From Adhaeribacter pallidiroseus (GTDB lineage: Bacteria; Bacteroidota; Bacteroidia; Cytophagales; Hymenobacteraceae): a stretch of DNA of 64,000 nt. Each line of letters starts with the position of its first letter. Positions within the stretch are counted from its first letter, which is position 1. The position numbers and the translations under genes were made by a program. The stretch covers positions 3,472,001 to 3,536,000 of the forward strand of contig NZ_QASA01000001.1 in NCBI RefSeq assembly GCF_003340495.1, given 5' to 3'. This document shows positions 1-64,000 of this stretch, piece after piece. The notes beneath the pieces are model-generated. The model searched no databases. It was given only the letters and a program-made list of their open reading frames with translations, and was not told the origin of the DNA.

Positions 1-638
1 TTACGGCTCCTACCGGTGCTAATTCGTTTCAGGAGTACGTATCTGATCCGGCTAAACCAGTGCCTTACCAAGGTTTGGTGCACCGGTCGCGCAGCCGCGA
101 ATACATGCTCGACGACCAGCGCTTTGCCGCTTCCCGCCCCGACGTTTTAACTTTTGCCACCGAGCCGCTTGCCAGCGATTTAACTCTAGCAGGTTCCATT
201 CTGGCGGATTTGCGCGTGAGCATCAGCACCACCGATGCTGATTTTGTAGTAAAACTGATTGATGTTTACCCCGAAGATGCCCCGGACTCCCTGGTCGCTG
301 CCGGCCGTACGGCTAACATGAGCGGTTACCAGCAACTGGTGCGCGCCGAAATTATGCGGGGCAAATACCGGAGTAGTTTCGAAAATCCAACTCCTTTTAT
401 ACCTGACACAGTAACCCCGGTTAAATACGAAATTCCCGATTTACTACATACTTTTAAAAAAGGGCATCAACTCATGGTGCAAATCCAAAGCTCGTGGTTC
501 CCGCTCGCTGACCGCAATCCGCAGCAGTTTCTAAACATCTACGAAGCGAAACCCGAAGATTACATCAAATCCACGATCCGGGTCTATCACGATGCCCAAC
601 GTGCTTCTAAATTGCAGGTAAAGGTGTTGCGGAATTAA
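1..638 (+). CDS. C-terminal part of a CocE/NonD-type (X-Pro dipeptidyl-peptidase-like) hydrolase, cut by the window edge
   Basis: The reading frame is open from base 3 and ends at a TAA at 636-638, so the gene enters the window from the left and about 211 C-terminal residues are visible. A GTG at base 60 is an internal valine, not a start. The segment looks like the C-terminal jelly-roll domain of the peptidase S15 / CocE family, as found in glutaryl-7-ACA acylase-like esterases: it has the pattern DFVVKLIDVYPEDAPD, an AEIMRGKYR stretch and a late QIQSSWFPLADRNPQ motif. The catalytic alpha/beta-hydrolase domain lies outside the window, so the substrate cannot be judged. Family members hydrolyse ester or amide bonds, often on secreted substrates. 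Identification rests on recalled family patterns. Confidence 0.85.
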   Translation, partial: TAPTGANSFQEYVSDPAKPVPYQGLVHRSRSREYMLDDQRFAASRPDVLTFATEPLASDLTLAGSILADLRVSISTTDADFVVKLIDVYPEDAPDSLVAAGRTANMSGYQQLVRAEIMRGKYRSSFENPTPFIPDTVTPVKYEIPDLLHTFKKGHQLMVQIQSSWFPLADRNPQQFLNIYEAKPEDYIKSTIRVYHDAQRASKLQVKVLRN

Positions 639-721
639 AAAAATTTAAAAAATTATCTTGCTATCCAGTACTTTCCTGATTTTATTTTCAGAATACATGA
701 TTTAAATTCTATAAGTTAATC

Positions 722-767
722 AGCCAGAAAAAGCCTTTTCGGGATAACCGATAGGCTTTTTCTGGCT
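722..767. terminator. Perfect inverted repeat between two convergent genes, probably a bidirectional terminator
   Basis: Arms at 722-736 and 753-767 are perfect 15-bp inverted repeats (AGCCAGAAAAAGCCT and its complement) around a 16-base loop. The A and T tracts lie inside the stem, so either strand gives a hairpin with an embedded U run. It sits between the end of the hydrolase gene and the end of the minus-strand peptidase gene. Confidence 0.6.
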
Positions 768-885
768 AATAAGCATTCCTTTTATTACGCAGATGCTTTA
801 TACTAATCAGGTTAAAAAACTTGGGCCTAACTCAGAGACCTCCTGCCATACATACCCGTTTAGGTAGCTGGCACTTTGCTATGCT

Positions 886-933
886 GTTAAAAACAAAGCC
901 GCCTGACCCCGGAAAATCTAAGGGACAGGCGGC
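886..933 (-). terminator. Rho-independent terminator of the secreted peptidase gene
   Basis: Read on the minus strand, a 12-bp GC-rich stem (GCCGCCTGTCCC, 933-922, pairing with 909-898, one mismatch) is followed by TTTGTTTTT at 897-889. It begins about 20 bases after the stop codon of the gene ending at 953. Confidence 0.8.
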
Positions 934-952
934 AGGATTGCTTTTTTAAATT

Positions 953-3769
953 TTACTTTAGCAAGCGAATTTTCTGGTGCAGCGCGGTTTTGCCCGTTAC
1001 TAAGCGACTAATGTACCAACCGCCCGGCAGCGAACCACCATTCCAGGTATATTCATACTGCTGGCCCGCTCTGGCTTCGCCGCGGTGCAGTACGGCTACT
1101 TCGGCCCCGTTTAAATTGTAAATCGTAAGCGTGGCATTTTGGGTGGCAGGTACACTAAAGCGCAGTTTAGCTTGCTGCGAAAACGGATTGGGATACACTG
1201 CCAGCTGCCCATCTTGGGTTTTAAGGCTACGGTCTATTACCCGGAAATGAACGGTTAAAGTACCGCCCGCTGCTCCGCGCGCCATTTCGTAAGGATAAAT
1301 AGCTGCCGTTAAAGCGTAGTCGCCGGGTTTAAACGCAATACTCTGGCCGGAGCTGCCGGCTAAGTCGTAGGTATTAATATTTTCGACGGTCGTTTGGCCG
1401 TTGAGGTTAAACTGTACGCTGCCCACTACCACCGGGTTGGTTACCGCCCGGATGTTTAGTTGCGCCGGTAAAGTTGCCAGGTCTAATACATCATCTTCCG
1501 CGAGTTTCTGAATCATGGCGCCATCGCTGACGTTATACAACTCAAACCGTACCACTTTCTCTTCTACTGCCCGGAAACTAATGGTAAGCGGAACGCCTTT
1601 GCTGCCCTTGCCATTGGCCTGGGTATAAGGTACTGCCGTTAACGTATAGCTGCCTTCGGTTAATTTAAAAAAATCAGCCGTTGCCCCCGGAAACAGGTAC
1701 GGCGTTTTGTTTTCGGTTACCTCGGTTTCGTCAAAATTAAAAAGTACACTACCTACCTGGGTCGGACCGGTACGGGCCTGAATGTATACGTTGCGCGAAG
1801 GTAATCGGGTCAGGTTCAGAATATCGCCGGTTTGTAGTACCTGAATTGTTTTTCGCGAATCGGCATCTACCAGTAACAATTCCAGTACCCGGGGCATGGC
1901 CACCCGCGCAATGGCTTTTTGCGCGTTAATAAATCCATAACCGGTTTCGTAGTCGAAGCCGGGTTCGTTCATGTTCAGGGCGGTTTGCTGCAGGGCGGTT
2001 TTAATCTGGTCGGCTTTTAAGGCATTGCCGTTGGCTTCCTGCATCAGGGCGGCTACGCCAGCGGCGTGGGGTGCCGCGGCCGAAGTACCAAAAAAGTAGA
2101 ATTCATCCAAAAACGAATCACCAAAAAAAGTATTATTAACCCCGTCGGGTCCCATTATTTCGGGCTTTCGGCGGACTAACCGTGACCGGGGCTTTCCGTT
2201 TACATCAAATAAAATAGGCGTACCCCCTACCGAAGAAAAACTTTCGGCAACCGGCGTTGAGGTGCCATAAGCAGGAGAATCTAAAAAGAATACCGCCCCG
2301 GTAGTAATGGCACCGGCCGCATTACTATGCCCGAAAATGGTGCTACCCGCGTTGTAGTATTCTTCAATCGAAATCTCGTCGCTACCGCTTTTAAAAACAA
2401 TATACTTTATAATACTCGGGCCTGATCCTGGACCTTCAAATTTGTCAATGAGCAAGTTAAAATAATTGCTTTCGTAGGAACCATCGTTGGTAAAACGAAA
2501 CACTTCTACGGGATCGTCGCCGACGTTGGCGCGCGCCGAGCCGGCAACCACATTGGTAGTATCCTCCGAGAGTAAGTAAATATCTAAATCGGATTTAGCG
2601 CCTGCGCTGGTACCATCTCCCACCGAATAAAACGGTTCGTTGTACTGAAAGGTAATATAAATGGTGGCCCCAATCGGTACGTATATTTTTTGGGTAACAT
2701 CTTTTTTCTTACCCGCCGGAGCAAAATTATGCGCGTTTTTCACTTTTACCGGGCCAAATTCAGATTTACTGCCAAAAAAAGCGACGCCCCCCGATTTAAA
2801 AGCGGCCTGGTACGCGTTACTTCCATTGTTACCAGCCGCCGTAAAATAACTGGCGCCTGCTTTTTTAACCGAATCGATGGCTTGGGCAATCACTCCATCT
2901 TGAAACATGGGTTCGGCGAAGTAAATAAGATCGTCGGTGATAATGTTGCAACCCGCTTTTTGTAAATCCAGGATGCCCTGGGCAAAACTGGCTTCGCCAA
3001 AGTTTCCGGAGTAAAAAGCTAATTCGGCACCCGGTGCCAGATCATGCACAATTTCGGCCATGGCCCGGCCCTCGTCGGGAGCCGTGTCAGCCGCTTCGTC
3101 CAGTAATACTTGCACGGGAGTGGTAAAATTATTCGGATTCTCTTTGCCGGGTAAATCACCGGATCTCACTCCGGCATCGGCTCCCCCTAAAGAATTATAA
3201 CTATCGGAAATAATACCTACTTTACTGCCTTTACCGGTGATTATCTGCTGTTTGCGGGCTTCATCGGTATAAAGGGCCTTGTTGCCCTGCGAAGTAGTTT
3301 TACCAATTTTTGTAAAAGGTTTATAAGCCGGTCGGGCGGAGTGTAAGCTAGCCAGGGCCGCTACTTTATCCAGGGCCGCAATCGGCACTAGGCCCGAGAC
3401 TAACCGGCCGAAGGAGGCTGGGCGAGTCATGCCTAAAGCTTGCAAATCGGCTAGCAATTGAGCGGGGGAGTTTTCGGCCAGAGCTTCTATTACCACGTAA
3501 TTGCCTCGTGTTTGCAACAGGCTTGTGTTGGCGTGCCGGGTTATGGCGGGTAATGTAGCAGTACTCTGGCGGGCCACCTGCTGCTTTTTTAAAATTGCCA
3601 GCTCCGGACCTATTTTTTTTAAAGCGTCGGTAGGAGCCATTTTCAGGGGCGAGCGCCCCGGTTGGTTAGTTGGCTGGGCCTTACTTTCGGGTATAGCCAA
3701 GCAAATAGGAAATACTAATAAACAAATCCATCGGAAAGCAGCTAAATGCTTCGGGTAAAGGTTGGTCAT
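953..3769 (-). CDS. Secreted subtilisin/sedolisin-like serine peptidase with T9SS sorting domain
   Basis: A 938-residue exported protein. A signal peptide (about residues 12-31) is followed by a pro-region and an S8-type catalytic domain. Asp189 lies in IISDSYN, and Ser563 in the FFGTSAAAPHAAGVAALM motif. Asn314 in AAGNNGS marks the oxyanion region. Where classical subtilisins have the HGT histidine, this protein reads DEGRAMAEIVHDLAPGA with Glu233, which resembles the glutamate-bearing segment of S53 sedolisins. Two beta-rich repeats follow (about 625-735 and 735-845), then a T9SS type A sorting domain (about 855-938, starting LAVYPNPF and ending KIRLLK), so the protein should pass the outer membrane through the Por system. 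PorX is encoded in this window at 60814-62376. The gene stands alone and has its own terminator. Confidence 0.88.
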   Translation of the reverse strand: MTNLYPKHLAAFRWICLLVFPICLAIPESKAQPTNQPGRSPLKMAPTDALKKIGPELAILKKQQVARQSTATLPAITRHANTSLLQTRGNYVVIEALAENSPAQLLADLQALGMTRPASFGRLVSGLVPIAALDKVAALASLHSARPAYKPFTKIGKTTSQGNKALYTDEARKQQIITGKGSKVGIISDSYNSLGGADAGVRSGDLPGKENPNNFTTPVQVLLDEAADTAPDEGRAMAEIVHDLAPGAELAFYSGNFGEASFAQGILDLQKAGCNIITDDLIYFAEPMFQDGVIAQAIDSVKKAGASYFTAAGNNGSNAYQAAFKSGGVAFFGSKSEFGPVKVKNAHNFAPAGKKKDVTQKIYVPIGATIYITFQYNEPFYSVGDGTSAGAKSDLDIYLLSEDTTNVVAGSARANVGDDPVEVFRFTNDGSYESNYFNLLIDKFEGPGSGPSIIKYIVFKSGSDEISIEEYYNAGSTIFGHSNAAGAITTGAVFFLDSPAYGTSTPVAESFSSVGGTPILFDVNGKPRSRLVRRKPEIMGPDGVNNTFFGDSFLDEFYFFGTSAAAPHAAGVAALMQEANGNALKADQIKTALQQTALNMNEPGFDYETGYGFINAQKAIARVAMPRVLELLLVDADSRKTIQVLQTGDILNLTRLPSRNVYIQARTGPTQVGSVLFNFDETEVTENKTPYLFPGATADFFKLTEGSYTLTAVPYTQANGKGSKGVPLTISFRAVEEKVVRFELYNVSDGAMIQKLAEDDVLDLATLPAQLNIRAVTNPVVVGSVQFNLNGQTTVENINTYDLAGSSGQSIAFKPGDYALTAAIYPYEMARGAAGGTLTVHFRVIDRSLKTQDGQLAVYPNPFSQQAKLRFSVPATQNATLTIYNLNGAEVAVLHRGEARAGQQYEYTWNGGSLPGGWYISRLVTGKTALHQKIRLLK

Positions 3770-4545
3770 AGAGTTAGTTAAATTTAAAAATACATAATGG
3801 TTTACAGCAAATAAAGTATTCTCCGGAAAGTAAAATTTTTAAAAAAACTTGCCGGCACCAAGCAAACAAGACACTACTTCTAAAAAACAAAAAGTACTTT
3901 TTACAACAAAATGGCACTAGTTACAGCAAAAACACCAAAGCTTATTTTAGGATTGGAGCCGTGGTTTTAGCAATTGGTTAATAAATTAAAAAATTGAAGC
4001 ATATAAAATTGAAGCTGTATATAGAGAGATTACCGCTAACGCAAAGTAAATTTATTTTGGACGAAACAAAACAAGTTGTAAAATAAAAAGGCTTCGTTAA
4101 AAGGCAACTTAGAAGTATACATACTACATCCTCCCGAAATAGTTTGTTTCGATTATCCACTACGAATAAAACCTGCTTTTACTATGTGCTTATTGCTGCG
4201 TAAGGGGGTTAAGCTCCGAAAAACTAAACCCAAAATTGATTTACCAGCTAGCCCGTTTTTACAGGAATAAAGCGCTAATGGTGCGGTAAGCAAGCATTTT
4301 AAAGGTAAAAAAAGAACGCAATTCATTACTTTAACAAGCAGCACAGCTGTTTAAACTCAGTTTTTAAGAAGCCTCCGGCTTAGGAATGATTAACTAAGAG
4401 GATGGAGCATGGAAATGCTGGTTTGAGTAATAATGTTACCGCAACATTAAGCTTTTCTGATCTTTTTTAAATTTTAGTTAAGGAGGCGCCTTCTTTTTAC
4501 CTCAGCTAGTATATTTAGCGTACTTTACCACCAATAACCTGCTTT
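3770..4545. other. Divergent intergenic region with no convincing gene
   Basis: This 776-base AT-rich stretch separates the divergent peptidase and phosphodiesterase genes. It has short open frames on the minus strand (3978-4344), but these have low-complexity, Cys/Phe-rich translations without signal, domain or codon character, so I do not call them. Just upstream of the phosphodiesterase a TATATTTA (about 4512) is one base from the Bacteroidota -7 consensus TAnnTTTG. Confidence 0.5.
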
Positions 4546-5598
4546 ATGAAGAAAATAGTGTTTCTAAGTTTTATTTTCATGCTTTATTTTTATCAAAACA
4601 GCATCGGTCAAACCAACCAGTTTTCACCGGTTTACTTGGCTAATTATACCTTTGCAAAAGACCGGTTAGTAATTGGTTTGGTTAAGCTAAGAACCGGAAA
4701 GGATCTAAAAATTCAAAGTACCAGCCTGAGCGGCAAGCACGCCGACTTTTTTAAAATAAGTAAAGATCACCAGCTTTCTGTCCGGAAAGAAAAAGTAAAC
4801 AGTGCCAACAGCCCGCTGGAGGTAGTGGTAAAAGTAAAAACTGCCACTGCCGAATACCAGAATAGCTTCCGGATTGTGAAAGACGCGTTTATCCGGAATA
4901 AAGTAGTGGCGCACCGCGGCGCCTGGAAGAATACCGGCGTAGCAGAAAACTCGGTGGCTTCTTTAAACCACGCGGTAGCTCTGGGCTGCGAAGGCAGCGA
5001 GTTTGACGTGCAAATGTCGGCCGACTCCGTACTGTATGTAAACCACGATGCCGCTATTCAAGGCATTTCCATTGCTAAAGCAGCTTCTCAGGAGTTGAAT
5101 GCCCTTAAACTTTCGCACGGCGAAGCTTTCCCTACTCTCGAGAATTACTTAAAGGCGGGTTTAAAACAAACCAAAACCAAGCTTATCCTGGAAATTAAAG
5201 CTTCGGAGTTAGGAAAGGAAAGCTCCCTGGCAGCCACCCGTAAAATTGTGAAAATGGTAGAAGACTTACAGGCCCAAGCCTGGGTAGATTACATTAGCTT
5301 TGATTACGATGTTTGCACCGCAGTAATGAAGTTGGCGCCTTATGCCAGAGTGGCGTATTTAAACGGCGATAAAACGCCAACCGAGCTGGCTCAAGCTAAT
5401 TTCTTCGGGCTGGATTACCATTTTAAAGTATTACAGAAAAACCCCAGTTGGATGAAGGAGGCCAAACAAAACAAGCTTACCATTAACGTCTGGACGGTAA
5501 ACGAAAAAGCGATGTTGGAAAATTTTTTAAAAGAAAACGTTGATTTTATTACTACCAACGAGCCGGAGATGTTGTTAGAGATGATCACTGGCAAATAG
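4546..5598 (+). CDS. Secreted glycerophosphodiester phosphodiesterase family protein
   Basis: 350 residues with a signal peptide (1-21, ending SIGQ). Residues about 25-115 form a small beta-rich domain, perhaps Ig/cadherin-like. From residue 120 onward a GDPD TIM barrel follows. The metal and catalytic pattern is complete: His123-Arg124 (AHRGAW), Glu134-Asn135, Glu152-x-Asp154 and His167 (VNHD). The barrel ends with INVWTVNEKAMLENF and DFITTNEPE, the usual GDPD finish. Such enzymes split glycerophosphodiesters into glycerol-3-phosphate and an alcohol; here the action is periplasmic or extracellular. The gene is monocistronic and is closed by a very strong terminator at 5713-5763. Confidence 0.9.
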   Translation: MKKIVFLSFIFMLYFYQNSIGQTNQFSPVYLANYTFAKDRLVIGLVKLRTGKDLKIQSTSLSGKHADFFKISKDHQLSVRKEKVNSANSPLEVVVKVKTATAEYQNSFRIVKDAFIRNKVVAHRGAWKNTGVAENSVASLNHAVALGCEGSEFDVQMSADSVLYVNHDAAIQGISIAKAASQELNALKLSHGEAFPTLENYLKAGLKQTKTKLILEIKASELGKESSLAATRKIVKMVEDLQAQAWVDYISFDYDVCTAVMKLAPYARVAYLNGDKTPTELAQANFFGLDYHFKVLQKNPSWMKEAKQNKLTINVWTVNEKAMLENFLKENVDFITTNEPEMLLEMITGK

Positions 5599-5712
5599 AA
5601 ATTAAAACCAGTGTAAAACAGTCCCGTACGCGAAAGATTAAATCAAATAATTTTTAAAATTTTAATCTCATTAACGGATAAGATATATATATCTAGCATT
5701 TTTTAAATTTAT

Positions 5713-5770
5713 AACCCGGTGCGGGCAGATCAGGAAACACTCTTCATCTGCCCGCACCGGGTTGTTTTGT
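5713..5770 (+). terminator. Strong terminator after the GDPD gene
   Basis: Perfect 18-bp GC-rich arms at 5713-5730 and 5746-5763 (AACCCGGTGCGGGCAGAT and its complement) with a 15-base loop, followed by the T-rich GTTTTGTGTTT. Confidence 0.88.
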
Positions 5771-6057
5771 GTTTAGGGAAGTTCTAATGCAATTGCCTGG
5801 AAAAACTGGATTACACTCGCTGCTTCGGATTCCACCTGCTTCCGTTTAGTAACTTAAAACCCAGGTGTTCCCCCAGAGTAAGAGCAAATGATGGTTTACC
5901 CTATTCTATCAATTATTTAAGATATCTTTTATATCTTAAAATGGTACTTTTTACTATATTATTTAAACCAGGCTTATACTTATTCAGGCGACTGGCAGGA
6001 CCGACTTAGAAAGTTTCTTCATTGGAAGTGGAATACAATCCGGCTGGGGTAAAGGTA
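5764..6057. other. Intergenic stretch before the cassette array, with one AT hairpin
   Basis: No gene is seen. At 5916-5940 a perfect 10-bp inverted repeat (TTTAAGATAT, 5-base loop, ATATCTTAAA) forms an AT-rich hairpin of unknown role. At about 6058-6075 the sequence GGTTAGAAGGCGTTATTTT resembles the ends of the attC-like elements further right and is probably the left limit of the cassette array. Confidence 0.4.
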
Positions 6058-6075
6058 TGGTTAGAAGGCGTTATT

Positions 6076-6211
6076 TTATTTTTCTATTTTAAATGCTTTG
6101 TCTCTTGCTATATCTATAAACACAATGAATCCTCTGGAATAGCTAACAGAAAATTTACATTTATCTCTTAATCGTTGATATGTGATTCCCATTGATGCGT
6201 CGAATTTTTCA
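6076..6211 (-). pseudogene. Out-of-frame 3' remnant of the gene at 6209-6553
   Basis: On the minus strand, one frame away from the upstream gene, an open stretch encodes LPEKFDASMGITYQRLRDK, then CKFSVSYSRGFIVFIDIARD, and ends KAFKIEK with a TAA at 6076-6078. The motif YQRL...FSVSYSRGF looks like the usual C-terminus of this kind of small membrane protein. Dropping one G in the GGGAGCGGCTCCC segment (about 6212-6224) joins both frames into one protein of about 158 residues. I therefore read 6076-6553 as one gene broken by a one-base insertion, or a sequencing error. Confidence 0.55.
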
Positions 6212-6553
6212 GGGAGCCGCTCCCTGACTATTTTTAATCTGATGAACTTTCTGAATTATTTCTTCACTTCTAAATCTTTGCACTTTATCGACTACAAATA
6301 CAGCAAAAATTTGAGAAACAATAAATGTTGGTAGAATGGAGAAGATGAATAATACCTTGTTTGTGTTCGTATTTCCAATGAAGAAGTTCAATAGTAAGTA
6401 AACTAAGGTTAATATAAAGATGATAGCAAAAGGTATGATTAGAAAAAAAGCTTCAATTATTGCCAAAGAGGGAATGAAAGGAACTACAATTCCAAATAAA
6501 AATACGGTAAAAAGCAGAAGCCTTCTTTTGTTATAATTTTTTGACCTTACCAT
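6209..6553 (-). CDS. Small multi-pass membrane protein, probably frameshifted (cassette gene 1)
   Basis: 114 residues as read. There are three or four hydrophobic segments (about 12-32, 33-58 and 68-90), a basic N-terminus (MVRSKNYNKRR) and a short polar tail reading VHQIKNSQGAAP. The tail ends abruptly inside a small GC palindrome, and the sequence beyond carries the likely missing C-terminus in another frame (see 6076-6211). I do not recognise a named family. It is the leftmost gene of a co-oriented, low-GC array in which each gene is followed by an attC-like hairpin. Its start lies 26 bases after the hairpin belonging to the next gene. Confidence 0.6.
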   Translation of the reverse strand: MVRSKNYNKRRLLLFTVFLFGIVVPFIPSLAIIEAFFLIIPFAIIFILTLVYLLLNFFIGNTNTNKVLFIFSILPTFIVSQIFAVFVVDKVQRFRSEEIIQKVHQIKNSQGAAP

Positions 6554-6578
6554 CTTCTATTTTTATTTCCAATTACCA

Positions 6579-6629
6579 TTAACGGATTGGGCTAAGGCAT
6601 GCTTTAGTGTGCTTTAGGTGTGGTTGGGC
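6579..6629 (-). repeat. attC-like recombination site behind cassette gene 2
   Basis: On the minus strand the element starts GCCCAAC (fits RYYYAAC) and ends GTTAATG (two bases off GTTRRRY). Its core contains the near-palindrome CTAAGGCATGCTTTAG. It directly follows the stop region of the gene at 6634-7266, the position expected for a cassette attC. Confidence 0.5.
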
Positions 6630-6633
6630 GTTG

Positions 6634-7266
6634 TTATTTTTTACAATAACTTTTCAATCTATGACTCTTTTCTTTCCATTTATTTATTCTGGTATTAAAA
6701 GAATAAACATGTTTGGCTATGCTACATGCGCCAACCGGCACAATCACCTGAAGACTTGTTCTCTTTTTGTCAAACTTTGAAGGAAAGAATTCAACTTCTT
6801 CGCTTAAATAGCTATCCTTTACAAACTTCCCAGCTCTGTCTTGGATATAATAATTATACACAGGACCACTACTACCTCCGGCCCAGTATTTTTTAATTGC
6901 AAAATCTTCTTTATCGTCGAAATTAAAATCAGCCACAATAAAATCCCCATAATCGTTATCGGGAGCTTCATCCGTCTCATTTAATCCAGTAACATACGAC
7001 CTAATATTGGAACAATCATCAAAATCTGCATCGAACGTTTCTTCGGCATTAAACTCTATTTTTTGTACTTCAACATTTTTAATTTTATCAATAATTAAAA
7101 GTTCAAGTTTTATAGTGTGTACAAGGCTATCCTCATTCAAACCTTTAATGGTTATTATTCTAAAATTGAAATTGTCTGATAATCCTGTTTGCAGACAATC
7201 TTGGGCAATAATTACATGACTACACAAGATTATACTGAATAGGGTTAAAAGTTGCTTCTTCAACAT
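6634..7266 (-). CDS. Secreted XAC2610-like protein (cassette gene 2)
   Basis: 210 residues with a clear signal peptide (1-21: hydrophobic LLTLFSIILCSHVIIAQ, cut before DCLQTG). The mature part is beta-rich and carries an acidic DFNFDDKEDFAI element, similar to calcium-binding FG-GAP-like loops. It is followed by the pattern AGGSSGPVYNYYI, seen in proteins annotated as XAC2610-related. The C-terminus is basic (KSHRLKSYCKK). The function is not known; it is probably periplasmic. Base composition is clearly more AT-rich than flanking genes, in keeping with acquisition as a cassette. Confidence 0.7.
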   Translation of the reverse strand: MLKKQLLTLFSIILCSHVIIAQDCLQTGLSDNFNFRIITIKGLNEDSLVHTIKLELLIIDKIKNVEVQKIEFNAEETFDADFDDCSNIRSYVTGLNETDEAPDNDYGDFIVADFNFDDKEDFAIKKYWAGGSSGPVYNYYIQDRAGKFVKDSYLSEEVEFFPSKFDKKRTSLQVIVPVGACSIAKHVYSFNTRINKWKEKSHRLKSYCKK

Positions 7267-7290
7267 TCATTATTATATTCTAATTACACA

Positions 7291-7352
7291 CAACGGTTTG
7301 TATATACAATGGCCGCAGCGAAGCTAGGATATTGTATATGCCTTGTTAGGGG
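7291..7352 (-). repeat. attC-like recombination site behind cassette gene 3
   Basis: TATATACAAT (7301-7310) and ATTGTATATG (7331-7340) form the stem. On the minus strand the outer boxes are CCCTAAC (one base off RYYYAAC) and GTTGTGT (one base off GTTRRRY). It is placed between the stop of the gene at 7362-7811 and the start of the next cassette. Confidence 0.55.
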
Positions 7353-7361
7353 AAGGCATTT

Positions 7362-7811
7362 TTACTTTTTTATATTTCTTATTACACCTACAGTAAGATT
7401 CAATAGGAATAATATTTGGCAAAATAACCAAATAAACATGACTGTGTAGGCAATCAAAAGAATCGCTTGGTATTGCTCATAGTTATAAAAGCTAATTCCA
7501 GAAGTTTTATTTAATAAATCAACCTTGAGGCATAAACCAGTTATTAAGAGCAACCCAATACTTGTGCCTAAAACATGCGCTGTTGTCATCCAGTCGGTAA
7601 GCTTCTTTTTTCTAACTACCCAATAAAGGCCACCAAAGCATCCTAAGATAGCAGAAAGAAGTAATCCAAAACGTAATGGCTCTATTACGAGGTAGGAGTC
7701 ATGAATCTGAATATCAATTGTATTGCTAATTCCCAATAGAGCTAATAGCAGTATGATTGGGATTAGCAGGAACAAGAACCTATATGGCTTATCCGCAATT
7801 CTTTTAAGCAT
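7362..7811 (-). CDS. Four-helix membrane protein with a cytochrome-oxidase-subunit-I-like motif (cassette gene 3)
   Basis: 149 residues with four membrane segments (about 11-28, 46-66, 79-98 and 112-145). Between helices 1 and 2 it reads DIQIHDSYLVIEPLRFG. This recalls the LHDTYFVVAHFHYV stretch of heme-copper oxidase subunit I, but the heme- and copper-ligand histidines of that stretch are absent (EPLRFG instead of AHFHYV). Helix 2 then reads LGCFGGLYWVVRKK, again oxidase-like. It is too short to be an oxidase and has no possible heme site, so it may be a degenerate fold relative or an accessory protein. Its role is unknown. Composition is low-GC. Confidence 0.65.
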   Translation of the reverse strand: MLKRIADKPYRFLFLLIPIILLLALLGISNTIDIQIHDSYLVIEPLRFGLLLSAILGCFGGLYWVVRKKKLTDWMTTAHVLGTSIGLLLITGLCLKVDLLNKTSGISFYNYEQYQAILLIAYTVMFIWLFCQILFLLNLTVGVIRNIKK

Positions 7812-7840
7812 TCCTCTTTTTATAATTTTTTAGCTTACCC

Positions 7841-7907
7841 CTAACAGTTAGTATAAAAAATGTGCAAGGCCGTCGGCCGAAGCATGATTTTTATACTAAC
7901 CGTTAGC
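7841..7907 (-). repeat. attC-like recombination site behind cassette gene 4
   Basis: The stem is formed by 7846-7864 and 7882-7900 (GTTAGTATAAAAA pairing, with one bulge). The core is AAGGCCGTCGGCCGAAGC. The outer boxes CTAAC and GTTAG are present, but the full seven-base boxes have one or two mismatches. Confidence 0.55.
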
Positions 7908-7912
7908 AGCCG

Positions 7913-8608
7913 TTATTTTCTTTTTTCTATTGGATTAAAATTAATAAATCTATCAAAGCTTTCCGGAGTATCTTCTATGTTTTCGATTTCCTTCCATTCT
8001 CTTTTCACGTCAAGAATTTCAGCAATAATTCTTCCATCACGTTGGTCAACCTTTGCAAATTCTTTTAAACTGTCATTTTCAATTTTTAGGAAGTATGTTG
8101 TCTGTCCTCCGGTTAAAATTAAAGCATCAATGCAATCAAGTTTTTTATTATACAATAAATTGGGGTAGCTTTCTGAATTTTTAATCCATTTCAATGATTT
8201 ATTATTAGGAGAATAAAGAATTAGAGTTTGTACAATATTTCCACCTCTAGCTGCCATACCAGTTGTGAATATAATGTCATTGAAATTATCATTATTAAAG
8301 TCTTTGATTTCCGGTTCTAATTCATTAATCCTAACAGCTTCCAATATCAAACTATCCTTTAGTCTCCATTGGTTTTTATTTTTTTCATAAAGGCAAATTT
8401 TAGCAATTGTATTTTCATCAGTACCTATTTTATAAACCTCAATCTTATTATTATTCCTTTGCCCAAAACTTATCGTGTCTTTAAAAAATTCAAGTGTATC
8501 CACACTAACTATTTTTGCAGTTCCATTTTCTAGAACTGATTTAGTTTCTGAATGCTTACCACAACTAGTAAAAATAAGTATGAGTATTAAAGGTAATAGG
8601 TTTTTCAT
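7913..8608 (-). CDS. Lipoprotein with FG-GAP-like element (cassette gene 4)
   Basis: I take the ATG at 8608 as the start. It gives a standard lipoprotein signal (MKNLLPLILILIFTSC, lipobox Cys16), whereas the longer frame to 8656 only reads back through the attC-like repeat. The mature 215 residues are beta-rich. They contain PEIKDFNNDNFNDIIF, an Asp/Asn loop like those of FG-GAP or VCBS repeats, and a Thr/Gly-rich ILTGGQTTYFLKI strand. The protein would sit on the periplasmic side of a membrane. The function is unknown. It resembles its neighbour at 6634 in style but not by clear sequence identity. Confidence 0.65.
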   Translation of the reverse strand: MKNLLPLILILIFTSCGKHSETKSVLENGTAKIVSVDTLEFFKDTISFGQRNNNKIEVYKIGTDENTIAKICLYEKNKNQWRLKDSLILEAVRINELEPEIKDFNNDNFNDIIFTTGMAARGGNIVQTLILYSPNNKSLKWIKNSESYPNLLYNKKLDCIDALILTGGQTTYFLKIENDSLKEFAKVDQRDGRIIAEILDVKREWKEIENIEDTPESFDRFINFNPIEKRK

Positions 8609-8614
8609 GATGGC

Positions 8615-8682
8615 TGCTAACGGCTTGTGCATGAGGTGTGCGAGGCTATCAGCCAAAGCATGGCTTATGCACTTTGTTGGGC
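8615..8682 (-). repeat. attC-like recombination site behind cassette gene 5
   Basis: On the minus strand it starts with GCCCAAC (fits RYYYAAC) and ends with GTTAGCA (two bases off GTTRRRY). The arms pair imperfectly (GTGCATGAG with the complement of CTTATGCAC), with a GAGGCTATCAGCC core. It overlaps the false N-terminal extension of the gene at 7913. Confidence 0.6.
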
Positions 8683-8709
8683 GAAGTATCTTTTTTATTA
8701 ATTTCTAAT

Positions 8710-9246
8710 TTAGCAACCGCAGTATCCAATAAATTTTTGCACTAACTTTTCATTTCCTTTAGTAACAGTAAAAGTCCCCTCAACATCTGATGTCTCTTCC
8801 ATTTCAGTATTTTCTACGGTCTTTGTTATATTCACCTCAATTTGCATCGAGTTACTAGTATAAAGAGTGTTTCCTTTAACCTTTCCTTTATACTCGAATG
8901 TGTGGACCTCCTCATTCAGCTTTATCATGGCAATGTCACCCGCATCAAGATAAATGTATTTCTGCTCTTGTTTGTCTTGCTCGGTAAGGAAGAGGGAGCA
9001 ACCGCATCCGCTAAATTCATCCGGATATGAAGTGAATGTTTCTAATTCCAATTTTGAAACATTGGGAGTTTCGGCAGGTTCTCTTTCTTCGGTTATAATT
9101 ACTGGTTCTTTTTCAACTTGCTTTTGAACTGTTGTTGGAACAGCAGGAGCTGTTTCCCTTACTTTGTGTGATTTTGGGTCTGTGCATGAGATTATAGCAA
9201 ACGCTAGCACAAATATTACTGCTTGCTTCACGAGTTTTCTCTTCAC
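8710..9246 (-). CDS. Lipoprotein of unknown function (cassette gene 5)
   Basis: 178 residues with a lipoprotein signal (KQAVIFVLAFAIISC, Cys at about 21). A proline/glutamate-rich linker (about 30-60) is followed by a beta-rich domain with a GCGCSLFL motif at about 80. The protein ends FIGYCGC. The paired Cys motifs at both ends of the domain suggest disulfides or metal binding; that is inference. I recognise no family. The gene is followed on its 3' side by the attC-like element at 8615-8682. Confidence 0.6.
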   Translation of the reverse strand: MKRKLVKQAVIFVLAFAIISCTDPKSHKVRETAPAVPTTVQKQVEKEPVIITEEREPAETPNVSKLELETFTSYPDEFSGCGCSLFLTEQDKQEQKYIYLDAGDIAMIKLNEEVHTFEYKGKVKGNTLYTSNSMQIEVNITKTVENTEMEETSDVEGTFTVTKGNEKLVQKFIGYCGC

Positions 9247-9285
9247 ATTCTTTTAGTGTAAACTTCTTTCATTCTTAAATATTCC

Positions 9286-9353
9286 GCCCAACGTCTAGTA
9301 TAAACGACGGCGAAGGCCTTAGGCCGAAGGCTGGCGTTTATGCCTTGTTAGGC
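9286..9353 (-). repeat. attC-like recombination site behind cassette gene 6; the best-preserved copy
   Basis: On the minus strand it starts GCCTAAC and ends GTTGGGC, so both boxes fit RYYYAAC and GTTRRRY exactly. The 68-base element folds through TATAAACG (9300-9307) with its complement in CGTTTATG (9335-9342) and the palindromic core AAGGCCTTAGGCCGAAGG. The length and layout are those of a short integron attC site. Confidence 0.7.
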
Positions 9354-9365
9354 AATGTTATACTT

Positions 9366-9857
9366 TTATTTTAAGGCTAACTTCATTCTTTCTATAAAAG
9401 GTCTTCGGCTGTATTCTTTTAATTTTATCTTTTCTTTAAGAGAAGACACTAATTCTTTGAAATTAGAATAGGTAAAATCTGATATTTCTGTAACTCTTTT
9501 TCCATTGGCTTCAATAATCAATATTTCTCCATTGCCAATCTTCACATTTTCATAAGAAGGGATGGCTGTTATATCAGAGTAGCCGATGGTAATTTCTTTA
9601 CCTAGCCCGAACAGCTTTTTTACTCTCAACTGTTCTTTGTCTATTTCAACGATATCCCATTTATATTTTAGGTGATAGATTAAAAGCAATAGAGTACAAG
9701 CCATTAGTAATGGAAACATTAAAACTAATATTTGCTTTGGGTCTTTTAAAATCAACCCAATTGCTAGTACTGAAATCACTGTTACACAAGGAACTCCTAT
9801 TAGCAGGAACAGAAGCAAAATACTAGAGAATATTCTATAGGTACTTTTTATATTCAT
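9366..9857 (-). CDS. Membrane protein with PH-like domain (cassette gene 6)
   Basis: 163 residues. Two membrane helices (about 8-33 and 42-63) are followed by a cytoplasmic beta-rich domain of about 90 residues. The pattern DIVEIDKEQLRVKKLFG, ITIGYSDITAI and then a closing helix (NFKELVSSLKEKI) is typical of bacterial PH-like (bPH/YdbT-type) membrane proteins. The function is unknown. It is the right-most cassette gene. A palindrome flanked by 10-bp direct repeats lies upstream at 9870-9949. Confidence 0.6.
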   Translation of the reverse strand: MNIKSTYRIFSSILLLFLLIGVPCVTVISVLAIGLILKDPKQILVLMFPLLMACTLLLLIYHLKYKWDIVEIDKEQLRVKKLFGLGKEITIGYSDITAIPSYENVKIGNGEILIIEANGKRVTEISDFTYSNFKELVSSLKEKIKLKEYSRRPFIERMKLALK

Positions 9858-9869
9858 TTTAAATGTTGC

Positions 9870-9949
9870 CTAATATACTGCTAAACGACATTGGTGCGTT
9901 TAGCACACCAATATAGCGGTATAAACGCACCAATTTTAGCTAATATACT
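9870..9949. repeat. 60-base palindrome flanked by 10-bp direct repeats
   Basis: CTAATATACT occurs exactly at 9870-9879 and 9940-9949. Between them is an inverted repeat: GCTAAA pairs with TTTAGC at the ends, and TTGGTGCGTTTA (9891-9902) with TAAACGCACCAA (9922-9933). The arrangement looks like a small insertion with target-site duplication, or an end element of the cassette array. Confidence 0.5.
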
Positions 9950-10015
9950 ATGTATAACAAATAATAGATAAATTTAAGTAAGCTCTCTTTTTCAAATTTT
10001 AGTAATTTACCCACC

Positions 10016-10879
10016 ATGAAATGGATTACACGGGAGCGCCCCAAAATTGACCGGATTGCCTGCCCGTGGCTCATTCGGCGGTTTATTGACCCGGAAGCCG
10101 AAATTATATTCGTACCGGTAGCGGATATTCCCCGATTAGCCGCGGAGCTGCCGGCCACGCCTTTTGATATTCCCGATACGGAGTTTACCCACTACGAAGA
10201 CCGTTGTACCTTTGATTATTTCCTGGAGAAATACCGCCTCACCGACCCAGCGCTACACCGCTTGGCGCCCATTGTGCGGGGCGCCGATACCGACGACCAC
10301 GCTCTGGCTAGCGAATCGGCCGGTTTATGGGCTATCTCGGCTGGGCTGGCTTATAATACTACCAACGACTACGAACTGCTCGAAAAAGGCATGCTGCTAT
10401 ACGATAGCCTGTACAGTTGGGCCCAGCATTTATATAAAGAAAAACATACCCAGAGCCCTACCGAAAAATTGTTGTTGCAGATATTTAATACTTACCTTCA
10501 TCAAAAAAAATCCGAAAAGAAAAAAATACCGGTTTGGGCCACCGAGTTAAAAGAAATTATCCAGGACCAAATGGATACCAACCTGAGTTTGAGTTTAAAG
10601 GCTATTTCGGAAGATTTAAATGTAAACCCAGCCTACTTATCGCGGGAGTTTTCAAAGTATTTTGATAATTTAACTTTTGGCGAGTACATCCGGAAACTAC
10701 GCATCGAAAAAGCTACGCAATTGCTGAATGCCCCCCAGCATTCGCTTTCCGAAATAGCGTACCTTACCGGCTTTTCCGACCAGAGCCATTTTACCCGGAT
10801 TTTTAAAAAATATACCGGCCAGAACCCTTCGGATTACCGCAAAAACTTAGCAAAAGGTAAAGCGGATACAAAAGGTTAA
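10016..10879 (+). CDS. ChrB-like chromate-sensing domain fused to an AraC-type DNA-binding domain
   Basis: 287 residues. Residues 1-145 match the ChrB C-terminal type domain: the start MKWITRERPKIDRIACPWLI, the FTHYEDRCTFDYFLEKY segment with possible ligands His59, Cys64 and Asp67, then IVRGADTDDH. Residues about 180-280 are an AraC/XylS double helix-turn-helix ending in LTGFSDQSHFTRIFKK and GQNPSDYRK. Classical ChrB carries its regulatory part differently, so a direct fusion to AraC makes a one-component regulator. The chromate transporter gene starts 70 bases downstream on the same strand, so the fusion most likely senses chromate or a related oxyanion and controls chrA. Start: ATG at 10016, agreeing with the conserved N-terminus. 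Confidence 0.88.
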   Translation: MKWITRERPKIDRIACPWLIRRFIDPEAEIIFVPVADIPRLAAELPATPFDIPDTEFTHYEDRCTFDYFLEKYRLTDPALHRLAPIVRGADTDDHALASESAGLWAISAGLAYNTTNDYELLEKGMLLYDSLYSWAQHLYKEKHTQSPTEKLLLQIFNTYLHQKKSEKKKIPVWATELKEIIQDQMDTNLSLSLKAISEDLNVNPAYLSREFSKYFDNLTFGEYIRKLRIEKATQLLNAPQHSLSEIAYLTGFSDQSHFTRIFKKYTGQNPSDYRKNLAKGKADTKG

Positions 10880-10949
10880 TTTTGTTCTATTTTTCCGGCC
10901 AAAAACTTTGTAGCCTTGTACGAATCATTGCGAGGCATTATCCGGATTT

Positions 10950-12299
10950 ATGAGGAACCCTTCTATCAGCAGCAGCCCCTCTACCATCGTCGTGAAACCC
11001 AGTTTTAAAGAGGCTTTCTTTTTCTGGGTTAAACTAGGCTTTATCAGTTTTGGCGGACCAGCCGGGCAGATTGGTATTATGCACGAATTTCTGGTAGATC
11101 AAAAAAAATGGATTTCCGATAAAAAATTTTTACATGCCCTTAATTACTGCATGTTGTTGCCGGGTCCGGAAGCCCAGCAGTTAGCCACTTATATTGGCTG
11201 GTTGCTGCATGGCACGGTGGGTGGTTTAGTAGCCGGAATATTTTTTGTACTGCCTTCGGTGTTTATTTTACTGGGCCTAAGCATCGCCTATGTTATGTTC
11301 GGTAAAATTGCCTGGGTAGCGGTATTGTTTTACGGCTTAAAACCCGCGGTAGTAGCTATTGTTATCCTGGCTTTAATTAAAATTGGCAAGAAATCGCTGC
11401 TGAGTGTGTTTCATTACGGCATAGCGGCTTTAAGTTTTACCGGCGTATTTTTCTTGAATATTCCTTTTCCGTACTTAATTATGGGCGCAGTACTTCTGGG
11501 TGGGCTCGGCCAAAAAATTTACCCTGATTTATTAAGTCAAAAACAAGTTGGATCGCAAAAACAAACCGACGAAACGGGGTATTATCTACATTCCGGCAGT
11601 CAAATTCCGGGTACCGGCTTTTCGAGCAAACGGCTCATCCTGCAATTAGCGATTGCCTTGCTAGTGTGGTTAGCGCCTTTTACACTGTTTTACACCAGTA
11701 CGGGCGCTGCTTTCTGGCAACAATTAACTTTATTCTTTACCAAAGCGGCTTTGGTAACTTTTGGCGGTGCTTATGCGGTGTTGCCTTACGTAGCGCAGGT
11801 AACCGTCGAAAAATTCCACTGGTTGAGTAATCTGCAAATGATTGATGGCTTGGCTTTAGGCGAAACTACTCCCGGTCCGCTGATTATGGTTTTGGCTTTC
11901 GTGGGATTTATGGCGGGCTATAATCATTTTCAGAGTTCTATTTTAATGGGTAGTTTAGGCCTTTTGCTCACTACTTATTATACTTTCTTACCTTGCTTTT
12001 TATTTATTCTGGCGGGTGCGCCCATTATCGAAAAGACCCAGGATAACCCGCAGGTAAAAGCACTGCTGAGTATTGTAACGGCCGCGGTGGTAGGCGTAAT
12101 TTTAAATTTAACGATATACTTCGCGCTCGCCGTGGTAGTTCCCCAGAAAACCTTCAGCAACCTGGATTATTTTAGCCTGACCTGGATGATGATTTCGTTC
12201 TTAGCCATGTACCGCTTTAAGATTGGGATGATCACCTGGATTGGAATAAGTGCTCTGGCGGGTTTAATGCATTATCTGGTTTGTAGTTTTATTTTGTAA
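10950..12299 (+). CDS. chrA: Chromate transporter, two-domain CHR family
   Basis: 449 residues with two homologous CHR halves. The first begins FFFWVKLGFISFGGPAGQIG and carries the MLLPGPEAQQLATYIGW signature. The second repeats the pattern as FTKAALVTFGGAYAVLPYV and then LALGETTPGPLIMV. About ten to twelve membrane helices are visible. ChrA proteins export chromate by ion-coupled transport and give resistance. The long two-domain size is usual in proteobacteria and Bacteroidota. Together with the ChrB-AraC gene upstream it forms a two-gene resistance unit. Confidence 0.93.
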   Translation: MRNPSISSSPSTIVVKPSFKEAFFFWVKLGFISFGGPAGQIGIMHEFLVDQKKWISDKKFLHALNYCMLLPGPEAQQLATYIGWLLHGTVGGLVAGIFFVLPSVFILLGLSIAYVMFGKIAWVAVLFYGLKPAVVAIVILALIKIGKKSLLSVFHYGIAALSFTGVFFLNIPFPYLIMGAVLLGGLGQKIYPDLLSQKQVGSQKQTDETGYYLHSGSQIPGTGFSSKRLILQLAIALLVWLAPFTLFYTSTGAAFWQQLTLFFTKAALVTFGGAYAVLPYVAQVTVEKFHWLSNLQMIDGLALGETTPGPLIMVLAFVGFMAGYNHFQSSILMGSLGLLLTTYYTFLPCFLFILAGAPIIEKTQDNPQVKALLSIVTAAVVGVILNLTIYFALAVVVPQKTFSNLDYFSLTWMMISFLAMYRFKIGMITWIGISALAGLMHYLVCSFIL

Positions 12300-12306
12300 A
12301 TGCTTG

Positions 12307-12520
12307 AGGGAGTAGGAGTAGCTTTTCTTTGGAGCCTTTTCAAGTATCCAGGCTCCAGTGCTATCGAGTTTGACAGTTCAAGTTTTGCCTCGTAGCCAAT
12401 GGGCCTCTTTTGGCTTTATCAGGGGCCTAAGCTCTCTTTCCTCGACTCCATCTTCGGAATGCCTCCGGTACCAGAACCTTAGAGGGTCTGCTATAGCCAA
12501 ACTGGTGTAATTGCTTTTAA
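12307..12520 (+). repeat. Dispersed ~210-bp repeat, copy A
   Basis: This stretch shares diagnostic blocks with 50980-51165 and, inverted, with 51455-51660. They include GTGCTATCGAGTTTGACA, TTGCCTCGTAGCC followed by GGGCCTC.TTTGGCT, TCGGAATGCC and AGCCAAACTGGTGT. It has no coding potential. The rest of the 12300-12894 gap is AT-rich and shows only a 33-bp repeat at 12673-12705. Confidence 0.6.
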
Positions 12521-12672
12521 TTACTCAACTAAGTAGGATAAACTTTTAGACAGAAACTAGTATCAAACAGCCTTACTATTTTTTGTTAGAATACCTGTTA
12601 TAAGTACTTGGACAAAATTAAATAGATAGACAAGTTCGACTAAGTAGTTGATTTTTAAAATACTAACAATCA

Positions 12673-12705
12673 AACAACGAACAACTAATAACGACCAACT
12701 ACTTA
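12673..12705 (+). repeat. 33-bp exact repeat, also at 48307-48339
   Basis: The 33 bases beginning AACAACGAACAACTAATA and ending CAACTACTTA are identical in both places. Both copies are intergenic and lie before plus-strand genes. The sequence is low in complexity and has no internal hairpin. Confidence 0.6.
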
Positions 12706-12894
12706 AGTAGTTAAAAAGTACAAATTTTTAAATTTTATAAGTAGCAGCGGAGGCTGGGGCATTAATCAATCTTTTATAAATACAAACTTGCGTTATTTTA
12801 AAAAAAGTAAATTATATACAAATGGTTATTTACATTCTATTATTCTAAAAGGTACCTGCTTAGCATTGCATGGTAAATTAATTATTCTACTCGT

Positions 12895-13464
12895 ATGTTT
12901 CTCGTTCGCCTATTACCTGACAGCAATTTATTTGTTCATTTTTTTAAATTTTTAGCCAGGTTACTTCTTATAGCAATAATCTGCCTGCTTTTTAAACCAC
13001 ATGCAAGTCAAGCCCAGGCACCGCCGCCCGTAACTTACCCCAAAGTAGCCGGCTACGTCGGCATTATTCACCCACTGGTAACTTTCAGCAAAGACGAGAC
13101 AACTACCAATTTCGACGGGTATTACGTAGTGGGTATGCCTACCGGCATAAATATCTGGAAAAGTGCGAAGATTGGCTTTTCGGCGGAGTTTGTGCCTTTT
13201 ATTCGGGCCGAAAACGGAACGAGCCGCATGAGCAACTTTTTATTTCACCCGGGCGTACTGGTGGCCCTGGGGCACGGCTTTACCTTTGCCGGACGAGCGG
13301 CTTTTGAGACTTCCGGGCGTTATGGGTTTACGCCGGTGTTAAATTACGCGGTTAAAAAAAATACCAACAGTAATTACTTTGTAGCCGTACCCCTACCCGT
13401 GCGGTTCGGGAACGATCACCCGACGAGTTTAACCTTAGGCTTTCAATTTGGCTTAGCTTTTTAG
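12895..13464 (+). CDS. Outer-membrane beta-barrel-like protein
   Basis: 189 residues. After a rather long N-terminus, a signal peptide (about 20-40, LLLIAIICLL...ASQAQA) leads into a mature part rich in alternating aromatic/polar beta strands: GYVGIIHPLVTF, DGYYVVGMPTGINIW, KIGFSAEFVPFI and SLTLGFQFGLAF. It ends in a C-terminal phenylalanine, as outer-membrane barrels usually do. The size fits an eight-stranded barrel. No specific function can be read. An in-frame later start would also leave a signal peptide. The gene faces the minus-strand oxidoreductase and probably shares the hairpin at 13477-13521. Confidence 0.65.
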   Translation: MFLVRLLPDSNLFVHFFKFLARLLLIAIICLLFKPHASQAQAPPPVTYPKVAGYVGIIHPLVTFSKDETTTNFDGYYVVGMPTGINIWKSAKIGFSAEFVPFIRAENGTSRMSNFLFHPGVLVALGHGFTFAGRAAFETSGRYGFTPVLNYAVKKNTNSNYFVAVPLPVRFGNDHPTSLTLGFQFGLAF

Positions 13465-13476
13465 GCGGAAGGTAAG

Positions 13477-13521
13477 ATAAAGCTGTTTCCAAACGATATA
13501 TTTAGTTAGAAGCAGCTTTAT
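13477..13521. terminator. Hairpin between convergent genes
   Basis: ATAAAGCTG (13477-13485) and CAGCTTTAT (13513-13521) form a perfect 9-bp stem, with T-rich sequence after it on the plus strand. It lies between the barrel protein and the oxidoreductase genes. Confidence 0.4.
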
Positions 13522-13574
13522 TTAGGTAATCAGAAATACCCTTAAAACAGCTGAAAAGCCGCCGCATGGCTAAC

Positions 13575-14477
13575 TTAAAGTAATTGTCTTAAAGCTTGTT
13601 GAATTTGCGGAAATTTAAAAAAGAATTGTTTTTCGGCCAGAATCTTTGAAACTACCCGCCTGCCCGATAGCACTAACTCGGCTTCGGTGCCGATGAACAA
13701 AGCGCCAAAACGCGTTAAAAAAGCGGGATTAGGTAAACCAATCGGTACTTTTAAAGCCTTCCGGATTTCCCGTATAAATTCTTTGTTCTTCACCGGAAAA
13801 GGACTGGCCGCATGAATAATACCGTTTACTTCATTCCGGATTACCCAATCGATTAAGGCTACAAAATCCTCTTCGTGAATCCAGGTCATGTACTGTTCGC
13901 CGGAGCCGATTTTACCGCCAAAACCGGTTTTCGCTAAGTTCGCGAAAGGTTTGAGTACGCCTTTGCCCGATTGCAGGACTAAACCAATCCGCAGAAAAAC
14001 CTGACGCACGCCGGAGATGGAAATTTTAAAAAAAGCTTGCTCCCACTGCTTACAAACCTCCGGCGAAAAGCCATCGCCGGTTACCGAACCTTCATCCTTT
14101 ATTTCCTCGCCTGAATTACCAAAAATGGCCGCCGAACCGGCATTAATCCAAACCGCCGGCTTATGCGCTAAACCCTGAATGGCCTGCCCAATTACTAAGG
14201 TGGAATCGACGCGGGAACGGATAATTTCTTTTTTATTCTCCTCCGTATACCGGCAATTCACCGATTTACCCACCAGATTAATAATGGCCGTGCTTTCTTC
14301 TAGCTCTTGCGTCCAAGGGCCGAGGTTTTTTGCATCCCAGGCCACATACCGGATGTTTTTATCGTTTGGCTGGGTGCGCCGGCTTAAAATTATTATCTCG
14401 GTTTCGGTATTGTAATACCGTGCAACAATAGCGCTCCCTAAAGCACCGGTGCCGCCGGCAATTACTATTTTTCGCAT
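13575..14477 (-). CDS. TIGR01777 family NAD(P)-dependent epimerase/oxidoreductase
   Basis: 300 residues. The N-terminus has the Rossmann motif GGTGALGSAI (8-17). Later come INLVGKSVNCRYTEENKKEI, a signature of this family, and SRVDSTLVIGQAI. GSAAIFGNSGE matches the catalytic Tyr position of extended SDR proteins, though the Tyr is not retained there. The C-terminal 50 residues (PIGLPNPAFLTRFGALFIG...) match DUF1731. Relatives include YfcH and plant SulA-like proteins; no substrate is established. It is read alone on the minus strand, downstream of the REP-like element at 14560. Confidence 0.9.
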   Translation of the reverse strand: MRKIVIAGGTGALGSAIVARYYNTETEIIILSRRTQPNDKNIRYVAWDAKNLGPWTQELEESTAIINLVGKSVNCRYTEENKKEIIRSRVDSTLVIGQAIQGLAHKPAVWINAGSAAIFGNSGEEIKDEGSVTGDGFSPEVCKQWEQAFFKISISGVRQVFLRIGLVLQSGKGVLKPFANLAKTGFGGKIGSGEQYMTWIHEEDFVALIDWVIRNEVNGIIHAASPFPVKNKEFIREIRKALKVPIGLPNPAFLTRFGALFIGTEAELVLSGRRVVSKILAEKQFFFKFPQIQQALRQLL

Positions 14478-14559
14478 GATATTTCTTAACTCTGAAAAAG
14501 CTTAATACGCATTCTTCTACCTCGAAGCCAAAGTAGTTCTGTACTGTTATGTGTAACTG

Positions 14560-14703
14560 TCGGGAGCGTCCTCGCTCGTGACTAAAATTTGGTAGGCCTC
14601 CGGCCGGGAAAACCGATGTACTTTTTTAATAGCCATTCCGCAATAACTTACCTCCGGCCAGAGGCCGGACCATGAACCTCACGAGCGAGGACGCCCGCGA
14701 TAG
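14560..14703. repeat. REP-like palindromic element, family 1 copy 1
   Basis: Perfect 16-bp outer arms (GCGTCCTCGCTCGTGA at 14566-14581 and its complement at 14679-14694) enclose a second, imperfect pair, GGCCTCCGGCC and GGCCAGAGGCC. The same nested design recurs at 17751-17895 and 35486-35587. Confidence 0.75.
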
Positions 14704-14729
14704 CAGAAGGTGAAACTACTCCTTCTCCC

Positions 14730-16247
14730 TTAAAATGAACTGAGCGTAGTTTGCCTTCCTTCCACCAAGGGGTACTTTTTCTCTACTTTATCCAGCACCA
14801 CGTAAATAGAATCGTTAAACTCATTGCGGCCGCTTAAAACAATGCGGTTAGCACTGGGGCGGCGGTAGTGTAATTCCTGGGTTTCTTGGGCGTGGTTTTT
14901 ATTTTTATTCTGTAAATGCAATACTTGTTTTTCAGGATCGGCCTGGTAAAAGAAGTAACGGCGCTCGCCGGCCATGCCGCCCACCTCCCAACGGGTTACG
15001 CCTAAATCGCGGTTCAGTTTCTTTTTGGCGAGCTGATCGGAATCCTGGGTATTTACCTGGTTTAGCTTGGTGTTCTTTTTATCGTTTTTCACGCGCAAAG
15101 GCGAGTAGCCAATCATGCGGTCAGCAATAGCGCCGCGGTTGGTGCGGTAACTTAACGACGACCAATCTTCGAAAATAGCATCCTGCCACCGGATAGAATC
15201 GGTTGGGGAATACGGGAGCACCTGGTTGTTTAAACGAAACTCCGTAACATTGTACAGACCTTTGGTATCGGGCAAACCGGGCGTACTCGGGATATTATAA
15301 TTGTTGCCGTTGAAAAAGCCGTAGGCCCACAAACCCGCCGCTACCGGAACAAACACCATATTAAAAGTCCATTTTACGCCGTTTACCAGGTATTTCTGCC
15401 ATTTTTCGGTAAAAACGGGGTTAAAGCGGTAAGGCTGCAGAATATCTTTTTCGTTCACCAGCAGGTTCCAGATTTTAGGCAAATCGTACCAGGCTATAAA
15501 TATGCCGATGATGGCAAAGTAAGCAGCCGGTACGGCTACCCCGGCATCGTAGGCGTGGTTGGCAATGCAAATATTAAAAGTTACTACCGCCGCTAAAGCC
15601 GCTCCGAGCACCGCGGTTTTGCGGTAGAGCAGCAATAAACCCGGAACAATTTCGGCAAAACCCAGAAACACCGTATACTCAAAAGAAATACCCACGTGCG
15701 ACCAGTATAGTTTTTTTTCGGCAAAATCAATGAAGGGCGTATTGAGCATGCCCACGGTGGGGTAAACCATTTGCATCGGGAAGGCTTTTTTTAAGCCCCA
15801 GCCCACCATGCCGTACGCTAAGCGGTAGCGTGCCAGCACCCGAATCCAATAATACAATTTGCTGTATTGGGTCGATTTTTTATCGAGTAAAGTCCAGATA
15901 GTGCCACCGATGACGGCTCCCACAAAAACCAAAATCAGGTTGATGTAATTAAGTATGCCGAATACGCCTTCCTCCGATTCGATTAAAACGATTTGCGGCG
16001 GCCAGAATGCCACAATGCTTTGCCAATTGTGGTAGGTTATTTTGGAGAATTTCAGCTCCAGCAAATCCGTATAAAACTTAGGATACGTGGGAATGCATAA
16101 AAAAAGAATGTACAGAAAAGCGATCCGGAATGCAATTTTCTGAACGTTTGTCCAACTTTTCGGTTTCTTTCCTTCGGCGGGCGGTTTCGCCACAGGGGGC
16201 AACTTCTCCACGTAAGGAGTTTCCAGGCTTAATTCGTTTACTGCCAT
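14730..16247 (-). CDS. DoxX-like membrane protein with C-terminal soluble domain (paralogue A1)
   Basis: 505 residues. About seven membrane helices occupy residues 38-315, including the DoxX-like core YYWIRVLARYRLAYGMVGWGLKKAFPMQ, then a helix pair around FLGFAEIVPGLLLLYRKTAVLG. A C-terminal domain of about 180 residues follows, with GLYNVTEFRLNNQVLPYS, RWQDAIFEDWSSL, VLHLQNKNKNH and SIYVVLDKVEKKY. The closest relative in the window is 32297-33952. The DoxX/DoxD assignment rests on the core helices and is not certain. DoxD is the membrane subunit of archaeal thiosulfate:quinone oxidoreductase. It is the last gene of the susC-susD-DoxX-DoxX operon; the gap to the preceding gene is only 24 bases. 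Confidence 0.65.
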   Translation of the reverse strand: MAVNELSLETPYVEKLPPVAKPPAEGKKPKSWTNVQKIAFRIAFLYILFLCIPTYPKFYTDLLELKFSKITYHNWQSIVAFWPPQIVLIESEEGVFGILNYINLILVFVGAVIGGTIWTLLDKKSTQYSKLYYWIRVLARYRLAYGMVGWGLKKAFPMQMVYPTVGMLNTPFIDFAEKKLYWSHVGISFEYTVFLGFAEIVPGLLLLYRKTAVLGAALAAVVTFNICIANHAYDAGVAVPAAYFAIIGIFIAWYDLPKIWNLLVNEKDILQPYRFNPVFTEKWQKYLVNGVKWTFNMVFVPVAAGLWAYGFFNGNNYNIPSTPGLPDTKGLYNVTEFRLNNQVLPYSPTDSIRWQDAIFEDWSSLSYRTNRGAIADRMIGYSPLRVKNDKKNTKLNQVNTQDSDQLAKKKLNRDLGVTRWEVGGMAGERRYFFYQADPEKQVLHLQNKNKNHAQETQELHYRRPSANRIVLSGRNEFNDSIYVVLDKVEKKYPLVEGRQTTLSSF

Positions 16248-16271
16248 AATAGTCTCTTTAAGTTCAATTTT

Positions 16272-17699
16272 TTAAATTTTTACCGCTTTGCGCCGCCCTT
16301 CGAAGAACATGTACTTTTTATTTACCTTGCTGAGCACTACCCGAATGGAATCCTGATTTTCGTTAATGCCGGAGAGCACCAGGGTACTATCGTTGGGTCT
16401 TTGGTAATTCAGAAAGAGCTTTTCGGAGCGGTGGTTTTTATTTTTATTCTGGAGGGCCAACCGATGGTTTACCGTGTCGGCTTCGTAATAGAAATAATGC
16501 CGGCCCGCATGACCGGCTAGTTCGTAGTTGCGGTCAATGTCTTTTTCGTGGACGGCTTCGGCGCTGGTAAAATCAATTTTTACCGGGCGATTTACTTTAA
16601 TGGTTAAAGTCGACCATTTTTCAAAAATAACGTCTTGCCAGCGGTTCGGGTCAGTTCTGGAATACGGAATGGTGTCCTGGTTTAAAATAAATTCTTGCAC
16701 CCGGTAGTAGCCGTAAGCATTTTTCAGGCCGGGCGTCCGCGGAATTTTATAGGGATCGGTGACGTAGTTGCTAAAAGTTTTATAAGCGAAAAGCGCCACA
16801 AACACCAGAAAGGCACTTCTTAAACCCAACCGGAAGTTCCTTAGTACTTTGTCCGAAAAATCAGGAATAATTTTGTTCGCGTAGGTAGGTCCTTCCTCGA
16901 TTAATAAACGGTATAACCGGGGCACATCGTTAGCCAATAGAAAGGCCGCCAGCAACACAATAAACGTACTGAGGACCTGCTCGCCCACATCGTACAAGCC
17001 ATTTACTACCGCTACGTTCCCGATAAAGCCGAAAATTAAACCTACCCCGAAAGTAGTGGTACGTCGGTTGAATAGTAAAAAAGCCGCCAGGATCTCGACA
17101 AAACCCAGAAACGATTGATATTTTGGCGCAATGCCTACCGTTTGAAAGTAAATTTTCCAGGCAAAAAAATCGCCGTAATTCGTAAATAAATTACTCAGCG
17201 ACGGGAACGGCATTTGTAAAGGGAAGAGTTTTATAAAGCCATAAGTTATTAAAACAAGGGCTAAACGGTAGCGCACCATTACCCGCAACCAGTAATACAA
17301 AACGCTGTATTCTTTCCGGTTAACATCTATCCGACCCCAGATTACCGCCCCCAATAAAGCCACTACCAGGGCCACCGCCCAATTGGCAAACTGGCCGAAG
17401 CCCCATTGCGGTAAATGCTCCGGCGGAATAAACTGATTTTGGTAACGCGACAACCGGAACAGATCGTGAAAGTGCAGGTGCGCCCAGTCGATGGCAAAAA
17501 AATCGCGGTAAATTTTCCAATCCAGGGGCAGAATGAGTAAGCTGAGAAAAAGGAAAAAGAAACGAAACAAATACTTTTCCCAAGGTTTCCATTCTGGTTT
17601 GGGTTGGTTGGGCTTAATAATGCTACCAAAGTGGCGTCGCCCTTTCTCCCAAAGTGAATTGGTATTTGGTTGTATACTGCTCATAAACAAGTACTCCAT
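16272..17699 (-). CDS. DoxX-like membrane protein with C-terminal soluble domain (paralogue B1)
   Basis: 475 residues, the same length as its paralogue at 33984-35411. It shares NRKEY..LYYWLRV..RYRLA, PSLSNL.T.YGDF.AWKI and YQSFLG.VE.LAA.LLF with that paralogue. About seven helices (40-300) are followed by the same C-terminal domain as in the other three copies: GYYRVQEFILNQDTIPYS, RWQDVIFEKWSTLT, LALQNKNKNH and SIRVVLSKVNKKY. The first methionine (17699) precedes MSSIQPNTNSL; a start six codons later is possible. It is separated from susD by a REP-like element, as in the second operon, and is followed by copy A1 after 24 bases. The function is unknown; a link to sulfur or quinone chemistry is inferred from DoxX and neighbours. 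Confidence 0.65.
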   Translation of the reverse strand: MEYLFMSSIQPNTNSLWEKGRRHFGSIIKPNQPKPEWKPWEKYLFRFFFLFLSLLILPLDWKIYRDFFAIDWAHLHFHDLFRLSRYQNQFIPPEHLPQWGFGQFANWAVALVVALLGAVIWGRIDVNRKEYSVLYYWLRVMVRYRLALVLITYGFIKLFPLQMPFPSLSNLFTNYGDFFAWKIYFQTVGIAPKYQSFLGFVEILAAFLLFNRRTTTFGVGLIFGFIGNVAVVNGLYDVGEQVLSTFIVLLAAFLLANDVPRLYRLLIEEGPTYANKIIPDFSDKVLRNFRLGLRSAFLVFVALFAYKTFSNYVTDPYKIPRTPGLKNAYGYYRVQEFILNQDTIPYSRTDPNRWQDVIFEKWSTLTIKVNRPVKIDFTSAEAVHEKDIDRNYELAGHAGRHYFYYEADTVNHRLALQNKNKNHRSEKLFLNYQRPNDSTLVLSGINENQDSIRVVLSKVNKKYMFFEGRRKAVKI

Positions 17700-17750
17700 T
17701 TTATGTTTTAAATATTTTTAAAATTTTCGCAAACTGAGCTATGCTCCTGG

Positions 17751-17895
17751 CGCGAGCGTCTTCGCTCGTGTCTAACCATGTGGTAGGCCTCCGGCCGGGC
17801 GAACCAATAGGCTTTCCCTAAAGCAAATCAGCCGGCAAGTTCCAACCGGCCAGAGGCCGGACGATCATCATCACGAGCGTGGACGCTCGCGATAG
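17751..17895. repeat. REP-like palindromic element, family 1 copy 2
   Basis: Outer arms GCGAGCGTCTTCGCTCGTG (17752-17770) and its near-complement at 17872-17890 have two mismatches. Inner arms are GGCCTCCGGCC and GGCCAGAGGCC. It sits exactly between susD and the first DoxX-like gene of operon 1, and copy 3 occupies the same junction of operon 2. Confidence 0.75.
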
Positions 17896-17938
17896 AATTA
17901 AAATTTAAATCTCCTACTATAGGCAAAAATTTAAAAAA

Positions 17939-19252
17939 TCAATTGCCGTAACCGGGATTTTGGGTTAAAGCAGGATCTGCCAGGATTTCTCCGGCTGGAA
18001 TCGGGAAGATGTATTTATTCGGATCATTCAGGTTATAAACTACGGGTGCTCTTCCGGTCCGCACAATATCAAACCAGCGATGCGGTTCCAGAGCAAACTC
18101 TACGCGGCGTTCGTTCTCAATGGCCAGGGTAATTTCTTCGGGAGTAAGGGCCGTACTATTCGGCACATTGGCCCGGGCCCGTACCGCATTTAAATCACTT
18201 AAGGCTCCGGCTACATCCGGATTAGCTTTTTTCGCGCGGGCTTCGGCCCGTATTAAATACAATTCGGCGGTACGAATGCCATAAGCGGCGGAAGTATTGG
18301 TTGGGTAAATACCCCCGATAAACTGACCCAAGGCATTTTGCACCGATAAAATTTTCCGGTCGCCGCCTACGGTTGGGTCGTTTAACAAGTTGTGAATGAC
18401 GGCTTTGGGCTCCAGTTGCCGGTTACTCGTATTCCATAAACCATAACCGGTATTTAAATCAGTAACGCTATACGAAAACTCCAGCACCGACTCCGGGGTA
18501 CCCGCGGCTAAACTAAAAGGCTTCACGAGCTGGTAACTGGTATTAGCCAGAATACGGTTCACGTCGTTTTCGGCGGCCTCCCAATTACTCTGGTAAAGGT
18601 GTAATCGGGCGCGGAGTGCGTAAACCGTGAATTTGGTAGCCCGGTTCCGGACGACCGTGGCGGGTAAAAAAGTTTCGGCCTGGTTTAAATCAGCTAGTAC
18701 CTGGGCATATACTTCGGCCTGGGAGCTTTTGGAAACACCCAGTTTATCGGCTACTACTTTGGTGGGCGTCAGGAAAATTTGCACGTTGCCGAATACCCGG
18801 GCCAAATCGAAATACGAATACGCCCGGATAAAATAAGCTTCGCCCAGAAGCTGGTTTTTTAAATCGGGGGTGAGTTTTACATCATTCACCAGCGGCACTT
18901 TTTCAATGACGTGGTTCGCCCGGTTAATGGTATTGTAGAAGTTGGCCCAGTACGTCGATAAAAACCCGATATCCGAACGCAAATCGTAGTTAATTACATT
19001 TAAGTCGGTTTGGGCATTGTTTAACGACCGCACATCGCCGCCCGATTGCAGAATGGTATTTTGGAAACCGCTGCTGTAGTTTAAGCTGGCTAAAGAACGG
19101 TAAGCGCCCCGCACGGCGGTTTCGGCCGAGGCTTTGTCGAAGATGGTATTTTCGTCGGATACCCGGTCGTACGACTCTACATCCAGGTAATTTTCGCAAG
19201 ATGATAGCAGCATGCTTACAAAAAGCACCGGCCAGATAAGTAGCTTCTTCAT
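17939..19252 (-). CDS. SusD/RagB family outer-membrane lipoprotein (operon 1)
   Basis: 437 residues with a lipoprotein signal peptide (Cys19 in LLSSC). SusD-type sequence follows: AVRGAYRSLASLNY, the helical NTINRANHVIEKVP and LLGEAYFIRAYSYFDLARVFG. The C-terminal RTAELYLIRAEARAK, LNAVRARANVP and NERRVEFALEPHRWFDIVRTGRA are family hallmarks. SusD proteins form the lid over the SusC channel and bind the substrate at the cell surface. The gene lies 11 bases downstream of its susC. It is a paralogue of 35603-36952. Because the partner genes are DoxX-like rather than glycosidases, the ligand is probably not a polysaccharide; that is inference. Confidence 0.93.
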   Translation of the reverse strand: MKKLLIWPVLFVSMLLSSCENYLDVESYDRVSDENTIFDKASAETAVRGAYRSLASLNYSSGFQNTILQSGGDVRSLNNAQTDLNVINYDLRSDIGFLSTYWANFYNTINRANHVIEKVPLVNDVKLTPDLKNQLLGEAYFIRAYSYFDLARVFGNVQIFLTPTKVVADKLGVSKSSQAEVYAQVLADLNQAETFLPATVVRNRATKFTVYALRARLHLYQSNWEAAENDVNRILANTSYQLVKPFSLAAGTPESVLEFSYSVTDLNTGYGLWNTSNRQLEPKAVIHNLLNDPTVGGDRKILSVQNALGQFIGGIYPTNTSAAYGIRTAELYLIRAEARAKKANPDVAGALSDLNAVRARANVPNSTALTPEEITLAIENERRVEFALEPHRWFDIVRTGRAPVVYNLNDPNKYIFPIPAGEILADPALTQNPGYGN

Positions 19253-19263
19253 GATAAAAAAAT

Positions 19264-22200
19264 TTAAAAAGTAAGGTTCGCGCCAAATTGAAGTCCGCGG
19301 GGTTGCGGCGGGGTAGCCGTATCTAAGCCATCCAGGTTTTGCCCCGCGCTACCCGATGATTCGGGGTCGGCGCCGGTGTATTTGGTAGCAATCCAGAGGT
19401 TGGTACCCAAGGCGTATAGCCTGACTTTGTTTAATTTTAAGCGGTTGGTTAAGCTTTGCGGTAGGGTGTAGCCCAGCGTAACGGTTTTTACCCGTACAAA
19501 AGAGGCATCTTCCAGGTAGCGGCTGTTTTGCTCGATGTTGTAGTTGTTCCCCACGCTGGTTACCCGCGGCGTATTGGTAATGTCACCCGGCTTTTGCCAG
19601 CGGTCCAGTTGGCTTTTCAGGATAGAGCGGGAAGCATCGCGGGTACCGCCGCCTTCCAGAATGTATTTGTTAAAGTTAAAAACTGAGTTACCGTACTGGT
19701 AGGTGAGTAAAACGTTTAAATCAAAGCCTTTATAAGAAAAAGTGTTGGTAAAACCGCCGTAGAATTTCGGAATTAAATTACCTAGTAGTTGCCGGTCGGC
19801 CTGGGTGAGTTTACCGTCTTTGTCGACATCGTCAAACACGGCGTTACCGGTTTCGGGGTCGACGTACAATTGCTTATACAACCAGAAACTGCCTAATGCA
19901 GCGCCTTCCTGGGTGCGGCGGTATTCGCGGGCTTCGAAGGTAATGGGGCTCACCAGCTTTTCGGCGCGGTTTACGTTCCGGGCCAAATTAAAATTAGACG
20001 TCCAGCTAAAGCCGTTAACCTGGTTTTGGATGTTTACCGTAGAGATGCCGAGTTCAATGCCTTTATTGCTTACTTCGCCGGCGTTGGCCAACGTGCTGCC
20101 GTAACCCGTGGACGATGGTACCGGCAGGTACAATAAAGCATCCGTAGTGTATTTGTAGTAAGCATCCACATTTACGAGCAAGCGGTTAGCGAATAATCCT
20201 ACATCCAGGCCAGCGTTATAGGTGGTGGTTTTTTCCCATTTTAAATCTGGATTTTCGAGTTGCGAAGGAGCAATGCCGGGTTTGGGACCGCTGGTTAAAT
20301 TATCCGGGTACTGGGCAATGCCCGTCCATAAACCGCGGGAAGCGTAATCGTTAATCCCGTTTTGGTTACCCGCCGAACCGGCACTCACGCGCAGCTTTAA
20401 CTCGGTCAACTGGTTTAAGTCCTGCAGAAAATCTTCTTGTTTCAGGCGCCACGAAGCCCCAATGCCGGGAAAGTAGCCCCAGCGATTATTTGCCCCGAAT
20501 TTAGAAGAACCATCAGCCCGCAGAGAACCTTCCAAAAAGTACTTATCGGCAAAACTGTAGTTAATCCGGCCAAAGAAAGAAGAAATAGTAGACTTGGATT
20601 TCCGTTGCTCCGAGGTGCGAATGGAAGCCGCCGATATTTGCTGAAAAGAGTTATTAGGGAAACCAGACCCGGTTTGCGCAGCAACTGTTTGCGTGGTGCC
20701 TTGAATACTGTTACCCAGTAAAACGGTAATGGCGTGTTTGGTGCCTAAATCTAAATTATAGGTTAAGGTTTGTTCGTTTTGCAGTAAGGTTAGATTGGTA
20801 AAAACCTCGTTCACGTACCCCGGCGGATTAGGCGCTCCTCCAATAATGGTTTGGTCGTTAAAAAACTCGCGCTCGTTATAATGGTTATAATCCAAGCCCA
20901 CCGAAGTTTTAAAACGAAGCCCCGGCAGTATGGCCACTTCCACAAATTGGTTACCAATGTAGCGAATGCTGCGGGTAGAAATATTGGTAATATCGGTATT
21001 GGTTAAATTATCAATGTTTTCGTAAATGGAACCCCGGGCGGGCGTACCATCCGGATTGGTGAGCGGCAAATAAGTAGGATGGTGCAGCGCGGCCAGTAAA
21101 TGCCCGGCTTGCTGACCAGCCCCGCCCCTAACCTGCTGCCGGAACGAGCGGTAGGCCCCATTGCTGGAACTAAACGTTATTTTTTTGCTGAGCTTGGTAT
21201 CCAAGTTAAGTTTAAAGCTGGCCCGTTCAAATTTGGCCGGTTTCAAAATTCCTTCCTGGTTGGTGTAACCCGCGCCTAAATTGTACCGGATATTTTCGCT
21301 GCCACCCTGAATATTTAAATCGTAGTTTTTCGTTTGCGCCGTCCGGAAAACCCTGCTCATGCGGTCATAAGTTTGCTGTTCTTCGGGTGTGCCGCGGCCG
21401 GGAACCCCGTTAATGACTTCTTCTTTCGGGCGGAAAGGCCGGTTGGCGTACGTTTGGTTTAAACTGGGTTTATCTATCCCGGAGTTGATCCATTGCTCGT
21501 TCACGAGCAGCGCGTGTTCCGGGCCGGTAGTTAACTCCCACAACCGGCTTTTATCAGCTTGCTGCCAACCCTGCGAAACATCTAAACTGTATCGGGGCTT
21601 GCCAGCTCCGTATTCGCCGCGCTTGGTGGTAACCAGAATAACGCCGTTGGCTCCCCGGGAGCCGTAAATGGCAATGGCACTGGCGTCTTTTAAAACTTCC
21701 ATGCTTTCAATATCGGCGGGGTTGATGTCGGCTAAAGGAGAAGTTTTTTTATTTCCTAAATCGATAGATGCTAGTGAGTTATTATTTACCAGCACCCCAT
21801 CAATCACGTACAAAGGGTCGTTGCTGGCATTAATGGAGGCAGTTCCGCGGATTTGTACTTTCACGCCTTCGCCGGGGGTGCCGGAAAACGTATTCACCTG
21901 GATGCCGGCGGCTTTCCCCTGCAATTGCGCATCGAAGCTGGCCACCGGGGTTTGTTTGGTTTCGGCGGGGTTAATGGTGGTAATCGCGCCAACCAGACTT
22001 TTCCGGCTTTGGGTACCGTAACCCACCACCACAACTTCGTTCAAGGCTTTGGTATCTTCCTGCAGCGTTATTTTTAAATTTTTCTCATTTTTAAGAGGTA
22101 TTTCTTTAGCTACGTAGCCAATAAATGAAAAAACCAGCACACTGTTTGGGTCCGGAACGGCCAACTGAAAACTTCCATCCGCCGCAGTTGTGGTACCGAT

Positions 22201-22419
22201 ATTCGTGTTTTTAACCAGCACCGAAACCCCGATTAAAGGTTCGCCGGATTCCGTAATTACTGTACCCGATACATTTTCATTAAAGGCAGCTTTAAATTTG
22301 AACACACTTCTGGATTTAGCCAAATCCGGAGCAAAAACAGCTTCGGAAGCGAGGGATGTTGATTCCGAAAGAACAAGCAATAGCAATAACTTACTACTCT
22401 TTTGTAGTAGTTTTTTCAT
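19264..22419 (-). CDS. SusC/RagA family TonB-linked outer-membrane receptor (operon 1)
   Basis: 1051 residues. A signal peptide is followed by a CarboxypepD_reg-like domain (about 50-125, VSGTVITESGEPLIGVSVLV). A plug begins near LNEVVVVGYGTQSRKSLVGA, the SusC signature DPLYVIDGVL comes next, then IYGSRGANGVILVTTKRG. A long beta-barrel ends in the terminal phenylalanine of QFGANLTF. With its SusD it should import a ligand too large for porins, energised by TonB. It is the first gene of operon 1. The 5' leader carries a hairpin conserved with the second susC (22453-22502). Its barrel is closely similar to the paralogue at 36965-40075, including the spacing of motifs around the plug. Confidence 0.94.
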   Translation of the reverse strand: MKKLLQKSSKLLLLLVLSESTSLASEAVFAPDLAKSRSVFKFKAAFNENVSGTVITESGEPLIGVSVLVKNTNIGTTTAADGSFQLAVPDPNSVLVFSFIGYVAKEIPLKNEKNLKITLQEDTKALNEVVVVGYGTQSRKSLVGAITTINPAETKQTPVASFDAQLQGKAAGIQVNTFSGTPGEGVKVQIRGTASINASNDPLYVIDGVLVNNNSLASIDLGNKKTSPLADINPADIESMEVLKDASAIAIYGSRGANGVILVTTKRGEYGAGKPRYSLDVSQGWQQADKSRLWELTTGPEHALLVNEQWINSGIDKPSLNQTYANRPFRPKEEVINGVPGRGTPEEQQTYDRMSRVFRTAQTKNYDLNIQGGSENIRYNLGAGYTNQEGILKPAKFERASFKLNLDTKLSKKITFSSSNGAYRSFRQQVRGGAGQQAGHLLAALHHPTYLPLTNPDGTPARGSIYENIDNLTNTDITNISTRSIRYIGNQFVEVAILPGLRFKTSVGLDYNHYNEREFFNDQTIIGGAPNPPGYVNEVFTNLTLLQNEQTLTYNLDLGTKHAITVLLGNSIQGTTQTVAAQTGSGFPNNSFQQISAASIRTSEQRKSKSTISSFFGRINYSFADKYFLEGSLRADGSSKFGANNRWGYFPGIGASWRLKQEDFLQDLNQLTELKLRVSAGSAGNQNGINDYASRGLWTGIAQYPDNLTSGPKPGIAPSQLENPDLKWEKTTTYNAGLDVGLFANRLLVNVDAYYKYTTDALLYLPVPSSTGYGSTLANAGEVSNKGIELGISTVNIQNQVNGFSWTSNFNLARNVNRAEKLVSPITFEAREYRRTQEGAALGSFWLYKQLYVDPETGNAVFDDVDKDGKLTQADRQLLGNLIPKFYGGFTNTFSYKGFDLNVLLTYQYGNSVFNFNKYILEGGGTRDASRSILKSQLDRWQKPGDITNTPRVTSVGNNYNIEQNSRYLEDASFVRVKTVTLGYTLPQSLTNRLKLNKVRLYALGTNLWIATKYTGADPESSGSAGQNLDGLDTATPPQPRGLQFGANLTF

Positions 22420-22452
22420 AATTTACGTAATTTGGGTTAACAATTTATTACC

Positions 22453-22502
22453 GGCTTTCCCGATTCTTGGCCTGGTCCAGAGGTCTTGTGATCGGGAAAG
22501 CT
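22453..22502 (-). promoter_or_regulatory. Conserved hairpin leader upstream of susC (operon 1)
   Basis: An 11-bp perfect stem (22454-22464 with 22491-22501, GCTTTCCCGAT) encloses, on the minus strand, CACAAGACCTCTGGACCAGG. The counterpart at 40110-40158 keeps both the stem and the loop block ACAASACCTCTGGWCCAGGC, at the same distance (about 55-70 bases) from the start codon. It contains the small dyad CTGGWCCAG. Confidence 0.6.
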
Positions 22503-22923
22503 ATTTTTTTAAATTTTTACCGGCAAACCACTTCTCACCGGTAATTATTAATATTTATCTATCTGTACTTTATCGCATAGGCATTCGTTAAAATCATTAA
22601 AAGTTAAAACAAGCATTGTTTGCCAGACTGATTTGGCCATTAGCAATAGTATTGCAGAGCTTTATATTTAATTAGATACCCGGGATTGTACATAACCCGA
22701 CTACAAGAATTGGAGGCACCCAAAACGAGTACCATAGACTGATTACACCGATCTATCAACACAGAACAATTTTAAATTTTACACTGGTTTTGTCGATGAG
22801 GAGGAACTCGAAAGTAAATGTTTTTACAGTAACCATAGTATTATGCGTTTTAGGTGATAGTTAATAGTCGCGCCGTTTAATCCAGGAAGTTTGCTTGCCG
22901 GCTGGCGCGGCTTTTTACCAGTT
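22503..22923. other. Upstream region of operon 1
   Basis: No gene is called. A 30-codon minus-strand frame (22548-22640, starting MAKSVWQTM and containing a CLC triplet) is a weak candidate leader ORF. No exact TAnnTTTG element was found for this operon. GC-rich inverted segments near 22866-22915 may end the peroxiredoxin transcript. Confidence 0.3.
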
Positions 22924-23556
22924 TTAACTAGGCTGCGGGGTAGTGCGCAGGTACGGTTTTACTATTTTATATCCTTTCGGGAAAGTGGTGGCTAGTTCTT
23001 CGTCTTTAACCGCCGGCAGGATTAAACATTCTTCGCCGTATTCCCAATTAGCGGGAGTAGCCACGTCAAAGCTTTCGGTTAGCCGCAAAGAATCAATCAT
23101 GCGCACAATTTCCTGGAAATTACGACCGGTATTGGCCGGATAAATTAAGATGCTCTTGATCCGTTTGTCGGGGCCAATAATGAACACGGAGCGGATGGTT
23201 TCGGTGTGGCTGAAAAAAGGATGAATCATGTCGTATAAGTGAACCACCTTTTTGTGCGGATCGGCGATCACCGGAAAATCCACGGTGGTTTGCTGCGTTT
23301 CTTCAATATCGTAAATCCAGCGTTTATGCGACTCCAGGGTGCCGGCGCTGATGCCCAAAACCTTGGTTTGGCGTTTTTCAAATTCTGCTTTTAGTTTAGC
23401 CACCATGCCTAACTCGGAAGTACAAACCGGGGTAAAATCGCTGGGATGCGAAAATAAAATGGCCCAGTGGTTTTGAATATACCGGTGAAAAGAAACAATT
23501 CCCTGCGTGGATTCCGCTTTAAAATCGGGAGCAATTTCGCCAATGCGCAGTGCCAT
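22924..23556 (-). CDS. 1-Cys peroxiredoxin (Prx6-type)
   Basis: I set the start at 23556 (MALRIGEIAPDFKAES), giving 210 residues, the usual size. The longer frame to 23652 merely reads back through the antisense of the tRNA-like gene. The peroxidatic cysteine is Cys45 in SDFTPVCTSELG. There is no second conserved resolving Cys in the expected place, and the long C-terminal half (IIGPDKRIKSILIYPANTGRNF, ANWEYGEECLILP) is that of the Prx6 group. It reduces hydroperoxides in the cytoplasm. Its location beside cytochrome c, SoxCD and BshB1 fits a thiol/sulfur and redox theme. Confidence 0.92.
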   Translation of the reverse strand: MALRIGEIAPDFKAESTQGIVSFHRYIQNHWAILFSHPSDFTPVCTSELGMVAKLKAEFEKRQTKVLGISAGTLESHKRWIYDIEETQQTTVDFPVIADPHKKVVHLYDMIHPFFSHTETIRSVFIIGPDKRIKSILIYPANTGRNFQEIVRMIDSLRLTESFDVATPANWEYGEECLILPAVKDEELATTFPKGYKIVKPYLRTTPQPS

Positions 23557-23587
23557 AGCTATTTGTTTAAAAAGTAAATAATTTTCG

Positions 23588-23658
23588 CGTCGCGGAACGG
23601 ACTCGAACCGTTGTACAAGATCTGGCGGACCTTTGCTTAGCCACTCAGCCACTGCGAC
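23588..23658 (-). tRNA. tRNA or tRNA-like gene; apparent anticodon GCC (Gly), atypical
   Basis: On the minus strand a 71-base cloverleaf can be drawn. The acceptor GTCGCAG pairs with CCGCGAC (one A-C mismatch). The D-arm is GCT..AGC with GG in the loop. The anticodon stem is AAGGT/ATCTT with loop CCGCCAG, and the T-arm is a perfect AACGG-TTCGAGT-CCGTT. The anticodon would read GCC, but position 33 is C instead of the almost universal U, and the D-arm wording GGCTGAGTGGCTAAGC looks Leu/Ser-like. No CCA is encoded. It may be a decayed tRNA, a tRNA-like RNA or an unusual functional tRNA. Confidence 0.6.
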
Positions 23659-23698
23659 GTATTTGTAAGCCTATTCTTTCTGCTCTGCCCTTCTGCGA

Positions 23699-23729
23699 CA
23701 AATATAAAAGCTGCTTTTGAAAAAACAAA
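23699..23729 (-). promoter_or_regulatory. Bacteroidota-type promoter for the tRNA-like gene and peroxiredoxin
   Basis: Minus-strand TTTG (23729-23726), a 19-base spacer and TATATTTG (23706-23699) match the -33 TTTG / -7 TAnnTTTG consensus. Transcription would begin near 23692, about 34 bases before the tRNA-like gene. Confidence 0.6.
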
Positions 23730-23733
23730 TAAT

Positions 23734-23752
23734 GTCTATAGAATTAATAGAC
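23734..23752. promoter_or_regulatory. Near-palindromic operator box, copy a
   Basis: GTCTATAGAATTAATAGAC: GTCTAT and ATAGAC are inverted repeats about a 7-base centre. It recurs with 18/19 identity at 40559-40577 and 16/19 at 30073-30091. Here it lies between the divergent peroxiredoxin/tRNA and cytochrome c genes, just upstream of the promoter at 23699-23729. Confidence 0.55.
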
Positions 23753-23892
23753 TTAATTATTTTAACTCATCAATTTTTAAATTTTTATATCTCTGGTGGT
23801 TGTAATCCGGTCACCTTTTTAATTATACTACCTGATAACTAGCTATTTTGACTATATTAAAACCACGCAACTATGCTCGATAGTATATATTT

Positions 23893-24336
23893 GTGAGGAA
23901 TAGATTAAGAAAGGTTAACTGGCTAATCCCGTACGGTTTGTTTTTCAACAGCTTGTGGTGGACAGCCTGCAATAAACCCAATAAACCGGAGGTGAACCAC
24001 CACCAGCGAAGAATAGAATATATCCGGAAAATTCCCGGAGAAAGTAACCCCATACCCATAAAGACAGCCCAGCAGGGAGAAGTATTGATCGCCTACTCCG
24101 ATTGTTATACCTGCCATAAAGAAGACAAAGATTCGGTAGGTCCGGCGTTTAAGGCTATTGCCGAAAGGTATCCGGCGCAACCTGTTTATATAGATTTGCT
24201 GGCGCAAAAAGTAATAAGCGGCGGAAAGGGTTCATGGGGCAATGCTTCCATGAGTGCTCACCCCAAAGTATCTATGGCGGAAGCCAGATTAATGGTTAGT
24301 TATATACTATCCTTAAAAGGAGATTCGATAAAATAA
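23893..24336 (+). CDS. Monoheme cytochrome c, probably a lipoprotein
   Basis: 147 residues from a GTG start. A hydrophobic N-terminus ending SLWWTACNKP could be a lipoprotein signal (Cys26). A single class I heme site Cys71-x-x-Cys74-His75 (CYTCH) is followed by VGPAFKAIAERY. The likely axial Met120 lies in GNASMSAHP, so the layout is that of a small c551/c552-like domain. It should carry electrons in the periplasm. It lies between a peroxiredoxin and an HD protein, and close to SoxCD. A TATATTTG overlaps the GTG itself (23886-23893), so either the real start is different or this match is chance. Confidence 0.82.
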   Translation: MRNRLRKVNWLIPYGLFFNSLWWTACNKPNKPEVNHHQRRIEYIRKIPGESNPIPIKTAQQGEVLIAYSDCYTCHKEDKDSVGPAFKAIAERYPAQPVYIDLLAQKVISGGKGSWGNASMSAHPKVSMAEARLMVSYILSLKGDSIK

Positions 24337-24511
24337 TTTTTTGGTATACCTGGTCTTTTTTAAAAGTATATACCTATTGAGGTTAAATACCGCAATTTTA
24401 CAAGTTCAGAAATTATCCAGCACCTGGCAATAGCCGTTATTTCTAAAAAGGCCATAGCTGTTTTGCTGTTATCCTCATTTGCTGCCAGAATTTGAGCTAT
24501 TTGGAATATAG

Positions 24512-24620
24512 CTTACGCAAAAAGACTTTGAAGCCGTTTGTGAAGACACAAATGGCGGCATTAAGTCCCGCATCGTGGTATTGCCCATTATCTGTGTCTT
24601 CACGTACGAATTTGACGTAA
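24512..24620. repeat. Long imperfect inverted repeat between cytochrome c and the HD protein
   Basis: GTGAAGACACA (24540-24550) and TGTGTCTTCAC (24593-24603) pair perfectly. Inner ATGG..GCA/TGCCCAT and outer TTACG/CGTAA segments extend the hairpin. The remaining part of the 24337-24659 gap shows nothing else. Confidence 0.45.
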
Positions 24621-24659
24621 ATTCTAATAAAATTTAAAAATTAAACTATATGCAGCAAC

Positions 24660-25226
24660 ATGGAGGCAATAGTGTTAAATAACCAGTTTACCGAAACAGA
24701 GCTAAAAGTACTTGCCTTCGTAACCGAAAAACATGGTCAACAAAAGCGAAAGTATACCCATGAACCTTATGTAAACCATTTAATTAGGGTAGCATTAAAA
24801 GTAAAAGAGTATACCCAAGATAGCCGCATGGTGATGGCGGCTTTATGCCATGATTTACTGGAAGACACAAAGTGTACCGTAGTGGAGCTTTATCAATTTT
24901 TCATAGGCATTAACCTAACAGAAGCCGACAGTGATTATATCTGTTTTTTAGTAAAAGAATTAACCGATGTGTTTACCGCGGAAGCTTTCCCTCAGTTTAA
25001 CCGAAAAACCCGAAAAGAACTGGAAGCCGCCCGGCTGTGGGAAATTTCACCGGAAGCGCAAACCATTAAATACGCTGATTTGATTGATAATACCTCATCT
25101 ATTGTTCCACACGGAGGCGCGTTTGCTAAAGTTTATCTGAAAGAGAAGAAACGCGTGTTAGCCCAAATGGATAAAGGCCATCCGGAGCTATATCAACTGG
25201 CTAGTTCTATTGTAGAAGCGGTTTGA
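24660..25226 (+). CDS. HD-domain phosphohydrolase of the RelA/SpoT-hydrolase (MESH1-like) type
   Basis: 188 residues. The metal-binding pattern is HD-like: His in PYVNHLIRVALKV (about residue 40), His-Asp in MAALCHDLLEDTKC, and a later Asp in IKYADLIDNTSSIV. This order and spacing resemble the ppGpp hydrolase half of RelA/SpoT and stand-alone MESH1-like enzymes, but no synthetase or TGS domain is present. A small-alarmone or nucleotide pyrophosphohydrolase role is therefore inferred. An AT-rich motif (AAAATTTAAAAATT) lies just before the start. Confidence 0.78.
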   Translation: MEAIVLNNQFTETELKVLAFVTEKHGQQKRKYTHEPYVNHLIRVALKVKEYTQDSRMVMAALCHDLLEDTKCTVVELYQFFIGINLTEADSDYICFLVKELTDVFTAEAFPQFNRKTRKELEAARLWEISPEAQTIKYADLIDNTSSIVPHGGAFAKVYLKEKKRVLAQMDKGHPELYQLASSIVEAV

Positions 25227-25248
25227 GAATTATAGAATAGTAATTTTT

Positions 25249-25308
25249 CTGTCATTCAGGAGGAACCTATTTCGCTACGTAGCAAAATGGTTTCCTCCTG
25301 AAGGACAG
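25249..25308. repeat. Palindromic element, family 2 copy 1
   Basis: Arms CTGTCATTCAGGAGGAA (25249-25265) and TTCCTCCTGAAGGACAG (25292-25308) pair with one mismatch, around a centre containing GCTACGTAGC. A near-identical element is at 28658-28717. Both lie between convergent genes, so they may double as bidirectional terminators. Confidence 0.7.
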
Positions 25309-25386
25309 ATATTTTTAAATTTTTTTGTTTGAAAGCAGCCCAATGCATTCTACAAAAATCTAAAAACAACTGTTTTGATCTTCTTC

Positions 25387-26106
25387 TTACCGCAAATGCT
25401 GCAAATTATCTACGCCCAGAAACCGCTGGCACGTGAAGCCTTCGGCGAACGGGGCGTTAATGTACTTGCCAAATTCCCGGGCGCGGCCTTCGTGAATGAG
25501 AAAAAAATCGGGCGCGGAAATATAGGTTACGGCGGGTTCATTATATTCTGGGTGGTAGAATTGGCTCCGATAGGCCTGGATAGCGGCTAATTTTAAATCC
25601 CAGTAATGGGTAATATCCACCAGAATATCGGGTTTGATGTAGGTGTTTTGGATGTATTGCAGTACCAGTTCGGGGCGCCAGGCTTCCTGGGGTTCGCCGT
25701 CGAGTTCGGTTTTAATTTGCGGTAAGCCCGCGATAAAAGCGGCTTCGGTTACTAATTTACAGGCCCGGCCATGGTCGGGGTGCCGGTCGTGGGGCGCATT
25801 TGCCAGTACAATACGCGGTTGGTATTTGCGTACCGCCCGGATAATCTGCATGGTATGGGCTTCGTCGATCACGAAAAAACAATCCCGCATCCATAAGTTT
25901 TCGCGCACCTGCAAACCCAATAATCTTTTTGCTTCTAACGCTTCTAGCGCCCGGATTTCGGCGGAGCCGCGCGTTCCCAGTTCACCACGGGTCAGATCGA
26001 TCATGCCCACTTTATCGCCGAGCGCTACTTGTTTTAAAATAGTACCCCCGCAACCTACTTCCGCATCGTCGGGATGCGCCGAAAAAACCAGAATATCTAA
26101 TTTCAT
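25387..26106 (-). CDS. bshB1: Bacillithiol biosynthesis deacetylase BshB1
   Basis: 239 residues, a typical PIG-L/LmbE fold. The zinc site is AHPDDAEVGCGG (His11-Pro-Asp-Asp) plus HPDHGRACKL near residue 110. The family-specific stretches DLTRGELGTRGS, NAPHDRHPDHGR and FYHPEYNEP identify BshB1 rather than a general PIG-L deacetylase. The enzyme removes the acetyl group from GlcNAc-malate before cysteine is joined, in making the low-molecular-weight thiol bacillithiol. It follows soxC on the same strand with a 34-base gap, which places thiol synthesis together with sulfur oxidation genes. Confidence 0.93.
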   Translation of the reverse strand: MKLDILVFSAHPDDAEVGCGGTILKQVALGDKVGMIDLTRGELGTRGSAEIRALEALEAKRLLGLQVRENLWMRDCFFVIDEAHTMQIIRAVRKYQPRIVLANAPHDRHPDHGRACKLVTEAAFIAGLPQIKTELDGEPQEAWRPELVLQYIQNTYIKPDILVDITHYWDLKLAAIQAYRSQFYHPEYNEPAVTYISAPDFFLIHEGRAREFGKYINAPFAEGFTCQRFLGVDNLQHLR

Positions 26107-26140
26107 GGTGTAACTTCTGTTTATCCGGAAAGATAGTGTT

Positions 26141-27391
26141 TTATTTTTCCGGTTTGTTTAAAACCTGTCCGTCCCTTTGAATCAGCCAGGTAGTAATGGG
26201 GTTGAAATGGTAGCCCCCTTTGTTATCGCCGCGGGCGGCAACTAATTGGCTAAAGGTGGGTTGGGTATAACCGGTTTCGTCGACGGCCCGGCTCATGATT
26301 TCGGTTTCGCTGCCGTTCCATTGCCACAAATGCCGGAAATAGGTATGGGCTTTATCCAGCACGGGATCCTGCAAACGGGCGAGCTGCCAGGTTTTACCGG
26401 CGTCGGTGCTTACTTCTACTTTCGTAATTTTGCCCCGACCGCTCCAGGCAATCCCGCGTATTTCAATCCAGCCTTTTTCTACCTGCACCGGGTAAGCCGG
26501 GAAAGTAATAATCGAGCGGGCATCCATATCGAAACTAAACTGCCGGATTTTGCCGTCTTTTACGGGTTCGGTGTATTTAGAAGTTTCTTCGCGCGTCATA
26601 AACGGTGCATCCGAAAACTCCAGGCGGCGCAACCATTTTACGCTGGTATTGCCTTCCCAACCGGGTAAAAACAAGCGGGCCGGATACCCTTGCTCCGGAC
26701 GAATAGCTTCGCCGTTTTGGGCGTAAGCAATCATCCCGTCCTGCAAGCCTTTTTTTACCGGAATACTGCGGGTCATGACGGCAGCATCGGAACCTTCGGC
26801 CAGAAACCAGGTGGCATTGGGTTTTACGCCTACTTCCCGGAACAACGTGGAAAGCAGCACGCCTGTCCATTCGCTTTGGCTGGTTAAACCGGCAATTTCC
26901 TGGGGCGTAATTTTACCGACCGGGTTGCTCCGGAAATTACCCGAACATTCTAAAAAGCAAATCCGGGAAAAAGCCGGGAACCGCTTTAAATCTTTTAAGG
27001 TGAATTTCATGGGCTTCTCTACCAGACCATGAATATACAATTCGTACTCCTCCGGGTTGATGGTGGGCACACCGCCGTGGTGCCGTTCGTAATGCAAGTC
27101 GGCGGGCGTAATGGTGCCGTACAAATCCTGCAAAGGCGTGCGCGAGGACGTGTCGGAGGGTTTCCGGACCGGCTTTTCGTACCCCGACCGGGTGCCTAAC
27201 TCACTGGGCAAGGGCCCTTGTTTTTTGGTGGGATCGTCCGGTATTACGGCGGCTTCCGGTATGGCCGCCTGCACGGTTTTGCCAACCGCAGTTTGTACCA
27301 ATACTACCGCCGCAGTTGCCGCTCCGCCCAGCAATTTCCGGCGACTCAGCGGTTTATGAAACAAAGGCGTATCTTCCGTTTCCGACTTCAC
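26141..27391 (-). CDS. soxC: SoxC, molybdenum subunit of sulfane/sulfite dehydrogenase
   Basis: 416 residues with a Tat signal (SRRKLLGGAATAA, 16-28). The mature protein follows SoxC closely: TPLQDLYGTITPADLHYERHH and INPEEYELYIHGLVEKP. The molybdopterin-ligating cysteine is Cys149 in FLECSGNF, followed by SEWTGVLLSTL, QGYPARLFLPGWEGN, VKWLRRLEF and the dimerisation domain with WSGRGKITKVEVSTD. SoxC oxidises sulfane sulfur or sulfite in the periplasm and passes electrons to SoxD, encoded just upstream (61 bases). No soxXYZAB genes are in the window, so this may act as a free sulfite dehydrogenase. Confidence 0.93.
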   Translation of the reverse strand: MKSETEDTPLFHKPLSRRKLLGGAATAAVVLVQTAVGKTVQAAIPEAAVIPDDPTKKQGPLPSELGTRSGYEKPVRKPSDTSSRTPLQDLYGTITPADLHYERHHGGVPTINPEEYELYIHGLVEKPMKFTLKDLKRFPAFSRICFLECSGNFRSNPVGKITPQEIAGLTSQSEWTGVLLSTLFREVGVKPNATWFLAEGSDAAVMTRSIPVKKGLQDGMIAYAQNGEAIRPEQGYPARLFLPGWEGNTSVKWLRRLEFSDAPFMTREETSKYTEPVKDGKIRQFSFDMDARSIITFPAYPVQVEKGWIEIRGIAWSGRGKITKVEVSTDAGKTWQLARLQDPVLDKAHTYFRHLWQWNGSETEIMSRAVDETGYTQPTFSQLVAARGDNKGGYHFNPITTWLIQRDGQVLNKPEK

Positions 27392-27452
27392 TTTAATAAT
27401 TTTTTAATTTTTTAAAATTTTCAACTTGCTACAAACTCTGTGCGTGCTTGAT

Positions 27453-28100
27453 TTAACGCACTTCCGGTCCACCTTTCCGGTCGTCGGGCACAAAAAGCTT
27501 TTGGGCTGGCATCACAACTTTGGGCAAGGTTTCGGCATTAATACTGGCTTCGGAAGGTATAATTTTGTTGGCATTTAACAGAAAAGCCGTTAAGGCATAC
27601 ACTTCTTCGTTGGTTAAAGAACCCGGCGCATTAAACGGCATGGCTCTTCGGATATAATCGAACAAGGTGGTGGCGTAAGGCCAGTAATTGCCAATGGTTT
27701 TTTCTTTGCTGGTTTCTGCTCCGGCGGTTTCATTTTCTGCAACCGAAACCAAGCGATTATTCGGTCCTTCCACGCCGGTTTTTCCGTGACACGCCGCACA
27801 TTTCACGGCGTAAACGGCCTTACCAGCCAGTACCGTTCCTGACCCGCCGGGTAATCCTTTTCCATCGGGCCGCACATCTATATCCAATAAGGCTATTTCC
27901 TGAGCAGTGGCCGGTTTTCCAAAACCAAAGCTAACAGGCCAATTGGCGGAATCAGCTTTTGTTACTTGGGTTGATGGAACAACAGCAGTGGCAGTAGATT
28001 TATTTGCTGTTAGGGAACGGGTACAGGCTGCTCCTAACAAAATCAGTCCGGTTAAAAGCCAGTTGAAGCCCGAATTTTTTAAAATTTTTAAATTTTCCAT
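27453..28100 (-). CDS. soxD: SoxD-like cytochrome c, electron acceptor subunit of SoxCD
   Basis: I prefer the start at 28100 (MENLKIL...), which gives a lipoprotein signal with Cys26 in LGAAC and directly follows an AT-rich motif. An in-frame ATG at 28148 would add 16 residues. The heme site is Cys101-x-x-Cys104-His105 (CAACH), and the likely axial Met154 lies in RRAMPF. SoxD-specific stretches are FGFGKPATAQEIALLDIDVRPDG, TIGNYWPYATTLFDYIRRAMPF and NEEVYALTAFLLN. It has one heme rather than the two of Paracoccus SoxD. It forms an operon with soxC and bshB1. Membrane anchoring through the lipid would place SoxCD at the periplasmic face. Confidence 0.88.
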   Translation of the reverse strand: MENLKILKNSGFNWLLTGLILLGAACTRSLTANKSTATAVVPSTQVTKADSANWPVSFGFGKPATAQEIALLDIDVRPDGKGLPGGSGTVLAGKAVYAVKCAACHGKTGVEGPNNRLVSVAENETAGAETSKEKTIGNYWPYATTLFDYIRRAMPFNAPGSLTNEEVYALTAFLLNANKIIPSEASINAETLPKVVMPAQKLFVPDDRKGGPEVR

Positions 28101-28365
28101 TAACTGTTTAGGACGATAGCTTGCTTTTATAACCAAGCTAGTTTTCAATACAATTTTCTGCTTTTCCGTAGTTAATCAGTTGACGCTGCAAACATTAAGT
28201 TTCATCTTGAATATCACTTAACTAGGTTTTCTGAAGTTATTTTCTTCGTCAACCCTTACTATTCTCCCTATTCCAACTTATTTGTCGGAATTAAACAAAC
28301 ACAAGCCAGTAGCAGCCGTAACTAAAAGAGTGAATCATTTATCTTCCACTTAAAAGCTTTTTGCC

Positions 28366-28539
28366 ATGACCAAAGGACATAATAAAGACATGCACGAGGA
28401 TGAGAACACGTCTCAAACCAATAAAGACAAAGGCCAAAGCACCAAGCTGAAGCATTCTAAAAAAGACGATAGCCCCAACCAAGGCCGTCACGCCAACCCC
28501 GACCAAAGCGGTGGCACCAAAGGAGCCAACAGCATTTAA
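28366..28539 (+). CDS. Small hydrophilic protein of 57 residues
   Basis: ATG at 28366 to TAA at 28537-28539. The product is very polar and lacks aromatic residues: MTKGHNKDMHEDENTSQTNK, then KGQSTKLKHSKKDD, and a Gly/Asn-rich tail ending GGTKGANSI. Such composition is seen in intrinsically disordered, stress- or desiccation-related small proteins; the function is not known. Reality is supported by a strong terminator 22 bases after the stop (28562-28600) and by an unbroken reading frame with coding-like third positions. The promoter was not identified. Confidence 0.65.
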   Translation: MTKGHNKDMHEDENTSQTNKDKGQSTKLKHSKKDDSPNQGRHANPDQSGGTKGANSI

Positions 28540-28561
28540 ATTTTTAAAATTTTTAATCCAG

Positions 28562-28600
28562 GCCTGAGAATTATCTTGAGATAATTCTCAGGCTTTTTTA
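28562..28600 (+). terminator. Strong terminator after the 57-residue protein
   Basis: Perfect 15-bp arms (28562-28576 and 28579-28593, GCCTGAGAATTATCT and its complement) with a 2-base gap are followed by seven Ts. Confidence 0.88.
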
Positions 28601-28657
28601 TTTCTATTTACTTGTTTTAATAAGCAATTACGCTTGCAATAAATTGAAAATAAATTC

Positions 28658-28717
28658 CTGTCATTCAGGAGGAAACTATTCGGCTACGTAGCTAAATAGT
28701 TTCCTCCTGAATGACAG
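28658..28717. repeat. Palindromic element, family 2 copy 2
   Basis: Perfect 23-bp arms (28658-28680 and 28695-28717) around GCTACGTAGC, so the whole 60 bases are nearly one palindrome. It shares the CTGTCATTCAGGAGGAA arm and centre with 25249-25308, and again separates convergent genes. Confidence 0.75.
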
Positions 28718-28760
28718 ATTTTTTTAAATTTAAGTTGATTACAATTATTCAATCTGCTCT

Positions 28761-30050
28761 TTACTTACCTCCAAACAAGACAAAGGCAATTACCAGCGTA
28801 ATAAAAATATTGAAGGTTTGCGCAATCAGGAAAGCGTAAAGAGGCTTTTTGCTTTGCTTGTTAAACAAATCGGCAAAATTAGTTTCCAAGCCAATGCTGG
28901 TGAAAGCCAAGGCAAACCACAAGCCTTGCAAATTCTTTAAACTGTCTTTTACCTGAGCCGTAGTTTCGGGCGAGATGAAGAAAGAAAAAAGCAAGGAAGC
29001 CCCGATAAAACCTAACACGAACTTTGGGAAACGCTCCCAGATAACCCCTAACGTTGGCTTGCTGTTTGGTTCCTGGGAATTGGGATGTTTGGTGTAGGTC
29101 CAGTAAACCGAAATAGCGAAAGCCGCTAAACCGAGTAACACATTCTGCGAAAACTTTACAATCGTGCTTATTTTTAAAGCCGTTTCGCCCACCAGCGTAC
29201 CCGAGGCAACCACAGCTCCGGTGGTATCAATGCTGCCGCCTAACCAGGCGCCGGTAACTTCCTGCGGAAAGTTAAAATACTGCGCCACGTAGGGCATAAA
29301 AATCATCATGGGGATGGCCGTAATTAACACCATCGAAATCACGTACGACAGCTTCTTGGAATCACCCTTAATAGCCCCTGAAGTAGCAATTGCCGCCGAA
29401 ACCCCACAAATAGAAACCGCGCTGGAAATCATCATGGTGAGTTCGTCGTCTACTTTTAGTTTTTTGCAAGTCCAGTAAGCCAGGTACCACACCGATACGA
29501 CTACCAGCAAAGCCTGAATTAAACCCAACGAACCCGCTTTTAAGATGTCCGAGAAAATAACGCTGGTGCCCAGCAGCACCAAACCAATTTTCACGAATAA
29601 CTCCGTCGTCAGCGTAGAGCGAAACCAATCGGGTAATTTAAAAAAGTTGCCGATGATCAAACCGATGGAAAGGCTAAAAATAACGGCTTCCAGGTTTAAG
29701 GCTTTTACCTGCTGGTTACCCGCCAGAATTAAGGCCAGAATGGTTAGTACATAGACCACCGGGAAAACGAGCAAATACGATTTTAAAGGTTTCCCAATGA
29801 GGCTGGCTCCCAATCCACCAATGGTAAAAACCAGCAAAAACTGCAAAGCAATAATGCCCAGGTTACCGGCATTTAAAACTTTCGCGGTTAATTCCGCCGG
29901 ATTACTCCAGCCAAATACCGGTACCGGCAGTAGAAATCCCGCAATGGCTAACAAAATGATTAATCCTCCTAAAATAACGACGGTCCAATCTTCCGAAACG
30001 GCAAACCGGGTTTTGGGCGGAGAAGTAACTGTTGCTTGGGTTGACGACAT
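28761..30050 (-). CDS. YeiH-type putative sulfate exporter
   Basis: 429 residues with about ten to eleven membrane helices from residue 27 onward. Family features include GLGASLIGKPLK, LSIGLIIGNFFKLP, the central SICGVSAAIATSGAIKG and WLGGSIDTTGAVVASG, and the late ALAFTSIGLETNF. The family (Cons_hypoth698/UPF0324) is annotated as sulfate export, partly because members accompany sulfite-forming pathways such as taurine degradation. Here soxCD lies nearby, which fits export of sulfate or sulfite. The promoter and an operator box lie directly upstream (30073-30098), with ATG about 34 bases after the expected start of transcription. Confidence 0.9.
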   Translation of the reverse strand: MSSTQATVTSPPKTRFAVSEDWTVVILGGLIILLAIAGFLLPVPVFGWSNPAELTAKVLNAGNLGIIALQFLLVFTIGGLGASLIGKPLKSYLLVFPVVYVLTILALILAGNQQVKALNLEAVIFSLSIGLIIGNFFKLPDWFRSTLTTELFVKIGLVLLGTSVIFSDILKAGSLGLIQALLVVVSVWYLAYWTCKKLKVDDELTMMISSAVSICGVSAAIATSGAIKGDSKKLSYVISMVLITAIPMMIFMPYVAQYFNFPQEVTGAWLGGSIDTTGAVVASGTLVGETALKISTIVKFSQNVLLGLAAFAISVYWTYTKHPNSQEPNSKPTLGVIWERFPKFVLGFIGASLLFSFFISPETTAQVKDSLKNLQGLWFALAFTSIGLETNFADLFNKQSKKPLYAFLIAQTFNIFITLVIAFVLFGGK

Positions 30051-30072
30051 AAATTTTTAAATTTTCTTTTAT

Positions 30073-30098
30073 GTATATAGAACTAGTAGACAAATCTA
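30073..30098 (-). promoter_or_regulatory. Promoter with overlapping operator box (copy c) of the YeiH-type gene
   Basis: Minus strand: TAGATTTG (30098-30091) matches the -7 consensus TAnnTTTG exactly. The box GTATATAGAACTAGTAGAC (30073-30091 on the plus strand) begins at its last base and covers the expected transcription start. It is a variant of the box at 23734 and 40559. The position over the start site suggests repression. Confidence 0.6.
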
Positions 30099-30159
30099 TT
30101 GCATAGTTGTCACTTTCGCTATTATTTCTTATGAAAGTTGTTTAAAGTTTAGGGATTAA

Positions 30160-30207
30160 CCCTTCCGCCCTAAAGGGCACCTTCCCTAAAAACAGGGAAG
30201 GAGAGGC
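30160..30207 (+). repeat. ~48-bp dispersed repeat, second copy nested in the repeat at 51455
   Basis: AACCCTTCCGCCCTAAAGGG followed by CACCTTCCCTAAAAACAGGG and AAGGAGA. The reverse complement of 51541-51590 reads almost the same. It has small internal inverted repeats (GCCCT/AGGGC, TTCCCT/AGGGAA). Confidence 0.6.
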
Positions 30208-30320
30208 AGCTTTTTACATTTACCATTTACCAGGTATCAATTACCGGTTTGTAACGTAGCTATGCAACAAGCAGCTGTGACCAGGTGTAAGCGTTACCGG
30301 AAAATTGTTCTATTTCTCTC

Positions 30321-30421
30321 CTATGGCGCGGAAGTTACTTCCGTGACTTGCTTATTCTATATTAGAAATGGCTGCTTTTTCCTAAGTTAAAAAAGGCACG
30401 GAAGTAACTTCCGCGCCATAG
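30321..30421. repeat. Perfect 25-bp inverted repeat, family 3 copy 1
   Basis: Arms at 30321-30345 and 30397-30421 are perfect complements starting CTATGGCGCGGAAG, with a 51-base AT-rich interior. Each arm contains the smaller palindrome GGAAGTTACTTCC. The phrase ATGGCGCGGAAGT recurs in the palindrome at 32147-32200. The surrounding 30099-30492 region holds no gene. Confidence 0.75.
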
Positions 30422-30521
30422 TGCGGCTATAGGAAAGCGCCCCTCCTAAGATTAGGAGAAACAGGGGTGGTTGACCATATGCACAATAACTTTTATACTT
30501 TACTAATTTTAAAAACATCCT

Positions 30522-31928
30522 TTAAAGCCCGGTTAGCTGCGTGAAACCCACACATGCCGTGTACCCCCCACCCGGCGGCGTGGAAGAAGAACAGATATAA
30601 ATTCCTTTGGCCGAGGTGCGATAAGGTGAAAGGCTGATAACTGGTCGCGTATACAATTGCTGTACGTCGATAACGCCCCCGTTAATGTCGCCGCCAATGT
30701 AATTGGGGTTATACGCTTCTATCTGGGCGGTATTCATTACGCTGCGGCCAATAATTAAATCGCGGAAACCGGGTGCAAAACGCTCTACTTGTTTTTCGAT
30801 TATTTCGGTCCGGTCGAGCGTGGAGCCGTTGGGTACGTGGCAATAGGCCCAGGCCACCTGCTTGCCGGCCGGGGCCCGGGTTGGGTCAAATAAGCTTTGC
30901 TGCGCTAATAATACGAATGGCTTATCGGGGTGCTGCCCGCTGGCACTTTGCTTTTCCGTGGCCGCAATTTCCTCGAAGGTATTGCCGATGTGGATGGTGC
31001 CGGCGTTCCGGCATTCGGGGGCGGTAAACGGAATCGGACCATCCAGAGCCCAATCAATTTTAAAAACGCCCATGCCGTAGCGGTACCGATTGAGTTGCCA
31101 TTTATAAATCGACGAAAAGCGATGCCCCGCGATTTCTAGTAACTGCCGCGGCGTTACATCCAGCAAAACCGCCTTTGCAGAAGGCAGCTGTTCTAATTTT
31201 TTTACATAGTAACCTGTTTCAATCTTCCCGCCTAACGAGACAAAGTAAGAAGCCATGGCATTGGCCATTTGCTGGGAACCTCCTTTAGGAATTGGCCAAC
31301 CCCGTAAGTGTCCCACGGCCATTAAAACCAACCCAATGGCCGAAGTAGCCAGATTGTTTAAGGGCTGAATGTTGTGCGCCGCCATTCCGCCCCAAAGCCC
31401 CCGGGCTTCCATGGTCCGGAAACGTTTGGCCAAGAGAGTAGACGGCGGCAAGGCTTTTAAACCAAACTCCGCCATGGCAATCGGGTATTTGGGAATAGGC
31501 AAAGGCCCTAAAACATCCGGGGCCAGCTTAGGCCAGTCCCGCACGGTAGGCTCCATCAGACTGAGGTAAGTCTGTTTATCTGCCCCCAACAATTCAGCTG
31601 TTTCTGTTATCGATTTTTTTAAAACCGCGGCGGTGCCGTTATCAAAAGGGTGCGCGGCTGCAATTTCCGGGTAAATAAAATCCAGGCCGTGTTCGTGCAG
31701 CGGCAAGGTGCTCATGTAAGGCGAACCGGCCGCCATGGGGTGAATGGCCGAGCAAACGTCATGCACGAAACCGGGCAAAGTTAATTCTTTCGACCGTAAT
31801 CCGCCCCCGATCGTGTTATTGCCTTCAACTAGTAATACCGAAAGCCCGGCTTGCTGCAACCGGATACCGGCGGCTAATCCATTGGGCCCGGAACCCACTA
31901 TTACGGCATCAAAATCTGTTTTCGTCAC
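30522..31928 (-). CDS. FAD-dependent oxidoreductase of the phytoene-desaturase/PYROXD2 type, frameshifted near its end
   Basis: 468 residues as read. The N-terminal FAD motif is VIVGSGPNGLAAGIRLQQAG, followed by GGGLRSKELTLPGFVHDVCSAIHP, typical of NAD(P)/FAD-dependent carotenoid-desaturase-like proteins (PYROXD2 group). The central substrate domain has GWPIPKGGSQQMANAMASYF. The C-terminus reads STPPGGGYTACVGFTQLTGL and stops at 30522. One base more in the run of six C at 30564-30569 restores GGGVHGMCGFHAANRALKD and FKISKV to a stop at 30493-30495. That is the conserved end of the family, so the true gene spans about 30493-31928. The function is unknown. Confidence 0.87.
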   Translation of the reverse strand: MTKTDFDAVIVGSGPNGLAAGIRLQQAGLSVLLVEGNNTIGGGLRSKELTLPGFVHDVCSAIHPMAAGSPYMSTLPLHEHGLDFIYPEIAAAHPFDNGTAAVLKKSITETAELLGADKQTYLSLMEPTVRDWPKLAPDVLGPLPIPKYPIAMAEFGLKALPPSTLLAKRFRTMEARGLWGGMAAHNIQPLNNLATSAIGLVLMAVGHLRGWPIPKGGSQQMANAMASYFVSLGGKIETGYYVKKLEQLPSAKAVLLDVTPRQLLEIAGHRFSSIYKWQLNRYRYGMGVFKIDWALDGPIPFTAPECRNAGTIHIGNTFEEIAATEKQSASGQHPDKPFVLLAQQSLFDPTRAPAGKQVAWAYCHVPNGSTLDRTEIIEKQVERFAPGFRDLIIGRSVMNTAQIEAYNPNYIGGDINGGVIDVQQLYTRPVISLSPYRTSAKGIYICSSSTPPGGGYTACVGFTQLTGL

Positions 31929-32146
31929 TGTTTATAATATTTAGAATAGCGAAAGCAATATACGTTATCCTTCCGCTATTCTCTTAATCTGGTCCGGTAT
32001 TAACCTGTTTTAAGTAACATTTGTTTACCTGCCACCGAAAGCTGCTTGATTTTTTAAATTTTTAATCCTGAAAAATCAACCACTCCTGCCCCTCTTTATC
32101 TCGGGCGGGAAGCTTAGAATTCCAATTTTAAGTTTTAGTTCTGCAG

Positions 32147-32200
32147 ATTTATTTACATCCATGGCGCGGAAGTAAATCCGCGCCATGGATGTAAATAAAT
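32147..32200. repeat. Perfect 24-bp palindrome, family 3 copy 2
   Basis: Arms 32147-32170 and 32177-32200 (ATTTATTTACATCCATGGCG...) are perfect complements with the 6-base loop AGTAAA. It shares ATGGCGCGGAAGTAA with the 30321-30421 element. It lies just downstream of the second DoxX-like operon and could end its transcript. The rest of 31929-32296 shows no gene. Confidence 0.75.
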
Positions 32201-32296
32201 TTAAAAAATTGTTCTCATTTGAACGGATTTGTTCTAAAAGTTTCGCTCTTGGGACAAGGAGGGATAAGGGTAGTTTACCTTTCTGTTCAAAAATTA

Positions 32297-33952
32297 CTAA
32301 TACTTACCCGCCTCTAAAGTACTTTCGGAAAGAGCATACTGTTTGTTAGCTTTATCCAGGACAATGTACACGTTGTTTTTCTTATCGTCGGTGCCGGTTA
32401 AAATTACCCGGGAACCGTCGGTAGTAGAATATTTTAGAATCATGCGGTTGCGTTTTTCGTTTTTAGGAGCTTCGACAAACTCGCGGTCGCGACGGGTAGA
32501 AGCGGCTCTTTTATCAATTTTTAAATTTTCGTCGCCAATGTTGGCCAAAGCTTCTTTCGGGATCCAGTTATCATCGTACACCGGCGCGGCCTCTTTTTTC
32601 TTCTGCTGGGTATTCGAGTTATTTTGGCCGCCATCGCCCCCTACGCCGGCTGCCCGGTTACGGCGGCCCTGGAAGGGGAAATATTTATCCTGCAAATACA
32701 AAACCTGGTTCACCGTATCGGCCTGGTAGTGAAAAATACGCCGACCGCCGCCCACCCCGGAAATCTCGAAGGTACGGTTAATATCGCGCATCGGGTCGCC
32801 GCCGCCGTTGGATAAATCCAGAGGCAAAGGCCGGTTTACTTTGTAGGTCAGGGTGGTCCATTTTTCGAAAGTTACGTCTTGCCATCGTACCGAGTCTTCC
32901 GGGGAAAACGGCAGCGATTGATTGTTAATCCGGAATTCCGTTACGTGATAGGTACCGCGTAATTTCTTCACGCCAGCCGTGGAAGGTTGCTTATAAGGGT
33001 CGTACAAAAAGTTAATGAGCTGCAAATAAAACAACACGCCCAGAAATAACACGATCACGCCGGCTTTTAAACCAATGCGAGTTAACTTTTGCCAAGTTTG
33101 GGCAAAGGCCGGATAATAATTTACCGGTACCGTAAACCGCTCTTGAATAAGCAAGCGGTAAATTTTGGGGATATCGTGGATAATCAGGAAACCGGCCAGC
33201 AATACAAAATACGAACTGTACACGTGCACGCCGCCATCGTAAGCAAAGTTCACGTACACAATATCACCCAGGGCTCCGAATAACAAAATGGCTCCTAAAG
33301 TAGTCGTACGGCGGAAAAACAACAAAGTACCGGCGGCTACCTCTACTACGCCCGCGAAAATCTGGTACCACGGCACAATACCGATGGATAACCAGTAAAT
33401 TTTCTGAGCGGTAAAATCACCCAGATTGGTTTCCAGTAAACCCAGCGAAGGATACGGCATTTGCACCGGCAGCAATTTGGTAAAACCAAACCCGATAATA
33501 CCAATTCCCGCCCGGTAGCGCACGATTACGCGCAACCAATAATACAGCAGGTTGTAGTTTTTCGGCGAAGAGATTCTTTTGGCATCCACAAAGGTCCAGA
33601 TTAATCCGCCCACCACGGCTACTAAAAAGGTGAAAATCCAATTGGCGTAACCATTTAGTTTGCTCCCGAATATGGTGTTGCCGAACAAATCAATTCCGGA
33701 ACCAAAGCGGGCAATATCGTACAAGTCGCGGTAATGGAGGTTGGTCCAGTCCATATTGGCCACTTGTTTGTACCATTCCACCCCGTTCGGAATACTCAGG
33801 CAAACAAAAAAGATAAAAGCGATCCGGAAGGCTACTTTCTGGTAGGTTTTCCACTCCGCAATAATTGGCGCATTGGATAGGGTTCCGTTACTATTACCGC
33901 TAGCAATAGGGGTGGGCCGTTCTACGGTATCAATCGTTTCTATTGGCGACAT
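32297..33952 (-). CDS. DoxX-like membrane protein with C-terminal soluble domain (paralogue A2)
   Basis: 551 residues, the longest of the four copies. Helices occupy about 35-320, with the DoxX-like core LYYWLRVIVRYRAGIGIIGF, KLLPVQMPYPSLGLLETNLG and IFAGVVEVAAGTLLFFRRTT. The soluble domain (from about 345) has GTYHVTEFRINNQSLPFS, RWQDVTFEKWTTLTYKVNRP, a basic, Gly/Asn-rich insertion with FQGRRNRAAGVGGDGGQN, and NNVYIVLDKANKQY near the end. The insertion explains its extra length relative to 14730-16247, its closest counterpart. It is the last gene of operon 2, 31 bases after copy B2. The function is inferred only from DoxX and context. Confidence 0.65.
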   Translation of the reverse strand: MSPIETIDTVERPTPIASGNSNGTLSNAPIIAEWKTYQKVAFRIAFIFFVCLSIPNGVEWYKQVANMDWTNLHYRDLYDIARFGSGIDLFGNTIFGSKLNGYANWIFTFLVAVVGGLIWTFVDAKRISSPKNYNLLYYWLRVIVRYRAGIGIIGFGFTKLLPVQMPYPSLGLLETNLGDFTAQKIYWLSIGIVPWYQIFAGVVEVAAGTLLFFRRTTTLGAILLFGALGDIVYVNFAYDGGVHVYSSYFVLLAGFLIIHDIPKIYRLLIQERFTVPVNYYPAFAQTWQKLTRIGLKAGVIVLFLGVLFYLQLINFLYDPYKQPSTAGVKKLRGTYHVTEFRINNQSLPFSPEDSVRWQDVTFEKWTTLTYKVNRPLPLDLSNGGGDPMRDINRTFEISGVGGGRRIFHYQADTVNQVLYLQDKYFPFQGRRNRAAGVGGDGGQNNSNTQQKKKEAAPVYDDNWIPKEALANIGDENLKIDKRAASTRRDREFVEAPKNEKRNRMILKYSTTDGSRVILTGTDDKKNNVYIVLDKANKQYALSESTLEAGKY

Positions 33953-33983
33953 AATTTTAATATTTTTAGCTAAACTCAGGAAA

Positions 33984-35411
33984 CTACAACTTCATGGGCT
34001 TTTGGCGGCCTTCGCGCTCCACTTCTTCGAGCAGGTATTTTTTATTTATTTTTTCCAGCACCACGTAAACCGGTTCCTTTTTTTCGTTTGTTCCGGATAA
34101 GATAATCTGGTTCGCGTTGGGCCGTTCGTACTCCAAGGTTAATTTATCGTTCGGCCGATTTTGGTTTTTGTTCTGCAAAATTAAGGTTTGATTAGCCGCA
34201 TCAACCTGATAGGAATAGTACTGGCGGCCACCGGAACCGGCTTCTTCGTAATGGCGGTCCTGGTCGTTCAGGAATATTTCTTCGGTTTTGGCTGCTTCCA
34301 GCGGAGCTTTTTGGTTCGAGCGGATGCTGATGGTGGCCCATTTTTCAAAAACCACGTCTTGCCAGCGAATGGGGTCGGTAACGGAATAAGGTAAAACCTG
34401 GTTATTAACCCGGAATTCTTTCACGTTGTACAAGCCCGTGGCGCCGGGTAAACCAGCGGTTTTCGGGAAGTGGTACGAGCCTTCTTTATGGTAAACAGCG
34501 TAGGTTTTATAGCCATACAGCATTACAAACACGAATACAAAGGCGCTTTTTAAAACCAGCCGCGCACTTTTTTGCTGATCGGTAAATTTCGGATGAAACC
34601 GGTTCGGGAGCGTTGGTTGCTCCAGCGTGAGTAAAGTAAAAAGCCGTTTGCCATCGTAAGCAAACAAAAACAAGGCAATGGTGATCAGGTAAAAACTGTA
34701 CACGTACTCGCCGCCTTCGTAAGCCAAATTCGACATAAACACGTTACCGGTAAACGGCAGCACCAGAAAAGCCCCAATAGAAGCGGTTTTCCGGAAAAAC
34801 AATAACCCTGCGGCCAGTAATTCTACCAAACCTAGAAACGACTGGTAATCCGGCACAATTCCTAAGGTCAGCGAGAAAATTTTCCAGGCGTTAAAATCAC
34901 CGTAATGCGTGTTCAGGTTACTGAGCGAAGGAATCGGCGACTGCATGGGGTAAATTTTTAAAAAAGCGTAGGCAATCAACCCTATCGCCAACCGGTAGCG
35001 CAGAATAACCCGCAGCCAATAGTAGAGCTGGTTGTATTCTTTGCGGTTGCGGTCCACCGTGGACCAAATAACAGCTCCTATAACCGCAATAACCAGAACC
35101 ACACCCCAATCGGCGAAAGAATTAAGGCCCCAACCCGTGGCATTTTCGGGCGTAGCGAAATACTGCGGCGTGTACCGGCTCAAATAAAAAATATCCCGGA
35201 AATGCAAATCGAGCCAATTAATGGAAAACAGATTCCGAAAATACTTCCAATCGAGCGGTACGGCCTGGATGAAAAAGTAAATAAAGAAAAAGCGGAAAGC
35301 AGTTTTCTCCCAGCCGTTCCAGTCGGAAGTAGGAACCGATGGTTCCGGTACATATACCTTTTCAGAGGCTTTCTTTTTAGAAACAGGTAACGAAATTTCT
35401 GCGGTAGCCAT
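33984..35411 (-). CDS. DoxX-like membrane protein with C-terminal soluble domain (paralogue B2)
   Basis: 475 residues, exactly the length of 16272-17699. About seven helices: FRFFFIYFFIQAVPLDW, WGVVLVIAVIGAVIW, the core YYWLRVILRYRLAIGLIAYAFLK, FLGLVELLAAGLLFFRK, YSFYLITIALFLFAYDG and SAFVFVFVMLYGYKTYAVY. The C-terminal 160 residues are the shared soluble domain: LYNVKEFRVNNQVLPYS, RWQDVVFEKWATIS, LILQNKNQNRPNDKL and VYVVLEKINKKYL. That domain is probably outside the cytoplasm. It follows susD after a REP-like element and precedes copy A2 with a 31-base gap, mirroring operon 1. Confidence 0.65.
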   Translation of the reverse strand: MATAEISLPVSKKKASEKVYVPEPSVPTSDWNGWEKTAFRFFFIYFFIQAVPLDWKYFRNLFSINWLDLHFRDIFYLSRYTPQYFATPENATGWGLNSFADWGVVLVIAVIGAVIWSTVDRNRKEYNQLYYWLRVILRYRLAIGLIAYAFLKIYPMQSPIPSLSNLNTHYGDFNAWKIFSLTLGIVPDYQSFLGLVELLAAGLLFFRKTASIGAFLVLPFTGNVFMSNLAYEGGEYVYSFYLITIALFLFAYDGKRLFTLLTLEQPTLPNRFHPKFTDQQKSARLVLKSAFVFVFVMLYGYKTYAVYHKEGSYHFPKTAGLPGATGLYNVKEFRVNNQVLPYSVTDPIRWQDVVFEKWATISIRSNQKAPLEAAKTEEIFLNDQDRHYEEAGSGGRQYYSYQVDAANQTLILQNKNQNRPNDKLTLEYERPNANQIILSGTNEKKEPVYVVLEKINKKYLLEEVEREGRQKPMKL

Positions 35412-35485
35412 ATTTTTTTAAATTTTTGGAGTATCAGGTATCAGGACACAGGTATCAAGACTTTCTGTATTTTTAATTAGTAGTT

Positions 35486-35587
35486 CTGTCGCAAACGTCT
35501 TCGTTTGTGACGACTATGGGTAGGCCTCTGGCCTACGCTGGCCAGAGGCCAGCCCATGGGAACCACGAAGCTGGAGCTTCGCGGTAG
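35486..35587. repeat. REP-like palindromic element, family 1 copy 3
   Basis: Inner arms GGCCTCTGGCC and GGCCAGAGGCC are perfect complements with a 6-base loop, flanked by CGCAAACGTCTTCGTTTGTG and CACGAAGCTGGAGCTTCGCG. It lies between susD and the DoxX-like gene B2, the same junction as copy 2 in operon 1. Confidence 0.7.
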
Positions 35588-35602
35588 TAATTTATTTTTA
35601 AA

Positions 35603-36952
35603 TTAATAACCCGGATTTTGTTCCAACCCTTTATCAGCGTTCAATTGGTCAATCGGAATCGGCAGCACGTATTTATTCGCATCGGTTACTCCCAAAACTT
35701 CGGCCACCCGGCCAATCCGGATTAAATCATACCAGCGGTGCGGTTCAAAGGCAAATTCTACGCGGCGTTCGTTTTCAATGGCCAGCAATACTTCGGGTTG
35801 CGTAATGGCCGGACTAGGCGCTAAATCGGCGCGGCTGCGTACTGCATTTAAATCCGCTAAAGCTTCCGGCAATTTATTTAGTTGCGCCCGAGCTTCGGCC
35901 CGGATTAAAAACAACTCGGCAATCCGGATCACAAAAGTAGGATCGGTAGCCGGGCTGCGGTAATACATGTTGCCGTACCACAATCCCTGGGTAGTTTTCG
36001 CGACTAAGGCGTTGCGGTTCCCTCCTACCGTAGGGTCATTTACCAGGTTTACAAAAGCATCGTTGGGTGCCCATTGCCGGGTGCCCCCGTTGGCCGGCGG
36101 TTGCCAGCTGTTGCGGTGGGTGTTCGTGGAAGTCGGGCTATAGTAAATTTCAAAAATAGACTCTTCGGTGCCGCGGGCATTGTTGGCGAAGAAAGCGCTG
36201 TACGGTTTTACCAGTTTGTAATTCGCCACGTCATCCACCAGTTTACTGGCGTAGGTTTCGGCTTGGGCCCAATCTTTTTGGTACAGGTAATAACGGGCCA
36301 GTAAAGCCCAGGCGGTTTTTTTAGTAGCCCGGTACCGGTTAGTTGTTTCGGGTAATAGTTTTTCGGCCTCGGTTAAATCTTTTAAAACCTGGGCGTAAGT
36401 TTCGGTTACCGAACTGCGGCGAATGCCTTCGTTGTCGGTGAGTTCTTTGGTAGGCGTGAGTACTAACTGTACACCACCCCAGGTACGCGCCAAATCGAAA
36501 TAAGCCAAAGCCCGCACGAAGTAAGCTTCGCCTAATAATTGGTTTTTTTTCTCCTGGGTAAAAGTAGCATCCGTAACGGCCGGTACTTTTTCAATGATAT
36601 GGTTGACGCGGTTGATGGTCTGGTAAATAGCGGCCCAGGTGCTGGCCACCGTAGCATTATCGGCGGTTACGTTGTGGTTTATAAACTGCGCCACGATAGA
36701 CTGCGAACCCGTCCATTGAATATTATCGCCCTGAAAATAACCGATGGATTGAAAATTGGTGCCGTAATAATTCGCTCCCGCCAGCGCTCCGTATAAACCC
36801 CGTACGGCCGTTTCGGCGGTTACGCCATCCACAATGGTTTGGTCGTCCACGATGGCTTGCCGCGGTTCTACTTCCAGGAAATTGTCGCAGGAAGCCAAAC
36901 TCAGGGTCAACACGAAGGGCAGTATATATCTGGTATTTTTAAAAAATTTCAT
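35603..36952 (-). CDS. SusD/RagB family outer-membrane lipoprotein (operon 2)
   Basis: 449 residues with a lipoprotein signal (Cys22 in LSLASC). SusD hallmarks are AVRGLYGALAGANYYGTNF, YQTINRVNHIIEKVPAVTD, LLGEAYFVRALAYFDLARTWG, RIAELFLIRAEARAQ and NERRVEFAFEPHRWYDLIRIGRV, with the C-terminus ending LEQNPGY. It is the partner of the SusC encoded 12 bases upstream. It aligns throughout with 17939-19252, including the final LPIPIDQLNAD and QNPGY, so the pair arose by duplication of the operon. The ligand is unknown. Confidence 0.93.
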   Translation of the reverse strand: MKFFKNTRYILPFVLTLSLASCDNFLEVEPRQAIVDDQTIVDGVTAETAVRGLYGALAGANYYGTNFQSIGYFQGDNIQWTGSQSIVAQFINHNVTADNATVASTWAAIYQTINRVNHIIEKVPAVTDATFTQEKKNQLLGEAYFVRALAYFDLARTWGGVQLVLTPTKELTDNEGIRRSSVTETYAQVLKDLTEAEKLLPETTNRYRATKKTAWALLARYYLYQKDWAQAETYASKLVDDVANYKLVKPYSAFFANNARGTEESIFEIYYSPTSTNTHRNSWQPPANGGTRQWAPNDAFVNLVNDPTVGGNRNALVAKTTQGLWYGNMYYRSPATDPTFVIRIAELFLIRAEARAQLNKLPEALADLNAVRSRADLAPSPAITQPEVLLAIENERRVEFAFEPHRWYDLIRIGRVAEVLGVTDANKYVLPIPIDQLNADKGLEQNPGY

Positions 36953-36964
36953 CTCTGTGAAAAC

Positions 36965-39900
36965 TTAAATGGTAATGTTAATTCCGAATTGAATGGTGCG
37001 CGGCTGTGGCGGCGTTCCCAGGTCTAAGCCCTGTGTATTCTGGTCGGTGTTGGTTACGTTTGATTCCGGATCCGGGCCGGTGTACTTGGTGAGAAGGAAC
37101 AAATTAGTACCCACTACGTACAGGCGCAGATTATCAATTTTAACCCGGGATAACAGATTTTTGGGCAGCGAATACCCTAGGGTAAGCGAACGAAGCCGCA
37201 GGAACGAGCCATCTTCTAAAAAGCGGCTGTTTTGCTCTAAGCGGTAGTTGTTGCCAATGCCGGTTAAGCGCGGAACATCCGTTTCGTCGCCGGGCTTTTG
37301 CCAGCGATCCAGTTGGCTGGCGAAAATGATCCGGTTAGCATCGCGGGTACCGCCGCCTTCGCCGAAGAACCGGTTGTGGTTCCAGACTTTATTGCCGTAT
37401 TGGAACGAAATCAGCACGCCGGCATCAAAACCTTTGTAAGTAAAGTTATTGGTCAGGCCACCGAAGAATTTGGGCGAAGCAGTGCCCAGAATCTGGCGGT
37501 CAGCGGCGGTGATTTGGCCGTCTTTGTTTACATCTTCAAACACGGCATTACCGGTTTGCGGGTCTACGTAACTTTGTTTGTAGGCCCAGAAAGAATACAT
37601 CGGGTAACCTTGTTGCGCCCGCAATAAATCGCGGCTACCGTAAACGGTCGGGATAGGCAGTTTTTCAATTTTATTGATGTTGCGCGATACGTTTAAATTC
37701 GTGTTCCAGGTAAAGTCGCCGGCTTGAATATTGACGGTGTTGATGCCTAACTCAAAGCCTTTGTTGCTGATTTCGCCGGCATTGGTAATGTAGGTCGCAA
37801 AACCGGTGCGGGCGGGTACGGGTAATTGCAGCAAGGCATCGGTGGTGTATTTAGAGTAATAATTAAACTCCAGACCAATGCGGCCATCAAATAAACCTAC
37901 GTCTACCCCGGCGTTTACCTGGCGGGTCCGCTCCCATTTTAAATTGGGATTAGCCACTTGTTGCGGCGCAATGCCCGGCTTATCGCCGCTGGTAGCATTA
38001 TCGACGTAACTCACGCCACCGGCCCACAAACCTAAAGGCGCAAAATCGTTGATGCCGTTTTGGTTACCGGTTACCCCAAAGCTACCCCGCAGTTTTAAAT
38101 CGCTCAGAGCGGTTACATTTTTTAAAAAATTCTCTTCTTTTAAGCGCCAGGCACCCCCAATAGACGGGAAGTAACCCCATTGGTTATTGCCCCCGAAGCG
38201 GGAAGAACCGTCGGCCCGAATGGTAAACTCCAGCAGGTATTTTTCATCAAAATTGTAATCCAACCGGGAGAAGAAAGAAGCCAGCGAATTTTTCGTCCAG
38301 GTTTGGGTAGACGTACGCGTAGCTGCATCCGAAATTAGGGTAAACGAGTTACTCGCGAAGTTACTGCCCTGGGCCGAAGTGTTGTTCAGGACATCGCTTT
38401 GTAAAGTATTACCTACTAAAGCGCCAATAGTATGTTTGCCGCCAAAATGCTTGCGGTAAGTAAGCGTTTGCTCGTTTAACCAGGAAGTTTTTTGAGTTAA
38501 GCCCGAAGTAGCTAAACCATTGGTGGGAGCCGCGCCGAGCTGGGTTTTATCATTCCAGTATTCCGATTCGTCGTAGTTATTATAATCGACGCCCCAGCTG
38601 CTGCGGAATTTTAAGCCCGGGATAATTTCGGCATCCACGAACAAGTTACCGATGTAGCGCAAGCTGGTAGAGTTAACGTCGTAGTTATTCAGGAGTACAT
38701 CCAGGTTATCAAAACCGGCGTAACGGGCCGGGCTCCCATCCGGGTTGTTCTTGGGCAGATAAGTAGGCGTATGCAGCGCTGATTGCAGTAAACCACCCTG
38801 CGGACCGTCGCCGGCGCGGGCCTGGTTGCGGTACGTACGCGACACGGTATTACTCACCCCAACCTGCACTTTGTCGTTTACTTGCTGATCGATGTTTACT
38901 TTAAAGCTGGCGCGTTGCAGGTAAACCGGTTTAATAATGGCTTCCTGTTTGGTGTAACCGCCGCCGATGTAATATTTGGTATTGGCGTTACCGCCTTGCA
39001 AAGATAAATCGTAGTTCGACAAGGTAGCCGTCCGGAAAACATCGCCTAAACGATCGTAGGTTTGTTGTTCTTCGGGCAAACCACGGCCGCCTTGAGCTAC
39101 GGGCCGAAACGGGCGGTTTTCAAAAGTTTGTTTTAAAGCCGGATTATCTATCCCGGAGTTGATCCAGTATTCGTTGATCAAGGCGGCGTGCTCCGGACCA
39201 GTAGTTAAATCCCAGAGTTTGGCAGCTTTAGCAAAACCTTGCGACGTGTTAAAAGTTACTTTGGGTTTGGTATTATAGCTACCGCGTTTAGTCGTCACAA
39301 TTACCACCCCGTTGGCGCCCCGCGAACCGTAAATAGCGGTAGCATTGGCATCTTTTAAAACTTCAATGCTTTCAATATCTGCGGGGTTAATATCCGCTAT
39401 GGGCGACGTAGCTTTGCCGCCGGTATTAACGGTTTGTAAGCTAGTATTATTTACGAATACCCCATCTACTACGTACAGCGGGTCGTTGCTGGCATTAATG
39501 GAAGTAGCGCCCCGCACCCGGATAAAAATACCTTCGCCGGGTACGCCGGTGCTCGACGAAATCTGCACACCCGATGCCTTGCCTTGCAACTGCGCCGCGA
39601 AATTACCACCCGGTATGTCTTTGGTTTCGGAAGGATTTACTTTACTTACCGAACCTACCAGGTTTTTACGCTCCTGGCTGCCGTAACCCACTACTACCAC
39701 TTCTTTCAAAGCTTGGGTATCTTCGGCCAGAGTAACCTGCACCGGATTCGGGCCATTTACCGGAATTTCTTTGGTAGTGTAGCCAATAAACGAAGCCACC
39801 AAAGTACCCGCGCCGTTCGGTACGGTTAACTGAAAGGAACCATCGTTGCCGGTGGTGGTGCCAATGGTAGTGTTTTTTAAAACAATAGTTACGCCGGGCA

Positions 39901-40075
39901 ACGGTTCGCCGGAAGGTCCGGTTACTTTGCCGGTAACGGGTACGTCAGGATTATACAATTTCCGGTTTTTGATACCGGAGGCAAGGGGAGTAGAAAAAGA
40001 ATTGGCTAGTAAAGGTGTTCCATAAAGTATAAGCAAGAAGAATACTTTACTGCTTCGGGAGAGCAGCTTTTTCAT
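36965..40075 (-). CDS. SusC/RagA family TonB-linked outer-membrane receptor (operon 2)
   Basis: 1036 residues. A signal peptide is followed by a CarboxypepD_reg-like domain (VTGKVTGPSGEPLPGVTIVL). The TonB plug region has LKEVVVVGYGSQERKNLVG and the SusC signature DPLYVVDGVFV, then IYGSRGANGVVIVTTKRG. The barrel closes with RTIQFGINITI. It is the first gene of operon 2 and a clear paralogue of 19264-22419, sharing INPADIES.EVLKDA.A, GPEHA.L.NE.WINSGID and the final PPQPR..QFG. The leader is long (about 495 bases from the predicted start site). It contains an operator box, two small ORFs and a hairpin conserved with operon 1. Confidence 0.94.
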   Translation of the reverse strand: MKKLLSRSSKVFFLLILYGTPLLANSFSTPLASGIKNRKLYNPDVPVTGKVTGPSGEPLPGVTIVLKNTTIGTTTGNDGSFQLTVPNGAGTLVASFIGYTTKEIPVNGPNPVQVTLAEDTQALKEVVVVGYGSQERKNLVGSVSKVNPSETKDIPGGNFAAQLQGKASGVQISSSTGVPGEGIFIRVRGATSINASNDPLYVVDGVFVNNTSLQTVNTGGKATSPIADINPADIESIEVLKDANATAIYGSRGANGVVIVTTKRGSYNTKPKVTFNTSQGFAKAAKLWDLTTGPEHAALINEYWINSGIDNPALKQTFENRPFRPVAQGGRGLPEEQQTYDRLGDVFRTATLSNYDLSLQGGNANTKYYIGGGYTKQEAIIKPVYLQRASFKVNIDQQVNDKVQVGVSNTVSRTYRNQARAGDGPQGGLLQSALHTPTYLPKNNPDGSPARYAGFDNLDVLLNNYDVNSTSLRYIGNLFVDAEIIPGLKFRSSWGVDYNNYDESEYWNDKTQLGAAPTNGLATSGLTQKTSWLNEQTLTYRKHFGGKHTIGALVGNTLQSDVLNNTSAQGSNFASNSFTLISDAATRTSTQTWTKNSLASFFSRLDYNFDEKYLLEFTIRADGSSRFGGNNQWGYFPSIGGAWRLKEENFLKNVTALSDLKLRGSFGVTGNQNGINDFAPLGLWAGGVSYVDNATSGDKPGIAPQQVANPNLKWERTRQVNAGVDVGLFDGRIGLEFNYYSKYTTDALLQLPVPARTGFATYITNAGEISNKGFELGINTVNIQAGDFTWNTNLNVSRNINKIEKLPIPTVYGSRDLLRAQQGYPMYSFWAYKQSYVDPQTGNAVFEDVNKDGQITAADRQILGTASPKFFGGLTNNFTYKGFDAGVLISFQYGNKVWNHNRFFGEGGGTRDANRIIFASQLDRWQKPGDETDVPRLTGIGNNYRLEQNSRFLEDGSFLRLRSLTLGYSLPKNLLSRVKIDNLRLYVVGTNLFLLTKYTGPDPESNVTNTDQNTQGLDLGTPPQPRTIQFGINITI

Positions 40076-40109
40076 AAGTTTCGTATATTTGGTTTAACAA
40101 TTAATTCCT

Positions 40110-40158
40110 GGGCTTTTCCGGTAATGCCTGGACCAGAGGTGTTGTAACCGGGAGAGCC
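40110..40158 (-). promoter_or_regulatory. Conserved hairpin leader upstream of susC (operon 2)
   Basis: The stem GGGCTTTTCCGGTAA (40110-40124) pairs with GTAACCGGGAGAGCCC (about 40143-40158), including G-U pairs. The minus-strand loop reads CAACACCTCTGGTCCAGGCA, matching the loop of 22465-22490. The spacing to the start codon is the same as in operon 1, and TTAACAATT follows the hairpin in both. Confidence 0.6.
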
Positions 40159-40280
40159 CTTTTTCTTTTATAAGCTATCAGTAAGTGTTTTTTCGACTGA
40201 TTTTTAAAAATCCAACATCGGTGTTTTCCGCGTATTAGACCTGGCGGTGTTTTTGGGGATATAATTCATTACGGGTTGCT

Positions 40281-40376
40281 TTAACAACCTTCTTCGGCGG
40301 GTAGTTGCAAACCAAAGAAACTGGCTTTTTTGTGCAAAAGCACCAGCACCAATATAAATAAAGTTAAGCTCATCAT
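40281..40376 (-). CDS. Candidate small leader ORF 2 (31 residues, hydrophobic)
   Basis: On the minus strand, ATG at 40376 to TAA at 40281-40283. The product is MMSLTLFILVLVLLHKKASF followed by FGLQLPAEEGC. It has one membrane-like helix, then a short polar tail ending in cysteine. An AT-rich motif of the kind found before many starts in this window lies about 12 bases upstream. It lies inside the long leader of operon 2. It may be a regulatory peptide or a chance frame; comparison with other genomes would decide. Confidence 0.35.
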   Translation of the reverse strand: MMSLTLFILVLVLLHKKASFFGLQLPAEEGC

Positions 40377-40428
40377 AGGTATCAGAATTTTAAATTTTTA
40401 AAAATGAAACTGTTAGTAAAATCAAAAA

Positions 40429-40539
40429 CTAACCGCCACAACAACCAGAAAAAATCTGGTTTGTACCGTAGCGATGTTCTTTTTTACTAGCCTTAATAAC
40501 GGCCATCTGATTTTTTAAATTTTTAAAATCCTGTAGCAT
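40429..40539 (-). CDS. Candidate leader peptide with tandem cysteines (36 residues)
   Basis: On the minus strand, ATG at 40539 (or 40506) to TAG at 40429-40431. The peptide begins MLQDFKNLKNQMAVIKAS and ends YGTNQIFSGCCGG. The two Cys codons (TGT TGT) directly follow a hairpin, AACCAGA-TTTTT-TCTGGTT (40442-40461). The ATG lies about 30 bases downstream of the predicted transcription start at the operator box. Tandem Cys codons in a short leader before a suspected sulfur-linked operon suggest cysteine-sensing by translation of the leader. This is inference from position and sequence only. Confidence 0.45.
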   Translation of the reverse strand: MLQDFKNLKNQMAVIKASKKEHRYGTNQIFSGCCGG

Positions 40540-40558
40540 TTTTATGTAATTTCTTATT

Positions 40559-40586
40559 CTCTATAGAATTAATAGACAAATAAAGG
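40559..40586 (-). promoter_or_regulatory. Operator box (copy b) with adjoining promoter of operon 2
   Basis: CTCTATAGAATTAATAGAC (40559-40577) differs from the box at 23734 by one base. On the minus strand it follows TTTATTTG (one base off TAnnTTTG, 40584-40577) just as the yeiH box follows TAGATTTG. Transcription would begin near 40570, far upstream of susC. Confidence 0.55.
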
Positions 40587-40853
40587 CAAGGTTTTTAATA
40601 CATCCAAATTTTATCTACAAATTTATTTAATTAGGCAAGTATTCCGGATTACCGAATTGCCATATCAATTTGTCTTATAACCATCCACCAGCTCGGGCCA
40701 ACCCGAATATCCTTAATCTACCCGGTGAATTTTTATAAGTAGCTATTATCCGGGTTGGGCAGATGCCGGCCTGTTTTTATTCCCCAGCTAGTTAATATAA
40801 AATTTAAAAATTATACTGGTTACGTAGCTTCTGGTTATTATTGGAACGTTTTC

Positions 40854-41570
40854 TTAAGAAGTGGTTGACTCAGCCATCCGGTGCTGATAATCTTTTAGTA
40901 CGGTAATTAAGAAATCTGCGGGCGATAGGTCATGGGTTACGTGCATCGTTTCCTGCGTTTTTTCGGCTACCCGCTCCAGCAAAGCAAGATTTTGGTGCTG
41001 GCGGGCTTTATATAACAACTTACGGATAAGAGCTACATCGGCATCGGTTAGTTCCCGCACTTCCGGAAATACTACTTGATAATCTTCTTCCAGGGGAATA
41101 TGAAGCAACGGATTCCGTTTAACTCCACGAGTACGGATAACGGTGGTGCCCGCCGCCAAATCACCAAGCCGCTGCCCGCGTCCGGTCACCGCCATAGTAA
41201 TAATGGCAATAATACCAAAAGAAACTGCCGTATCCACAATCAGAAAAACCCACCGCAGCAAATAATCGCCAATGCTGGGAGAGCGGCCATTAAGTTTAAT
41301 TACTTTTATATCCCGCGCTTTTTTGCCGATGGTCTGACCATTTAAAAAAATCTCGCATAGTAAACTATAAAAAAATAAGGGCAAGTAAAATACAATCATT
41401 ATTACGGGTCCGTACCCTATACTAAACCCCGACATAATCAAGCCGCCAATCATGAACCAACCCATGTAAACCGCATAATCTATTAACTGGGCCAAAATGC
41501 GGTTGCCAATGCTGGCTGGTTCGTACTCCAGCACCACATTTTGCGACGTGTTGATGCGAATAGTATTCAT
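40854..41570 (-). CDS. RDD family membrane protein
   Basis: 238 residues. The RDD domain covers about 15-150: the pattern YEPASIGNRILAQLIDYAVYMGW carries Arg and Asp of the family name, followed by NGQTIGKKARDIKVIKLNG and GRGQRLGDLAAGTTVIR. Three membrane helices are visible. The C-terminal 85 residues are cytoplasmic, charged and helical. The gene is divergent from the SpoIIM-like gene (71-base gap). In Bacteroidota an RDD gene commonly accompanies SpoIIM, DUF4129, DUF4350, MoxR and DUF58 genes, as here. The function is unknown; the group is thought to act in envelope or stress functions. Confidence 0.9.
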   Translation of the reverse strand: MNTIRINTSQNVVLEYEPASIGNRILAQLIDYAVYMGWFMIGGLIMSGFSIGYGPVIMIVFYLPLFFYSLLCEIFLNGQTIGKKARDIKVIKLNGRSPSIGDYLLRWVFLIVDTAVSFGIIAIITMAVTGRGQRLGDLAAGTTVIRTRGVKRNPLLHIPLEEDYQVVFPEVRELTDADVALIRKLLYKARQHQNLALLERVAEKTQETMHVTHDLSPADFLITVLKDYQHRMAESTTS

Positions 41571-41610
41571 TAATTTAAATATATATTTTTAAAAATTTGG
41601 CTAATTTAAG

Positions 41611-41618
41611 TATATTTG
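41611..41618 (+). promoter_or_regulatory. -7 promoter element of the SpoIIM-like operon
   Basis: TATATTTG matches the Bacteroidota consensus TAnnTTTG. It would start transcription about 15 bases before the ATG at 41641. No well-placed -33 TTTG was seen. Confidence 0.5.
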
Positions 41619-41640
41619 ACAGGAATAAAAACCCGAACGG

Positions 41641-43473
41641 ATGCGTGAAGCAGCTTTTATCAAACAAAATGCGGCAAAATGGAAACTCTTCGAAAACCAG
41701 GACTTTCGGGACCCCGATTTGCTGGCTGATCGTTTTATTCAACTTACCGATGACTTATCTTATGCCCGTACTTTTTACCCCAACTCCGATAACACCGCGT
41801 ACCTGAATGCTTTGGCCGCCAAGGTTCACCAAGCCATTTACAAAAATAACCGTACGCCTGGTAACCGCTTCGTCCAATTCTGGCATTACGAGTTGCCCCT
41901 ATTGTTCCGGCAATATCAAAAACAGTTACTTTTTGCTTTTATTATATTTAGTGCGGGAGCAGCTATTGGGGTGCTTTCGGCGGCCTTCGACGATACCTTT
42001 GTCCGGTTAATTTTAGGCGATGGCTACGTCAATCAAACCATAGCCAATATTCAAAAAGGCGATCCTATGGCTATTTACAAGCAAGACGGCCAAACCGAAA
42101 TGTTCCTGGAGATTACCCTCAATAACATTCGAGTTTCTTTTTTCGCATTTATATATGGGGTATTCCTGTCAGTGGGTACTTTCTGGATTTTGTTGCGCAA
42201 CGGCATTATGCTGGGAGCTTTTCAGTATTTCTTCTATAAACAAGGGCTGCTGCTACCTTCCGTTTTAACGGTCTGGATTCATGGCACGTTAGAAATTTCG
42301 GCCATTGTAATTGCGGGTTGCGCAGGGTTTATACTGGGTAATAGTATATTGTTTCCGAAAACGTATTCCCGCCTGGATTCTTTTAAAATTGCCGCCCGCC
42401 AAGGGCTAAAAATAACCGTTGGCCTGGTACCGGTATTTATCGTAGCCGGTTTTCTGGAAAGCTTTGTAACCCGCCACACCGAGATGCCTATGGCGTTGAG
42501 TTTATTTATCATTCTAACCTCTTTGTTTTTTATTCTTTTTATTTTATCTATTACCCGCAGGCACTTCACGCCAAAAATACGCATGACCAGCAATCTTCTT
42601 AATTTTCGCGAAGAACGCGATTTGAGCCAGAAAATAAACGCCACCTTCGGGTTTATCAAACAACATTTTAAACCCTTGTTCCGGCTACTCCTGTTTATAG
42701 TATTGCCGTTGGCTTTGGTTGGGGGCTTGTTTCTGGGTATTTACCAGCGCCGGGCTCTTACGCTAAACCGGGGCGAACGCGATATCGAATACGGCACTTA
42801 TGCCGAGTACGAATTTTATAAGCAGATTAGCTCCTTTAATTATCTGATTGGCGTTTTCTGCGCGTATGTCAGTTTCCTGCTTTTGAGCCTGGTACTTTAT
42901 AGCTATATTTTAGAGTACATGGATAACCAAGGACAGGTACTCCCCGGAACTGTATGGTACCGGGTAAAGCAAAACTTTATGCGCGTGTTTTTTTCTTCTT
43001 TTGGCATATTTTTACTTTGGGCACTCGGTAGTGTTTTGCTTATTGTACCCGGCATTTATCTGGCCGTTGCTTTAAGTTTTTACCTAATGGTTATGCTGCG
43101 CGAAGATCTGGGTTTTGTAGAAACGGTAGAGCGCTGTTTGTATTTAATAAAAGGCAATTGGTGGAGTACCTTGGGAATGTTACTGATTATTTCTTTGATA
43201 CAAGCCCTGATGGCTTTGGTACTGGGATTTCCGGTTTGGGTATTGCAGATTATGCAGGTACTGGATTTGCCCGGCGCGGATAACGATTTTCTGATGATCA
43301 GTGCCAATACCTTATCGTCGGTGCTGAGCATTTTTATGTACGTTATTATTATTGTAGCGCTGGCTTTCCAGTATTTTCATCTCGTCGAAATAAAAGATGG
43401 GATTGGTTTACTCGAGCAAGCCGAATTAATTGGTTCGCGCCATACTCCGGTTGCAGATGAAGAGGATTTTTAA
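41641..43473 (+). CDS. SpoIIM-family membrane protein with an extra C-terminal membrane domain
   Basis: 610 residues. Residues 1-315 are the stage II sporulation M-like module: MREAAFIKQNAAKW, then helices with FAFIIFSAGAAIG, NNIRVSFFAFIYGVFLSVGTFW, ILLRNGIMLGAF and WIHGTLEISAIVIAGCAGFILG. Residues about 345-600 form a second membrane domain of six or so helices (LLLFIVLPLALVGGLFLG, LLWALGSVLLIVPGIYLAVALSFYLMVML). That domain resembles the membrane part seen in DUF975/GDPD-membrane-like proteins. In many relatives the SpoIIM protein is only about 320 residues, so this looks like a fusion. It is the first gene of a row with DUF4129 and DUF4350. Confidence 0.85.
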   Translation: MREAAFIKQNAAKWKLFENQDFRDPDLLADRFIQLTDDLSYARTFYPNSDNTAYLNALAAKVHQAIYKNNRTPGNRFVQFWHYELPLLFRQYQKQLLFAFIIFSAGAAIGVLSAAFDDTFVRLILGDGYVNQTIANIQKGDPMAIYKQDGQTEMFLEITLNNIRVSFFAFIYGVFLSVGTFWILLRNGIMLGAFQYFFYKQGLLLPSVLTVWIHGTLEISAIVIAGCAGFILGNSILFPKTYSRLDSFKIAARQGLKITVGLVPVFIVAGFLESFVTRHTEMPMALSLFIILTSLFFILFILSITRRHFTPKIRMTSNLLNFREERDLSQKINATFGFIKQHFKPLFRLLLFIVLPLALVGGLFLGIYQRRALTLNRGERDIEYGTYAEYEFYKQISSFNYLIGVFCAYVSFLLLSLVLYSYILEYMDNQGQVLPGTVWYRVKQNFMRVFFSSFGIFLLWALGSVLLIVPGIYLAVALSFYLMVMLREDLGFVETVERCLYLIKGNWWSTLGMLLIISLIQALMALVLGFPVWVLQIMQVLDLPGADNDFLMISANTLSSVLSIFMYVIIIVALAFQYFHLVEIKDGIGLLEQAELIGSRHTPVADEEDF

Positions 43474-44206
43474 ATTTCTACTTATTTTACTCGTTGGTCT
43501 GCTAAGTGGGCTAAGCCCTACAGGATACGCGGCTTCCGTTCCCCCGCTTGCGGACACCGCCCAAATTGCGGCGGATACCAGTCGGGTAGTGGTGCGTCCC
43601 TTTGCAGTTGATCAATTAAATACGTACCGCGATAATCCTGAATTTCAGTATGGCACCGATGTGCGTCCTTTAACCTCGGCCTGGGACCGTTTCTGGCGAC
43701 AAGTTCGGGAGTATATCTGGAGTATCTTGCGGAGCCGTTCTTACGAAGGTTTTTGGAAGTATATCATTTACGGTTTCGTGGTTGTTTTAACGGTTTACGT
43801 GGTACTTAAATTACTTCAAGTAGAGTTTACCGGTCTTTTTGGTAAAAAGGTAAAAGCTTTTACGGTGCCTTACGAAACACACGCGGAAAACATCCACGAA
43901 CTGGATTTTAATACTTTGCTCGAGGAAGCAGTACAACAAAAAGATTACCGACGCGCTATCCGGCTATATTATTTACATACGCTCAAACAACTCACCGACC
44001 AGGCACTTATTAACTGGCAACCGGGTAAAACCAACCGCAGTTACATTCGCGAAATTCAGCCGAGTAAACTGCGGAAAGATTTTGAAAAAATTACCGCTTT
44101 GTTTGAATACGTATGGTACGGTGGTTCGCCGGTAGATGAAACGCATTACAACATTACGCGGCAGGCATTTGTCACGTTTAACCAACTTATTGGCCGCCAT
44201 GCGTAA
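43457..44206 (+). CDS. DUF4129 domain protein
   Basis: Start taken at 43457 (MKRIFKFLLILLVGLL...), which gives a proper signal peptide (about 1-25); an in-frame earlier start at 43430 would place charged residues before it. A periplasmic stretch (about 30-85) precedes one helix (about 98-120, YIIYGFVVVLTVYVVLKLL). The C-terminal DUF4129 domain has YRRAIRLYYLHTLKQLTD, INWQPGKTNRSYIREI and a final FEYVWYGG. It overlaps the preceding gene by 17 bases and the following one by 8, so the genes are translationally coupled. The domain is of unknown function and is usual in MoxR/DUF58 clusters. Confidence 0.87.
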   Translation: MKRIFKFLLILLVGLLSGLSPTGYAASVPPLADTAQIAADTSRVVVRPFAVDQLNTYRDNPEFQYGTDVRPLTSAWDRFWRQVREYIWSILRSRSYEGFWKYIIYGFVVVLTVYVVLKLLQVEFTGLFGKKVKAFTVPYETHAENIHELDFNTLLEEAVQQKDYRRAIRLYYLHTLKQLTDQALINWQPGKTNRSYIREIQPSKLRKDFEKITALFEYVWYGGSPVDETHYNITRQAFVTFNQLIGRHA

Positions 44207-45377
44207 CTACCGAATTAGTTTGGCCTTGCTGGGTATATTATTTGCGGCGTTGGTAACCGTAGAATACTACCAACCCAAACCCATTGATTGGCGGCAAACC
44301 TTCGTGAACCAGGATAAAATACCTTACGGCACCTACGTGCTTTACCAATTGCTCCCCAATCTGTTCCGGAACCAGGAAATTACCACGGTCCGGCAACCCA
44401 TTTTAAACCAACTGGAAGAAGCTCCCGTCCGGAATACAAATTATATTTTTATTAACAACGAGTTTGATTTAGATTCTTTAGATCAACAAGCTTTGCTGGC
44501 CCATGTAGCCCGCGGTAACCAGGTTTTTATTGCCGCTGAATCCTTCGCCAGAAAGTTTACCGATACTTTGGGTTTTACGGTACGCTTTACCTATAAAAAA
44601 CCGGTTAAAGATCGATTCGAAATATATTTTATCAACCCCAACCTGGGTAAGCAGCGGTATTTTTTAAAAAAAGAGAAGTCCGAAGGGTATATTACCCTCC
44701 GGAAAAAAGCACAAGCAACAGCTTTAGGTAGAAATTCCGCTGGTTTACTTAATTTTATCGCTATCCGCTTCGGAAAAGGCGTTTTTTATTTAAACACGGT
44801 GCCGGCGGCATTTACTAATTATTACGTGCTTTCGCCCCAGCACGCCAATTACGCGGCAACGGCTTTATCTTACCTACCTACGCAACCTGTTTTCTGGGAC
44901 GAGTACCAGAAACAAGGCGGGATGGGCGAGCAATCAGTTTTTCGGGTGTTATTGGCACATCCGCCGCTGCGCTGGGCTTACTATATTACGCTGGTTGCTT
45001 TGGTGTTGTACGTGTTGTTCGAAGGGAAACGCACGCAACGGGTAATCCCTATTCTGGAGCCACCTGCCAACGAAACATTAGCTTTTGTACGGGTGGTTGG
45101 CAACTTGTATTTTAATAATCGTAACCATAAAAACATTGCCGAGAAAAAAATCCGCTATTTCCTGGAATACCTGCGGCTGCACTTCTACGAAACATCACCG
45201 GTTAACGATCCGGAAGCGCAGGAACGCATCGCGGCCCGTTCCGGCGTGGCCCTTATCGAAGTAAATGAATTGTTTTATCTGCTGCAGAAAATTCATACCG
45301 TACCCATTATCACCGACGAAAATCTGGGGCAACTAAACCAACAGCTAGAAGCATTTTATCATCAAACCAAACAGTAA
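44199..45377 (+). CDS. DUF4350 domain protein
   Basis: 392 residues when started at 44199 (MRNYRISLALLGILFAALV), which begins with one N-terminal helix and overlaps the preceding stop in ATGCGTAA; the longer frame from 44136 lacks a signal. A periplasmic alpha/beta domain follows (about 35-250), with NNEFDLDSLDQQALLAHVARGNQVFIAAESF and the DUF4350 phrase YLPTQPVFWDEYQKQ. A second helix (about 275-295) and a cytoplasmic tail complete it. Members usually accompany DUF4129, MoxR and DUF58 proteins. The function is unknown. Confidence 0.87.
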   Translation: MRNYRISLALLGILFAALVTVEYYQPKPIDWRQTFVNQDKIPYGTYVLYQLLPNLFRNQEITTVRQPILNQLEEAPVRNTNYIFINNEFDLDSLDQQALLAHVARGNQVFIAAESFARKFTDTLGFTVRFTYKKPVKDRFEIYFINPNLGKQRYFLKKEKSEGYITLRKKAQATALGRNSAGLLNFIAIRFGKGVFYLNTVPAAFTNYYVLSPQHANYAATALSYLPTQPVFWDEYQKQGGMGEQSVFRVLLAHPPLRWAYYITLVALVLYVLFEGKRTQRVIPILEPPANETLAFVRVVGNLYFNNRNHKNIAEKKIRYFLEYLRLHFYETSPVNDPEAQERIAARSGVALIEVNELFYLLQKIHTVPIITDENLGQLNQQLEAFYHQTKQ

Positions 45378-45669
45378 CGAACAACTAAACGAAACAAATT
45401 ATTTCATCGGGCAGAAGGAACAGTTACCACACACTTCTTTAGGGGAACTGTTCGGAAATTTAAAAAAATTTAGTTGCATGTCGTACATAAGCTTAAGTCG
45501 TGCACGTAATTTAAAATTTCAGGTAGATAGATAAGATCCTGAATAATGACAGCAATAGCTGAAAAGCATATTTTTAACTGCATTTAGCTCACTAAAACAA
45601 ACGCTTGCAAGCCAAGTGGAACTGCAGCCACGCTATTACGTGTAACTAAGTTCGATTACCTTTACTTAT
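45378..45669. other. Gap between the DUF4350 and MoxR genes
   Basis: This 292-base AT-rich gap splits the otherwise tight cluster. It has no gene and no terminator that I can recognise. TACCTTTA just before the MoxR ATG is one base from TAnnTTTG, so MoxR and DUF58 may have their own promoter. Confidence 0.35.
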
Positions 45670-46656
45670 ATGGAAGAAACCTTTACCGATTTAGAACCCC
45701 GCGCGCAATTTTCGGAATTGCAGGAAGCCATGCTGGAGATAAAACAGACTATTGGCCGAATAATAGTAGGGCAAGAGGAAATGATTGAATTGCTCTTGGT
45801 GGCATTGCTCGCCGACGGGCACGTGCTGATTGAAGGCGTACCCGGGATTGCCAAAACTTTAACTGCCAAACTGCTGGCCCGCACCCTTGCCGTGCCGTTC
45901 AGCCGCATTCAATTTACGCCCGATATGATGCCTTCGGATGTGTTGGGTACGTCGGTGTTTCATCCGGGCACGGCCACCTTTGAATTTAAACCCGGGCCGA
46001 TTTTTTCCAATATCATCCTGATCGACGAAATTAACCGGGCCCCTGCCAAAACGCAGGCTTCGTTGTTTGAGGTAATGGAAGAACGTCATATTACGCATAA
46101 CGGCATAACCTATCCGCTTACCGAACCTTTTACCGTACTGGCCACCCAAAACCCGATCGAACAAGAAGGAACCTACCGCTTACCCGAAGCCCAGCTTGAC
46201 CGGTTTATGTTTAAAATTGTGGTACCCTACCCGAACCTGAGCGAAGAAGTTGCCATCTTAAAAGTACACCATACCTATCCAGATATTAAAAACGACCTGG
46301 AAGCGGTACAGCCCTTATTAAATGCTGATAAAATAACCACATTGCGCCGGCAGGTGAAAACCGTACACCTCGACGAGAAACTGCTGGAATACATTGGGCA
46401 ATTAGTAGTACAAACCCGGGCCCACAAAGCTTTATACTTGGGAGCCTCACCGCGGGCTTCTTTAGCTTTGCTTAATAGCGCAAAAGCATTAGCTGCTATG
46501 CGCGGTAGGAATTTTGTCACGCCCGAGGATGTGCAGGAGTTAGCGCCCGCCGTGTTGCGCCACCGCATTTTACTTACGCCCGATAAAGAAATGGAAGGTG
46601 CCCAACCCGACGACATTGTAAAACAGATTATCCAGAAAACCGAAGTACCCCGCTAG
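45670..46656 (+). CDS. MoxR-family AAA+ ATPase
   Basis: 328 residues. Walker A is GVPGIAKT (56-63), and Walker B with the following Asn is IILIDEINRAPAKTQASLFEVMEE. The sensor stretch is VLATQNPIEQEGTYRLPEAQLDRF, the core signature of MoxR ATPases. The C-terminal lid has SPRASLALLNSAKALAAM and VTPEDVQELAPAVLRHR. MoxR proteins act as chaperone-like ATPases, often with VWA or DUF58 partners. The stop codon overlaps the start of the DUF58 gene, so the two should be made together. Confidence 0.94.
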   Translation: MEETFTDLEPRAQFSELQEAMLEIKQTIGRIIVGQEEMIELLLVALLADGHVLIEGVPGIAKTLTAKLLARTLAVPFSRIQFTPDMMPSDVLGTSVFHPGTATFEFKPGPIFSNIILIDEINRAPAKTQASLFEVMEERHITHNGITYPLTEPFTVLATQNPIEQEGTYRLPEAQLDRFMFKIVVPYPNLSEEVAILKVHHTYPDIKNDLEAVQPLLNADKITTLRRQVKTVHLDEKLLEYIGQLVVQTRAHKALYLGASPRASLALLNSAKALAAMRGRNFVTPEDVQELAPAVLRHRILLTPDKEMEGAQPDDIVKQIIQKTEVPR

Positions 46657-47987
46657 TGCAGTTTATTCGTCAACTCTATTTTACACCTCGCTGGTACTAC
46701 TGCCTGGCCGCTTTAGTGGCTTTGTTGTTGCTATCTTTCTTCTTTCCGGCTTTATTTGGCGTAGCCCGCGTGCTGTGCGGCGTGTTGGCGTTGCTGGTAG
46801 TATTAGATGGTGCTTCTTTGTTCCGAACCAAACAAGGCCTATTTACCCAGCGCCAACTAGCCGAAAAACTTTCGAATGGCAGCGATAATGCGATAACCAT
46901 TTACCTCGAAAACCATTATTCTTTTACCATTGCCGTAGAAGTAGTTGATGAGTTGCCGGTGCAACTACAGCTACGGGACAATATTTTTAAAATAAAAGTG
47001 CCGGCCGGCGAGGTGCATCGGATTACTTATCAGATCCGGCCGGTAAAGCGGGGAGTATATGCTTTTGGAGCGATAAATGCGTTCGTACGCGGTCCGTTAA
47101 GTTTAGTGCGTCGCCGGTACCAGTTTGCCCAGAACCAGGATGTGCCCGTGTATCCTTCTTTTATTCAGATGCGGCAGTTTGAATTACGGGCTTTTACAAG
47201 TCAGTTGGCGGAACATGGCCTGAAGAAAGTTCGCCGCGTGGGCCACCAGGCCGAGTTTGAGCAAATCCGACCGTACACGCCCGGCGACGATCCCCGGGTC
47301 ATCAATTGGCAAGCGACGGCCCGCCGCTCCGAGCTCATGGTGAACAGTTTTCAGGACGAAAAATCACAACCCGTTTACTGCCTCATAGATAAAGGCCGGG
47401 TTATGCAAATGCCGTTTGAAGGATTAAGTTTGTTAGATTATGCCATTAATGCCGCTTTAGTGCTGGCCAATGTGGCCCTCAAAAAGCAAGACAAAGCCGG
47501 CATTATTACGTTTGCCGAAAAAGTAGGTACTATTTTACCCGCCGAAAGAAAAGCGGCCCACCTGCAAAAAATCTTGGATTTACTGTATCATCAGAAAACG
47601 CGCTACCTGGAGTCAAATTTTGAAAGTTTATACGCCGCGGTGCGCACCAAAATAAAACACCGGAGCTTGCTGGTATTATTTACGAACTTCGAAACCTTGC
47701 AGGCCGCTCAGCGCCAATTACCTTATTTAAAAAAACTGGCTCGCCATCACCTGGTATTAGTAGTATTTTTCGAGAACACCGAACTGCGCACTTTACTCGA
47801 TGCCCCTGCCCGCACCACCGAAGAAATATACCTAAAAGCCATTGCCGAAAAGTTTGACTACGAAAAGCGGCAGATTGTGAAAGAATTTAACCGCTACGGC
47901 CTGCACGCTTTACTTACCGCACCCCACGTACTCACGGTAAATACCCTGAATAAATATTTAGAATTTAAAGCGCGGGGTTTGTTGTAA
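46656..47987 (+). CDS. DUF58 domain protein
   Basis: 443 residues from a GTG start that overlaps the MoxR stop (TAGTG). Two N-terminal helices (about 15-30 and 33-48) are followed by a beta-rich region. Then comes the DUF58 core FEQIRPYTPGDDPRVINWQATARRSELMVNSFQDEKSQP, after which a VWA-like fold follows (VYCLIDKGRVMQM..., LLVLFTNFETLQAA). DUF58 proteins are the usual partners of MoxR and are thought to be its clients or adaptors at the membrane. It is the last gene of the cluster. Confidence 0.92.
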   Translation: MQFIRQLYFTPRWYYCLAALVALLLLSFFFPALFGVARVLCGVLALLVVLDGASLFRTKQGLFTQRQLAEKLSNGSDNAITIYLENHYSFTIAVEVVDELPVQLQLRDNIFKIKVPAGEVHRITYQIRPVKRGVYAFGAINAFVRGPLSLVRRRYQFAQNQDVPVYPSFIQMRQFELRAFTSQLAEHGLKKVRRVGHQAEFEQIRPYTPGDDPRVINWQATARRSELMVNSFQDEKSQPVYCLIDKGRVMQMPFEGLSLLDYAINAALVLANVALKKQDKAGIITFAEKVGTILPAERKAAHLQKILDLLYHQKTRYLESNFESLYAAVRTKIKHRSLLVLFTNFETLQAAQRQLPYLKKLARHHLVLVVFFENTELRTLLDAPARTTEEIYLKAIAEKFDYEKRQIVKEFNRYGLHALLTAPHVLTVNTLNKYLEFKARGLL

Positions 47988-48451
47988 GCGCCGAGAAAGT
48001 ATCGTTTATGGTTTAATCACAGTTACATAAATCAGTAAAAATTTAAAAAAATCAGCTTATTTCAGGATTTAGGGCTTCTTAAACACCGAAAGCTACACTA
48101 ATTTTTATGCTGCTATATTGGAGATACAGCCTGTAACTATTAAGAATAGCTTCGACGGAGCTAAAAAACAAATAGCTTCTTGCAACTAGTTGCTGTAAAA
48201 ATTTACATAAGATTGAATCCTATGCTTTACATACTAAGTATCGGGACAAAAATAAACGTAAGGATATTTCAAGGTAATGTTTTAGTTAGCAATAGTTTAC
48301 AGGTCGAACAACGAACAACTAATAACGACCAACTACTTATTTAGTTAGCTTAGATACTCTACTTATTTTTAAATTGCTTCCCCGGTGCAGGTAGTGGTCG
48401 TATAGTTTATTAAACTTCCGAGGCAACTACGCCTATATAAATTAAGGTTAC
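47988..48451. other. Intergenic region with the second 33-bp repeat
   Basis: No gene is seen in this 464-base AT-rich stretch. It holds the second exact copy (48307-48339) of the 33-bp sequence also found at 12673-12705. No clear promoter match was found for the ABC transporter operon. Confidence 0.45.
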
Positions 48452-49378
48452 ATGATTGAGCTGAAGCAAGTTTCTAAAACCTACGGTAGCGTAAAAGCGG
48501 TGCAGGATATTTCGTTTACGGTGGCCGAAGGGGAAACACTGATTTTGCTAGGAACCAGCGGTTGTGGTAAAACCACCGTACTCCGGATGCTGAATAAGCT
48601 TATCGAGCCTACCTCCGGGACGATTTTTTTAAAAAATCAACCCCTTAGCGCTATTCCAGCGGAACAATTGCGCCGTGGCATGGGCTACGTTTTGCAGCAC
48701 ACCGGCTTGTTTCCGCATTATACTATTGCCGAAAATATGGCCATTGTGCCCCGTTTGCTCCGCTGGAATTCGCGTCAGATTCAAGAGCGAACCATGGAGT
48801 TAATTCAGAAACTACATCTTTCCGCAGAACACCTGACCCAGTACCCCGACCAGCTGAGCGGTGGCCAAAAGCAACGCGTGGGTATTGCCCGGGCCTTAAT
48901 GGCCGACCCACCGGTGTTACTTCTGGACGAACCTTTTGGCGCGCTCGACCCGATAACCCGCACGCACATTCGGCAAGAATTTTTACAACTCGACGAACTC
49001 AAACGCAAAACTGTGGTAATGGTAACCCATGATATTAGCGAAGCTTTTGAACTCGGCGACCGGATTTGCCTGATGCAGCAAGGCCGCATCGAACAAATAG
49101 GTACTCCCGAAGAATTAATTTTAAAACCAAAAAGTGATTTTGTAGCGTCGTTTTTAAGCGAACAACGCTTGCCCTTAGAATTAAAAACCTTAACTCTGGC
49201 TAATATTGGCTTCTCCGGCAATGAAGCACTTAATTCTAACCTAACCATCTGGGAAGCGCTTAGCACCTTACTCCCGGAAAAACCGGCCACCGGCACTCCG
49301 GAAGACAACGCTTCCGCTACCCAGGCAATTGATTTAAACAAGATTATGAAAGCTCTGCAACACTACCGGAAAAACTAA
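48452..49378 (+). CDS. ATP-binding subunit of an OpuC-type (quaternary amine) ABC importer
   Basis: 308 residues. It carries Walker A LLGTSGCGKTTVLRML, the Q-loop YVLQHTGLFPHYT, the ABC signature LSGGQKQRVGIARALM, Walker B VLLLDEPFGALDPITR and the switch His in VTHDISEAF. Sequence character (MIELKQVSKTYGSVKAVQDISFTV) matches the glycine betaine/choline/carnitine importer group. The C-terminal extension after about 240 is short, and I see no CBS pair as in longer OpuCA/OpuAA proteins. Its stop overlaps the ATG of the permease/binding protein gene by one base. Confidence 0.92.
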   Translation: MIELKQVSKTYGSVKAVQDISFTVAEGETLILLGTSGCGKTTVLRMLNKLIEPTSGTIFLKNQPLSAIPAEQLRRGMGYVLQHTGLFPHYTIAENMAIVPRLLRWNSRQIQERTMELIQKLHLSAEHLTQYPDQLSGGQKQRVGIARALMADPPVLLLDEPFGALDPITRTHIRQEFLQLDELKRKTVVMVTHDISEAFELGDRICLMQQGRIEQIGTPEELILKPKSDFVASFLSEQRLPLELKTLTLANIGFSGNEALNSNLTIWEALSTLLPEKPATGTPEDNASATQAIDLNKIMKALQHYRKN

Positions 49379-50949
49379 TGGCCGCCGACTCTCCTACCCT
49401 GTTTTCGTTTATGCAGGAACAGTCCGGTAAATTGCTGGAACAAACCCTTACGCATACCGGTCTTACTTTTTTGTCTTTGCTGCTGGCCGTGGGCATTGGT
49501 TTACCGCTGGGAATTTTAATTGCCGACAAAAAAAAGTTAGCCAGTACCGTACTGGGTATCGCCGGAATTTTACAAACCATTCCCAGCATTGCTTTACTGG
49601 GTTTTTTAATTCCGGTGCTGGGCATTGGCGCCAAGCCGGCTATTGTGGCTTTATTTTTATACGCTTTACTACCCATTATTCGCAATACCTTTACCGGTAT
49701 TACTGCCGTAGATGCTACCGTGAAAGATGCCGCTAAAGGCATGGGCATGACCAAATCCCAAATATTATTTCGGGTAGAATTGCCACTGGCCCTACCCGTT
49801 ATTTTGGCTGGGATTCGCACGGCTACGGTTATTAACGTAGGCGTGGCTACGCTGGCCGCTTACATTGCGGCTGGTGGCCTTGGCGAATTTATTTTTGGCG
49901 GCATAGCTTTAAATAATGGTAATATGATTTTGGCCGGCGCTTTACCCGCTGCCGGTTTGGCTATTCTTTTTGATTTTTTACTAGGCCGGCTGCAAAATTT
50001 AAAATTCCGAAAAGTAAAGCGGATAATTTGGTTGCTACCGCTTGTTTTTTTGCTGCTGGCGGCATTTTACCTGGTACCACCAGCCTTTGGCACGAGCTTA
50101 CTCGCCGGATTCACCCCGGAGTTTATGGGCCGGCAAGATGGATTCCTGGGTTTGCAGCAAAAATACGGGTTAAACATCCGCAACGTGGTTATCAGCGATG
50201 CGGTAATGTACCAGGCGGCTTTTGAAAAAGAACTCGACGTAATTAGCGGCTACTCTACCGATGGCCGGTTAAAAGCTTTTGACCTAATAATTCTGAAAGA
50301 CGATAAGTTTATTTTTCCGCCTTATTACGCGGCACCTATTGTGCGGAATGCGGCATTACACCAATTTCCGGAATTAGCCGGTATTTTGAACAAGTTGGCC
50401 GGCCAGATAAATGATTCTATCATGACGGAATTAAATTACCGGGTAGATTACTTAAAGCAAACTCCGGAAACGGTAGCCCAGGATTTTTTAAAAAATAAGA
50501 AACTTTGGCAACCCCCTCGCCGGGGAAACAAAGGTACCGTGCGCATTGGGTCCAAGATTTTCGGGGAGCAGTATATCTTAGCCAGTATGTATACCCAGTT
50601 AATTCAGGGTTACTCAGATTACCAAGTAGAAACTAAAACTGGCTTGGGTGGTACCAAAATTTGCTTTGATGCTTTAATTAATAATCAAATTGATTTCTAT
50701 CCCGAATACACCGGCACGGGTTTACTCGTAATTCTGCAACCTACTTCTAATCAGTTAAATCAATTAGGCACCAGTAAAGAAAAAGTATACCGGTTTGTAC
50801 AATCAGAATTTCAAAAACAATATCAGATTACCTGGTTGCCCCCCATTGGGTTTAATAACGCTTATGCTTTAATGATGCGCCAGCAACAAGCACAAGCCAC
50901 TAATATTAAAAGCATTTCGGATTTAAAAAATTATTTAAATAAGAAGTAA
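49378..50949 (+). CDS. Fused permease and substrate-binding protein of an OpuC-type importer, with binding lobes in swapped order
   Basis: 523 residues. Residues about 20-235 are the permease, with the EAA loop at 115-135 (VKDAAKGMGMTKSQIL) and six helices. The rest is an OpuAC-like binding domain. The usual second lobe comes first (243-375: GFTPEFMGRQDGFLGLQ, GYSTDGRLKAFDLIILKDDK, FPPYYAAPIVR, LNYRVD). The usual first lobe follows (387-523: VRIGSKIFGEQYILASM, GLGGTKICFDAL, FYPEYTGTGLL, WLPPIGFNNAYAL, ISDLKNYL). Known single-chain relatives usually run in the opposite order; lobe exchange has been described for OpuAC of Bacillus and Lactococcus. It probably imports betaine-like osmolytes, but ergothioneine-type substrates are possible. 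Confidence 0.88.
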   Translation: MAADSPTLFSFMQEQSGKLLEQTLTHTGLTFLSLLLAVGIGLPLGILIADKKKLASTVLGIAGILQTIPSIALLGFLIPVLGIGAKPAIVALFLYALLPIIRNTFTGITAVDATVKDAAKGMGMTKSQILFRVELPLALPVILAGIRTATVINVGVATLAAYIAAGGLGEFIFGGIALNNGNMILAGALPAAGLAILFDFLLGRLQNLKFRKVKRIIWLLPLVFLLLAAFYLVPPAFGTSLLAGFTPEFMGRQDGFLGLQQKYGLNIRNVVISDAVMYQAAFEKELDVISGYSTDGRLKAFDLIILKDDKFIFPPYYAAPIVRNAALHQFPELAGILNKLAGQINDSIMTELNYRVDYLKQTPETVAQDFLKNKKLWQPPRRGNKGTVRIGSKIFGEQYILASMYTQLIQGYSDYQVETKTGLGGTKICFDALINNQIDFYPEYTGTGLLVILQPTSNQLNQLGTSKEKVYRFVQSEFQKQYQITWLPPIGFNNAYALMMRQQQAQATNIKSISDLKNYLNKK

Positions 50950-50979
50950 TTGGTTAGCCTTTTTGTTGATCCTTTGGTT

Positions 50980-51165
50980 GGTTTTTGGAGCCGATTCCCG
51001 TCTCCATGCATTGGTGCTATCTAGTTTGACAAGCAACCAGTTTGCCTCATGGCCGGCGGGCCTCGTTTGGCTCTTCCGCACTGGCTAGTCTTCCTTTCCT
51101 CCTTACGTCGGAATACTGCTGCGTAGTACCGGAATCCTAGCAGGTGCTCCACAGCCAAACTGGTG
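50980..51165 (+). repeat. Dispersed ~210-bp repeat, copy B
   Basis: It starts around TTTTTGGAGCCGATTCCCGT and ends near CCACAGCCAAACTGGTGTCA. Copy C lies about 290 bases downstream in inverted orientation, so B and C form a long inverted repeat between the convergent importer and LytTR genes. Confidence 0.65.
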
Positions 51166-51454
51166 TCAACTGCTCTTAGCTGCTGCTTTTGGGTTTGTTA
51201 GTTGATTTAGAACATTAATTAACCACATGTTATAGGATTAACTTTCTTGTTTAAAGTTAAGAAGTGAATGTTGCGAGAAATGACATTATTTAGAAAAAGC
51301 TTATGTATAAACAAAAAGCAATGGCTTTATTATTGAGAAAGTCATTCCCTTATTTTTTTTAATTTTGACAATCCTAGATTGCTGCAATAAGATCTTTTTA
51401 ATTATGCTGATTTCTTTCAATCATTAGAAAAGCAGTAGCTAAGTGCAACTGACA

Positions 51455-51660
51455 TCAGTTTGGCTATGGAGCACCTGCTAGGATTCCGGTACTGCGCAGC
51501 AGTATTCCGACGTGAGGAGAAAAGAAAGAAGTAGTAGCCACATCTCCTCCCTGTTTTTAGGGGAAGTGCCCTGTAGGGCGGAGGGGTTGAGGCCACGAGG
51601 CAATCTCAGCCCGTTCAAACTAGATAGCACCAACACATGGAGACGGGAACCGGCTCCAAA
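51455..51660 (-). repeat. Dispersed ~210-bp repeat, copy C, with a nested insert
   Basis: The reverse complement of copy B: AGTTTGGCTATGGAGCACCT, GATTCCGGTACTGCGCAGCA, AACTAGATAGCACCAACACA, then GGAGACGGGAACCGGCTCCA. In the middle (51541-51590) the segment of copy B is replaced by about 50 bases that also occur alone at 30160-30207. Confidence 0.65.
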
Positions 51661-51678
51661 AAAACTAAAAACCCTCCC

Positions 51679-52419
51679 TCACACCCATCTACTTAAAAAC
51701 TGGTTAAAATTTTCTTTGTACTGGTCACTAACGGCAATATGCATTTCGCCAATTTGTACCGTGTTGCGGGTAATGGCTTTAATTTTATCCAGAGCCACAA
51801 TAAACGAACGGTGAATGCGCATAAACTGGCTCGATGGCAACTTTTCTTCTAAACTTTTTAGGCTGGTTAAAGATAACAAAGGCTTAGCCTCATTTTGCAG
51901 ATGCACCTTCACATAATCTTTTAAGCCCTCGATGTACAAAATATCTTTATAAGCAATCCGGACTAGTTGGTACTCAATTTTTAAAAAAAGATACGCATCT
52001 TCTACTGGTGCCGTAACCGGGACAACGGGTTTAGAGACTGGTTGAATTAAATCGAAATAAGCTTTGGCTTTGGTGGCAGCTCGTAAAAATTCTTCGTAGT
52101 TAAACGGTTTTACTAAATAATCCAGGGCATATACCCGGTAACTTTCCAGGGCAAACTGGTTAAAGGCAGTGGTAAAAATTACGCGTGGGTTTTTACCGGG
52201 TTGGCCTTTATCCAGCACCCGGGCTAGTTCAATGCCGGTTAAATCGGGCATTTGAATATCCAGAAAAATCAGGTCTACTGGTTGAGCATGCAGGCCTTTT
52301 AAAGCTTCAATAGCGCTGGTATAACGGCCTGCTAAGTTCAGGAAAGGCGTTTGTTGAATAAAGGCACAAACCAGGCCCAGCGCCAATGGTTCGTCGTCGA
52401 CGGCAATACAGGTCAGCAT
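51679..52419 (-). CDS. LytTR-family response regulator
   Basis: 246 residues. A receiver domain (1-120) has Asp8/Asp9 in CIAVDDEP, phospho-acceptor Asp54 in LIFLDIQMPDLTG, and a Lys in DYLVKPFNYEEF. The LytTR DNA-binding domain (about 145-246) has FLKIEYQLVRIAYKDILYIEGLKDYVKVHL and FMRIHRSFIVALDKIKAI. It overlaps the sensor kinase gene by one base and is transcribed with it. Two exact TACTGTTCA sites 21 bp apart lie upstream of the divergent TonB-dependent receptor gene. That spacing is the LytTR binding pattern, so the receptor is the probable target. Confidence 0.94.
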   Translation of the reverse strand: MLTCIAVDDEPLALGLVCAFIQQTPFLNLAGRYTSAIEALKGLHAQPVDLIFLDIQMPDLTGIELARVLDKGQPGKNPRVIFTTAFNQFALESYRVYALDYLVKPFNYEEFLRAATKAKAYFDLIQPVSKPVVPVTAPVEDAYLFLKIEYQLVRIAYKDILYIEGLKDYVKVHLQNEAKPLLSLTSLKSLEEKLPSSQFMRIHRSFIVALDKIKAITRNTVQIGEMHIAVSDQYKENFNQFLSRWV

Positions 52420-53489
52420 TAGGTTAGTTGTAAAGTTAAATTTACCCGGTATTCGTTTTCTACAGTGTTTTCCTGCACAGATAAGTTATACTGGTTCGGG
52501 TACAATAAATCTAAACGCCGCCGGGTATTTATCAGGCCAATGCCGTTACTTTCCTCCAGTACCAATTTTTTTTCGTTTACAATGGTATTGCTTACCTGCA
52601 CCTGCAACTCGGCTCCCTGTTGCGCTACTTTTATCAGAATTGAACACGGTAAAACCGTACTCACTCCGTGCTTAAAAGCATTTTCCACGAAGGGCAACAA
52701 CAACATGGGCGCAATCATTAAGTCATGCAAAGGGTTTGATTTTTCAAATACAACCCGCACGTTTTCGGTTAATCGTAACTGCATAAGTTGGATGTAATCT
52801 TCGATAAACAATAATTCTTTGCTGAGCAACGTGGTACCGCTGGTTGTTTCGTAGAGCACGTAGCGCATCATGCGCGATAAGGTATGCAAGGCCTGTCGCG
52901 ACGAATCGACGTTGATCATCGTGAGGGCGTAGATATTATTCAGGGTATTAAAAAAGAAATGCGGATTGATTTGCGCTTTTAAAAAAGAAAGCTCCGTGCT
53001 GGTTTTTTCCTGTTCCAGCAATTGCCGCAGTTGGGCATCTTTCTGCCACTTCTGGACTGTGGTTATACTCGTGCCAATAGCCAATACCATTACCGTAACA
53101 AAAAAACTCCCGATAAGGGAATACCACAGCGGTCCGTTGCCCTCCCGCCTGGGCCGGCCCGGATGAAAAGCCTGGTGCATGAGTTCGGGTAAGTTTAATC
53201 CTATTTCTACCAAATAAATAATAACTACTGCCCCAACTGCCGTACCAAGCGCCGCCAGCACAAACCAGCCGATTTTGTTGGGTAATAAAAGCTTCGGTAC
53301 CCATACGTAGGCATTTAAATAAAAGGCGCCCAGCCATAAACTAAACAGAATGGCTTGCTTAATCCACAATTGCACCGGCAATTTTACCTCGGAGGTTAGC
53401 GGTTGAAACAACAATAGTAAAAAGGCCACCAATACCCAGATTAAAATCTGAATCAGCAGGGAAATATTACGACGAATTAAAACAGCCAT
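52419..53489 (-). CDS. LytS-type sensor histidine kinase
   Basis: 356 residues. Four membrane helices (about 10-30, 44-64, 73-96 and 121-143) are followed by a linker helix. The His_kinase domain has the phosphorylated His177 in FLKAQINPHFFFNTLNNIYAL. The ATP-binding lobe has MLLLPFVENAFKHGVS and the G-box ESNGIGLINTRRRLDLLY. No extracellular sensor domain is present, so the signal is likely sensed within the membrane or from a partner. It is the first gene of the kinase-regulator operon and points away from the TonB-dependent receptor gene. Confidence 0.93.
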   Translation of the reverse strand: MAVLIRRNISLLIQILIWVLVAFLLLLFQPLTSEVKLPVQLWIKQAILFSLWLGAFYLNAYVWVPKLLLPNKIGWFVLAALGTAVGAVVIIYLVEIGLNLPELMHQAFHPGRPRREGNGPLWYSLIGSFFVTVMVLAIGTSITTVQKWQKDAQLRQLLEQEKTSTELSFLKAQINPHFFFNTLNNIYALTMINVDSSRQALHTLSRMMRYVLYETTSGTTLLSKELLFIEDYIQLMQLRLTENVRVVFEKSNPLHDLMIAPMLLLPFVENAFKHGVSTVLPCSILIKVAQQGAELQVQVSNTIVNEKKLVLEESNGIGLINTRRRLDLLYPNQYNLSVQENTVENEYRVNLTLQLT

Positions 53490-53721
53490 TAAGTTAAAGA
53501 TACTCTTAAAAAGAATTTTACTGGCAAATTAATGATAATGCCACAAAACCTGCCGCCGCATCGACCAGCCACCTATTCACACCGACCAAAGAGCAGTATT
53601 TATCTATTAATCTTTTAATTTTTAAATTTTGTTCTTCTTCCCAGGTTTTATAGGCTTCTTTTTGGTTTTGGTCGATGTTTAAGGGGTGTTTATCTATTCC
53701 TTTTTTTAATCTGTGTCCGGC

Positions 53722-53763
53722 GCTATTGTTTTGTACTGTTCAGCTATTGTTTTGTACTGTTCA
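53722..53763 (+). promoter_or_regulatory. Probable LytTR operator: two tandem 21-bp exact repeats
   Basis: A 21-bp unit (starting GCTATTGTTTTG and ending TACTGTTCA) is repeated exactly at 53722-53742 and 53743-53763. The 9-bp TACTGTTCA boxes thus lie 21 bp apart with a 12-bp spacer, the known LytTR (AgrA-like) site layout. It is about 95-135 bases before the receptor ATG. The rest of 53490-53856 is AT-rich with no gene. Confidence 0.65.
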
Positions 53764-53856
53764 TCGGCCGCAAATTCTTCTGGATTTAGTAAAACCAATA
53801 AATGGTTGCGGTAAAAAGAGGAGGTAGCTTTCAGGCATTTAAATTATACAACTAAC

Positions 53857-56433
53857 ATGAAAAATTTTATTTACACTTTTCTTTTAATCGTCTGGGGTAG
53901 TTCGTGGGCCCAGGCGCAGGTGCCGGTTGGCGCTCCCGGTGGTGCTGCGTCAGCAAGCAAATCGCCCACGGTTAAACTGGAACTTATTACCGATGTTCCT
54001 CGTGGTAATGCCAGTATCAGCGGCTCGGTCATGGATTCTACATTAAATAAAGCGGTAGAATTTGCCAACGTGGTGCTGTACAGCAAAGCTACCAATAAAG
54101 CTTTGGACGGCGTAATGGCCGATGACAAAGGAAGATTCACGTTGAGTAAAATCGCGCCCGGCGATTATAAATTGCAGATTTCTTTTATTGGCTACACCGA
54201 TAAAATAATTGGTGCGGTACAGATTCAGAAAGGCCAGGAATTAAACTTAGGCGCCATTAAAATCCGGCCGAGTGTACTGGCCTTAAAAGAAGTTACCATT
54301 ACGGCTCAAAAAGCCATGATTGAAGAAAAAGTGGATCGTCTGGTGTACAACGCCGAAAAAGATATTGCGGCTAAAGGCGGCGATGCCAGCGATGTACTCA
54401 AAAAAGTACCCATGCTCACGGTTGATCTGGATGGTAATGTATCGCTGCGGGGTAGTCAGAATATCCGGGTACTCATTAACAACAAACCGTCTACGATTAT
54501 GGCTAGCAGCGTGGCCGATGCTTTAAAACAAATTCCGGCCGATATGATAAAAACGGTGGAAGTAATTACGTCGCCTTCGGCCAAGTACGACGCCGAAGGT
54601 TCCGGCGGGATTATTAATATCATCACCAAGAAAAATAACCTGGAAGGCCTTACCCTGAATATTGATTCGGGTGTAGGTAACCGGGCCTCTAACCTGAGCT
54701 TAAACGGCAGCTACCGGAAAGGCAAAATAGGCTTTAACTTAGGGGGCTTTGGGCGCGCCTTTTATAACAAAGCCGTATCTACCTTAAATCAGAGTACTTT
54801 TTTAAATAATGCTATTTTCCGGACTAATCAGAGTACCAATGCTTTTGATAATGGTTTGTTCGGGCAATATTCTTTGGGGTTCGACTACGATATTTCTAAA
54901 ATCCAATCGCTCACCGCCGGTATTCGTTACGGCGTTCGCAACTTAACCCGGGACCAGGAAATGACTACCCATTTATTCACCAACGATAGCTTAATTTCTA
55001 CTTTGTTTCGGAACGTAGATAATAAAGATTTATCGAATACCGTAGACGTAAACCTGGATTACCTGCGCACTTTTAAACCGCAGCAGGAATGGAGCATTTC
55101 CACGCAGTTTAGCCGCAACAACTTAACGAATAACTTTGATGCCGATATTCTGAACAACAGCGACAGCGAAATAACCGAACGGCAGCAAAACGTTAATAAC
55201 AACATTAACCAGGAAGTAACCCTGCAAACCGATTACACTGATCCGATTGGCAAAAACCAAATGGTGGAAGTAGGCGCGAAAACCATCTTCCGGAGTGTAA
55301 CCAGCGATTATTCGTATCTGGTAGCAGGTTCTACCGGCGACTTTACTTTCGACCCAAACCGCTTAGCGGGCTCTTTGGATTACAACCAGAACGTAGGCGC
55401 CGGTTATTTATCCTACACCTACACCACCGCAAATAAGTACTCCGTGAAAGTAGGTGCCCGATACGAACACACTGCCATTGAGGCCCAAACCCAGAATGCC
55501 GGGGAGTTTAGCCAAGATATTGTAATACCCAATTACAGCAACCTGGTGCCGAGTTTAAATATCTCGAAAACTTTAAAAAACGGTACTACTTTAAAGGCTG
55601 CTTACAACCGCCGCATTCAACGGCCAGGTTTACAGCAGTTAAATCCGAATTTTAACACCGCCAACACGCAAAACATTACCATTGGTAATCCTGCGCTACG
55701 CCCCGAACTCACCGATAATTTTGAATTAGGGATCAGTACCAACATTAAAAAAACGTACCTGAATGTAGCTTTATTTTCGCGCCTCACGGATAATGCCATT
55801 TCGCGGGTAATTATGCCCTATGATTCTATCACCGGGGCGGTAATTACTACTTACGAAAACATTGGCTCGCAACGAGCTTACGGCACCAATGTTTTCGGGA
55901 ATATTAATATCACGCCTACCTGGAGCGTAAACGGCGGCATTGATCTATACTACTCTTTCTTGGAAGGGCAAACCGCCGGCCTGGATGGCACTTCGGTTAC
56001 CGTACGCAACTCGGGTTTAAACACTAGCGGCCGTTTAATGACCCAGATTCAACTACCTAAAGGCTGGGGCATTCAAGGATTCAGCTTCTTCCGGGGCTCC
56101 ATGGTGCAGTTGCAGGGTACGCAAAGTGGTTTTAAAATGTACTCGCTGGGCGTGAAAAAAGATTTTGCCGATAAAAAAGGCAGTATTGGTTTAGCCGCCG
56201 AAAACTTTGTAACCCGGGGCATGGTCCTTAAATCTGAATCTACGTCGCCGTTATTTACCCAAACCAGCAACATGCGCCTACTTAACCAAGGCGTAAAAGT
56301 TACTTTTAGCTATAAAATCGGGAAAATGAGCTTTGATGCGCCGCGCCGGAAAACCCGTTCGGTAAGCAACGACGACGTAAAAAGTGGCGATGATTCTGGC
56401 AACGGTGGCGGACAGCAAACTCCTAAGAAATAA
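53857..56433 (+). CDS. TonB-dependent receptor, OMP_b-brl_3 type
   Basis: 858 residues with a signal peptide (1-20, ending AQAQ). A CarboxypepD_reg-like domain is at about 50-140 (GSVMDSTLNKAVEFANVVLY, KLQISFIGYTDKIIG). The plug has VTITAQKAMIEEKVDRLVY, RVLINNKPSTIMAS and VEVITSPSAKYDAEGSGGIINIITKK. An outer-membrane beta-barrel runs to about 820, and a polar Gly/Asp/Lys tail follows. This receptor group is distinct from SusC and is mostly linked to uptake of peptides, metal chelates or unknown ligands. Divergent from the LytS/LytTR pair, it is probably under their control. Confidence 0.92.
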   Translation: MKNFIYTFLLIVWGSSWAQAQVPVGAPGGAASASKSPTVKLELITDVPRGNASISGSVMDSTLNKAVEFANVVLYSKATNKALDGVMADDKGRFTLSKIAPGDYKLQISFIGYTDKIIGAVQIQKGQELNLGAIKIRPSVLALKEVTITAQKAMIEEKVDRLVYNAEKDIAAKGGDASDVLKKVPMLTVDLDGNVSLRGSQNIRVLINNKPSTIMASSVADALKQIPADMIKTVEVITSPSAKYDAEGSGGIINIITKKNNLEGLTLNIDSGVGNRASNLSLNGSYRKGKIGFNLGGFGRAFYNKAVSTLNQSTFLNNAIFRTNQSTNAFDNGLFGQYSLGFDYDISKIQSLTAGIRYGVRNLTRDQEMTTHLFTNDSLISTLFRNVDNKDLSNTVDVNLDYLRTFKPQQEWSISTQFSRNNLTNNFDADILNNSDSEITERQQNVNNNINQEVTLQTDYTDPIGKNQMVEVGAKTIFRSVTSDYSYLVAGSTGDFTFDPNRLAGSLDYNQNVGAGYLSYTYTTANKYSVKVGARYEHTAIEAQTQNAGEFSQDIVIPNYSNLVPSLNISKTLKNGTTLKAAYNRRIQRPGLQQLNPNFNTANTQNITIGNPALRPELTDNFELGISTNIKKTYLNVALFSRLTDNAISRVIMPYDSITGAVITTYENIGSQRAYGTNVFGNINITPTWSVNGGIDLYYSFLEGQTAGLDGTSVTVRNSGLNTSGRLMTQIQLPKGWGIQGFSFFRGSMVQLQGTQSGFKMYSLGVKKDFADKKGSIGLAAENFVTRGMVLKSESTSPLFTQTSNMRLLNQGVKVTFSYKIGKMSFDAPRRKTRSVSNDDVKSGDDSGNGGGQQTPKK

Positions 56434-56561
56434 AAACCATTACCAACAGCACCGCGGTTTAACCTCAGGAAATAATCGCCGAAAAATAAAAATTTAAAAA
56501 AAATAGACTTTAACCTAATTATTCATGAAAGCTACCGGGTAGTTTAAAACCCACTTTTATT

Positions 56562-56647
56562 CGGGAAATCTAACTTCGAAAAGTAAATTCAGTAACCAAC
56601 CTGATAGCACTGGAAACGGAATAATACTTGAAAGTTAGATTCTCCCG
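56562..56647. repeat. 86-bp element bounded by inverted repeats
   Basis: CGGGAAATCTAACTTC (56562-56577) and GAAAGTTAGATTCTCCCG (56630-56647) are imperfect complements (one bulge). The rest of the gap (56434-56860) has no gene I can support. Confidence 0.4.
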
Positions 56648-56860
56648 ATGAAAAGCTTCAGCAGAATTAAAAAAATTTTAAATTTTTGCTTCTTTATTTA
56701 AAAACAGGCTGGGGTACATGAACTATAGCTACTATTCTTACTTAAATTTCAACTTTTGTCTTTACCCAATAAACTCATCAACGCAGGGTATCAGGTTTTT
56801 AGATTTTCATTTGTATATTTAGTTATCCAGAGTTTTCCAGTTGAAAGTAAATGTAGTGGT

Positions 56861-57457
56861 ATGGCCTTATTTAATACATCGCGGCGTAAGTTTCTGGCTT
56901 TAATAGCTACTTTGCCTTTGTTTGGCTTATGGGCTTTATACCCGAAAAAACAGGCCGTTACATTAATTCCAACTCCCGCCTGCGATGACCACGACGAGCC
57001 TACTCCTTCGCAAACCGAAGGTCCTTATTTTAAACCCGAGTCGCCGGAACGCCGCAGCTTTATGACAGGGAGTATTACCGGCACCAAGCTTATTGTAAGC
57101 GGCCAGGTATTAAATACTAATTGCCAGCCGGTGGCCAAAGCTTTACTCGATTGGTGGCACGCCGATGATGCCGGCAATTATGATAATACTGGCTTTAAGC
57201 TTCGCGGGCATCAATACACCGACCAGAAAGGCAATTTTTATTTAGAAACCATTGTACCGGGTTTGTATCCGGGCCGTACCCGGCACTTACACGTGAAAGT
57301 GCAGGCTCCCGGCCAGCAGGTTTTAACTACGCAATTGTATTTCCCGAACGAAGCTAAAAACACTCAAGATGGCATTTTTAACCAGGCGCTTACCATGCAT
57401 ATTAAATCAGCCCCTGATAAGTTGAAGGCCCATTTTGATTTTGTACTGGTAGCCTAA
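56861..57457 (+). CDS. Exported intradiol ring-cleavage dioxygenase-like protein
   Basis: I set the start at 56861 (MALFNTSRRKFLALIA), which gives a twin-arginine-like signal (SRRKFL, 7-12); the frame extends upstream to 56756 without good evidence. The 198-residue product keeps all four iron(III) ligands of protocatechuate 3,4-dioxygenase-like enzymes: Tyr107 (AGNYDN), Tyr136 (PGLYPG), His142 and His144 (RHLHVKV). It also has SQTEGPYFKPE and LLDWWHADDAGNY. Such exported single-domain proteins cleave catechol-type rings between the hydroxyls; the substrate is unknown. No aromatic pathway genes are nearby. Confidence 0.88.
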   Translation: MALFNTSRRKFLALIATLPLFGLWALYPKKQAVTLIPTPACDDHDEPTPSQTEGPYFKPESPERRSFMTGSITGTKLIVSGQVLNTNCQPVAKALLDWWHADDAGNYDNTGFKLRGHQYTDQKGNFYLETIVPGLYPGRTRHLHVKVQAPGQQVLTTQLYFPNEAKNTQDGIFNQALTMHIKSAPDKLKAHFDFVLVA

Positions 57458-57576
57458 AAAACAAGTTTATTTTTAAAAAATCCGGATTTATTTGCTTTAA
57501 TCCCTTGCAATTACCAGTAAAAACCTAATTTAGGTACTTATTTGATTTTAAACCATTAATTATACTTAGTCCATTT

Positions 57577-58245
57577 ATGAAAAAATTTAAAATTTCTGTT
57601 TCGGCGTTAGCTTTGGCCTTATTGTTTGGCGGTACTACCGGTTTTATCGCTCCTAAAAACCCAGTTAAAAAAGAAACAAAAACCGCGGCAGTTACTACCC
57701 TGGAAGTGGACCCCGCAGCCAGCACGGTAGGTTGGACCGCGAAAAAAGTAGGTGGCCAGCACAACGGTACCGTAAAATTAGCTAAAGGCAGCTTACAGGT
57801 GAACGGTAAAAAACTGGTAGGAGGCAACTTTGTAATGGACATGACCTCGATTACCGACGTAGATATTACCAACGAAGAATTTAACAAAAAGCTTACTGGT
57901 CATTTAAAATCCGAAGACTTTTTCTCCGTCGAAAAAAATCCAAACTCTACTTTTAAAATTACGAAGGTAGCCCCTATAGCTAATGCCAAAGCCGGCGAAC
58001 CTAATTATACCGTAACCGGTGACCTTACCATAAAAGGCACTACCAACCCGGTTACTTTTCCGGCTACCGTTAAAACCGATGGCAACAGTGCCGAAGCTAC
58101 CGCTAAGATAGAAGTTGACCGGATTAAATACGACATTAAATACCGCTCCAGCTTATTAGGTACTGCCGCTGATAAAATTATCGACGATACCTTTGTGATG
58201 GATGTGAAATTAGTAGCGGGTAAATCTAAAACCGCTAAGTTGTAA
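57577..58245 (+). CDS. YceI family periplasmic lipid-binding-like protein
   Basis: 222 residues with a signal peptide (1-24). The YceI lipocalin-like barrel begins LEVDPAASTVGWTAKKVGGQHNG. It continues with VNGKKLVGGNFVMDMTSI, LTGHLKSEDFFSVEKNPNSTFKITKV, TVTGDLTIKGTTNPVTFPA and DRIKYDIKYRSS, all family hallmarks. YceI-like proteins bind isoprenoid or amphiphilic molecules in the periplasm; the ligand here is unknown. The gene faces osmC and is separated from it by the hairpin at 58330-58368. Confidence 0.95.
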   Translation: MKKFKISVSALALALLFGGTTGFIAPKNPVKKETKTAAVTTLEVDPAASTVGWTAKKVGGQHNGTVKLAKGSLQVNGKKLVGGNFVMDMTSITDVDITNEEFNKKLTGHLKSEDFFSVEKNPNSTFKITKVAPIANAKAGEPNYTVTGDLTIKGTTNPVTFPATVKTDGNSAEATAKIEVDRIKYDIKYRSSLLGTAADKIIDDTFVMDVKLVAGKSKTAKL

Positions 58246-58329
58246 GCATACTTGCTTGGTTAAGCACCCAACGCTTCGTTAAAAAGCAAAAAATTAAAAA
58301 ATGCTTTCTGGCGGACAGTTATAATAAAA

Positions 58330-58368
58330 GGTAGTTAGTTCTAGCATTTAGAACCAACTACCTTTTTT
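58330..58368. terminator. Bidirectional terminator between yceI-like and osmC-like genes
   Basis: GGTAGTTAGTTCTA (58330-58343) pairs with TAGAACCAACTACC (58349-58362), one mismatch. Four As precede it and six Ts follow, so it can act on both strands. Confidence 0.82.
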
Positions 58369-58786
58369 ATATTAAAGTAGTTTGAATGACCATACCGGCC
58401 TCTAAGGTTTTTTGAATAGGGCACCGGGAAGAGATATCTTTTAACCGGGAAATTTGCTCCGGGGTAAGGTCGCCGGTAAGTTGCAAGGTTTTACTGATTA
58501 AAGTACGCTTATCACCGGCAGCCAATGCACTTTCGGTGTTGGAAAGAGTTCTTTGTTGTAATGTTACCTCTGCCCGCTCTAATGGCCAATTTTTACGTTG
58601 AGCGTACATGTGCAGGGTAATTACGGTACAAGAACCTAAAGCACTCATAATGTAATCCATGGGTGTGGGTCCGGTATCTGCTCCTGTTTCCACTCCCGAT
58701 TCGTCAATAACTGTAATTTGGTCGCCCATTTTAACCGTAGCTACCATGCCGGAATTACGATCTACACTAACAATTACGCCGCTCAT
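58367..58786 (-). CDS. OsmC family protein
   Basis: 139 residues. The two conserved cysteines of OsmC/Ohr proteins are Cys53 (ALGSCTVITLHMYAQRK) and Cys122 (ISSRCPIQKTL). GPTPMDYIMSAL precedes the first and is typical of the YhfA-like branch of OsmC rather than of Ohr. The proteins reduce organic or lipid hydroperoxides, or bind reactive acyl compounds, with a thiol reductant. It is read alone on the minus strand. Confidence 0.92.
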   Translation of the reverse strand: MSGVIVSVDRNSGMVATVKMGDQITVIDESGVETGADTGPTPMDYIMSALGSCTVITLHMYAQRKNWPLERAEVTLQQRTLSNTESALAAGDKRTLISKTLQLTGDLTPEQISRLKDISSRCPIQKTLEAGMVIQTTLI

Positions 58787-58963
58787 TTGCTTTGTTAAGT
58801 AATAACTGATTACAAAATTTTTATTACGCGCCTGCCGGTTACAAGTTAGCCTCCAGGTTATATTCTGGCTTCGTTATTTTTTTGCCTATATCAGTGACTT
58901 CACTGACAACTCTTACACAGCGGTTTGGGCTACGTCGGTGCCGGCGGTTTCTACCCATTTCCG

Positions 58964-59066
58964 GGTGGCCGATCTCTGATTAGCATAACAGAATAGGTTG
59001 GTGGTAAACGCCAATCAGAGATTGGCCGCACCAAAACTGCTTAGAGCGCTTTCGCTAACTCTAAGC
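58964..59066. repeat. Paired inverted repeats between osmC-like and ald-like genes
   Basis: GGTGGCCGATCTCTGATT (58964-58981) pairs imperfectly with AATCAGAGATTGGCCGCACC (59013-59032). A further hairpin has GCTTAGAG/CTCTAAGC (59039-59046 and 59059-59066). The remainder of 58787-59144 contains no gene. Confidence 0.45.
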
Positions 59067-59144
59067 ACAACTACGCGACTTTAAATAAACAGCTACACTC
59101 AAAATTATAACCGTGAACTATCGTCTATGGACTATGGACTAACC

Positions 59145-60374
59145 TTAATTCCGGACCGCAATCATTAAGCTGAGTTCTTTGTAGCGCATATTAAATTTCT
59201 TGGCAATCATTTCGTTGGTGAGGCTGCCTTTGTAAATGTACACCCCGCTGCGGTAATATTCGTGGGTAAATAAGGTTTCGTTCACGCCGCCGTATTTCGA
59301 GATTTCAATAAAAATAGGCGTGAAAATATTGCTTAAAGCATTGGTAGCCGTACGCGGTACCCGCGAGGCAATATTGGGCACGCAGTAATGGATAATATCG
59401 TATTTCCGGAAAACGGGCCGGCTGTGGGTAGTTAGCTCCGAGGTTTCAAAACAACCGCCCTGGTCAATACTCACATCAATAATAATGGAACCCGGATTCA
59501 TTTGGGACACGATGGACTCGCTGATGATTAAAGAAGGTTTTCCATCTTTCACCGAAAAAGCGCCAACAACCACATCGGCCTGCTTAATCATATTATTCAG
59601 AATGGCTACATCCAGCGTAGAAGTAAACAACTGAGTGCCAATATTTTGCTTTAAACGGCGTAGTTTATAAATATGGTCGTCGAATACTTTTACTTCTGCG
59701 CCCAGACCCAGGGCGGCGCGGGTGGCGTATTCGGCCACGGTGCCGGCTCCCAGAATAACCACCTGCGTAGGGGGCACCCCGGTAATACCTCCCAAAATAA
59801 CCCCTTTGCCCTCGTTGCTGGAACTTAAGTATTCCGCGGCTACCTGCATCACGGTGCTGCCGGCAATTTCGCTCATGGCCCGAACTACCGGGCGGGTGTC
59901 GGATTTATCTTTTAAAAATTCAAAGGCAATGGCGTTTATTTTTTTGCGGCACAAGGCATTAATGTATTCGGCGGTTAAGTTACCTTGTTGCAAAGCGGAG
60001 ATTAAAGTTTGGCCGGGCCGGAAATTTTCAATTTCGTCGTAGGTAGGCGGGGCAATTTTTAAAATAATATCGGCTTCGTAAATTTCGCTCGTCGAATAAA
60101 CCACGCGGGCGCCGGCTTCGGAAAATTCGTGGTCGGAATACCGGGAGGGGCTTCCGGCTCCGCTTTCTACCCATATTTCGTGCCCTTGATCGGTTAATTG
60201 CCGCACCGCTTCGGGCGTAAGCCCCAAACGGTTTTCCTGCAACGACGTTTCTTTGGGTAAACCAATAAATAACCGCTTGCGCCTGGTTTCCACCGCCAGC
60301 ATCGATTCTTTCGGATAAAGCGCCCGACTGGCGGCATTTATAGCTTCAAAACCCGAAGGAATATGTTCCATCAT
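59145..60374 (-). CDS. Alanine dehydrogenase / NAD(P) transhydrogenase alpha-like protein
   Basis: 409 residues, about 35 longer than typical alanine dehydrogenases because of an N-terminal extension (MMEHIPSGFEAIN...). The AlaDh/PNT N-terminal domain begins FIGLPKETSLQENRLGLTPEAV. The Rossmann domain has VVILGAGTVAEYATRAALGLGAEV and IIDVSIDQGGCFETS, followed by HYCVPNIASRVPRTAT. Alanine dehydrogenase interconverts alanine with pyruvate and ammonia using NAD. The extended form is common in Bacteroidota. The gene follows tsaE by 6 bases on the minus strand, so it is in one transcript with porX and tsaE. Confidence 0.9.
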   Translation of the reverse strand: MMEHIPSGFEAINAASRALYPKESMLAVETRRKRLFIGLPKETSLQENRLGLTPEAVRQLTDQGHEIWVESGAGSPSRYSDHEFSEAGARVVYSTSEIYEADIILKIAPPTYDEIENFRPGQTLISALQQGNLTAEYINALCRKKINAIAFEFLKDKSDTRPVVRAMSEIAGSTVMQVAAEYLSSSNEGKGVILGGITGVPPTQVVILGAGTVAEYATRAALGLGAEVKVFDDHIYKLRRLKQNIGTQLFTSTLDVAILNNMIKQADVVVGAFSVKDGKPSLIISESIVSQMNPGSIIIDVSIDQGGCFETSELTTHSRPVFRKYDIIHYCVPNIASRVPRTATNALSNIFTPIFIEISKYGGVNETLFTHEYYRSGVYIYKGSLTNEMIAKKFNMRYKELSLMIAVRN

Positions 60375-60380
60375 ACCTAA

Positions 60381-60821
60381 TTAATGTTTCAACGTAATAG
60401 TACGCGCCTCCCCGGCACCAACTTCCAAAGTTACGAGCAAATACGTTTCGGGCAATAACGATTTTATCTTCGAAGGCCATTCCACCATACAGATGTTCCC
60501 GGAATCCAGGTAATCCAGCACGCCCATATCCAAAGCTTCTTCTTCGCTGTTGATGCGGTAAAAATCGAAATGGTACAGCTTTTCGCCCTGAGTGGTTTCA
60601 TATTCGTTTACCAGGCTATACGTGGGACTGCTCACCGCATCAGTTACGCCTTTAACGGCCCCAATTGCTTTAATAAAAGTAGTTTTACCCGCTGCCATAT
60701 CGCCTTCAAATAACCAAACTGTCTGAGTCGCGGCAAAACGGATGAGTTCGGCCGCGGCCCCGGGTAAATCTGCTTTTGATTGTACGTGTAAAACAAGGGA
60801 ACTAGCTTCGGGCTTATCCAT
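60381..60821 (-). CDS. tsaE: TsaE, ATPase for tRNA threonylcarbamoyladenosine formation
   Basis: 146 residues. The P-loop is FEGDMAAGKTTFIKAI, the switch motif is VSSPTYSLVNEY, and LYHFDFYRINSEEEALDMGVLDYL and ICMVEWPSKI complete the family pattern. TsaE hydrolyses ATP in the TsaBDE complex that makes t6A37 on ANN-decoding tRNAs. It overlaps porX by 8 bases and is followed directly by the alanine dehydrogenase gene. Confidence 0.95.
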   Translation of the reverse strand: MDKPEASSLVLHVQSKADLPGAAAELIRFAATQTVWLFEGDMAAGKTTFIKAIGAVKGVTDAVSSPTYSLVNEYETTQGEKLYHFDFYRINSEEEALDMGVLDYLDSGNICMVEWPSKIKSLLPETYLLVTLEVGAGEARTITLKH

Positions 60822-62376
60822 TCTTCGGCGACAATGTCACAAAAGGAATAATTATTTCTTCTAAAGATACACCGCCATGCTGAAACGTATCTTTATAATA
60901 GTTAACATAATAATTAAAATTATTGGGGTAAGCAAAAAAGTAATCTTCTAAAGCAAAAACGTAGGCCGTCGAAATGTTTTCTTTAGGCAGGAAAATGCGT
61001 TCGGGTTTGCGTACCACGTACACGTCTTTATCGGTAAAGCCCAGGTTTTTGCCGTGCTTGTAGCGCAAGTTGGTATTGGTGTTGCGGTCGCCGATAATTT
61101 TAAAGGGCCGCTTGCACCGGATCGTGCCGTGGTCGGTGGTAATAATCAGTTTGCCTTTTTTATCGGCTATTAATTTTAATGTTTCAAACAACGGGGAGTG
61201 CAAAAACCACGAGCGGGTAAGCGAGCGGTACGCCGACTCATCCGGGGCCAGTTCGCGCACCATGGTGCTATCGGTGCGGGCATGCGACAGCATATCCACG
61301 AAATTGTACACGATAACATTTAATTTATTTTTATCCAGGTTGCTGAATTTACTTACCAAATCTTTACCCGCCTGAATGTTGGTAATTTTATTGTAGCTAA
61401 ATTTTTCCTGGATGCGGTTTTGCTGAAGTAAAATTTCCAGAAATTGCGATTCCTGCAAGTTTTTCCCTTCTTCATCGTCGTCGTTTACCCACAGGTTGGG
61501 GTATTTTTTCTGAATATCGGAAGGCATCATACCGGCAAAAATAGCGTTACGGGCGTAAGCCGTGGTGGTGGGTAAAATGGAATAATACATTTCCTCGTTA
61601 TCCACCGTAAAATATTCCGCAATAATCGGTTCCAGCACTTTCCACTGGTCGTAGCGCAAATTATCAATGAGCACAAAATAAACCGGCTGCTGGCTTTCTT
61701 TCAGCATCGGGAATACCCGTTCTTTAAAGATTTCGTGCGACATGAGCGGGCGTTCGTCGGCTTCGTCGTTAATCCATTCTTCGTAATTATCCATCACAAA
61801 CTTGGCGAAGTTGGAATTGGCTTCGTCTTTTTGCATGCTAATGACTTCGGCCATGCTTTTACCTTCGGTTTCGTCAATTTCCAGCTCCCAGCGCACCAGT
61901 TTCTTATAATTTTCGGCCCATTCTTCGTGGCTCAAGCGCTCCCCAAAGGCCATACCCAAAGTGCGGAAATCGCGTTGGTAACTGCTGTTGGTTTTTTCGG
62001 AAACCAGCCGTTTGTTGTCCAGTATCTTTTTAACGGAAAGTAAAATCTGATTCGGATTTAATGGTTTAATGAGGTAATCGGCGATTTTAGCCCCAATGGC
62101 TTCTTCCATAATGTGCTCTTCCTCGCTCTTGGTAATCATTACCACTGGAATGGTGGGCTTAATGGCTTTAATTTCCGATAATGTTTCCAGACCCGAAATG
62201 CCGGGCATATTTTCGTCCAGAAAAACCACATCGTAATTATTTTCCGAACATTTTTCAATAGCATCGGCCCCGCTGGGTACGGGCGTTATATCGTAGCCTT
62301 TATCTTCCAGAAAAAGAATGTGCGGCTTCAATAAGTCTATCTCGTCATCGGCCCATAAAATATTATATCTTTGCAT
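60814..62376 (-). CDS. porX: PorX, response regulator with PglZ domain, regulator of type IX secretion
   Basis: 520 residues. A receiver domain (1-125) has Asp10/Asp11 and phospho-acceptor Asp54 in VVFLDENMPGISG, then VMITKSEEE and DYLIKPLNPNQI. A helical linker is followed by a PglZ domain of the alkaline phosphatase superfamily (about 215-515) with LIDNLRYDQWKVL, PTTTAYARNAIFAGMMPSDI, NFVDMLSHARTDS and IITTDHGTIRC. This architecture is that of PorX, which with PorY and SigP controls T9SS genes and has phosphodiesterase activity in Porphyromonas. It fits the T9SS cargo protein encoded at 953-3769. Confidence 0.94.
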   Translation of the reverse strand: MQRYNILWADDEIDLLKPHILFLEDKGYDITPVPSGADAIEKCSENNYDVVFLDENMPGISGLETLSEIKAIKPTIPVVMITKSEEEHIMEEAIGAKIADYLIKPLNPNQILLSVKKILDNKRLVSEKTNSSYQRDFRTLGMAFGERLSHEEWAENYKKLVRWELEIDETEGKSMAEVISMQKDEANSNFAKFVMDNYEEWINDEADERPLMSHEIFKERVFPMLKESQQPVYFVLIDNLRYDQWKVLEPIIAEYFTVDNEEMYYSILPTTTAYARNAIFAGMMPSDIQKKYPNLWVNDDDEEGKNLQESQFLEILLQQNRIQEKFSYNKITNIQAGKDLVSKFSNLDKNKLNVIVYNFVDMLSHARTDSTMVRELAPDESAYRSLTRSWFLHSPLFETLKLIADKKGKLIITTDHGTIRCKRPFKIIGDRNTNTNLRYKHGKNLGFTDKDVYVVRKPERIFLPKENISTAYVFALEDYFFAYPNNFNYYVNYYKDTFQHGGVSLEEIIIPFVTLSPKNG

Positions 62377-62567
62377 AGTTTTATTTTTAAAACAAATCGT
62401 GCTTTTTACTGGTTTTGGCCACTGCTGATTTTAAAAAAGTAATGGCGGTAATTATTATTTAACAGTGAATACGCGTAAACAGTTATTATTTCCGGAACGC
62501 AGCACCGTTATTTACAAATATTTACTAGCTAAAATCGCCAACCATCAACGGTTAACTCCTTAATTCA

Positions 62568-63797
62568 TTGAATAAGAAAAAAATTTTTAATGACCCCGTA
62601 TACGGATTTATTACCGTTCCGTCGGAGCTTTTATTTGATATTATTGAACATCCGTATTTTCAGCGCCTGCGCCGGATTAAACAATTAGGTTTAACGGACT
62701 TTGTTTATCCGGGAGCCCTGCATACGCGGTTTCACCACGCGGTGGGTGCCATGCACCTCATGAACAATGCGTTACAAACTTTAAGCAGCAAAAATAACGA
62801 AATTTCGGAGAAAGAATGCGAAGCTTCGCTGATAGCTATTTTGCTGCACGATGTGGGCCATGGCCCGTTTTCGCACGCGCTGGAAACTTCTATTTTTAAA
62901 AATGTATCGCACGAACAGCTTTCGGTGCACATCATGCACCAGTTAAACGAAGTATTCGGCGGAAGATTGAGTTTGGCCATTAAAATTTTTACGGATACCT
63001 ATCCACGCCGCTTTTTTCACCAGTTAGTGTCGAGCCAACTCGATGTGGATCGCTTGGATTACCTGAACCGCGATTCGTTTTATACCGGTGTGCTGGAAGG
63101 TAAAATCGGGGCCGACCGCATTATTAAAATGCTGAACGTGCACGAAGACCAGTTGGTAGTAGAAGAAAAAGCGATTTACTCCATCGAGAATTTTCTGGTA
63201 AGCCGGCGGCTGATGTACTGGCAGGTGTATTTGCACAAAACGGTATTAAGCGCCGAACACATGCTGATTAAACTGGTACAACGAGCCCGCTTTTTGCATC
63301 AGTCCGGGGTAGAGATTCCGGCTAGCGCGGCGTTGCATTTTTTCTTGTCCGAAAATATCTCTCTGGCCGATTTTAAAGCCGAAAATAACATTCTGCAAAA
63401 ATTTACCGCCCTGGACGATTACGATATCTGGCTAGGAATTAAAACCTGGTGCGCGCATCCGGATAAAATATTAGCGCTTTTAGCTACCAGCCTGCTCGAA
63501 CGAAAATTATTTAAAATTTTAATTTCCAGTAAGCCTTTCGACGAAGATATGCTCCTGGGGATTGCCGAACTGGTGCAGGAACAATTTCGTGTAAATGAGT
63601 TTGAAGTACCTTATCTCATGATTTCGGGCAAAATCAGCAACAACGCTTACGAAGGTCATGGCAAATCTATTGATGTGCTTACCAAAATAGGCCACGTAGT
63701 AGACGTTGCCGATGCCTCGGATTTACCGAATATTCATGCCCTGAGCACTACCGTAGAAAAGTACTTTGTGTGTTACCCGAAGGAAATTGCGTTGTAA
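62568..63797 (+). CDS. HD-domain phosphohydrolase (dGTPase-like)
   Basis: 409 residues from a TTG start (N-terminus NKKKIFNDPVYGFITVPSEL). The HD pattern is complete: HPYFQRLRRIKQLGLTDFVYPGALHTRFHHAVGAMH supplies the first His, LLHDVGHGPFSHALE the His-Asp, and SSQLDVDRLDYLNRD the last Asp. These are hallmarks of the dNTPase/SAMHD1-like HD family. The protein probably hydrolyses a nucleotide triphosphate, but the exact substrate is unknown. It is divergent from porX across about 190 bases. Confidence 0.92.
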   Translation: MNKKKIFNDPVYGFITVPSELLFDIIEHPYFQRLRRIKQLGLTDFVYPGALHTRFHHAVGAMHLMNNALQTLSSKNNEISEKECEASLIAILLHDVGHGPFSHALETSIFKNVSHEQLSVHIMHQLNEVFGGRLSLAIKIFTDTYPRRFFHQLVSSQLDVDRLDYLNRDSFYTGVLEGKIGADRIIKMLNVHEDQLVVEEKAIYSIENFLVSRRLMYWQVYLHKTVLSAEHMLIKLVQRARFLHQSGVEIPASAALHFFLSENISLADFKAENNILQKFTALDDYDIWLGIKTWCAHPDKILALLATSLLERKLFKILISSKPFDEDMLLGIAELVQEQFRVNEFEVPYLMISGKISNNAYEGHGKSIDVLTKIGHVVDVADASDLPNIHALSTTVEKYFVCYPKEIAL

Positions 63798-63889
63798 GTT
63801 TTTTAAATTTTTTAAAATCTTACAAGTCTTACATAAAAGGTACTTAATAGTTTTTAAGATAGGGAGGCGTTTAAACCTAAAATAATCTT

Positions 63890-63897
63890 TACTTTTG
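63890..63897 (+). promoter_or_regulatory. -7 promoter element of the gene at the right edge
   Basis: TACTTTTG matches TAnnTTTG. Transcription would start near 63904, only a few bases before the ATG at 63911. Confidence 0.45.
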
Positions 63898-63910
63898 CGC
63901 CGTGCACAAA

Positions 63911-64000
63911 ATGGCTTTTCTTTTATCAGTACTGGTTCTGCTATTGGCAACAATTCCTTGTTGTTTAGCGGATAATTGCCTGAACGAAAAGCCCGCATCC
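63911..64000 (+). CDS. N-terminus of a secreted protein, cut by the window edge
   Basis: ATG at 63911 opens MAFLLSVLVLLLATIPCC, a signal peptide, then LADNCLNEKPAS to the last base. Cysteines at the end of the hydrophobic stretch could give a lipoprotein or a disulfide-bearing secreted protein. A GTG at 63902 is in frame but lies at the predicted transcription start. No family can be assigned from 30 residues. Confidence 0.55.
   Translation, partial: MAFLLSVLVLLLATIPCCLADNCLNEKPAS

Follow-up and report, generated by a model that had tools for sequence, protein, structure and literature searches.

The window, i.e., the whole stretch of DNA analysed here, comprises 64,000 nt of the Adhaeribacter pallidiroseus genome (assembly GCF_003340495.1, contig NZ_QASA01000001.1, positions 3,472,001–3,536,000 of the forward strand). 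Two operons with the gene order susC-susD-B-A lie on its minus strand, operon 1 at 22419–14730 and operon 2 at 40075–32297, with B and A encoding DoxX-like proteins (Table 1). The eight ORFs, their coordinates and order, and the 475-aa length of both B copies were all found as given in an initial annotation made from the sequence. The ORFs are longest-ORF calls made by a simple script, and gene starts may therefore be off.

Table 1. Features of the two operons and of the genes beside them (window coordinates).
Feature	Position	Strand	Basis
SDR oxidoreductase, YfcH family	13575..14477	-	TIGR01777 249.8 bits, cut-off 207.35
DoxX-like A1, 505 aa	14730..16247	-	AF2 model; 35% identity to B1
DoxX-like B1, 475 aa	16272..17699	-	AF2 model; no Pfam/NCBIfam family at cut-off
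SusD1, surface lipoprotein	17939..19252	-	PF07980 and PF14322 above cut-off
SusC1, TonB-dependent outer-membrane transporter	19264..22419	-	TIGR04056 855 bits, cut-off 368.25
Leader RNA hairpin 1 (predicted)	22451..22509	-	Ends about 32 nt upstream of SusC1; scores 75.9 bits with covariance model R1, of which it is a training copy
SoxC, molybdopterin sulfite/sulfane dehydrogenase	26141..27391	-	TIGR04555 481.1 bits, cut-off 420
SoxD-like monohaem cytochrome c	27453..28148	-	PF13442/PF00034
YeiH homologue, putative sulfate/sulfite exporter	28761..30050	-	PF03601 183.3 bits, cut-off 24.5
FAD-dependent oxidoreductase, CrtO/CrtI-like	30522..31928	-	NF045689 101.1 bits, far under cut-off 1000
DoxX-like A2, 551 aa	32297..33952	-	Family alignments
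DoxX-like B2, 475 aa	33984..35411	-	Family alignments
SusD2	35603..36952	-	PF07980 and PF14322 above cut-off
SusC2	36965..40075	-	TIGR04056 882.7 bits, cut-off 368.25
Leader RNA hairpin 2 (predicted)	40109..40165	-	Ends about 34 nt upstream of SusC2; scores 77.2 bits with covariance model R1, of which it is a training copy

Operon paralogy and neighbouring genes

Both SusC proteins also passed the cut-off of the SusC signature TIGR04057 (46.2 bits), with 68.4 bits for SusC1 and 66.7 bits for SusC2, and each adjoins its SusD, whose N-terminus reads as lipobox-like. The paralogy of the two operons, as initially claimed, was borne out by the identities between SusC1 and SusC2 (56%, alignment of 1054 columns), between SusD1 and SusD2 (47%, 437 columns) and between A1 and the other DoxX-like proteins (35–40%). 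A1 shares 36, 37 and 40% identity with the remaining three in a four-way alignment, and B1 aligned with A1 at 35% over 483 columns (E 7e-85). The closest paralogue of SusC2 in its own genome is SusC1 (57%), with the runner-up at 39% among the matches listed. Judged by these alignments, the likeness of the operons is far above chance level. A recent tandem duplication was rejected, since the proteins of each operon are nearer to those of other genera than to each other's: the closest other-genus proteins reach up to 75–81% identity for operon 1 and 70–71% for operon 2. Because B1 is nearer to its Pontibacter counterpart (locus L049, 75%) than to B2 (48%), the operons are old paralogues and not recent duplicates, and probably two old sub-types of one kind of locus.

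The DoxX-like proteins had been taken as the only partners of the SusCD pairs, which did not hold: the stretch between the operons encodes an FAD oxidoreductase, a YeiH homologue and SoxC with a monohaem cytochrome c, and these genes recur as partners elsewhere. The YeiH homologue passed PF03601 and scored 99.5 bits against TIGR00698, under the cut-off of 232.6. An RR-type (Tat-like) motif is visible in the SoxC leader, and the protein would be exported via Tat. A single CXXCH was present in 40 of 40 homologues of the SoxD-like cytochrome. No carbohydrate-active enzyme was found in either window run or in the scanned genes between the operons. A conserved predicted hairpin stands before both operons and is supported for hairpin 1 by paired changes; an Rfam scan of the window returned one tRNA and nothing else. 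The short motif TCTG[GA] upstream of SusC was rejected as unspecific because it is similarly common in module leaders (23 of 92) and other SusC leaders (5 of 19).

The DoxX-like A/B pair

None of the four DoxX-like proteins of the window reached a Pfam or NCBIfam cut-off. MauE (PF07291) matched one of the four at 13.3 bits (cut-off 27), and DoxX (PF07681) matched none at E ≤ 1. Searches of 98 family members at E ≤ 1 revealed MauE in 26, DoxX_2 in 7 and DoxX in 6, with best E values of 0.0044, 0.0088 and 0.01, respectively. DoxD (PF04173) and DoxA (PF07680) were absent among the 25 families listed of the 34 matched by these members. At NCBI, the B protein of a relative is named 'DoxX family protein' and the A protein 'hypothetical protein'. 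In the window proteins, the C-terminal domain, initially described as unrecognised, indeed goes unnamed in both Pfam and NCBIfam.

The AF2 model of B1 (pLDDT 93.1, pTM 0.89) predicts seven membrane helices, as read off the model, and a C-terminal eight-strand barrel. The A1 model (pLDDT 81.8, pTM 0.81) has the same architecture plus a loop insertion in the barrel. The loop charges place the barrel probably on the periplasmic side. Foldseek searches using the two models revealed nothing at E ≤ 0.001. Ranked highest were a designed barrel and RsfG, an anti-sigma factor; many lipocalins came next, at E of about 0.02–0.5 and mostly with high probability, and the sole recurrent whole-chain matches among the best 50 rows per model were to vitamin-K-dependent gamma-carboxylase (E ≥ 0.07, TM-score ≤ 0.26). 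A sequence search against solved structures gave only low ion-channel and kinase matches (best E 0.15). Free-standing C-terminal barrels were not found in 296 genomes, for which the best 12 candidates per genome were scored; the matches, in 12 genomes, all lay within ORFs matched by the whole-protein search.

No column of the family alignment exceeds 30% Cys, for which reason Cys-based redox chemistry in the pair was set aside, and no cofactor site was recognised; the enzymatic role of the pair therefore stays putative. Several polar residues within the membrane part or close to it are invariant or nearly so, namely E202 (100%), N233 (99.4%), K157 (98.8%) and Q162 (97.7%).

Distribution and partners of the locus

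The survey comprised 80 loci, namely 77 of 78 genome-contig loci (L072, with no DoxX-like ORF called, was left out) and three from a phylum sample. Family peptides were used to find the 78 loci, which derive from the 80 top-ranking stretches among 165 confirmed ones, so the set is biased to full-length members. Partner labels came from HMMs built for the survey, some from single sequences, and the family scans of run genes covered gene clusters and selected members. The locus is conserved across many Bacteroidota genera, including Pedobacter, Chitinophaga, Spirosoma, Runella, Dyadobacter, Pontibacter and one Flavobacterium. In the same run as the DoxX-like genes we found SusC in 78 and SusD in 77 of the 80 loci, the FAD oxidoreductase in 49, the YeiH homologue in 36, SoxC and SoxD in 26 each and an MBL-rhodanese protein in 7; ECF/FecR regulator genes are present in part of the runs. 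The SusC-SusD-DoxX-like-DoxX-like module posited by the initial annotation is thus real and conserved, with more partners than the DoxX-like proteins that it named. Twenty other SusC loci of the same genome, a selection from the 44 matches listed, had no DoxX-like, FAD, YeiH, SoxC, SoxD or S51 genes. Among 79 sub-typed runs, in which two loci are counted twice and partners were counted anywhere in the locus rather than in the run alone, SoxC was found in 0 of 38 operon-1-like loci, and the SDR gene in 10 of these 38 vs 0 of 41 operon-2-like loci, making the latter gene an occasional operon-1-type partner.

Further sulfur-related genes were found in some loci. L059 and L081 contain cysteine-dioxygenase (CDO)-like and rhodanese genes, L081 additionally thioredoxin-like genes, and an OAH sulfhydrylase lies within the run in a few loci. 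Some loci hold alkanesulfonate-monooxygenase-like, amidohydrolase, cyanophycinase-like and amino-acid-permease genes, and permeases accompany certain runs (L071, L081, L204, L212). SusD and cyanophycinase are named together in a Dyadobacter species description. L211 has a SusCD-S51-SoxDC-FAD-YeiH run without the DoxX-like pair. Glycan enzymes occur as a PL14 cluster in 6 of 78 loci, all from Chitinophaga, as a GH43 cluster on the opposite strand in 7 of 78, and as GH43 plus arabinofuranosidase inside the same run in L153; at most 7 of the 78 loci share any one glycan-enzyme cluster.

Across 390 genomes sampled from the order Cytophagales, SoxC exceeded its cut-off in 33, all within the 41 that carry the DoxX-like family (Fisher p 1e-40, uncorrected for relatedness, with related genomes counted separately). 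Of the 34 SoxC genes, 33 have a DoxX-like gene no more than 10 kb away; for two of them, in G581:C56 and G650, this is only a single, less similar copy. The lone SoxC away from DoxX-like genes is on a Spirosoma plasmid, together with SusC, SusD, amidohydrolase, alkanesulfonate-monooxygenase-like and permease genes. The family occurs without SoxC in 8 of the 41 genomes. Among 39 genomes (the window's own and 38 relatives), both were found in the same five. A separate draw of 296 phylum genomes contained full-length DoxX-like proteins in four, including the window's own, all in SusC-SusD runs, and three of these four lacked SoxC. SoxC was over its cut-off in two phylum genomes, one of which (G289, a 360-contig assembly) had no full-length DoxX-like match. 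SoxC is therefore not obligatory for the DoxX-like locus. The order and phylum searches scored the best 4–5 candidates per genome, so that copy numbers are lower bounds, and the order sample shares genomes with the 80-locus set. The neighbourhood survey suggested by the initial annotation thus supports the link of full-length proteins to SusCD (4 of 4 genomes), but the link does not extend to 17 unpaired relatives of a distant branch (most about 430 aa), none of which has SusCD adjacent.

A complete Sox pathway was rejected, as SoxB did not exceed its cut-off of 550 in any of nine module genomes (best 256.5 bits). SoxY (PF13501) was matched in none of 39 and none of 9 genomes; the positive control gave no match in either search, a Paracoccus plasmid included. 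In three proteobacterial plasmid copies examined, the stretch contained soxC and a cytochrome c gene and no further sox-named gene.

Proposed function and known systems

We propose, with a probability of roughly 0.55, that both operons are sub-types of a SusCD-linked locus for the capture and oxidation of organosulfur compounds. The observed part of this reading is the gene content, its conservation across genera and, in the order sampled, the joint presence of SoxC and the DoxX-like family. SusD and SusC would bind an organic molecule that contains sulfur (an amino-acid- or peptide-type thiol, sulfinate or sulfonate) and import it into the periplasm. There, the A/B pair, with its predicted seven-helix inner-membrane parts and periplasmic lipocalin-like barrels, may bind the substrate and join in a quinone-coupled oxidation in which the sulfur would be freed as sulfite or sulfane, together with the FAD oxidoreductase or other enzymes in its stead. 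SoxCD would then oxidise the freed sulfur in the periplasm and pass electrons to cytochrome c, with the MBL-rhodanese protein as a possible substitute, and the YeiH homologue would export sulfite. Least certain in this scheme are the coupling to quinone and the precise reaction of the A/B pair. The initial guess at a role of sulfur is in line with the recurrent partners, which are sulfur-oxidation genes, but these point to a sulfur source being oxidised and not to sulfur limitation. Related gene sets have been described in a thiol-degrading Advenella, for which a rhodanese-clustered CDO homologue, sulfite oxidation and a putative sulfate exporter are proposed and whose dithiodipropionate cluster contains a DoxX-family gene (PMC5373536). 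The SoxC absences, the pair-less L211, the A/B pair's lack of a conserved Cys or recognised cofactor site and the glycan enzymes in some loci count against the organosulfur reading, as does the resemblance of the FAD oxidoreductase to carotenoid/isoprenoid enzymes, which has no obvious fit with sulfur. Only tentatively, and with more doubt than belief, do we extend the proposal to a Bacteroidota organosulfur counterpart of the glycan loci, in which a new family of paired seven-helix proteins, their barrels binding ligand in the periplasm, would couple oxidation of the imported sulfur compound to the quinone pool and SoxCD would act as a sulfite/sulfane dehydrogenase outside the Sox pathway.

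The substrate could instead be inorganic, i.e., polysulfide, thiosulfate or elemental sulfur, with the DoxX-like pair as a thiosulfate/sulfane:quinone oxidoreductase and SoxCD or MBL-rhodanese as sulfane oxidases. The equivalog match of the window SoxC, the MBL-rhodanese and rhodanese genes in certain runs and the faint DoxX/MauE likeness of the pair are consistent with this, as is the description of DoxAD as a thiosulfate:quinone oxidoreductase (PMC6704655). The lack of SoxB over its cut-off in all nine module genomes and the alkanesulfonate-monooxygenase-like, amidohydrolase, cyanophycinase-like and amino-acid-permease genes, which hint at organic substrates, nevertheless make it unlikely. 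Small anions, moreover, usually cross via porins. Alternatively, the pair might be a non-enzymatic handling device, whose barrel takes the ligand from SusCD and whose membrane domains pass it inward or to enzymes. The predicted lipocalin-like barrel in both partners, the absence of conserved Cys and the few recognised inner-membrane importers among the run genes scanned would suit such a role, but the near-invariant E202, K157, Q162 and N233 suggest a reaction or quinone site and some runs have permeases of their own, and we consider it improbable. A lipid or isoprenoid (e.g., sulfonolipid or quinone) substrate, bound by the barrel and modified by the DoxX/GGCX-like domain and the CrtO-like FAD enzyme, would accord with the CrtO/CrtI likeness of the latter and the recurrent but weak gamma-carboxylase matches; it is very unlikely, as it leaves the SoxCD, MBL-rhodanese, CDO-like, rhodanese and S51/permease partners unexplained. 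An ordinary glycan utilisation locus with sulfur genes as unrelated neighbours, suggested by SusCD and by PL14, GH43 or arabinofuranosidase near or in some runs, is hardly credible because each glycan-enzyme cluster is confined to at most 7 of 78 loci, and FAD, YeiH and SoxCD genes recur in-run across many genera and are found in 0 of 20 control SusC loci.

Glycan and peptide import is what SusCD systems are chiefly known for. If the organosulfur reading is true, sulfur compounds would be a further substrate class for them, the presence of SoxC in genomes of the order without SoxB (nine tested) would be explained, and a membrane-protein family whose window members have no Pfam or NCBIfam name would gain a testable role. 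The locus is present in several named isolates, which makes it open to direct testing. In the library searched, no paper names both DoxX and SusD, and searches combining SusC or SusCD with SoxC, SoxCD, sulfite dehydrogenase, sulfonate or sulfur revealed no such locus in the titles and abstract openings of the matches listed.

Among known systems, the degradation of mercaptosuccinate and dithiodipropionate and alkanesulfonate desulfonation share CDO-like, rhodanese, sulfonate-monooxygenase-like, sulfite dehydrogenase and YeiH-type genes with the loci described here, whereas outer-membrane SusCD uptake and paired barrel-bearing DoxX-like proteins do not figure in those descriptions (PMC5373536). 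The window shares with the Sox pathway a SoxC over the equivalog cut-off and a SoxD-like cytochrome, but no module genome has SoxB over its cut-off (0 of 9). Compared with the DoxX/DoxD/MauE membrane proteins and DoxDA, the DoxX-like family has a weak profile resemblance (to MauE, DoxX_2 and DoxX), with the window proteins under all cut-offs, and differs in its longer membrane part, its barrel, its A/B pairs and its SusCD. The vitamin-K-dependent gamma-carboxylase fold is a weak recurrent match to both models, with no evidence of membership. As in polysaccharide utilisation loci, a SusC/SusD pair heads the gene run and ECF/FecR regulators accompany some runs; unlike in those loci, the recurrent partners here are DoxX-like proteins and sulfur-oxidation genes.

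Paired operons and their recurring neighbourhood

The two operons of the window both run SusC, SusD, B and A, B and A being paired DoxX-like proteins, on the minus strand, with 56% identity between the SusC copies and 47% between the SusD copies. ORF coordinates and gene order agree with the paired operons of the initial annotation. The DoxX-like proteins, four in all, can be aligned over their full length, and B1 and A1, the pair of operon 1, are 35% identical. Among the matches listed, the closest paralogue of SusC2 in its own 6.4 Mb genome is SusC1 (57%), followed by one at 39%, and the only further DoxX-like family match in this genome at E <= 0.01 is a distant single copy (45.9 bits). However, the initial reading was only partly right: it had taken DoxX-like proteins to be the sole partners of these SusCD pairs, and genes for an FAD oxidoreductase, a YeiH homologue, a cytochrome c and a molybdopterin enzyme stand between the operons, within the interval it covered. 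The molybdopterin enzyme passes the NCBI SoxC equivalog cut-off (481.1 vs 420 bits).

Features of the window
Feature	Position	Strand	Remark
ChrB_C-AraC fusion regulator and chromate-transporter homologue	10016-12299	+	
Operon 1	22419-14730	-	SusC, SusD, B, A
Leader hairpin 1	22451-22509	-	before SusC1
Peroxiredoxin ORF	22924-23658	-	as called, overlaps tRNA-Gly gene
tRNA-Gly gene	23587-23658		
PIG-L deacetylase	25387-26106	-	possibly BshB; adjoins SoxC
Operon 2	40075-32297	-	SusC, SusD, B, A
Leader hairpin 2	40109-40165	-	before SusC2

Because the called peroxiredoxin ORF enters the tRNA-Gly gene, its true start probably lies downstream. Clusters of the ChrB_C-AraC regulator and chromate-transporter homologue recur in four related loci (L046, L058, L080 and L092), so these genes may handle a sulfur oxyanion. 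A bshB1-annotated gene lies downstream of a DoxX-like pair on a Hymenobacter plasmid (L250:14170-14904) and, with the PIG-L gene, hints at a bacillithiol link.

A scan over genome contigs yielded 78 loci, drawn from the best 80 of its 165 confirmed stretches, and ORF clustering of these loci showed one gene string repeatedly. Eighty loci (L072 left out, three phylum-draw loci added) were scored for genes of the same-strand run, and these counts, like those of genomes below, include related genomes. SusC was present in 78/80 runs, SusD in 77, the FAD oxidoreductase in 49, YeiH in 36, SoxD and SoxC in 26 each, a YfcH-type SDR and an S51 peptidase in nine each, and an MBL-rhodanese protein in seven. 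With the window's two runs included (n=81), DoxX-like copies numbered two in 69 runs, three in 10, four in one and one in one; in the order sample (390 genomes), 92 of the 96 listed DoxX-like matches had another within 400 bp. As a control, the same HMMs were run over 20 further SusC loci from the window's genome, each 19 kb long and selected among 44 matches listed, and none held a DoxX-like, FAD, YeiH, SoxC, SoxD or S51 gene; one had an MBL-rhodanese gene a few genes from SusC, and some had ECF/FecR genes. In the genome of the window, L265 (G000:C1:3579000-3598000) has an MBL-rhodanese homologue close to an unrelated SusC, with a score of 600 bits against the HMM of the module family. Their surroundings mark the operons as good candidates for a SusCD locus of a new type.

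A hairpin of 57-59 nt ends 32-34 nt before each SusC gene. A covariance model built from eight copies in four same-genus genomes also picked up the hairpin in A. rhizoryzae and ahead of both Pontibacter SusC genes (52.8 and 43.3 bits), with unchanged spacing. No other of 90 sources reached E 0.01, so the hairpin is so far confined to Adhaeribacter and Pontibacter; 20 further SusC loci in the window's genome did not have it (best 19.3 bits, E 0.08), and Rfam gave no match. Four pairs changed on both sides, a number reached by 5 of 500 shuffles, and the count of further pair types was not above shuffles, in an alignment of related sequences that was fitted to the structure. The hairpin is a possible cis-regulatory RNA.

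SoxC and the two sub-types

When the first DoxX-like proteins of the runs were placed on a tree, two sub-types separated, for which partners were counted anywhere in the locus. SoxC accompanied 28/41 operon-2-like and 0/38 operon-1-like runs, YfcH 0/41 and 10/38, respectively, and YeiH both (18/41 and 21/38). Operons 1 and 2 are accordingly old, specialised paralogues. The sub-types lie close together in the window and in Pontibacter qinzhouensis (L049 and L087, one contig).

Across genomes, SoxC is bound closely to the DoxX-like family within the order and less clearly beyond it. In a set of 39 genomes, the window's own plus 38 relatives, the same five hold both the full-length family and a SoxC above the cut-off. 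In the order sample, the family occurred at E <= 1e-90 in 41 genomes, which include all 33 with SoxC over cut-off (Fisher p 1e-40, relatedness ignored). A DoxX-like gene lay within 10 kb of 33/34 SoxC genes and within 1.5 kb of 22, that near two of the 33 (in G581:C56 and G650) being a single, less similar copy. In the phylum draw (296 genomes), the full-length family was found in four genomes including the window's own, always in SusC-SusD runs, and SoxC over cut-off in two, the window's and G289, a 360-contig assembly with only a distant DoxX-like copy. The family can do without SoxC, which is missing from 8/41 order genomes and 3/4 phylum genomes that carry the family.

Sequence and predicted structure of the DoxX-like proteins

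None of the window's four proteins reached the cut-off of a Pfam or NCBIfam family. Over 98 members, weak matches at E <= 1 were to MauE (26, best E 0.0044) and DoxX (6, best E 0.01). The B1 model (pLDDT 93.1) was interpreted as having seven membrane helices, with a barrel of eight strands at the C-terminus; the A1 model (pLDDT 81.8) has the same plan plus a low-confidence loop insertion. Loop charges averaged across 173 sequences predict that the N-terminus lies inside and that the barrel is periplasmic. Foldseek gave no match at E <= 0.001; its top rows were the anti-sigma factor RsfG and a designed barrel, followed by many lipocalins (E about 0.02-0.5). Among the matches listed, only gamma-carboxylase structures recurred over the whole chain, a likeness at E 0.07 or worse. 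E202 is invariant, and K157, Q162, R212, N233 and Y236 are more than 97% conserved; the family has no conserved cysteine. A barrel-only search matched only ORFs of the DoxX-like family (12/296 genomes), with no free-standing barrel. None of 17 loci of distant unpaired relatives examined had a SusCD neighbour, one having a SusD gene several genes off on the other strand. These relatives (L155-L171) are mostly about 430 aa long, some with diverged barrels.

Sulfur partners and proposed function

In L059 and L081 the further partners are a cysteine-dioxygenase-like protein, a rhodanese protein and an MFS transporter, joined in L081 by two thioredoxin-like proteins. Several runs without SoxCD hold the MBL-rhodanese protein, in most cases together with an unnamed one of about 290 aa. 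An OAH sulfhydrylase occurs in the run of 2/80 loci and of L206, and a cysteine desulfurase, cut by the locus end, in one (best model encapsulin cargo type, 624.6 vs 800 bits). Several runs include a cyanophycinase-like S51 protein, one copy of which scores 130.9 bits against a cut-off of 126.6. S51 proteins in or near operons (e.g., L212:12312-13214 and L078:2889-3815) have signal-peptide-like N-termini.

The one SoxC away from DoxX-like genes was found on a Spirosoma oryzicola plasmid (NZ_CP089541.1, L204:5227-16200), in a run of SusC, SusD, amidohydrolase, LLM monooxygenase (best model alkanesulfonate monooxygenase, 246.6 vs 518.2 bits), amino-acid permease, cytochrome c and SoxC that looks like an organosulfonate uptake locus. 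This genome has a DoxX-like pair on another contig, and the amidohydrolase, monooxygenase and permease trio also stands beside one DoxX-like gene (L212) and beside a pair (L213). These additional partners suggest that the sulfur substrates are organic and amino-acid-like.

Two variant arrangements were also seen. Immediately downstream of the DoxX-like pair, L206, L207, L208 and L214 carry another SusC-SusD pair, from a different clade, along with a protein of 572-591 aa (those scanned have TPR repeats and an N-terminus rich in His), a DUF1684 protein and SoxD-SoxC. In L211:2499-12720, module-type SusC-SusD, S51, SoxD, SoxC, FAD and YeiH genes form a run without the pair; a single divergent DoxX-like gene is on the opposite strand.

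The RR-type leader of SoxC, the monohaem SoxD (40/40) and the MBL-rhodanese protein where SoxCD is missing suggest that sulfur is oxidised in the periplasm. On these grounds and the Advenella case below, SusCD would bring in an organosulfur compound, the A/B pair and the FAD protein would take part in freeing its sulfur, and SoxCD and YeiH would then deal with the sulfite, which YeiH presumably exports. From the resemblance to DoxX/DoxD and membrane residues only, we infer that the A/B pair may be coupled to quinone.

As for the Sox pathway, SoxB over cut-off was found in 0/9 module genomes tested. SoxY gave no match in the genomes searched, where the control was likewise silent and the result is hence no proof of absence. 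Three SoxC copies examined on proteobacterial plasmids (L205, L226 and L227) also adjoin a cytochrome c, with no other sox-named gene in the stretch. The proposals for a thiol-degrading Advenella are a cysteine dioxygenase (CDO) homologue clustered with rhodanese, the oxidation of sulfite, and a putative exporter of sulfate; its dithiodipropionate cluster holds a DoxX-family gene (PMC5373536).
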